Shown here: piece after piece, positions 1 to 24,052 of the stretch | How positions within the stretch are numbered: the first letter of the stretch is position 1 | Layout: each line of letters opens with the position of its first letter | From: an uncultured Pseudomonadota bacterium | GTDB taxonomy: Bacteria > Pseudomonadota > Gammaproteobacteria > Burkholderiales > Burkholderiaceae_C | Assembly: GCA_900320815.1 (NCBI GenBank) | Contig: ONTY01000002.1 | Coordinates: 1-24,052, forward strand | Reading direction: 5' to 3' | DNA length: 24,052 nucleotides | Position numbers and translations under genes: made by a program | The notes under the pieces: generated by a model | Told to the model about the DNA's origin: nothing | Database searches by the model: none | Seen by the model: only the letters and a program-made list of their open reading frames with translations

Positions 1-992
1 CGTTGCATTTCATCCGCCAAACGTTGCACTTCATCCAGCGGCAGGCTGGTCACGTTGGCTATCCACTGCACGTCAAACCCGCCTTGCTGCATTGCACCGA
101 GCAGTTGCTGTGCAATCTCGCGGCTGTTTTCGATGCGACCTGCACTGCGCCCCACCGCCAAGCCTTCGCTTAATCCCTCAGCGCGCCCACGGGCTTCGCC
201 TTCGGCCAGGCCAGCAGCCAGGCCAGCAGCCAGGCCAGCGGCGTGGCCAGCGGCCAGGCCAGCGGCGTGGCCTTCTGCGCGGGCTTCTTCACGTGCTTCA
301 AGCGCAATTTCACGCGCGACTTCTCGTGCCCATTCTTCCAATACTCCGCTCATCTCTCGCACTCCTTCTTCACTGCTCTTGTAACGCTGCACCGCTTGTG
401 CCAACTCCTGGATACGCATTTTCGCCGGGTCGGCGCAAAAGATGTCGTGCATGAGGTCAGCCAATGCGCTGCCGGCATCTTGCATGGTGCCGTTGGCATA
501 CACAAGGTGGCTGCCGTCGTTCATGTCAATGTTGTCTTCCGCCTCGCGGCGCACGAAGTGGTAGATGGCTTTGCCGCGCCCAAGGGGGTCAAAACCGCAG
601 ATGAAAATGACCCACACTTCGGGCAGCTGTTCAAAGTCTTCGCCCGCGTGCAGCAGTGTGCCGTCAATGAGGCTGGCATAAAAGCGCAGTCGCCGGGCGC
701 TGGCGTGGCGCGGGTCAAGCTGCATCTCAATGTTGTAGCGCGTGCCCTGGCTGTCGGTGGCAAGGACGTCCAGTCGCGCGGAGCGGCGGCCCGGGTTGGG
801 GAGCGGTTCTTCGGTGCGCACTTCGGTGACGAGTAGGTCGGGCTTGTTCATCACGATGCGCAGCACGAGTTGCGCGCTCTCTGCGTGGCGCCGAAAGAAA
901 AGCTGGGCAAAGGCGTTGTCAATCAGCCGGAAGCGCGCTATGCCGTCAAGGAGCTGCTGCGTGCTTGGGCTGCGGCGAGGGGGGCGGGGCAT
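1..992 (-). CDS. Rpn/PD-(D/E)XK family transposase-nuclease (partial, runs off the left edge)
   Basis: Reading from ATG at 992, the frame stays open to base 1, so the C-terminus is missing. About 330 residues are visible. The N-terminal half carries the family's nuclease core: RLDVLATD, then a short turn, then YNIEMQL, giving the D...E-x-Q pattern of PD-(D/E)XK transposase-like proteins (Rpn/YhgA type, PDDEXK_2). A following stretch resembles the family's VWVIFICGFDPLG segment. After about residue 220 there is a charged helix, then an Ala-Gly-Leu tetrapeptide repeat encoded by 12-bp tandem DNA units, then a C-terminal segment ending in a short helix typical of these proteins. Rpn proteins are DNA nucleases linked to RecA-independent recombination and to phage defence. 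Which role applies here is not visible. The start is supported by the core beginning soon after it; no strong ribosome site is seen. A 57-bp repeat begins 16 bp upstream. Confidence 0.85.
   Translation of the reverse strand, partial: MPRPPRRSPSTQQLLDGIARFRLIDNAFAQLFFRRHAESAQLVLRIVMNKPDLLVTEVRTEEPLPNPGRRSARLDVLATDSQGTRYNIEMQLDPRHASARRLRFYASLIDGTLLHAGEDFEQLPEVWVIFICGFDPLGRGKAIYHFVRREAEDNIDMNDGSHLVYANGTMQDAGSALADLMHDIFCADPAKMRIQELAQAVQRYKSSEEGVREMSGVLEEWAREVAREIALEAREEARAEGHAAGLAAGHAAGLAAGLAAGLAEGEARGRAEGLSEGLAVGRSAGRIENSREIAQQLLGAMQQGGFDVQWIANVTSLPLDEVQRLADEMQ
204..272 (-). repeat. 12-bp tandem repeat inside the Rpn gene
   Basis: Nearly six 12-bp units of the type GGCCAGGCCAGC / GGCGTGGCCAGC run in frame and encode AGLA/AGHA tetrapeptides. 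Unit number divisible by one codon set keeps the frame, so copy-number change would lengthen or shorten the protein without breaking it. Confidence 0.8.
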
Positions 993-1007
993 GGGAAGGA
1001 AATTAGA

Positions 1008-1064
1008 TACTCTGCTTGATAATGCTTGCTTGCCAGCGTGTTTTGCGGGCAATTGTGCAATACC
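1008..1064 (+). repeat. 57-bp dispersed palindromic element, copy 1
   Basis: TACTCT at 1008-1013, 17-bp spacer, 21-bp imperfect palindrome at 1031-1051 (arms TGCCAGCGT and TTGCGGGCA around a 3-bp loop), 8-bp spacer, ATACC at 1060-1064. It lies just upstream of the Rpn gene. The geometry matches six other copies in this window. Confidence 0.8.
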
Positions 1065-1147
1065 GGCGCATTCTATTCATCATACGCACAAACACTGCAA
1101 GCGGAGTTGGCACCCTTCGCGGGCAAGGGAACGGTGCGTGTATTGTC

Positions 1148-1188
1148 AAGAGCAACATAGGTGACAAGTGGGCAAGAGCATAGGTAAC
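1148..1188. repeat. Pair of short direct repeats resembling insertion-sequence ends
   Basis: CAAGAGCAACATAGGTGAC (1148-1166) and CAAGAGCATAGGTAAC (1173-1188) are two related copies 25 bp apart. Closely spaced short repeats like these recall the multiple terminal repeats of IS21-like elements. No transposase of that type and no matching opposite end is present, so an IS remnant is only a guess. Confidence 0.4.
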
Positions 1189-1409
1189 ACCCTCACAGCC
1201 TGTCTGCTTCGCTGCAGGGGCGAGGAGATGTTTCTTGTATGCAGTGAGCAGCACGGGCAAATTCAGCTTTCAGGTGAGGTGAAAAAAGTTTCTGCCTTTG
1301 CCTGCCGCCTCTTGAAATGCGGCCTGTGCGCCAGCACATACTTGGTTTTTGCCGTGCACCAGGCGCATTGCGAACGCACGGCTTGGCTTGCCTCCCCTCC
1401 CTTTTGGAT

Positions 1410-1706
1410 ATGGAAACGATTTACGACTCTGATCGCTTCATCGTGGTGCATATGCTGTGCAACAGTGCTGATGACGATGCCAGTGAGCCGCCACAGGATG
1501 CGGCAGCGGCTGTGGCAACGCTGCGCCACAGTTTTGAGATTGTGGACAAGCAGGCGGGCACGCAGCTGTACCTGGATGGCATGTGGTCAGAGCTGTTCCA
1601 GCAGCGCATTGCCGAGTGGCATATCAACGTCCCTACGCAGCAGGAGGTGGAGGACACTCTGGCGGGGTTTGCCGGGCTGGCGCAGACGCCTTTGACGTTG
1701 CATTGA
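1410..1706 (+). CDS. DUF3567 family protein
   Basis: A 98-residue protein starting METIYDSDRFIVVHM. The family pattern, as I know it from Burkholderiales, is visible: a short beta-strand start, GFEIVDK-like text (here FEIVDKQAGTQLYLDG, around residues 46-61), a helical WSELFQQ segment, and a tail ending in LTLH. Biochemical function is unknown for the family. The ATG at 1410 is chosen because the family begins there; the open frame reaches further up to 1317 but that part looks unrelated, and no strong ribosome site is seen. It sits 14 bp before purU on the same strand, so the two are probably co-transcribed. Confidence 0.8.
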   Translation: METIYDSDRFIVVHMLCNSADDDASEPPQDAAAAVATLRHSFEIVDKQAGTQLYLDGMWSELFQQRIAEWHINVPTQQEVEDTLAGFAGLAQTPLTLH

Positions 1707-1720
1707 TTACGGGGCGCGCT

Positions 1721-2575
1721 ATGCAAGACAGTTACGTTCTCACGCTCTCGTGCCCGGACAAGCGCGGCATCGTGCACGCGGTAACAGGCTTTTTGCTCGA
1801 GCACGGCGGCAATATTGAAGAGGCCGCGCAGTTCAATGACCGCGCCAGCGGTCTGTTTTTCATGCGTGTGCGCTTTCATTGCCCAGGCGCTGATGCCGGG
1901 GCGCTGCAGGCGGCGCTGGGCGAGTTTGCGCCGTCGCTGGAGCTCACGTGGGAGCTGCATCCGCTGGCGCAGGCAATGCGCTGTGCCATTTTTGTGAGCC
2001 GCCAGGGGCACTGCCTCAACGATTTGCTCTTCCGCTGGAAGAGCGGGCTGCTGCCGCTGCTAGATATTCGTGCCATCGTCAGCAACCACCGCGATTTCTA
2101 CCAATTGGCGGCCAGCTACAACGTGCCTTTCCACCACACCCCCACCAGTGGCGCGGGCAGCAAGGAGCAGGCCGAGGCGCGGCAGTTGGCCATCATTGAA
2201 GAAGAGGGTGTGCAGCTTGTGGTGCTGGCGCGCTATATGCAAATTCTCTCGCCGGCGATGTGTCAGCGCCTGAGTGGGCGCGCCATCAACATTCACCACA
2301 GCTTTCTGCCGAGTTTCAAAGGGGCACGCCCATACGCGCAAGCGCACGCGCGAGGGGTGAAGTTGATTGGTGCCACGGCGCACTATGTGACGGCTGACCT
2401 GGATGAAGGCCCCATCATTGAGCAGGATGCGACGCGCGTGGATCACAGCCTGGACGTCGAAGATTTGGCCGCCATTGGGCGCGATACCGAGAGCCAGGTG
2501 CTTGCGCGCGCCGTCAAGTGGCACAGCGAACACCGCGTGTTGCTCAACGGGCAGCGGACTGTGGTTTTTCGCTGA
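1721..2575 (+). CDS. purU: Formyltetrahydrofolate deformylase
   Basis: A 284-residue cytosolic enzyme that hydrolyses 10-formyl-THF to formate and THF, feeding formate to PurT and balancing one-carbon pools. The length matches the family. An N-terminal ACT domain (about residues 4-80, with SCPDKRGIVHAVTGFLLEHG) is followed by a formyltransferase-fold catalytic domain. Visible family motifs are the NHRDF segment, HHTPTSG, a VLARYMQILSP strand, and the active-site block INIHHSFLPSFKGARPY followed by LDEGPIIEQ, which supply the conserved Asn, His and Asp. The ATG at 1721 fits the family start; the frame extends upstream but overlaps DUF3567. The ribosome site is weak, consistent with coupling to the gene 14 bp upstream. 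Confidence 0.95.
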   Translation: MQDSYVLTLSCPDKRGIVHAVTGFLLEHGGNIEEAAQFNDRASGLFFMRVRFHCPGADAGALQAALGEFAPSLELTWELHPLAQAMRCAIFVSRQGHCLNDLLFRWKSGLLPLLDIRAIVSNHRDFYQLAASYNVPFHHTPTSGAGSKEQAEARQLAIIEEEGVQLVVLARYMQILSPAMCQRLSGRAINIHHSFLPSFKGARPYAQAHARGVKLIGATAHYVTADLDEGPIIEQDATRVDHSLDVEDLAAIGRDTESQVLARAVKWHSEHRVLLNGQRTVVFR

Positions 2576-2716
2576 AACGGCTGCGGCGCGCTGCACGCCG
2601 CGCCGCGCCCCACGCCATACGGGGCGCCCGCTGCCGCTGGTGCCACCCGGTGGCGCGCCATAATCCCGCCCCTTACGTATCAATCTGCAACGAATCTGCA
2701 AACTGGAGTTTCCGCC

Positions 2717-3769
2717 GTGGCACAAATGGATATCACCCAACTGCTGGCCTTCGGGGTCAAGAACAAAGCCTCAGACTTGCACCTGTCAGCCGGGCTGCCG
2801 CCGCTCATCCGCGTGCACGGTGACGTGCGGCGTTTGAATGTGCCTGCGCTCACGCACAAAGATGTCTACGACATGCTCTACGACATCATGAACGACACGC
2901 AGCGCAAGGTGTACGAAGAAAACCTGGAGGTGGACTTCTCGTTTGAGATTGAAGGGCTGGCACGCTTTCGCGTGAACGCTTTCAACCAATACCGGGGCGC
3001 CGCCGGCGTGCTGCGCACCATTCCCAGCAAAATCTTGACGCTCGAGCAGCTCAACTGCCCGCGCATCTTCGCCGAGCTGTCATTGAAACCGCGCGGCCTG
3101 GTGCTCGTGACTGGCCCCACGGGGTCGGGTAAGTCCACCACGCTGGCGGCGATGATCAACCACCTCAATGAAACTGAATACAGCCATGTGCTGACGGTGG
3201 AAGACCCAATTGAGTTCGTGCACGAGTCCAAGAAGTGCATCGTCAACCAGCGTGAAGTCGGCCCCATGACGCACAGCTTCGCCAACGCCCTGCGCTCGGC
3301 GCTGCGCGAAGACCCGGACGCCATCCTCGTGGGTGAGATGCGCGACCTGGAAACCATCCGCCTGGCCATGACCGCCGCAGAAACTGGCCACCTGGTGTTT
3401 GGCACGCTGCATACATCCAGCGCACCAAAAACGATTGACCGCATTATTGACGTGTTTCCTGCGTCAGAAAAAGAAATGGTGCGCGCCATGCTTTCAGAGT
3501 CCCTGGTGGCCGTTATCTCGCAGACACTGTGTAAACTCAAAGACGGCTCCGGGCGTGTGGCTGCGCACGAAATCATGCTGGGCACTCCCGCCATTCGCAA
3601 CCTGATTCGCGAGGCGAAGGTCGCACAAATGTATTCCTCCATCCAGACGGGCAATAGCCTGGGGATGCAAACGCTGGACCAGAACCTCACCGACCTGGTG
3701 CGCCGCAACCAGATTACCCCGGCTGAGGCGCGCGCCAAGGCAAAAATCCCGGAAAACTTCCCCGGCTAA
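2717..3769 (+). CDS. pilT: Type IV pilus retraction ATPase PilT
   Basis: A 350-residue hexameric ATPase that powers pilus depolymerisation for twitching motility and DNA uptake, acting at the cytoplasmic face of the pilus machine. Visible motifs: a PAS-like N-terminal domain with SDLHLSAGLPP, Walker A GPTGSGKS (133-140), Asp box LTVEDPIEF (159-167), Walker B ILVGEMRD (203-210), His box HLVFGTLHT (225-233), and the C-terminal AIRNLIRE motif (292-299) known to be needed for retraction. The GTG at 2717 is preferred because GGAG lies 9 bp upstream; many homologues start at the MDI three codons later (ATG 2726). The gene is followed 71 bp later by pilU in the same direction, the usual betaproteobacterial order. 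Confidence 0.97.
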   Translation: MAQMDITQLLAFGVKNKASDLHLSAGLPPLIRVHGDVRRLNVPALTHKDVYDMLYDIMNDTQRKVYEENLEVDFSFEIEGLARFRVNAFNQYRGAAGVLRTIPSKILTLEQLNCPRIFAELSLKPRGLVLVTGPTGSGKSTTLAAMINHLNETEYSHVLTVEDPIEFVHESKKCIVNQREVGPMTHSFANALRSALREDPDAILVGEMRDLETIRLAMTAAETGHLVFGTLHTSSAPKTIDRIIDVFPASEKEMVRAMLSESLVAVISQTLCKLKDGSGRVAAHEIMLGTPAIRNLIREAKVAQMYSSIQTGNSLGMQTLDQNLTDLVRRNQITPAEARAKAKIPENFPG

Positions 3770-3840
3770 GCACGCAGCGCAGCTGCTGGATATTGATTTT
3801 TTGAATCGGCGCCTGCACTGGTGCCAAGGAGTGCCCAATC

Positions 3841-5062
3841 ATGGCAATGGAACGCGACCAAGCCACCAAATTCATCCACGACCTGTTGCGACTGATGATT
3901 TCGCGCAAAGGCAGCGACTTGTTCATCACCGCCGACTTCCCGCCAGCTATCAAGGTAGACGGCAAAGTCAATAAAGTTTCCCCCCAGGCGCTCACGCACG
4001 GGCACACCATCGCACTGGTGCGCTCGGTCATGAACGACAAGCAGGCTGCCGAGTTTGAAAAAACCAAGGAGTGCAACTTCGCCATTTCGCCAGCAGGCAT
4101 CGGGCGCTTTCGCTGCAACGCCTTCATGCAGTCAGGTAAAGTGGGCATGGTGTTCCGCCTGATTCCGCAAGAGTTGCCAACCATTGACGAGTTGTTCATG
4201 GACGGCAAACTGATCCGCAAAATTGCCGGGCAAGTTGCACCTGGATCTGTCGCAGCTTGAAATGAACAACCTGCGCCTGGTGGAAACGCTCAAAAACGTT
4301 GCCATGACCGAACGCGGCCTGGCCATCATGGTCGGCGGCACTGGCACGGGCAAATCCACCACGCTGGCGGCAATGGTGGATTGGCGCAACACCCACAGCT
4401 ACGGGCACATCATTACGGTGGAAGACCCAGTTGAGTTTGTGCATCCGCACAAAAACTGCATCATCACGCAGCGCGAAGTGGGACTGGATACCGATAGCTG
4501 GGAAGCGGCGCTGAAAAATACCCTGCGCCAGGCACCCAACGTCATCCTGATGGGGGAAATCCGCGACCGCGAAACGATGGAACACGCCGTCGCCTTTGCC
4601 GAAACCGGGCACTTGTGTCTGGCAACGCTGCACGCCAACAGCGCCAACCAGGCGCTGGACCGCATCATCAACTTCTTCCCCGAAGAGCGCCGCCAGCAGC
4701 TGCTCATGGATTTGTCGATGAACCTGCGCGCCCTCATCTCGCAGCGCCTGATTCGGCGCGAAAGCGGCAAAGGGCGCACAGCGGTGGTGGAAATCATGCT
4801 CGGCACGCCGCTGGTCTCTGACCTCATCTTCAAAGGCGAAGTAGGCGAAATAAAGGATCTCATGCGCCGCAGCCGCGAACTGGGTATGCAAACCTTTGAC
4901 CAGGCGCTGTTTGACGCTTTTGAAAAAGGCTTGATTAGCTATGAAGACACGCTGCGCTACGCCGACTCCTCCAACGACGTGCGCCTGCAAATCAAGCTCA
5001 ACAGCCAGCGCGCCAAGAACCGCGACTTGACCGCCGGCACCGAAGGGCTGGAAATTATGTAA
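3841..5062 (+). pseudogene. pilU: PilT-dependent retraction ATPase PilU, interrupted by an apparent frameshift
   Basis: Two overlapping frames together spell PilU. Frame 1 (3841-4260) gives the N-terminal domain, from MERDQATKFIHDLL to LPTIDEL, then runs into TGA at 4258-4260. The rest, with Walker A GGTGTGKS, EDPVEFVHPHKNC, GEIRDRETMEHAVAF and TLHANSANQALDRI, lies one base over and ends at TAA 5062. A one-base difference between 4214 and 4257 would join them; AAAA at 4219-4222 and GGG at 4228-4230 are candidate slip sites. About 25 extra residues lie between TIDEL and LKNVAMTERGL compared with PilU proteins I know, so the joined product would be about 406 residues against a usual 375-385. 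AAGGAG at 3826-3831 supports the start. Sequencing error, decay and programmed shifting are all possible. Confidence 0.85.
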
Positions 5063-5117
5063 ACCGCGCGCGCTGCTTGCCGCGCACCCTGCCCCGGGCA
5101 CGCGCAGGCACAAATGC

Positions 5118-5151
5118 AAAAAACGCCGAATATTCAATTCGGCGTTTTTTT
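5118..5151. terminator. Bidirectional rho-independent terminator
   Basis: A 9-bp stem ACGCCGAAT / ATTCGGCGT (5123-5131 with 5137-5145) with a 5-base loop is flanked by a run of A on the left and of T on the right. It serves the convergent pilU (plus) and phaM (minus) genes. Confidence 0.92.
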
Positions 5152-5170
5152 ATTGGCTTTTGCTTTTCTC

Positions 5171-5887
5171 TTATTTATCTGCCTTGCCACCCGGGGCGGC
5201 TTTCTTGCGGACTGCTGCCGGTTTGGCTGCCTCGGTTCCTCCCTCGTCGATGCTGCCTGCACCATCGCCCCCATCCTTGGGCTGCGGCTTGGTGTGCGAC
5301 GCGGCAGCGGCCATAGCCGCTTCCATTGCGGCCTGCTGCTGCGCGGTATTGGCATACAGCTGCTGAAACTGGCTGCCAAGTGCGTTCCACCACATTTGCG
5401 ACATCTGTGCCGGTATCGCCATGCTGGCTGCGGCTTGTGCCGCCAGCTTGGCCGCATCATCTTTGCTGCCCGCATCTGCAGCACCAGCCTGGGCTGGCGC
5501 TGCTGCGCTGGCGCCTGTGCCTGCACCCAAGGGCCACCCCGCCGCCATAGGTGCAGCAGCGGCGCCTTGCTGCGCCTTTCCTGTAGCCGCTGCCCCTGCT
5601 GCCGGGGCGCTCAATGCTTTAGCGAACTCTGCCATGCCAAGGTTCATGGAACTGAGCGTGCCCAGCGTCATCTTCTGCACTTCCAGCGCCTGGATGGTGC
5701 TTTTGACAATGGTGGCGTTTTGCTCCAGCCAAAAGAGCACGGTTTTGAGTTCATTGATGCGCCCGTCAAGCTCCTTGGGGTCAAGCGTGGGCATCCAGCC
5801 TGCCATCGGCAGGGATGCACCCGCAGGCGCTTTGAAGTCAAAGCCGGGAAACATGCCGCTAAAAGGATTGGTGGTGCTGGAGCTCAT
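5171..5887 (-). CDS. phaM: PhaM-type polyhydroxyalkanoate granule regulatory protein
   Basis: A 238-residue protein. The middle section PTLDPKELDGRINELKTVL, followed by WLEQN, TIQALEVQKMTLGTL and a Met-rich turn, is the conserved helical core of PhaM proteins, which activate PHA synthase and tether PHA granules to the nucleoid. Next comes an Ala/Gly-rich linker, then a second short conserved piece (MWWNALGSQFQQLY), then a Lys/Ala/Pro-rich tail ending KKAAPGGKADK, like the DNA-binding basic tail of Cupriavidus PhaM. Two in-frame ATGs exist (5893 and 5887). The second is chosen because AGGAG lies 8 bp upstream of it but only 2 bp from the first. It converges on pilU across the terminator at 5118-5151. 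It could be annotated more loosely as a phasin-like protein. Confidence 0.8.
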   Translation of the reverse strand: MSSSTTNPFSGMFPGFDFKAPAGASLPMAGWMPTLDPKELDGRINELKTVLFWLEQNATIVKSTIQALEVQKMTLGTLSSMNLGMAEFAKALSAPAAGAAATGKAQQGAAAAPMAAGWPLGAGTGASAAAPAQAGAADAGSKDDAAKLAAQAAASMAIPAQMSQMWWNALGSQFQQLYANTAQQQAAMEAAMAAAASHTKPQPKDGGDGAGSIDEGGTEAAKPAAVRKKAAPGGKADK

Positions 5888-5986
5888 GCTCATCTCTCCT
5901 GTCCGCTGAACAACGCTGCATCGTGCAGACGATGCGCGCAGCTTACCGCAGGCACTGCGCAGCGCACGGGCACAATCGCGCGCCTT

Positions 5987-7648
5987 ATGCGCCCAACGCC
6001 CCCGATGCCCCCCACACTCTCTGTATCTCCCGCGCCGGCAGTGCCGCACGCCGGCGCTGCCGTTTGGCAGCGCACGCGCTTGGCGCTGCTGGCCGTTGTG
6101 CTGGCGCTGCCGTGGCTGTGGCCCTTTACCTCTGGCCCGCTGGCTGCTGTGCAGCCGTACCTCATCAGCGCCGCTGCCGCCGCACTGGCGCTGGCGCTGT
6201 GGCCACGCACTGCGGGCGAAGGGGCACTGGCTGCAGCGCGCGGCTGGCTGCTGGCGGCGGCTATCAGCAGCGTTATTGCGCTGCTTCAATATTTTGACGC
6301 CGAGACGCCCTTTTACCCCTGGTTCAACATTGCCCAGCCTGGGCAGGCGTTTGGCAACCTGCGCCAGCCAAATCAACTCGCCACGCTGCTGGTTATCGGC
6401 CTGGCGGCGCTGCGTTACCTGGCGCATGAGGCCGCAGGCTGGCGACGCACAGGCACCGGGCTGCTGACTGCGCTGCTGCTGTGCGGCTTGGCGGCCACAG
6501 CCTCACGCGCCGGGCTGCTGGAATTGCTGCTGCTGGCTGCTGCTGCGTTGCTGTGGATGCCACACGGCCAGCGCCGCCGTGCGCTGCTGGCGGCGCTGGC
6601 CGCCATCGCCATTTACGCGCTGGCGGCACTGGCGCTGCCCGCATTGCTGCAAGCGGGTGAAGGTGTGGTGGGGCGCAGCATGGTGGAGCGCCTGCAGCAC
6701 GCCGAGAGCACCTGCGGCAGCCGCCTCATCCTCTGGGGCAATGTGGCGCACCTGATTGCGCAAAAGCCATGGCTGGGCTGGGGCTGGGGCAGCCTCTCGT
6801 GGGCGCACTACAGCACGCTGTATCCGGGGGCACGCTTTTGCCACTTGCTCGATAACGCGCACAACCTGCCACTGCATCTGGCCGTTTCGCTCGGCGTGCC
6901 CGCCGCCATCGTGATTTGTGCGCTGCTGGCAGCCCTCATATGGCGCGCACGCCCGTGGACTGAAAGCAATCACGTGCGCCAGCTTGCCTGGGGTATTCTG
7001 CTGGCTATTGGAGTACACAGCATGGTGGAATACCCGATGTGGTACGGACAATTTCAAACTGCCGCCATCATCTGCATTTGGCTGCTCTGGGTCACGCGCG
7101 CGACTCGCCCCACTGCCCTGCCCGCCGCCTGGGCTGCGCCGCGCCGCATTGCTGGCGCGCTGCTTATCCTTGCGGCTGTGGGTTATACCGGATGGGACTA
7201 TATGCGTATCTCGTGGTTGTATCGCTCACCAGAGGCCAGCGGCGTGACCCCGTGGCCTGGCGTGTTGCTCACGCGCGCGCGCCGCTCCATCCTTTTTGCC
7301 GAAGAAGTGGGGTTTGCCGAACTCACCACGCAAGTGCCCACGCGCAGCAACGCTGAGTGGATGCTGGCGCGCGGCCAACGGCTGCTGCACTACTCGCCCG
7401 AGCCGCGCGTCATCACCCGCGTGATTGAAAGCGCCGTCTACCTTGGGCGCGACGACATCGCCATCGAGCACCTGCGGCGCTTTCGCGCCGCCTTTCCGAA
7501 AGACTGGCAAAAATGGAGCGAGTCCAACGAGCGCCAATTGCGCCAAGCGCAAGCTGCGCTGGCCGCCGGGCAGGCGGCAGCGTCCATGCGCCAGCCTGCC
7601 GCCAGCTTGCCGCCGTGGCTGCTGCCGCAGCCGCAAAGTGCGCCATAA
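5987..7648 (+). CDS. PglL/Wzy_C-family O-oligosaccharyltransferase or O-antigen ligase
   Basis: A 553-residue polytopic inner-membrane protein with many hydrophobic segments. PglL enzymes move lipid-linked glycans onto pilin and other exported proteins in the periplasm. Supporting motifs are AFGNLRQPNQLATL (about 121-134), typical of the PglL N-terminal region, ASRAGLLELLL, a large loop with GWGWGSLSWAHYSTLYPG, the key DNAHNLPLHL block with the expected catalytic His at residue 292, and HSMVEYPMWYGQF (344-356) of the Wzy_C_2 region. The C-terminal soluble part (about 430-553) is Arg/Ala-rich. ATG at 5987 or the in-frame ATG at 6005 could be used; there is no clear ribosome site. It is divergent from phaM. 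Closeness to pilT/pilU suggests pilin glycosylation, but lipopolysaccharide ligation cannot be excluded. Confidence 0.8.
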   Translation: MRPTPPMPPTLSVSPAPAVPHAGAAVWQRTRLALLAVVLALPWLWPFTSGPLAAVQPYLISAAAAALALALWPRTAGEGALAAARGWLLAAAISSVIALLQYFDAETPFYPWFNIAQPGQAFGNLRQPNQLATLLVIGLAALRYLAHEAAGWRRTGTGLLTALLLCGLAATASRAGLLELLLLAAAALLWMPHGQRRRALLAALAAIAIYALAALALPALLQAGEGVVGRSMVERLQHAESTCGSRLILWGNVAHLIAQKPWLGWGWGSLSWAHYSTLYPGARFCHLLDNAHNLPLHLAVSLGVPAAIVICALLAALIWRARPWTESNHVRQLAWGILLAIGVHSMVEYPMWYGQFQTAAIICIWLLWVTRATRPTALPAAWAAPRRIAGALLILAAVGYTGWDYMRISWLYRSPEASGVTPWPGVLLTRARRSILFAEEVGFAELTTQVPTRSNAEWMLARGQRLLHYSPEPRVITRVIESAVYLGRDDIAIEHLRRFRAAFPKDWQKWSESNERQLRQAQAALAAGQAAASMRQPAASLPPWLLPQPQSAP

Positions 7649-7708
7649 AGTGCCGCCGCGCACGCGCCTGCTTCCTCCTCATCCACCTCCATCGCCACAA
7701 TCACTGCC

Positions 7709-8254
7709 ATGTCTGACTACTCCTCCTACGCCTCACCCGAAGACCTGCACCAGGGCAGCGGTGCGCTCTACTGGGTCGTCTCTGGCATTGCCGCCGTGCT
7801 GCTTGTGGTCAGTGCCTGGCGCGCCTGGCAATGGTTTGAAGGCGACGTTGAACGCCGCCGCGCCGTCGCTGAAAGCGTCGCCCCTTCAGGCGTGGAACTG
7901 CGCCCCGCCGCCGGGCGGCTCAAAGAGCTGGATCAGGCCCTGCCGGCGCCCGTAGAAGTGGACGGCGCTGGCGATGTGCCCAGTGCCGTGCCCCCTGTGC
8001 CGCAGGTCAGCGCCGAAACCCTCAGCGGCAGCCAGCGCACTGCCACCTGCCGCTTTCTGGCCGCTGAAATTGAGCGGCTGGACTACGAGTTCAAGCAAGA
8101 ACTGCCCCCGCCCGTGCTCGATCACCTTTCCAGCCGCCTGGCACAGTGGCGCAGCCAATATCAAGCGGGCAAATGCGCCGCAGAAGCGCCGCTGCGCTCT
8201 GGCGTTGCCGCGCAAAGCAAAGCCGCCGAGGCCGCAGCGGCAGACGATGATTGA
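7709..8254 (+). CDS. Single-pass membrane protein of unknown function
   Basis: A 181-residue protein I do not recognise as a named family. Residues 19-38 (ALYWVVSGIAAVLLVVSAWR) form one membrane segment after a short polar N-terminus, so the rest is probably outside or inside as one soluble domain. That domain has a Pro/Val-rich linker, then a compact charged part with two Cys (around residues 112 and 156) framing LAAEIERLDYEFKQELPPP and VLDHLSSRLAQWRSQ, which looks like a helical hairpin with a conserved LPPPVLD turn. The tail is Ala/Asp-rich. It follows the PglL-type gene by 60 bp on the same strand and may share its transcript. It ends just before the symmetric repeat block. Confidence 0.7.
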   Translation: MSDYSSYASPEDLHQGSGALYWVVSGIAAVLLVVSAWRAWQWFEGDVERRRAVAESVAPSGVELRPAAGRLKELDQALPAPVEVDGAGDVPSAVPPVPQVSAETLSGSQRTATCRFLAAEIERLDYEFKQELPPPVLDHLSSRLAQWRSQYQAGKCAAEAPLRSGVAAQSKAAEAAAADDD

Positions 8255-8272
8255 GGCGCTGGCTCTTTTAAA

Positions 8273-8329
8273 TACTCCATCAATCAATCATCTGTTGCCC
8301 GCGTATTACGCTGGCATTTTTCATATACC
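8273..8329 (+). repeat. 57-bp dispersed palindromic element, copy 2
   Basis: TACTCC at 8273-8278, 17 bp, palindrome at 8296-8316 with arms TGCCCGCGT and ACGCTGGCA, 8 bp, ATACC at 8325-8329. It forms the left arm of the 230-bp inverted repeat with copy 3. Confidence 0.85.
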
Positions 8330-8344
8330 ATATTTATTGCAGCT

Positions 8345-8430
8345 CTGTTCAACCACGGTTGAGGCGCTTGCGCGCCCACAAGGGGCGCCCCTACGGGTGG
8401 GTATTTTGTACGTCAATGCTGGTTGAACAG
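8345..8430. repeat. Inner inverted repeat with GC-rich centre
   Basis: CTGTTCAACCA (8345-8355) and TGGTTGAACAG (8420-8430) are perfect 11-bp inverted copies. Between them lies a GC-rich core with CCACAAGGGGCGCCCCTAC, a type of sequence I associate with dispersed intergenic repeats in several phyla. Its midpoint equals that of the flanking copies 2 and 3. Confidence 0.75.
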
Positions 8431-8445
8431 CACCGAATTTCTGTG

Positions 8446-8502
8446 GGTATATGATTGTTGCCCGCATATCTTACGGGCAACAAGGCATTAATGATTTGGG
8501 TA
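8446..8502 (-). repeat. 57-bp dispersed palindromic element, copy 3
   Basis: Read on the minus strand: TACCCA at 8502-8497, 17 bp, palindrome at 8459-8479 with arms TGCCCG and CGGGCA, 8 bp, ATACC at 8450-8446. It is the mirror partner of copy 2. Confidence 0.85.
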
Positions 8503-8525
8503 TATGAAAAAGGAGAGCGGCACCG

Positions 8526-9440
8526 CTACCTGCCCCCGTGGATGTCTACGGGGCTGAACGCACTGTTGAGGTCGGGTTCAGGCATCAGCGGCATGGGCAT
8601 GGTTTCGGGCATAGGCGGCAGGGCGTCGCCTGCAAGCTCAAACACGTGCCCCCAGCGCAGGCGCTGAATGCGCGCAGTGCCGATGCGCCGGTGCGGGTTG
8701 CGCTCGGCCAGGTCGGCGACTTCGCTCAAGATGAGTGGCACTTCGGCGCGCTTCAAATGGAAGATGTAGATGGGGTAGTCAGCGTCTGGCGCCATCATTT
8801 CCAGCCCTTCGGCCAGCAGGTTGGGGGTGAGGTGCAGCGACAGCTGCGCGAGTGCCTCGCAGCGGTTGCTGAACGCGCATTCAATGGCCAACTCGCCCAC
8901 GTTCATTTGCACCAGCCGCCGCCAAAAGGCAGGACACGGGCCAGTGTCGCCACTGCACACCCACCAGGGCGAGCGCCAGTTGCCCGCGCGCACGGCGTAG
9001 CCAACGGTGGGCACGCTGTGGTTGGCGGGCAGCGCCTCAACGAAGCGCCCGGCCACTTCCACGGTTTGCCCGACGGCGATGGGGTGGTAGCGCAGCGCGG
9101 GTGCGTCGGGCGAGGGCAGGCGCGAGAAGTCCGGCCAAATGGAGCCGTTGAAGATGTGCGCGCGCAGCGCCTCTATCGTGGCAGGCAGCGCCCAGACGTG
9201 CATGGTGTGGGGACGACCAGCGTAGGCGGTGGAGACGGCGTCCACCAGCATGGGCAGGTGGGCGATGTGATCCATGTGCGCATGCGTGAGAAAGATGGTG
9301 CTGATGGAGCACATCTCATCCAGTGACAGGCGTCCGGCGCCTGTGCCTGCGTCTACGAGAATGTCATCGTCCACAAGAAACGCTGACGTATGACTGTCGC
9401 GGCCAATAGTGCCGGAGCAGCCGAGTACTCGCACTTTCAT
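8526..9440 (-). CDS. Class II 3',5'-cyclic-nucleotide phosphodiesterase (metallo-beta-lactamase fold)
   Basis: A 304-residue enzyme expected to hydrolyse cAMP (or cGMP) to the 5'-monophosphate. Family signs are the opening MKVRVLGCSGTIG, the metal-binding THAHMDHIAHLPML (about residues 52-65), a later ANHSVPTVGYAV with a ligand His, SGDTGPCPAFW with the bridging Asp, an IECAFSN segment, HLTPN, and IYIFHLKR near residue 231. This order fits PDEase_II proteins of bacteria and yeast Pde1 more than generic lactamase-fold hydrolases. The C-terminal 40 residues are Pro/Met-rich. The ATG at 9440 is the only sensible start, though no ribosome site is seen. It lies 62 bp downstream of the adenylate cyclase gene on the same strand, so synthesis and breakdown of the messenger are encoded together. 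Confidence 0.85.
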   Translation of the reverse strand: MKVRVLGCSGTIGRDSHTSAFLVDDDILVDAGTGAGRLSLDEMCSISTIFLTHAHMDHIAHLPMLVDAVSTAYAGRPHTMHVWALPATIEALRAHIFNGSIWPDFSRLPSPDAPALRYHPIAVGQTVEVAGRFVEALPANHSVPTVGYAVRAGNWRSPWWVCSGDTGPCPAFWRRLVQMNVGELAIECAFSNRCEALAQLSLHLTPNLLAEGLEMMAPDADYPIYIFHLKRAEVPLILSEVADLAERNPHRRIGTARIQRLRWGHVFELAGDALPPMPETMPMPLMPEPDLNSAFSPVDIHGGR

Positions 9441-9502
9441 GACGAAAAACTGACTGTTTCACTGATAACTTAGGAAAATGCCCTTGCCCAATGGGTGACG
9501 AT

Positions 9503-11776
9503 TTATTTTTCAGTGAACTCCAGCGTACCGTCCCATTTATCAGCCGGCGGCGGGAATCTAAGCGCCGAGATTACGCTGTCTTCGTAAAGTTTGTATGGGG
9601 AAAAATCAGCGTTTTGATGGCGCAGCGCGCGGATTTTTGTCCAACATGCGCCAAAGTTGCGCGCCCTCCAGTCGGCGAGTGCCGCTTGCCACAGCGCCAG
9701 CTCTTCGCCCAGCGTGCCGTCGTCAAGCTGGCTCTCATCGCCGCCGCCGGCGCCTTCAGAGCGCACGGTGTAGATGACCACTGGGCGCGAGCGCCCTTTC
9801 ACGCGCACGCTGCCCAACTCTTGCCACAAGCAGCCGGCAGGTAATGCGTGCACTTGCGCGTGCGTGTCTTCGCTGACGATGATGTTCACGCCCAGCGGAC
9901 GCGTGATCCCCTCTAAGCGCGAGGCCAGGTTCACCGCATCACCGATCACGGTGTAGGCACGGCGCACGTCAGAGCCCATGTTGCCGACGGCAACAACGCC
10001 GGTGTTCAGCCCGATGCCGGCGGTCAGAACCGGCAGCCCCAGCGCACGGCGCTCAGCGGCCATCCTGTCTATGGCAGCGGCCATGCCCAGCGCCGCTTCC
10101 ACCGCCTGCTGCGCGTGCTCGGCTGTGGGCACGGGTGCACCCCAGAACGCCATCACGCAGTCGCCCATGTATTTGTCAATGGTGCCGTAGTGCTGGCTGA
10201 TGACGGCGCCCAGGCTGCTGAAAATTTCGTTGAGGTGTTGCTGCAAGTCGGTGGGTTCCATCGCCTCCGCGATGGCAGTAAAGCCGATGAGGTCGCAGAA
10301 CATGACGGTGAGTTCTTGCGCCCTGGCCTGCATCCCGTAGTCGTCCGGATTGCGCTGCATCTGACGCACCAGGTCGGCGGGCACGTAGGTGGCGAAGTGG
10401 TGCGCGAGTTCGTTGCGTGCGCGGCTTTCAAGGAAGTAGCCCAGCGCCAGGTTGGCCGTGAGCGCCGTGATGACCAGCAACAGCGGCTCGGCCAGCGGCA
10501 GCACCAGGTCGCCACCCAAAAACAGCGCCAAGTTCACCCCCACCACCAGCGCCAGCAGCCCAAGCCCCAGTCCCAGCGTGGGCAGCGGGCGCTGGCGCGG
10601 CATAAGAACGGTGAGCGCCAGCGCCAACAGCAGCAGCTGCGTGATGTGAAAGCCCTGCACCCAGTCCGGCACGTAGGGCACGGTGCCATCGAGCATCCCG
10701 GAAATCATGCTGGCGTGCACTTCCACCCCCGGATACGCCGGGCCCACCGGCGTGGTGCGCAAGTCCATCAACCCCATCGAGGTAAAGCCCAGCAGCGCGA
10801 TGCGCCCGTGCAACTCCCCGGGCGACAAAGTGCCATCCAGCACATCAGCTGCCGAGATATAGCGAAATGAGCCGCCGTCCGGGCCGCCCGGGCCGCGGTA
10901 GGGCACAAGCGCCGTGCCCAGCGGCTGCAAGAACACCGGCTCGGGCATGGCGTCGCCACCAGTGAGCAGCAGGCGATACAGCGGCCCGCCCGGGCGCCCA
11001 GGCACGCGCCCGATGTGCAGCGCCGAGCCGCTGTGCGCCTGCTGCAGCGTCGCCACAGCCAGCGAGGTGTAAATGTCGCCGTCCAGCGAGGCGAGCAGCG
11101 GCGCCGAGCGCACCACACCGTCGCGCCCGCCGTAGCTGTTGATGAAGCCCGCTGCGCGCGCCGCTTGCGCCAATTGCGCAATGGGGGCGCCGTAGCCGCT
11201 CCAGTGCAGCAGCCCGGGCGGCGGCGGCTCCATGTGCATCAGCGGACGCGGAAGCTGGCCAGAGCGGTGCCCGCCGCGGTCGCTCGTCAAATAAAACGCC
11301 AGCGCCACGGGGCTGACTTCCAGCGCCTCGGCAAACTGGCGGTCATGGTCCAGCCGCGCGGCGTTGCGCGAAATCCAGCCAGCCAGCGCCGAGTCTTTTT
11401 TCAGTTCACCCTCGGCCAGCCGCCGTAACTCGGGCAGCGAGCTGCTGCGGTCGCTCTCGCCAAACACCGCGTCAATCCCCAGCGCAGCAACGCCTTGGCG
11501 GTGCACCAACTCGTGCACCAGCGCCGCCATGCGGTCCCGCCCCCACGGCCACTGCCCGATGCGCGCGAGGCTTGGCTCGTCCACATCGATGATGACGATG
11601 CGCTCGTCCATCGTGCCGGGCATCGTCAGGTTCAGCCGTGTGTCATAGAGCACGTTTTCCAGCGTGTCCATCCACTGCAACTCCAGCGCGCCGAGCGTGT
11701 GCGAGAGCAGTGTGAGCGAAATCAGCGCCGTCACCGCCAGGCGCCTGCCGTATTGCCGCCAAATGGTGCGTGGCAT
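9503..11776 (-). CDS. CHASE2-domain adenylate cyclase (class III)
   Basis: A 757-residue membrane sensor cyclase. An N-terminal membrane segment (about 12-30) leads to a periplasmic CHASE2 domain (about 35-330; IVIIDVDEPSLARIGQWPW, FINSYGGRDGVVRSAPLL, RIALLGFTSMGLMDLRTTP, PGVEVHASMISGML). Three more membrane segments follow (about 345-430), then the class III catalytic domain with VMFCDLIGFTAI (first metal Asp), DKYMGDCVMAFWGAP (second metal Asp, adenine-selecting Lys) and YTVIGDAVNLASRLEG. The Lys and Thr at the base-recognition positions suggest ATP as substrate; this is inferred. The last about 90 residues are a helical tail. ATG 11776 is preferred over TTG 11827 because the membrane helix follows closely. 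It sits between an FHA gene and a phosphodiesterase gene. Confidence 0.92.
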   Translation of the reverse strand: MPRTIWRQYGRRLAVTALISLTLLSHTLGALELQWMDTLENVLYDTRLNLTMPGTMDERIVIIDVDEPSLARIGQWPWGRDRMAALVHELVHRQGVAALGIDAVFGESDRSSSLPELRRLAEGELKKDSALAGWISRNAARLDHDRQFAEALEVSPVALAFYLTSDRGGHRSGQLPRPLMHMEPPPPGLLHWSGYGAPIAQLAQAARAAGFINSYGGRDGVVRSAPLLASLDGDIYTSLAVATLQQAHSGSALHIGRVPGRPGGPLYRLLLTGGDAMPEPVFLQPLGTALVPYRGPGGPDGGSFRYISAADVLDGTLSPGELHGRIALLGFTSMGLMDLRTTPVGPAYPGVEVHASMISGMLDGTVPYVPDWVQGFHITQLLLLALALTVLMPRQRPLPTLGLGLGLLALVVGVNLALFLGGDLVLPLAEPLLLVITALTANLALGYFLESRARNELAHHFATYVPADLVRQMQRNPDDYGMQARAQELTVMFCDLIGFTAIAEAMEPTDLQQHLNEIFSSLGAVISQHYGTIDKYMGDCVMAFWGAPVPTAEHAQQAVEAALGMAAAIDRMAAERRALGLPVLTAGIGLNTGVVAVGNMGSDVRRAYTVIGDAVNLASRLEGITRPLGVNIIVSEDTHAQVHALPAGCLWQELGSVRVKGRSRPVVIYTVRSEGAGGGDESQLDDGTLGEELALWQAALADWRARNFGACWTKIRALRHQNADFSPYKLYEDSVISALRFPPPADKWDGTLEFTEK

Positions 11777-11929
11777 GTGGAGTGCGTGTGCCGTGATGCG
11801 CCTACCGGACTGAGGCGCAGCGGGCAAAAAAATGACAATAAAAATGCGGCCAGGCCGAGGTGCTTTGCTTTGCAGCAGCTACGGATACCATAGCGTGCAA
11901 CACCTGTGGCGCAGACCGCGTGCCAATCG

Positions 11930-12586
11930 TCAGTCGTCAAGAAACTCGAGCTGGATGCCGCTCAGGCTGATTTGGTCGTGATTTTTCAGGCGCACAGGTG
12001 CCTCTTTGACCGAGGCGCCGTTGACTGTGGCCGCTTTCTGCCCCTCGCGATGCACCAGGGCATAGCCTTCGGAGCGGCGCTCAATGAGCGCCACGCACAC
12101 GCCTGGCTTGCCAATAGTGGTTACGGCTTTGGTGAGCGCCATTTCGCGCCCTTTGGAGCTGCCGCTGAGCACGCGCACGCGCGGCTTGCTGCCACCCATT
12201 TGCGGCGGGAGGGCGGGCACAGTAGTCGCAGAACTGCCCTGCGAGGGGACGGCGTGCGTGCGCGCCGTCATGCCCAGCGCCCCAGGCATGGTGGCGCCGG
12301 TTACGTCCAGATATTTGATTTTGTAGCGCCCCATCTCAATGAGATCGTCGTGCACCAGCGACTGTTTGCGGATAGGTTTGCCGTTGACGTAAGTGCCGTT
12401 GGTGCTGCCCAGGTCTTCCAGCGTGGCAATGCCGCTTTTCATCTGGATGGCGGCGTGTTCGCCGCTGACGGCGAGATTATCGAGCACCACGTCGTTGTAG
12501 GGGCGGCGGCCAATGGTGGTGCGGTCTTTGGTGAGTTGGACTTCCTTGACGACGACGCCGTCGATGGAGGCAATCAGCTTGGGCAT
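11930..12586 (-). CDS. FHA-domain protein (one good and one degenerate FHA domain)
   Basis: A 218-residue cytosolic protein. The first FHA domain (about residues 1-95) has the full phosphothreonine-binding signature: TIGRRPYNDVVLDNLAVSGE-HA and LGSTNGTYVNGKPI. A linker with Thr/Ser-rich text (MTARTHAVPSQGSSATTVPA) could itself be a phosphorylation target. The second half (about 135-218) repeats the fold pattern (VLSGSSKGREMALTKAVTTIGKPG ... ATVNGASVKEAPVRLKNHDQI) but lacks the SxxH and the Asn of a classic site. The ATG at 12586 begins MPKLIASIDG, the usual FHA start. The gene lies 87 bp downstream of the PP2C phosphatase on the same strand, an arrangement known from bacterial Ser/Thr kinase systems; no kinase is in the window. 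Confidence 0.88.
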   Translation of the reverse strand: MPKLIASIDGVVVKEVQLTKDRTTIGRRPYNDVVLDNLAVSGEHAAIQMKSGIATLEDLGSTNGTYVNGKPIRKQSLVHDDLIEMGRYKIKYLDVTGATMPGALGMTARTHAVPSQGSSATTVPALPPQMGGSKPRVRVLSGSSKGREMALTKAVTTIGKPGVCVALIERRSEGYALVHREGQKAATVNGASVKEAPVRLKNHDQISLSGIQLEFLDD

Positions 12587-12673
12587 GGGAGCACTTGTGG
12601 CTGTGAAAACACCGCCGGCGCACGGAGCGCCGCACGGCACGGGTTGAAACAAAACTGGAAACCTAGAAGATGC

Positions 12674-13573
12674 TTATTTTTGCAGGAGCGATTGTGCCTG
12701 CCCGCTGCCGGCCCCCTGCATCTCTTGCGCGCTAACGCGCAGCAGCGCCACGGAGACGTTGTCGCGCCCGCCGTGCGTGTTTGCCTCTTCAATGAGACGG
12801 CGCGCGCACAGCTGCGCGTCGTGCGCTGCCTCGGCCATGACGGTGGCAACTTCCCCGTCGGTCAGCATGTCAGTGAGGCCATCGGAGCACAGCAAGTACA
12901 TGTCGCCATCTGCCAGCGAGCGGCACTGCACATCCAGCAGCACGATGTCTTCCACACCCAGCGCGCGCGTGACCAAGTTGTGGTTGCCGGACAAGGCCGC
13001 CTCCTCCGAAGTCAGCAGCCCGCTGTCAATTTGCTCTTGCAGCAGCGAGTGGTCGCGCGTGAGTTGCTGCAGCTTGCCGCCGCGCCAGCGGTAGGCGCGC
13101 GAGTCGCCAGCGTGCCCCAGCACCACCTCGCCGTGGTAGACGATGGCCATCACCAGCGTGGTGCCCATGCCACGGCATTCGTTCCTGGTGTTGGCCGCCT
13201 CAAAGATGGCGCGGTTGGCGTTGTCCACGCAAATGGCCATTGCGCGCCGCAACTCGCGCAGGCTGGCACCAGGGTTTTCCTGCATCCACGCGCTCAACTG
13301 CTCCGAGATCAGGTTCACCGCCATGCCGCTGGCCACTTCCCCCGCGTTGTGCCCCCCCATGCCATCGGCGAGCACCAGCATTCCGCGTTCAGGCACAGAG
13401 CGCACGGCGTCTTCGTTGTTGGTGCGCAGGCGTCCCATGTCGCTTGAGGCAACGTAGTCAAAGTGCAGCGGTACGGCGTGCTGCACGCTGCCCGGCTCTA
13501 CGGTATCTGGCGGCTCCTTGGCTCGCGTTGTCAGCTTGCGCCCCAAGGCAGGCAGCATGGATTTTTTTGACAA
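12674..13573 (-). CDS. PP2C-family protein serine/threonine phosphatase (Stp/PppA type)
   Basis: A 299-residue Mg/Mn-dependent phosphatase. All PP2C motifs are present in order: GRLRTNNEDA, LVLADGMGGHNAGEVAS, GMGTTLVMAIV, VVLGHAGDSRAYRWRGGKL, QLTRDHSL, NLVTRALG, LLCSDGLTDMLTD and GGRDNVSVALL; the metal-binding Asp residues are all kept. About 45 residues precede the catalytic domain. TTG at 13573 is chosen because GGAGAG lies about 7 bp upstream; the first ATG (13558) is too far from it and would give 294 residues. Phosphatases of this group reverse Hanks-type Ser/Thr kinases and usually sit with an FHA gene, as here. Its upstream neighbour is the sucD-like gene, 73 bp away, so it may be read from its own promoter or from the sucC-sucD transcript. 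Confidence 0.93.
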   Translation of the reverse strand: MSKKSMLPALGRKLTTRAKEPPDTVEPGSVQHAVPLHFDYVASSDMGRLRTNNEDAVRSVPERGMLVLADGMGGHNAGEVASGMAVNLISEQLSAWMQENPGASLRELRRAMAICVDNANRAIFEAANTRNECRGMGTTLVMAIVYHGEVVLGHAGDSRAYRWRGGKLQQLTRDHSLLQEQIDSGLLTSEEAALSGNHNLVTRALGVEDIVLLDVQCRSLADGDMYLLCSDGLTDMLTDGEVATVMAEAAHDAQLCARRLIEEANTHGGRDNVSVALLRVSAQEMQGAGSGQAQSLLQK

Positions 13574-13646
13574 GGTTCTCTCTCCAACTCTCTCGTGTCG
13601 CAGCAATACTCAATGCTAAGAGCGCGAGGATACATGCGGACACACA

Positions 13647-14501
13647 TCAGCCGCAGAGCGCCTGCCGCGCAAGGTGTCCGATTTCTGATGGGTTGCCCGT
13701 GACTGCTGCGCCACAGCCGCGCAGCACCTCGAGCTTGGCCGCTGCGGCAGCATCGCCACTGGCGGCACCGGCGATGTATGCCACAAGAGGCTTGCGCATG
13801 TGCTGGCGCCACCACAGCGCGGCATCAATCTCGCCGCGCCCCGCTGCGCTGCCAAGCATGACGACGGCGTCCGTGTCGGCATCAGCATGGAACGCTTGCA
13901 ACACATCCAGATAACCCAGCCCGCCCACTGGCTCTGCGCCCAGCCCTACGGCACTGCTTTGTCCCAGTCCAAGTGCGCCAAGCTGCGCCGCCGCTTCCCA
14001 CGCCAGCGTGCCGGAGTGGCTGACGATGCCCACACGCCCAGGCTTGTGAATGTGCGCGGGCATGATGCCCGCCACCACTTGCCCCGGCGAAATCACGCCC
14101 GGGCTGCCCGGCCCCAGCAACAGCGTGTGCCGCCCGCTGGCGGCGGCGATGGCGCGCATCTGCGCGCGCACGTGCAGCATGTCTTTGACCGGAATACCTT
14201 GCACCGGGCACACCACCAGCGCCAGCCCTGCCTGCGCCGCTTCCAGAATGGCGCCCGCTGCCGCCGGTGGCGGCACGTAAATCACGCTCACCGTTGCCCC
14301 CGTGGCGGCGGCAGCCTCGCGCACGCTGGCATAGATGGGCAGACCAAAAATCTCTCCGCCCGCCTTGGCCGGATTGACGCCCGCGACAAAACACGCGCGC
14401 CCTGCGGCGTAGCCCAGGCAACGCTCAGTGAAAAAACGCCCAGCGCGCCCGGTGATGCCTTGCGTGATGATGCGGCTGCCTTGATGGATGTAGACGGCCA
14501 T
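13647..14501 (-). CDS. Succinyl-CoA ligase alpha subunit homologue lacking the catalytic His loop
   Basis: A 284-residue SucD relative. The CoA-binding half is recognisable: IITQGITGRAGRFFTE, VAGVNPAKAGGEIFGLPIY, TVSVIYVPPPAAAGAIL, GPGSPGVISPGQ, HIHKPGRVGIVSHSGTL. The catalytic part is not. The segment GEIGG, which holds the Glu that steadies the phosphohistidine in E. coli SucD, reads GSAAG. The loop APKGKRMGHAGAI...GGKGTA with the phosphorylated His is gone: KPLVAYIAGAA runs almost directly into KLEVLRGCGAAV, a loss of about 15 residues. The frame is otherwise intact and codon use matches its neighbours. It follows the interrupted sucC by 25 bp. It cannot do the normal ligase reaction as written; either a decaying paralogue or a repurposed CoA/nucleotide-binding protein. 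Confidence 0.85.
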   Translation of the reverse strand: MAVYIHQGSRIITQGITGRAGRFFTERCLGYAAGRACFVAGVNPAKAGGEIFGLPIYASVREAAAATGATVSVIYVPPPAAAGAILEAAQAGLALVVCPVQGIPVKDMLHVRAQMRAIAAASGRHTLLLGPGSPGVISPGQVVAGIMPAHIHKPGRVGIVSHSGTLAWEAAAQLGALGLGQSSAVGLGAEPVGGLGYLDVLQAFHADADTDAVVMLGSAAGRGEIDAALWWRQHMRKPLVAYIAGAASGDAAAAAKLEVLRGCGAAVTGNPSEIGHLARQALCG

Positions 14502-14526
14502 GATGCGCGCTGCCCCCGGCTCCTTT

Positions 14527-15654
14527 TCAAGCGGCGGCCACAAGGCGCCGTGCCGCTTCTTCCAGCGAATCAGTCAGCGCCGCCGGGCACTGCGCGGCGC
14601 GCAGCCGCTGGCGTCCCTCATCGGCCAGGCAGCCGTTCAGGCGCACCGCCAGCGGCACGCGCGGCGCCAAGTCGCGGCACGCGGCAGCAATGCCGTCCGC
14701 TGCCGCATCGCAGCGCACCACGCCGCCAAAGATGGCAAACAGCACACCGCGCACACGCGCGCCGCGCAGCGCAATGTGCAGCGCCTCGTGCAGCTTCTCG
14801 GCAGTTGCTGCCAGGCCAGTGTCGAGCAGGCACGCCGCCTGCCCGCCCGCCAGACGCACGCTGTCGGCTGCCGCCTGCACCAGCCCGGCGCCATTGGCAA
14901 TGCAAGCAATGCCTCCACCCAGGCTGCGGTAGGCGATGTCGTAGTCCTAGGCCTCGGCGGCGTCCGGGTGCTCTTCATCCAGGTCGCGCAGCGCCGCAAT
15001 CTCCGGATGGCGAAACAGTGCATGGTCGTCAAACTCGCAGCGCACATCCAGCGCCAGCAGCCGTCCGGCAGCCTCCAGCGCCAGCGGCGCCACCTCCAGT
15101 CGCAGCGCGTCGCTGTGCGCGCCACATTCGCACAGCCGCTGGCAAATGCGCGCGAACTGCGGCGCCAGCTCTTGCGGCACGCCAGCTGCGGCAGCCAGCC
15201 GCGCGCCCTGTGCAGCGTCCAGACTGCCAAGAGGGTCAATCAACTCGCGCGCCACTGCTGCTCCCTCGCGCGCTTCGCGCGCTGCCAGCGCCATGCACTG
15301 CGCCGGCGCGTCAAGCTGCAGCAGCACGTCAAAGCGGCGCTGCACCTGCACCCCTTCTTCAATGTAGAGGCGCCGCACCAGCTGCCCGCCCGCGCCCGTT
15401 TCTCTGGTGACCAATGGCGCGCCGAGCAACTGCCTGGCTGCTTCGCGCACTTCCTCCAATGAGCGCGCCAGCCGCACGCCGCCGGCTGCCCCCCTGCCAG
15501 CGGCGTGGATTTGCGCCTTCACCGCCCACAGCGCGCCGCCAAGCTGCTGCGCCGCTTCAACTGCCTCTTGCACGCTGAATGCGCGCATGCCGCGTGGCAC
15601 GGGCACGCCATAACGGCGCACTATTTCTTTGCCCTGGTATTCGTGGATTTTCAT
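14527..15654 (-). pseudogene. Succinyl-CoA ligase beta subunit homologue with an in-frame amber stop
   Basis: Starts MKIHEYQGKEIVRRYGVP, an ATP-grasp SucC. Reading is open to TAG at 14947-14949, just after LRDLDEEHPDAAEA, and continues in the same frame as DYDIAYRSLGGGIACIANGAG to a final stop at 14527. One base change explains the stop, and the remainder has homology on both sides of it, so total length would be about 375 residues against 388 in E. coli. Several family positions are changed: GGRGKAGG reads AAGRGAAGG, the Mg-ligand Asn in EINPL is Ala (EVAPL), and FLDVGGGA reads LLDTGLAA. A second product could in principle start within the downstream part. Paired with the crippled alpha gene, this looks like co-degeneration of the whole enzyme. 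Confidence 0.85.
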
Positions 15655-15831
15655 GCCTGGTCTGAAACAGAAACAAAAAAGGGGCGTGGGTATTACGCGA
15701 GATTGGGTGGAGTTATCGGGGCATTTGAGGCGGCGGAATGTATCATCGCGCGCCCTGCCGTGCGGCGGGCAGCGCGTCAGGCGGGCGCAAGGACTTCACG
15801 CCGTTTTTTGCGAATGTGAAAGGAACAGGGC
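15655..15831. promoter_or_regulatory. Divergent intergenic region between sucC-like and argC genes
   Basis: 177 bp separate the two divergent starts, so promoters for both directions should lie here. I can see no palindrome or clear boxes that would name a regulator. Confidence 0.4.
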
Positions 15832-16743
15832 ATGGCCAAAATCTTTATCGACGGCGAAGCGGGCACCACCGGGCTGCAAATCCGCCAGCGTCTGGAAAAT
15901 ATGGCGGGCGTCACGCTGCTGGCAATTGAGCCGGCGCTGCGCAAGGACCCGGAAGCCAAGCGCGCACTCATGGCCGCAGCCGATGTCGTCATCCTCTGCC
16001 TTGCCGACGACGCTGCGCGCGAGTCCGTCGCCCTCATTGACGCCCTGCCCGCGCCGCAGCGCCCGCGCATCATTGACGCCTCCACCGCGCACCGCACCGC
16101 CGAGGGCTGGGTCTACGGCTTTGCCGAAATGGCGCTGGGGCAGCGCGAGGCCATCAGCCAAGCCGAGCGCGTCGCCAACCCCGGCTGCTACGCCACGGGC
16201 GCCATTGCGCTGCTGCGCCCGCTTGTGGACGCTGGCGTGCTGCCCGCCGACTACCCCGTCACCCTGCCCGCTGTCAGCGGCTACAGCGGTGGCGGGCGCC
16301 GGATGATTGAAGCGCACGAGGCGGGTGGCGCCAGCGCGTATGAGCTGTACGCCCTCACGCTGGCGCACAAGCACCTGCCCGAAATCGTGTGCTACGCGCG
16401 CCTCACCACCACGCCCATCTTTCTGCCTGCCGTGGCGCACTTTGCGCAGGGCATGCTGGTGGAGCTGCCGCTGCATCTGGCGCGGCTGCCCGGCGTCACG
16501 GCGGAAAAGCTGCTTGACACCTACCGCGCGCACTACGCCGGCAGCCAGTGGGTCACTGTGGAAGACGTGACGCCCGACGCCAAACTCGCCGCCGAAACGC
16601 TGGCCGGCCAGGACGGGCTGGAAATCCGCGTCTGGGCCAATGCCGCCGCGCAGCAGGCCGTGTGCATCGCGCGGCTGGACAACCTTGGCAAAGGCGCCAG
16701 CGGCGCCGCCGTGCAGAACCTGCGCCTGATGCTGGGGCTGTGA
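15832..16743 (+). CDS. argC: N-acetyl-gamma-glutamyl-phosphate reductase, type 2
   Basis: A 303-residue NADPH enzyme that reduces N-acetylglutamyl-5-phosphate to the semialdehyde in arginine synthesis. The length and the opening [19 protein letters not shown] (nucleotide-binding GxxGxxG-type loop) mark the shorter type-2 family. The catalytic Cys is residue 119 in [12 protein letters not shown] later [12 protein letters not shown] and [10 protein letters not shown] supply the other conserved positions including the active-site His. The AAAGGA ribosome site about 10 bp upstream of the ATG supports the start. Arginine genes are otherwise absent around it. It is followed 78 bp later by glyQ on the same strand. 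Confidence 0.95.
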
Positions 16744-16821
16744 CGGCGCGCCCCCCCTGCCCCGCCTTGGCCTCTTCCTAGAATCTGCCGCTTTTTCCCC
16801 TCGTTTTCCCCCCTGTCATTC

Positions 16822-17742
16822 ATGTCCGCCGACTTCCAGCACCTCATCCTCACCCTGCAAAACTACTGGGCCGACCAGGGCTGCGCGCTGCTCCAGCCCT
16901 ACGACATGGAAGTGGGCGCGGGCACCAGCCACACCGCCACCTTCCTGCGCGCCATCGGGCCTGAGCCTTGGCGCGCCGCCTACGTGCAGCCCAGCCGCCG
17001 CCCCAAAGACGGGCGCTACGGCGACAACCCCAACCGCCTGCAGCACTACTACCAATTCCAGGTGCTGCTCAAACCGGCGCCCGCCGACATCCTTGACCTC
17101 TACCTGGGGAGCCTGCGCGCACTCGGCTTTGACCTGCAAAAAAACGACGTGCGCTTTGTGGAAGACGACTGGGAAAACCCCACCCTTGGCGCCTGGGGAC
17201 TGGGCTGGGAAGTGTGGCTCAACGGCATGGAAGTGACGCAATTCACCTACTTCCAGCAAGTCGGCGGCATTGACTGCCGGCCAGCCAGCGGCGAAATCAC
17301 CTACGGGCTCGAGCGCCTTGCCATGTACCTGCAGGGCGTGGACAACGTCTACAAGCTGCAATGGGCGCCCGGGCTGACGTATGGCGACGTCTACCTGCAA
17401 AACGAGCGCGAACAGTCCGCCTACAACTTCGAGCACAGCGACGCCGACTTTCTCTTTGCCGCCTTTGCCGCGCACGAAAAGCAGGCCATGGCGCTCATTG
17501 ACGCGCAGCTTGCCCTGCCCGCCTACGAACAGGTGCTCAAAGCCGCGCACAGCTTCAACCTGCTGGACGCGCGCGGGGCGATTAGCGTCACCGAACGCGC
17601 CGCCTACATCGGGCGCATCCGGCGGCTTGCGCGCGCTGTGGCGCAGAGCTACTACGACAGCCGCGAGCGCCTCGGCTTCCCGCTGGCTCCGCGCGAATGG
17701 GTGCAGCAGCTGCCCAAGAAGAAAGAAAAGAAAGCAGCATGA
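16822..17742 (+). CDS. glyQ: Glycyl-tRNA synthetase alpha subunit
   Basis: A 306-residue class II synthetase subunit that, with GlyS, charges tRNA-Gly. The sequence is near canonical: [39 protein letters not shown], the motif-2 region [19 protein letters not shown], then [31 protein letters not shown] and the motif-3 [14 protein letters not shown]. The tail is Lys-rich (PKKKEKKAA). The gene is intact. What is odd is the context: in related betaproteobacteria glyS follows directly, then gmhB and plsC; here only 242 bp of repeat-filled DNA separate glyQ from plsC. The alpha subunit is inactive without beta, so glyS must be elsewhere in the genome. Confidence 0.97.
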
Positions 17743-17744
17743 TG

Positions 17745-17801
17745 GGTATCTCTTGAATGCCTGCATATCATGCGGGCATACAAACATGCTGCATCGGAGT
17801 A
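17745..17801 (-). repeat. 57-bp dispersed palindromic element, copy 4
   Basis: Minus-strand copy: TACTCC at 17801-17796, 17 bp, palindrome at 17758-17778 (plus-strand arms TGCCTGCAT and ATGCGGGCA), 8 bp, ATACC at 17749-17745. It starts 2 bp after the glyQ stop. Confidence 0.85.
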
Positions 17802-17827
17802 TAAAAACATTCCTTGGCGAACAACAA

Positions 17828-17885
17828 TACCCTCTACATCTTGGAAAGAATGCCCGTAAGATATGCGGGCAATCACTATCATACT
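17828..17885 (+). repeat. 57-bp dispersed palindromic element, copy 5 (one base longer)
   Basis: TACCCT at 17828-17833, 17 bp, palindrome at 17851-17871 with arms TGCCCG and CGGGCA, then 9 rather than 8 bp to ATACT at 17881-17885. Confidence 0.75.
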
Positions 17886-17898
17886 GGCGCCACTTTTA

Positions 17899-17926
17899 TT
17901 GAAAGTGCAGGAAAGTCTTATATACT
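17899..17926 (+). promoter_or_regulatory. Sigma70-like promoter overlapping repeat copy 6, upstream of plsC
   Basis: TTGAAA (17899-17904), 16-bp spacer, TATACT (17921-17926). TATACT runs into the TACTCC end of copy 6, so transcription would begin in the 17-bp spacer and the palindrome would lie in the plsC leader, 18 bp before its ATG. Confidence 0.55.
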
Positions 17927-17979
17927 CCAAAACATCATCGACGCCTGCCAGCATGTTATGCTGGCAACACGAACATACC
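17923..17979 (+). repeat. 57-bp dispersed palindromic element, copy 6
   Basis: TACTCC at 17923-17928, 17 bp, a perfect 9-bp stem palindrome at 17946-17966 (TGCCAGCAT and ATGCTGGCA around GTT), 8 bp, ATACC at 17975-17979. It ends 5 bp before the plsC start codon. Confidence 0.85.
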
Positions 17980-17984
17980 AAGCC

Positions 17985-18755
17985 ATGAGAGCCATCAACT
18001 TCCTCCGCGCGCTGCTGCACATGCTCTGGATGACGCTCACCGTCATTCCCGTTTCTCTGGCGCTGGTGGCGCTGCGCCCCTTTGTGCGTCATTCACCCGC
18101 TGCCTGGCATGGCTGGTTTTACCGGCTGGCCGCTTTTTGGCTGTGGCTGGCGGTGTGGGGCGCGAGGGTGCTGTGCGGCGTGCGCTGGCGCATCACAGGA
18201 CTCGAACACATTCCCCGCGAGGGCGCCGCAGTGCTGCTGGCCAAACACCAATCAGCGTGGGAGACGCTGGCGCTGCCCGCGCTGCTGCCGCGCCCGCTGG
18301 CGTATGTGTTCAAGCGTGAGTTGTTGCGCATCCCGTTTTTCGGCTGGGCGCTGGGCAGTCTGGACATGATTCACATTGACCGCAGCCAGCGGCAGGCGTC
18401 GGTGAAACTGGTGGTCAGCGAAGGGCGCCGCCTGCTGGGCGATGGCGTGCTGGTGGCGCTGTTCCCTGAGGGCACGCGCACGGCGCGCGGGCAGCAGGGC
18501 AAATACCTCACCAGCGGCGCGCGGCTGGCGATTGAATGCGGCGTGCCGGTTATCCCCATTGCGATTACCAGCGCGCGCTGCTGGCCGCCACGCAGCTTTG
18601 TCAAAACCCCTGGCGTGGTGGATATGTCTATCGGCGCGCCCATTGCCACGACAGGGCGCAAAGGCGCCGAGGTGATGGCCGAGGTGCAACAGTGGATCGA
18701 GGGCGAAATGCTGCGCCTGGATGCGCCCGCCTACGCGGCGACGCCGCAAGAATAA
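17985..18755 (+). CDS. plsC: 1-acyl-sn-glycerol-3-phosphate acyltransferase
   Basis: A 256-residue inner-membrane enzyme that acylates lysophosphatidic acid to phosphatidic acid in phospholipid synthesis. Two N-terminal hydrophobic stretches (about 8-30 and 45-62) precede the catalytic domain. Block 1 is KHQSAWET, an H-x4-E/D variant common in Burkholderiales; block 2 includes YVFKRELLRIPFFGWAL; block 3 is LFPEGTRTARGQQGKY; block 4 is VPVIPIAITSARCW. The start at 17985 (MRAINFLRALL) fits the membrane segment; the frame is open further upstream but runs through repeat copies 5 and 6 and is unlikely to be coding. It is followed at once by a strong terminator. The usual upstream neighbours glyS and gmhB are missing. 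Confidence 0.92.
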   Translation: MRAINFLRALLHMLWMTLTVIPVSLALVALRPFVRHSPAAWHGWFYRLAAFWLWLAVWGARVLCGVRWRITGLEHIPREGAAVLLAKHQSAWETLALPALLPRPLAYVFKRELLRIPFFGWALGSLDMIHIDRSQRQASVKLVVSEGRRLLGDGVLVALFPEGTRTARGQQGKYLTSGARLAIECGVPVIPIAITSARCWPPRSFVKTPGVVDMSIGAPIATTGRKGAEVMAEVQQWIEGEMLRLDAPAYAATPQE

Positions 18756-18770
18756 AAAAACAACACATAA

Positions 18771-18809
18771 AAAAAGCCTGCCCGGCTTTTTATCGCGGGC
18801 AGGCTTTTT
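18771..18809. terminator. Strong bidirectional terminator after plsC
   Basis: GCCTGCCCG (18776-18784) pairs with CGGGCAGGC (18796-18804), flanked by A5 and T5, so the stem may reach 14 bp. It sits 15 bp after the plsC stop. Confidence 0.93.
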
Positions 18810-18987
18810 GTTTGTCGCGTACTTTTTTACAGCGCGCTCATCCAGTAGCTGGCGTTGAATGGGTTGCTGATGCACAGCGCCTCGGGAGAAACATCCAGCA
18901 GGGCTGGCATGCTGTCACCCGCGTCTGCGGCATCGTCGCTGGCCTGGTTGTTTGCCCGTTCTGCCTGGCCGGTGTGTGCAAAACGGG

Positions 18988-19419
18988 CTACAGAAAAGAA
19001 TAAAAACACCGGAATGGAATTTTCCGATCCCCCCAGTAATCTGCCGCGTCGCGGAACACGTCAAGCAGCTGCTCGCGCACTTCCTTGTCAAAGCGCGCGG
19101 TTGACGGAATATGCTCCAGCACCACGACAAAACCCGGCTGCGGGCCGCATTTGTGCAGCGGGTCAGTCAGGCAATCGTAGAGTGCATCAAAGTTTTTGCC
19201 AAAATGCGTCGGAAAAGTGAATTGCCGGGCAATGCTCTCAAGCGCTTCCTGCTTGCTCTGCGCCTTTGAGAGGTCGGCGTAGAGAAAATGGTGGCCAAGT
19301 TGCATCGCTGCTTCTTGCAGGCCGTCGGCGTGAAATGCCCGAATTGACTGCACGATATTCGGGCGCACGCTTTTGAGTGGCGCCTCCTGTGGGGGGCGAA
19401 GGGTTTGCTCCATCTCCAC
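18988..19419 (-). CDS. Barstar-family ribonuclease inhibitor
   Basis: A 143-residue acidic cytosolic protein that would bind and block the partner RNase. The barstar core is visible: IRAFHADGLQEAAMQLGHHFL, then SKQEALESIARQFTFPTHFG, KNFDALYDCLTDPLHKCG (the typical FGxNxDALxDCLTD helix), GFVVVLEHIPS, and the end DRKIPFRCFYSFL. About 22 residues before the core are a variable extension. GTG at 19419 is chosen since GGAG lies 6 bp upstream; ATG at 19413 is possible. It is the next gene after the secreted RNase on the same strand, 50 bp away with a hairpin between them. Such pairs are common in Comamonadaceae, and the inhibitor protects against enzyme that fails to leave the cell. Confidence 0.92.
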   Translation of the reverse strand: MEMEQTLRPPQEAPLKSVRPNIVQSIRAFHADGLQEAAMQLGHHFLYADLSKAQSKQEALESIARQFTFPTHFGKNFDALYDCLTDPLHKCGPQPGFVVVLEHIPSTARFDKEVREQLLDVFRDAADYWGDRKIPFRCFYSFL

Positions 19420-19434
19420 TGCTTTCTCCGTGTC

Positions 19435-19480
19435 AAAAAAGAAAAAAGAACCACGCGTGCCGCCTTTTTTTACGGCACGC
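19435..19480 (-). terminator. Intercistronic hairpin between RNase and barstar genes
   Basis: On the minus strand GCGTGCCG and CGGCACGC (19480-19473 with 19462-19455) form an 8-bp stem; the RNase stop codon lies in the loop. Four bases later a T-rich run begins. It looks like a terminator or attenuator that would lower barstar expression from the RNase promoter. Confidence 0.7.
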
Positions 19481-19934
19481 GCACCGTTTTGTCTCTCTCT
19501 TCGTGTGCGATTCTCTTGAAACTTGCGTAGTGATCGCTTGTGTAATAACAGGCATCAGGGCGCGTGGGCTGTGCACCACCGCAGACAATGCGGCGCGCGC
19601 CACGCCCGCGCACACCGGGCGTTTTGACGGTGTATTCGCGCCAATAGCCGCGCGGCTGCTGCGGCAGCAGCCGTTCGCGGTTGCCGAAAATCTGCCCGTC
19701 TTTTTCGTATGGGAATGGCCCGCCGTTTTGAATCAGGCGCCAGGTGTCGCGTCCCTGCGCCGGCAATTCATGCAGGGCAATGGTGGCAGCACAAGCTGCT
19801 GCAGTGGCTGGGGCAAAAATGGGCGCCGCAGGCTGGCGTGCTGTGGCACTGCTGGCCGCAGCGGTTAGCGCAACTGCCAGCAATGCCGCTGACCAAAAGC
19901 GGCGGCGAGGTGCTGCGGCTGATATGTTTTGCAC
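19470..19934 (-). CDS. Secreted guanyl-specific ribonuclease (RNase Sa/T1-barnase superfamily)
   Basis: A 154-residue exported RNase. Residues 10-32 (RRRFWSAALLAVALTAAASSATA) are a signal peptide. The catalytic domain carries FPYEKDGQIFGNRERLLP, then GYWREYTVKTPG with the general-base Glu, RGARRIVCGG with the key Arg, and YYTSDHYASFKRI with the catalytic His; this matches RNase Sa/N1 proteins. No in-frame ATG exists near the start. GTG 19934 (after GGAAG) or GTG 19946 is used; longer frames run antisense into comM and are rejected. It precedes barstar on the same strand, and diverges from comM. Likely jobs are nutrient RNA breakdown or competitor killing; the sequence does not decide which. 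Confidence 0.9.
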   Translation of the reverse strand: MQNISAAAPRRRFWSAALLAVALTAAASSATARQPAAPIFAPATAAACAATIALHELPAQGRDTWRLIQNGGPFPYEKDGQIFGNRERLLPQQPRGYWREYTVKTPGVRGRGARRIVCGGAQPTRPDACYYTSDHYASFKRIAHEERDKTVRVP

Positions 19935-20097
19935 GTTGTCTTCCACTGCTGGCTGGGGCTGGTTGCTGCAAAGCGGCAAAGTGTGTGCCAGTGGCTGACA
20001 AAAATCAAGCTGCCAGCAGGGTATGCAGGTGTATCCGGGTTCGCTTTTTCCAAAGAAAAACGCAGCCGCTGTGCTGCACTGCAAGAAAGGAGTGCCA

Positions 20098-21630
20098 ATG
20101 GGATTGAGCCAACTGCATAGCCGCGCCCTGCTGGGGCTGGACGCGCCCGCCGTTGCCGTTGAAGCGCATCTGGCCGCCGGGCTGCCCGCGTTCACGCTGG
20201 TGGGGCTGGCAGATGTGGAGGTCAAGGAGGCGCGTGAGCGCGTGCGTAGCGCCCTGCTCAATTGCGGCTTTGAGTTTCCGCACAGCCAGCGCATCACCGT
20301 CAACCTTGCCCCGGCAGATTTGCCCAAGGACAGTGGGCGGTTTGATTTGCCGATTGCACTGGCCATCCTCGCAGCCAGCGGGCAGATTGACGGCGCGCAG
20401 CTGGCTGGCTGGGAGTTTGCCGGGGAGCTTTCTCTGTCTGGTGAGCTGCGCCCGGTGCGCGGCGCGCTGGCGATGGCTGCCGCGCTGCGGCGCGCTGGCG
20501 TGAAGGCGCGCCTGGTGCTGCCCGATGAGAGTGCGCGCGAGGCGGCGCTGGTGCCCGGCGCGCAGGTGTATGGCGCGCGCCACTTGCTGGATGTGGCGAC
20601 GCAATTTTTGCCGCACGCGGCAGTGGCGCCACCTGCCCAAGGCTGGCAGCGCATGGCGGCAGCGGCGCGGCTGCCGGAGCCGCCCTATCCAGACATGGCT
20701 GACATTCGCGGACAAGCAGCGCCGCGCCGCGCGCTGGAGATTGCCGCCGCTGGTGGGCACTCGCTGCTGCTCGCGGGCCCGCCGGGCAGCGGTAAATCCA
20801 TGCTGGCGCAGCGCCTGGCGGGACTGCTGCCGCCGATGAGTGAAGACGAGGCGCTGCACAGCGCCGCTGTGGCCAGTGTGGAAGGCAGCTTTCGCGCCGC
20901 GCACTGGGGGCTGCGCCCCACGCGCGCGCCACACCACTCGGCCAGCGCGGTGGCGCTGGTGGGCGGTGGCTCACCGCCGCGCCCGGGCGAAATCTCGCTG
21001 GCGCACTGCGGTGTGCTGTTTCTGGACGAGTTGCCAGAGTTTCCGCGTGCAGCGCTGGAGGCGCTGCGCGAGCCGCTGGAGAGTGGCCGCATCACCATCA
21101 GTCGCGCGGCGCGGCGGGCGGAGTTTCCGGCGCGCTTTCAGCTCATCGCCGCCATGAATCCTTGCCCCTGCGGCTGGCTGGGGTCGCGCACACGCCAATG
21201 CCGCTGCACGCCGGAACAAGTCGCGCGCTACCAGGGGCGCATCTCCGGCCCGCTGCTCGATCGTATTGACCTGCACATTGAAGTCGCTGCCCTGCCGCCG
21301 GATGAATTGCTGCACGCACCGCCGGGCGAGGCCAGTCGCACCATCCGTGCGCGTGTGTGCGCCGCGCATGAACGCGCGCTGCGGCGCCAGGGCTGCGCCA
21401 ACAGTGCGCTGGAGGCCGGTGCCATCAGCGCGCAGGCGCGGCTGGACGCCGCTGCCAGCGATTTTTTGCAAAGTGCCGCCCAGCGCCTGGGCTGGAGCGC
21501 CCGTGCCATGCACCGCGTGCTGCGCGTGGCACGCACCATCGCCGACCTGGCTGGCGCCGATGCTGTGGGCAGCGCCCACATCGCCGAAGCGGTGCAGTAC
21601 CGTCGCGGGCTGCTGGCAAGGGAGCAATAA
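20098..21630 (+). CDS. comM: ComM/YifB AAA+ ATPase (Mg-chelatase-like), branch-migration helicase of natural transformation
   Basis: A 510-residue hexameric helicase that extends the joint formed when RecA pairs taken-up DNA with the chromosome. The N-terminal ChlI-like domain (about 1-170) has the FTLVGLADVEVKEARERV and ITVNLAPADLPKDSGRFDLP motifs. Walker A is AGPPGSGKSM (226-235), Walker B is VLFLDELPEF (306-315), and a Cys-rich NPCPCGWL...QCRC cluster is at 355-370. A C-terminal helical domain ends in HIAEAVQYRR. ATG 20098 has AAGGAG about 8 bp upstream; an upstream in-frame ATG at 20023 has no such support. The gene diverges from the RNase gene. PilT/PilU on the same window also serve DNA uptake. 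Confidence 0.95.
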   Translation: MGLSQLHSRALLGLDAPAVAVEAHLAAGLPAFTLVGLADVEVKEARERVRSALLNCGFEFPHSQRITVNLAPADLPKDSGRFDLPIALAILAASGQIDGAQLAGWEFAGELSLSGELRPVRGALAMAAALRRAGVKARLVLPDESAREAALVPGAQVYGARHLLDVATQFLPHAAVAPPAQGWQRMAAAARLPEPPYPDMADIRGQAAPRRALEIAAAGGHSLLLAGPPGSGKSMLAQRLAGLLPPMSEDEALHSAAVASVEGSFRAAHWGLRPTRAPHHSASAVALVGGGSPPRPGEISLAHCGVLFLDELPEFPRAALEALREPLESGRITISRAARRAEFPARFQLIAAMNPCPCGWLGSRTRQCRCTPEQVARYQGRISGPLLDRIDLHIEVAALPPDELLHAPPGEASRTIRARVCAAHERALRRQGCANSALEAGAISAQARLDAAASDFLQSAAQRLGWSARAMHRVLRVARTIADLAGADAVGSAHIAEAVQYRRGLLAREQ

Positions 21631-21648
21631 GCTGCAATGAATCACTCT

Positions 21649-21684
21649 CAATAAAAACACCTTTCAAGGTGTATACTTTTATTG
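21649..21684. repeat. Nested inverted repeat after comM
   Basis: CAATAAAA (21649-21656) and TTTTATTG (21677-21684) bracket a perfect hairpin ACACCTT-TC-AAGGTGT (21657-21672). It may act as a weak terminator for comM and overlaps the end of repeat copy 7. Confidence 0.7.
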
Positions 21685-21726
21685 CCGTTGAATATTGATG
21701 GTAACAAGAACTTGTATTACCGAGTA
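21670..21726 (-). repeat. 57-bp dispersed element, copy 7 (diverged)
   Basis: Minus strand: TACTCG at 21726-21721, 17 bp, a 21-bp stretch at 21703-21683 that keeps the outer TACC/GGCA but has lost inner pairing, 8 bp, then a degenerate ATACA at 21674-21670. The spacing is identical to the others. Confidence 0.55.
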
Positions 21727-21753
21727 TTGTAAAAGCCAAAGTGCTGTGGACAC

Positions 21754-21775
21754 AAAAAAACCGCCCCATTGCGGT
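21754..21775 (-). terminator. Minus-strand rho-independent terminator
   Basis: On the minus strand ACCGC pairs with GCGGT (21775-21771 with 21764-21760) around a 6-base loop, then T7. It would end transcripts coming from the phage-like region. Confidence 0.75.
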
Positions 21776-22084
21776 GAGAGCGCCCGAAAACAGCCGCTAA
21801 CCTGTTGATTTATGGCGCTTTCCTCTATCGCGGCTTTCGTGCATACCCAGTTTTTTACCCAGTTTGAAACGGCGTTGCTGGTATCGCCACTGCGCAACGG
21901 CTCGCAGTCTACACCCCGCGCGCCGTGGCACTCGCCGTCTGCCAAGAGGGAAGGGCGGGGGCGCTTCGTGCGCCCGCCAAGGAAAACCTGCCCCGCCTCT
22001 GGCAGCGTCGCCGCCCACGCGCGCCCGTGCAGCACACCAGCAGCGCCAGTAGCGCGCCGTGCATTGCGCGCGCCCTGCGCGCAT
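21776..22084 (-). other. Phage-associated region resembling Icd-like/Ash-like loci; coding status unclear
   Basis: Minus-strand frames here are overlapping and low-complexity, but translated pieces such as PSLLADGECHGARGVDC and SPQWGGFF recall conserved stretches in proteins annotated as host cell division inhibitor Icd-like or Ash from prophages. The WGGFF text is encoded by the terminator hairpin at 21754-21775, which suggests that the DNA or RNA rather than a protein may be what is conserved. No frame has a good ribosome site. Confidence 0.35.
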
Positions 22085-22300
22085 TCAGGGGCGCTGTGTG
22101 CCGCCAGTGTGCTGTTGCCTCACCCTCGCCCTCATGCCCGCCGTGTCGCCGCTGGTGCGGCTCGTGCGCCGCCACACATACGGCAGCACCACATAGCGCG
22201 CCACACCCAAGGGATACGTGGGCACATGGATTGATGGGGCGGAAACGGGCAAGGGCAGCACCGCCGCGATGCCATCGCACGGCACTTCATCGGTCATCAT
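22085..22300 (-). CDS. Small hypothetical phage-like protein
   Basis: A 71-residue frame starting ATGATGACCGATGAAG at 22300, overlapping the stop of the terminase-like gene by 14 bp, with AGAGG about 7 bp upstream, so translation could be coupled. The product (MMTDEVPCDGIAAVLPLPVS..., then VPTYPLGVARYVVLPYVWRR) matches no family I recognise. It could be the truncated start of the next phage gene after an internal deletion. The large terminase expected next is not present. Confidence 0.35.
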   Translation of the reverse strand: MMTDEVPCDGIAAVLPLPVSAPSIHVPTYPLGVARYVVLPYVWRRTSRTSGDTAGMRARVRQQHTGGTQRP

Positions 22301-22853
22301 GTGCGCCCTCTTGCGCCTGCGCCGTGACGGGTTTGACGTGCTCTACCGTCAGGCGCACCGGCTCCCTGCCCGTTGCACCAGTCACGGCGCTTTCCGTCCG
22401 GTCGCGCCACAAGTCAGGTCTGCGGTTCTTCAACCAGAAAATCTGCGCGGTCACGTCTGGCGGAAACGTCTTGCGGTAGCGCACTATTTGCGGCTCCCCC
22501 GCCACCATCTTCACATCCTCGCACTCCATGCTGTAGCCCACGGCGCGCTGATACAGCGACGCGGCCACCCGCGCATCAGCTATGGCACGCGCGCCTTGCA
22601 TCGCCTCGGCAAGCTCTGGATGCGCTTTCTTCCAGCGACAGAAAGTCTCCGCCGTCACTCCAAAGTGCCCCGCTATTTCGCGGTCAGTCATACCAAGCAG
22701 GCAGAGTGCGCGGGCGCGCCCTGGCACGTCTGCGCGCCATGCACCGCTTGCTGGCGCAGTCAATTTCTCGCCTTTAGGGATTGATGCCGCCCGCCTGTTT
22801 GCTATCGACGCAGCGCCCGCCGCCGCCTGTTCCTGTCTCGCCCCTGCCGTCAT
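22287..22853 (-). CDS. Phage terminase small-subunit-like DNA-binding protein
   Basis: A 188-residue protein. An Arg/Ala-rich N-terminus leads to a helix-turn-helix: LCLLGMTDREIAGHFGVTAE followed by TFCRWKKAHPELAEAM. After it come ADARVAASLYQRAVGYS, a short beta stretch with an EPQIVRYRKTF strand, PPDVTAQIFWLKNRRPDLWRDR, and a tail. This block order is typical of phage small terminase subunits, which recognise the packaging site. AAGGAGG 7 bp upstream of ATG 22853 fixes the start; the frame is open to 23135, but that part is low-complexity and not needed. No large terminase follows, so the packaging module is incomplete here. Confidence 0.75.
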   Translation of the reverse strand: MTAGARQEQAAAGAASIANRRAASIPKGEKLTAPASGAWRADVPGRARALCLLGMTDREIAGHFGVTAETFCRWKKAHPELAEAMQGARAIADARVAASLYQRAVGYSMECEDVKMVAGEPQIVRYRKTFPPDVTAQIFWLKNRRPDLWRDRTESAVTGATGREPVRLTVEHVKPVTAQAQEGAHDDR

Positions 22854-23430
22854 TCTTTTCCTCCTTGCAACGTTGCGCCCTGCGCGCACCAAGGCCATTG
22901 TGCCCGCCCTCGGCGTCGCGCGCCAGCAATGCGCGCCACCAGTCATACGGCCAGCGCCCGCGCTTCGTCTTGGCGCGGCCTGCAAGCTGGCGATGCGTTG
23001 CTGCCCGTGCGCCTGCGCTGCGCCGCTCATGCCCTTGTCCATTGGCTCCCCGCGCTGCTGCTGCGGCATGGCGTCACCCCTCCCCGTGCACCTGCTGCCA
23101 AGGATGCGAAGCGCCCGGCGTGCGTCGCTTCGCACCTGTCATGTTTGGTATTGCTGCCGATGATAGAGGGCACTTTTTTATACCCGTTGGTCATGCCAAT
23201 GATACAGGCGGAATGCCCGCTTTCACCCTCGGTAAAGCGCCGTGTGCCCGTGTTCCTATACCCCGCCTGTCAGTCTGGTTGCTATGCCGCAGATTTAACA
23301 CCCCCCCCGACCCCCACTGCCAAAACTGCCAAAACCCAAAATTGCCTGTTTTTTAAGCAGTGCCGGCAGTGTCCACCGATGAAAGATGCTGCGCCGCAAG
23401 GTGCGTAGTTTTGTCTTTGCCGAAACCCAC

Positions 23431-23501
23431 CGCCAAAACTGCCAAAACCCCTCCCCGCTTGGTTTTGGCAGTTTGGCGTTCTGTTTTGGCAAAGCCAAAA
23501 C
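23431..23501. repeat. Inner cluster of TGCCAAAAC-type repeats
   Basis: CGCCAAAACTGCCAAAACC (23431-23449) faces GGTTTTGGCAGTTTGGCG (23461-23478), one base shorter, forming a hairpin with an 11-base loop. Next to it GTTTTGGC-AAA-GCCAAAAC (23483-23501) is a perfect palindrome of the same word. Confidence 0.85.
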
Positions 23502-23523
23502 TGCACCCCTTCTTCGTCACCTC

Positions 23524-23563
23524 GTTATCATGGATAACCCCGTGCATAGTTCACGCAACTATG
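23524..23563. promoter_or_regulatory. Two operator-like palindromes in phage DNA
   Basis: GTTATC-ATG-GATAAC (23524-23538) and CATAGTT-CACGC-AACTATG (23545-23563) are perfect and 6 bp apart, in an AT-richer pocket. They look like binding sites for phage repressor-type proteins, but no such gene is in the window. Confidence 0.55.
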
Positions 23564-23717
23564 TCACACTTTTAGGTTTTGGCAGTTTTGGCAGTGGGTT
23601 TGGGGGAGGGGAGAAGTTTGCATGACGCGCGCAAGGTATACATGCGTGGGTTATCGCCATGTCTTGCGCGGGTATCGTGGTGCGCCCCGCCGTGCCACCA
23701 CGCTGCTGCACCCCGCC

Positions 23718-23745
23718 AAAAAAAGGGCGGGACTGCTGCCCGCCC
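23718..23745 (-). terminator. Terminator downstream of the DUF3987-type gene
   Basis: On the minus strand GGGCGGG (23745-23739) pairs with CCCGCCC (23731-23725) around 7 bases, then T7. It lies 22 bp after the stop of the primase/helicase-like gene. Confidence 0.85.
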
Positions 23746-23767
23746 TGCCACGCATCAGCCGCCGCGC

Positions 23768-24052
23768 CTAGCGCCCGCCTTTGCGCCGTTCCAAAAGCTC
23801 CGGAGCCATCCAGTAGCGCACTGTTGGCCTGCCGCCGTTGCCGCCTGTTGCCTGTTTCTCTGCACGCAACCAGTGGCAGCGCACGAGTTCATCCAAGGCG
23901 GCCTGCGCCGCTTCCTTGGTTTTCAGCCCGTCCCATTGGCTCCTGCGCACGTCGCGCAGCGTGAAGCCGTCGCCCACTTTGCAGCGCGCGTCCGCGAGTT
24001 TTTCCCGCAGCGTATGTGCAGAGTTCTTCCAGCCATACATGCGGAATGCGTG
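23768..24052 (-). CDS. C-terminus of a DUF3987-type phage primase/helicase (partial, runs off the right edge)
   Basis: The frame is open through the last base of the window (HAFRMYGWKN...), so only the last 94 residues are seen. The text AHTLREKLADARCKVGDGFT, then LRDVRRSQWDGL, AALDELVRCHWLRAEK and GGRPTVRYWM is a winged-helix-like end that I associate with DUF3987 and related replication ATPases of prophages and integrative elements. The central ATPase motifs would be outside the window, so the assignment rests on this tail alone. An ATG at 24040 exists but is unlikely to be the true start. It points towards the terminase-like gene and is followed by a terminator. Confidence 0.6.
   Translation of the reverse strand, partial: HAFRMYGWKNSAHTLREKLADARCKVGDGFTLRDVRRSQWDGLKTKEAAQAALDELVRCHWLRAEKQATGGNGGRPTVRYWMAPELLERRKGGR

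Follow-up and report, generated by a model that had tools for sequence, protein, structure and literature searches.

The window, a stretch of 24,052 nucleotides from an Ottowia MAG (81% complete, hereafter the host), holds seven copies of a short repeated element. Copy 1 (1007..1065, core GTGTTTT) and copy 2 (8272..8330, core GTATTAC) lie on the plus strand and copy 3 (8445..8503, core AAGATAT) on the minus strand, each 59 bp long. Copy 4 (17744..17802, minus strand, 59 bp) is located immediately past the glyQ stop and stands head to head, across a gap of 24 bp, with copy 5 (17827..17886, plus strand), which has a right spacer of 8 bp and a length of 60 bp. Copy 6 (17922..17980, plus strand, 59 bp) follows in the direction of copy 5 after a gap of 35 bp, and copy 7 (21669..21727, minus strand) has decayed arms with its ATAC ends and geometry intact. 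Two ends of a second repeat are also present: one (CTGTTMAACCASSRTTGA, 8345..8362, plus strand) lies 14 bp to the right of copy 2, and the opposite end of that second repeat (8413..8430, minus strand) lies 14 bp to the right of copy 3.

The initial annotation had described seven copies of a 57-bp unit with a rigid geometry, and all seven were confirmed in the window, in place as well as in geometry. The unit was found to extend one base further on each side, to 59 bp (60 bp in the copy at 17827), with ATACYC-like hexamers at both ends. The window copies showed a 17-7-7 spacing, and the copy at 17827 a 17-7-8 spacing. Six copies were recovered at one to three mismatches, while 20 dinucleotide shuffles gave none at four or fewer. 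The diverged copy 7 has five arm mismatches and both ATAC ends 53 bp apart, and no such site was present in any of 100 shuffles.

The consensus unit, of 59-60 bp, reads ATACYC - 17 bp - TTGCCnGC - 7 bp - GCnGGCAA - 7 or 8 bp - ATACYC. Both ends carry ATACYC in direct repeat, and neither the terminal inverted repeats of a MITE nor the complementary R boxes that the integron attC consensus carries at its two ends were found there. The centres of the consensus ATACYC motifs lie 31.5 bp to the left and 21.5 bp to the right of the palindrome centre, which corresponds to approximately three and two helical turns. Among 29 exact palindromes in 20 stretches of a relative, RGIG2912 (97% complete), picked mostly from the palindrome list, both ATAC ends were in register at 23, one end at 6 and neither at 0. 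The spacing proved fixed beyond the window, since 17-7-7 dominated in the host (137 of 184 copies, with 17-7-8 in a further 37) and in the relative (86 of 91), in counts where most loci had been selected for already holding a copy. As a check for target-site duplication, the variable ATACYC bases 4 and 57 were considered; neither genome had them among its 30 strongest column pairs. No empty site aligned cleanly. Further ATACC motifs outside the element were rare.

The refuting test set beforehand, a genome-wide scan against a control, returned 145 copies of the strict pattern in the host genome and none of the reversed pattern. A tolerant scan detected 96 copies in 319 kb of the host and 207 in 552 kb of RGIG2912, which extrapolates to ∼620 and ∼770 copies, respectively. 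The observation is confirmed as real and is larger than first reported. Both carriers are related gut bacteria; the site was absent from the other 78 relatives searched, from the viral contigs searched, and from 345 kb of nine other Ottowia genomes. A generic scan for the same architecture with different arms gave nothing clear in other Ottowia (20 sites vs 11 in shuffles), compared with 14 vs 1 in the host stretches and 34 vs 8 in those of RGIG2912.

The claim that all copies are intergenic was nearly right. By rough gene calls, 5 of 96 host copies and 9 of 207 in the relative were mostly coding, where 78.5 and 173.2 would be expected. In both genomes the density reached 3.7 per kb between convergent genes and 1.3 per kb between divergent ones, and copies were found near gene 3' ends, in clusters of both orientations with frequent head-to-head pairs. 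Within tandem gaps, copies pointed in the direction of the flanking genes in 56 of 96 and 74 of 129 cases, which is no significant preference. In a check on replication polarity, copy orientation followed the GC skew of the contig weakly in each genome (p 0.018 and 0.011), and the concordance of orientation between neighbours was strong in RGIG2912 (105/151) and absent in the host (35/71).

The statement that arm changes are compensated held for some positions. Pairing clearly exceeded expectation at 28-40 in the host (98/174 vs 64.5) and at 24-44 in the relative (56/88 vs 43.9), and was not clearly above independence at 25-43 and 30-38. For the example originally given, GCGT with ACGC and GCAT with ATGC (pair 31-37), total pairing was near expectation (99/174 vs 92.8 in the host, 34/88 vs 34.8 in the relative), although T31-A37 occurred in the host more often than expected (14/204 copies, p 2e-4). 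This partial covariation, together with the adjacency of the palindrome to gene 3' ends, is what a transcribed hairpin (a terminator, an mRNA 3' end or a small RNA) would display. We nevertheless consider a hairpin very unlikely, as the tandem-gap orientations show no significant preference, the window had no Rfam match at gathering thresholds, the core described below treats both strands alike, and the ATACYC ends sit at helical distances with no obvious RNA meaning. Stem mismatches also favoured neither RNA strand beyond composition: G-U and A-C cells, summed by hand across stem pairs, numbered 57 vs 63 in the host and 43 vs 13 in the relative, where the excess follows column composition.

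The 7-bp core obeys a rule of its own, namely an A at core position 3 on exactly one strand (exactly one of A33/T35). This was observed in 217 of 226 RGIG2912 copies (both, 1 vs 52.4 expected; neither, 8 vs 59.4) and in 162 of 204 host copies (both, 23 vs 52.6; neither, 19 vs 48.6). The rule is looser in the host, where copy 2 of the window violates it and where the pyrimidine part is looser still than the A part; the A stands mostly within a YA step. Either orientation of the A is found, and between orthologues its strand can flip while the A is retained. The cores are otherwise diverse, with 125 different cores in 174 host copies and 46 in 88 copies of the relative. Two differently specific arms, as of a heterodimer, were rejected because the half-types differ clearly at core positions only, with weak effects elsewhere.

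An A on exactly one strand, as if a single strand could be cut or kinked, raises the alternative of a recombination or one-strand nicking site, with inverted arms, an asymmetric 7-bp overlap and outer arm-type sites. This layout resembles that of tyrosine-recombinase att sites, which comprise a core plus arm sites. Such widely differing cores would block exchange between most copies, however, and the two half-types are clearly different inside the core only. The searches gave no support for a dedicated enzyme either: RGIG2912 has only two PF00589 tyrosine recombinases, presumably XerC and XerD (the host has six), and the PF00239 serine recombinases, one and two in the two carriers, are unremarkable against 0-6 in six other Ottowia. 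The initial suggestion of a recombinase site was accordingly given up as far as a dedicated tyrosine or serine recombinase is concerned, and we regard the reading as improbable.

Neighbouring copies in head-to-head orientation were spaced with a 10.4-10.5 bp period (nR2 = 24.7 at 10.5 bp). The gaps of 36 of 40 such pairs were 3-4, 13-15, 24-26, 55-56, 76-77 or 96-98 bp, and the remaining four were 33, 41, 50 and 89 bp. With the 13-15 class removed, nR2 was 9.1 (n = 21), a value reached by a jitter null in 0.0002. Neighbours in the same direction were a poor fit to 10.5 bp (n = 53, p 0.007), their best period lying near 12-12.5, and convergent neighbours showed no fit (n = 11, p 0.22).

In 58 conserved gene gaps of the two species, copies were present in both in 6, in neither in 47 and in one only in 5; copies have been gained or lost between species. 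Orientation was identical in 7 of 7 shared gaps (median protein identity 82%), including the glyQ gap, where the RGIG2912 gene is likewise trailed by a copy matching copy 4 in place and orientation, on visual inspection of the sequence. Identity across orthologous gaps was 73-92% at motif positions vs 29-68% in spacers (random pairs, 34%). The motifs of orthologous pairs are no more alike than those of random copies (85%), so selection is visible only against the spacers. The arms and ends are retained while the spacers are near random, which bears out the earlier proposal of a selected structure. Across copies, spacers were somewhat more alike than column shuffles (in RGIG2912, 10 pairs with 21/31 identical positions vs 1.9 expected), and one pair of loci (L066/L075) shares 24/31 despite unrelated flanks; some copying of sites may have occurred. 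Five pairs with at least 25/31 identical positions also have common flanking DNA and therefore look like segmental duplicates.

These features bear on the origin of the element as a REP-like repeat, a short palindrome that a RAYT or another HUH transposase would have spread in the past and that is now domesticated. As described in PMC3733652, REPs are extragenic palindromes of 20-40 bp in high copy with an unpaired GTAG or CGTC tag, and CGTC REPs also occur without a dedicated transposase. The 23-bp palindrome matches this in length, copy number and extragenic position. Its hundreds of copies per genome, their enrichment in convergent gaps and their clustering in both orientations likewise agree with that account of REPs (PMC3733652), and the gain and loss of copies and the slight excess of spacer similarity suit a mobile past. 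The tag is absent beside the consensus palindrome, however, and the closest spacer pairs are those with common flanks. The RAYT model NF047646 had no match in either carrier, while 6 of 7 other Ottowia searched matched it, 5 above cut-off; PF01797 (Y1 transposase, IS200/IS605-like) was absent from RGIG2912 and matched once in the host, in a 158-aa open frame. With both models absent from a 97% complete relative, a RAYT/HUH transposase was rejected as the mover. A site acting in single-stranded form would moreover need no helical phasing. The REP-like label thus stands for abundance, position and clustering and fails for the defining tag and the RAYT transposase; as an explanation it appears unlikely.

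The second mobile repeat offers a further explanation, in which copies are kept as its landing sites. Its CTGTTMAACCASSRTTGA ends, at up to one mismatch, numbered 14 in the host, 14 in RGIG2912 and 1 in 27 other Ottowia. In the host, 8 of the 9 sites found lay 12-15 bp to the right of a copy, and the 22 of 29 loci readable by script contributed nine distinct places of this kind; REPs are known IS targets, as reported in PMC1525189. Only about a dozen copies, out of several hundred, are accompanied by the second repeat, however, and targeting accounts for the use of a site, not its maintenance, which leaves this explanation highly improbable. In C92 of RGIG2912, the main ORF between inverted ends of the repeat matches a choice-of-anchor X domain; as a full-length parent element this was rejected, no transposase being seen in the main ORF, the part searched there.

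The element fits none of the repeat families tested and looks like a docking site for a putative DNA-binding machine. The reading we favour, which in our judgement has an even chance of being right, is a double-stranded site, under selection and specific to the lineage, for a putative chromosome-wide nucleoprotein complex, working in a REP/BIME-like manner. Each copy would be the site of a sequence-specific complex, chromosome-wide in one Ottowia lineage. A dimer would bind the palindrome TTGCCnGC-N7-GCnGGCAA and distort the 7-bp core asymmetrically, which would account for the A found next to the dyad on one strand but not the other, in most cases as part of a YA step. The complex would also contact the ATACYC motifs three turns to the left and two to the right, on one helix face, and contact between adjacent complexes would hold head-to-head sites in helical phase. 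Sites would be located where promoters are left undisturbed, chiefly at the 3' ends of genes and in convergent gaps, and purifying selection would preserve them alongside a slow gain and loss of copies. The putative protein may bend the DNA and, comparably to BIMEs, may act in the architecture or topology of the chromosome. The complex is inferred, as no binding protein was found: PF02195 (ParB) had one match in each carrier, with no additional ParB/Noc-like paralogue, and divergent-gap genes, inspected by eye, gave no compelling candidate. Independent half-sites would not be expected to show the excess of pairing found at 28-40 and 24-44. This counts against the favoured reading, as do the poor or absent fit of same-direction and convergent neighbours to 10.5 bp, the looser core rule in the host, the spacer similarity between copies and the motif identity of orthologous pairs, which is no higher than that of random copies.

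Extragenic repeats of high copy number are frequently regarded as debris left by transposons, put to secondary uses. The present copies hold internal evidence of function, in fixed helical distances, phased head-to-head neighbours, an asymmetric core and motifs that outlast the spacers. The finding points to a putative DNA-binding protein whose sites on the chromosome would number several hundred, and the role of REP-like repeats becomes directly testable in one small-genome lineage. More speculatively, and we think doubtfully, several hundred intergenic sites that each offer one kinkable or cuttable strand, docked in register by a putative dedicated protein, may be sites of a novel type, for chromosome organisation or strand nicking, and not a transposon relic.

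Compared with known systems, the element resembles REPs and BIMEs as a short extragenic palindrome with hundreds of copies at gene 3' ends and in convergent gaps, with neighbouring pairs in both orientations, a clade-specific sequence and targeting by other mobile elements. It differs in lacking the GTAG/CGTC tag and any RAYT found, and in having direct repeats of ATACYC whose distances in helical turns are fixed, unconserved spacers, an obligate core asymmetry and, perhaps as a further difference, head-to-head helical phasing. Like MITEs it is small, non-coding and interspersed, whereas its ends are direct and not terminal inverted repeats. Lambda-type att and dif sites share the inverted arms, the short asymmetric overlap that these enclose and the outer sites; the Ottowia sites have copy-specific cores, hundreds of copies and no dedicated recombinase found. 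The matS and Noc sites are likewise palindromes scattered across the chromosome and maintained by selection, but they measure 13-16 bp and have fewer copies, whereas the Ottowia site spans 59 bp in three parts and is present in several hundred copies.

Copies of the element were aligned with their flanks to define the unit. All seven copies listed for the window in the initial annotation were present, and the 57-bp geometry described there held, although the true unit proved longer and more regular once the flanks were included. The unit reads ATACYC, 17 bp, TTGCCnGC, a 7-bp core, GCnGGCAA, 7 or 8 bp, and ATACYC. Its two ATACYC ends are direct repeats; their centres lie 31.5 bp (about three turns of B-DNA) and 21.5 bp (about two turns) away from that of the palindrome. 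In 20 stretches of G027 (corresponding to Ottowia sp. RGIG2912, a MAG from goat omasum), taken mostly from the list of exact-palindrome matches with one added for glyQ and two from the strict-pattern search, 23 of 29 exact palindromes carried both ATAC ends in register, six carried one and none lacked both. Across all loci, a sample biased by locus choice, both ends accompanied 114/120 palindromes in the host and 100/116 in G027, and one end accompanied 6/120 and 16/116, respectively. At locus L236 (10045-10427), four same-direction copies lie 108 bp apart (49-bp gaps), apparently amplified within a coding tandem repeat.

The expectation of further copies was borne out genome-wide: a strict pattern matched 145 times in the host genome (2.10 Mb, 339 contigs, 81% complete; the window is contig C253) and 0 times for the reversed control. 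A second strict pattern gave 97 matches in the host and 31 in G027, which belongs to the same genus; a further 78 relatives, made up of 27 from the genus, 19 from the family and 32 from the order, had none. Among one genome per species for 84,980 species, a set that may lack the entries of the host itself, RGIG2912 was the sole match, with 28 matches in 27 stretches. The exact palindrome alone occurred 88 times in the host, 86 times in G027 and once each in two other Ottowia; it was absent from the remaining 25, and the reversed control gave 0-2 per genome. A tolerant scan (≤4 mismatches) covering 319 kb of the host and 552 kb of G027 found 96 and 207 copies, respectively, in stretches of which many were picked because a copy was there; if these are representative, the totals would be ~620 and ~770 copies. 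Five host contigs taken irrespective of copies held 16 in 48 kb, and 345 kb from nine other Ottowia held none.

The claim that all copies are intergenic was nearly correct, the exceptions being the mostly coding copies, 5/96 in the host (78.5 expected) and 9/207 in G027 (173.2 expected), with coding status and gap types taken from our own codon-usage gene calls. Copy density was 3.7 per kb of gap in convergent gaps of both genomes, 1.3 in divergent gaps and 1.25-2.8 in tandem gaps, where direction relative to the genes showed no significant bias (56/96, p 0.13; 74/129, p 0.11). Neighbours more than 300 bp apart shared orientation in 105/151 cases in G027 (stretches L055-L081 and L192-L231) versus 35/71 in the host, and the G027 concordance possibly stems from replication polarity. 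Three G027 proteins resembling RelB/DinJ-type antitoxins by eye adjoin copies in divergent gaps (L222 13276-13542, L198 15799-16209 and L076 2887-3192).

Neighbours were helically phased when head-to-head: 36 of 40 such gaps measured 3-4, 13-15, 24-26, 55-56, 76-77 or 96-98 bp, and the remaining four 33, 41, 50 and 89 bp. The fit to a 10.5-bp period gave nR2 24.7 for all 40 pairs and 9.1 for the 21 outside the 13-15 class. For the 53 same-direction pairs the 10.5-bp fit was weak (p 0.007) and a period of 12-12.5 bp did better; no periodicity was found among 11 convergent pairs.

A second repeat, whose inverted ends read CTGTTMAACCASSRTTGA, lies at 8345-8430 of the window, at 3408-5414 of L295, where a gene for a choice-of-anchor X protein sits between the ends, and at further loci. 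Of these ends, the host and G027 each have 14, and the 27 other Ottowia have one between them. One end is repeatedly found 12-15 bp to the right of a copy of the 59-bp unit, as if the neighbouring copy were its landing site.

Among other genes of the window, a Barstar-family gene (18988-19419) and an adjoining ORF (19470-20654) with a barnase-like ribonuclease domain at its end, both on the minus strand, likely form a toxin-immunity pair. A CHASE2 and adenylate/guanylate cyclase domain protein (9503-11827, minus strand) adjoins a gene (8526-9440) for a metallo-hydrolase that weakly matches a cyclic-nucleotide phosphodiesterase. In several Ottowia (L164, L165, L167, L168), GlyQ has ~17-27 Gly/Ser-rich residues inserted in frame close to residue 180; the window's GlyQ lacks this insertion. 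The ParB_N matches of genomes G005, G015 and G022 were also split in two.

The element appears to be maintained by selection rather than recently spread. Of 58 gene gaps conserved between the host and G027, 47 had no copy, six had copies in both and five in one only, one of the five (L205) holding a decayed copy on inspection. With the glyQ gap included, its G027 copy being recognised by eye, orientation was the same in 7/7 shared-gap copies. Within these seven orthologous pairs, motif positions were 73-92% identical and spacers 29-68%, compared with 85% and 34% in random copy pairs; spacers therefore drift towards random while motif and geometry persist. The five pairs with at least 25/31 spacer positions alike all had common flanking DNA. 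One pair with unrelated flanks reached 24/31, however, and moderate likeness (18-22/31) was commoner than in column shuffles, so that there may be some copying or a weak spacer preference.

The core obeys a rule at positions 33 and 35, on either side of the dyad: a copy has A at 33 or T at 35, but not both. This was true of 217/226 G027 copies (p 5e-53), 162/204 host copies (p 1e-17) and six of the seven window copies. A pyrimidine preceded that A in 204/217 G027 copies (left 116/121, right 88/96) and 125/162 host copies (left 53/72, right 72/90), so that the A usually completes a YA step, which is confined to a single strand. That strand was independent of ATACYC direction (121:96 in G027, 72:90 in the host), and the arms and outer bases of the two half-types differed little. 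The side, read off the core sequences, was flipped in four of the six orthologous pairs with both members obeying the rule; in the seventh, the host copy violates it.

These observations suggest that the element is probably a double-stranded site for a putative nucleoprotein complex that would occupy a single face of the helix, the core being distorted asymmetrically. Given the core rule, the site may also act in recombination, nicking or kinking; dedicated tyrosine or serine recombinases, RAYT transposases and an extra ParB were sought in the host and G027 and not found. No description of this element appeared among the titles and abstract starts retrieved from a collection without most subscription papers, which is weak evidence of novelty; the literature consulted comprised PMC3733652, PMC12306157, PMC2817692 and PMC1525189. 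As a probable nucleoprotein site, the element resembles BIMEs in its placement at gene ends and in its apparently interacting neighbours.
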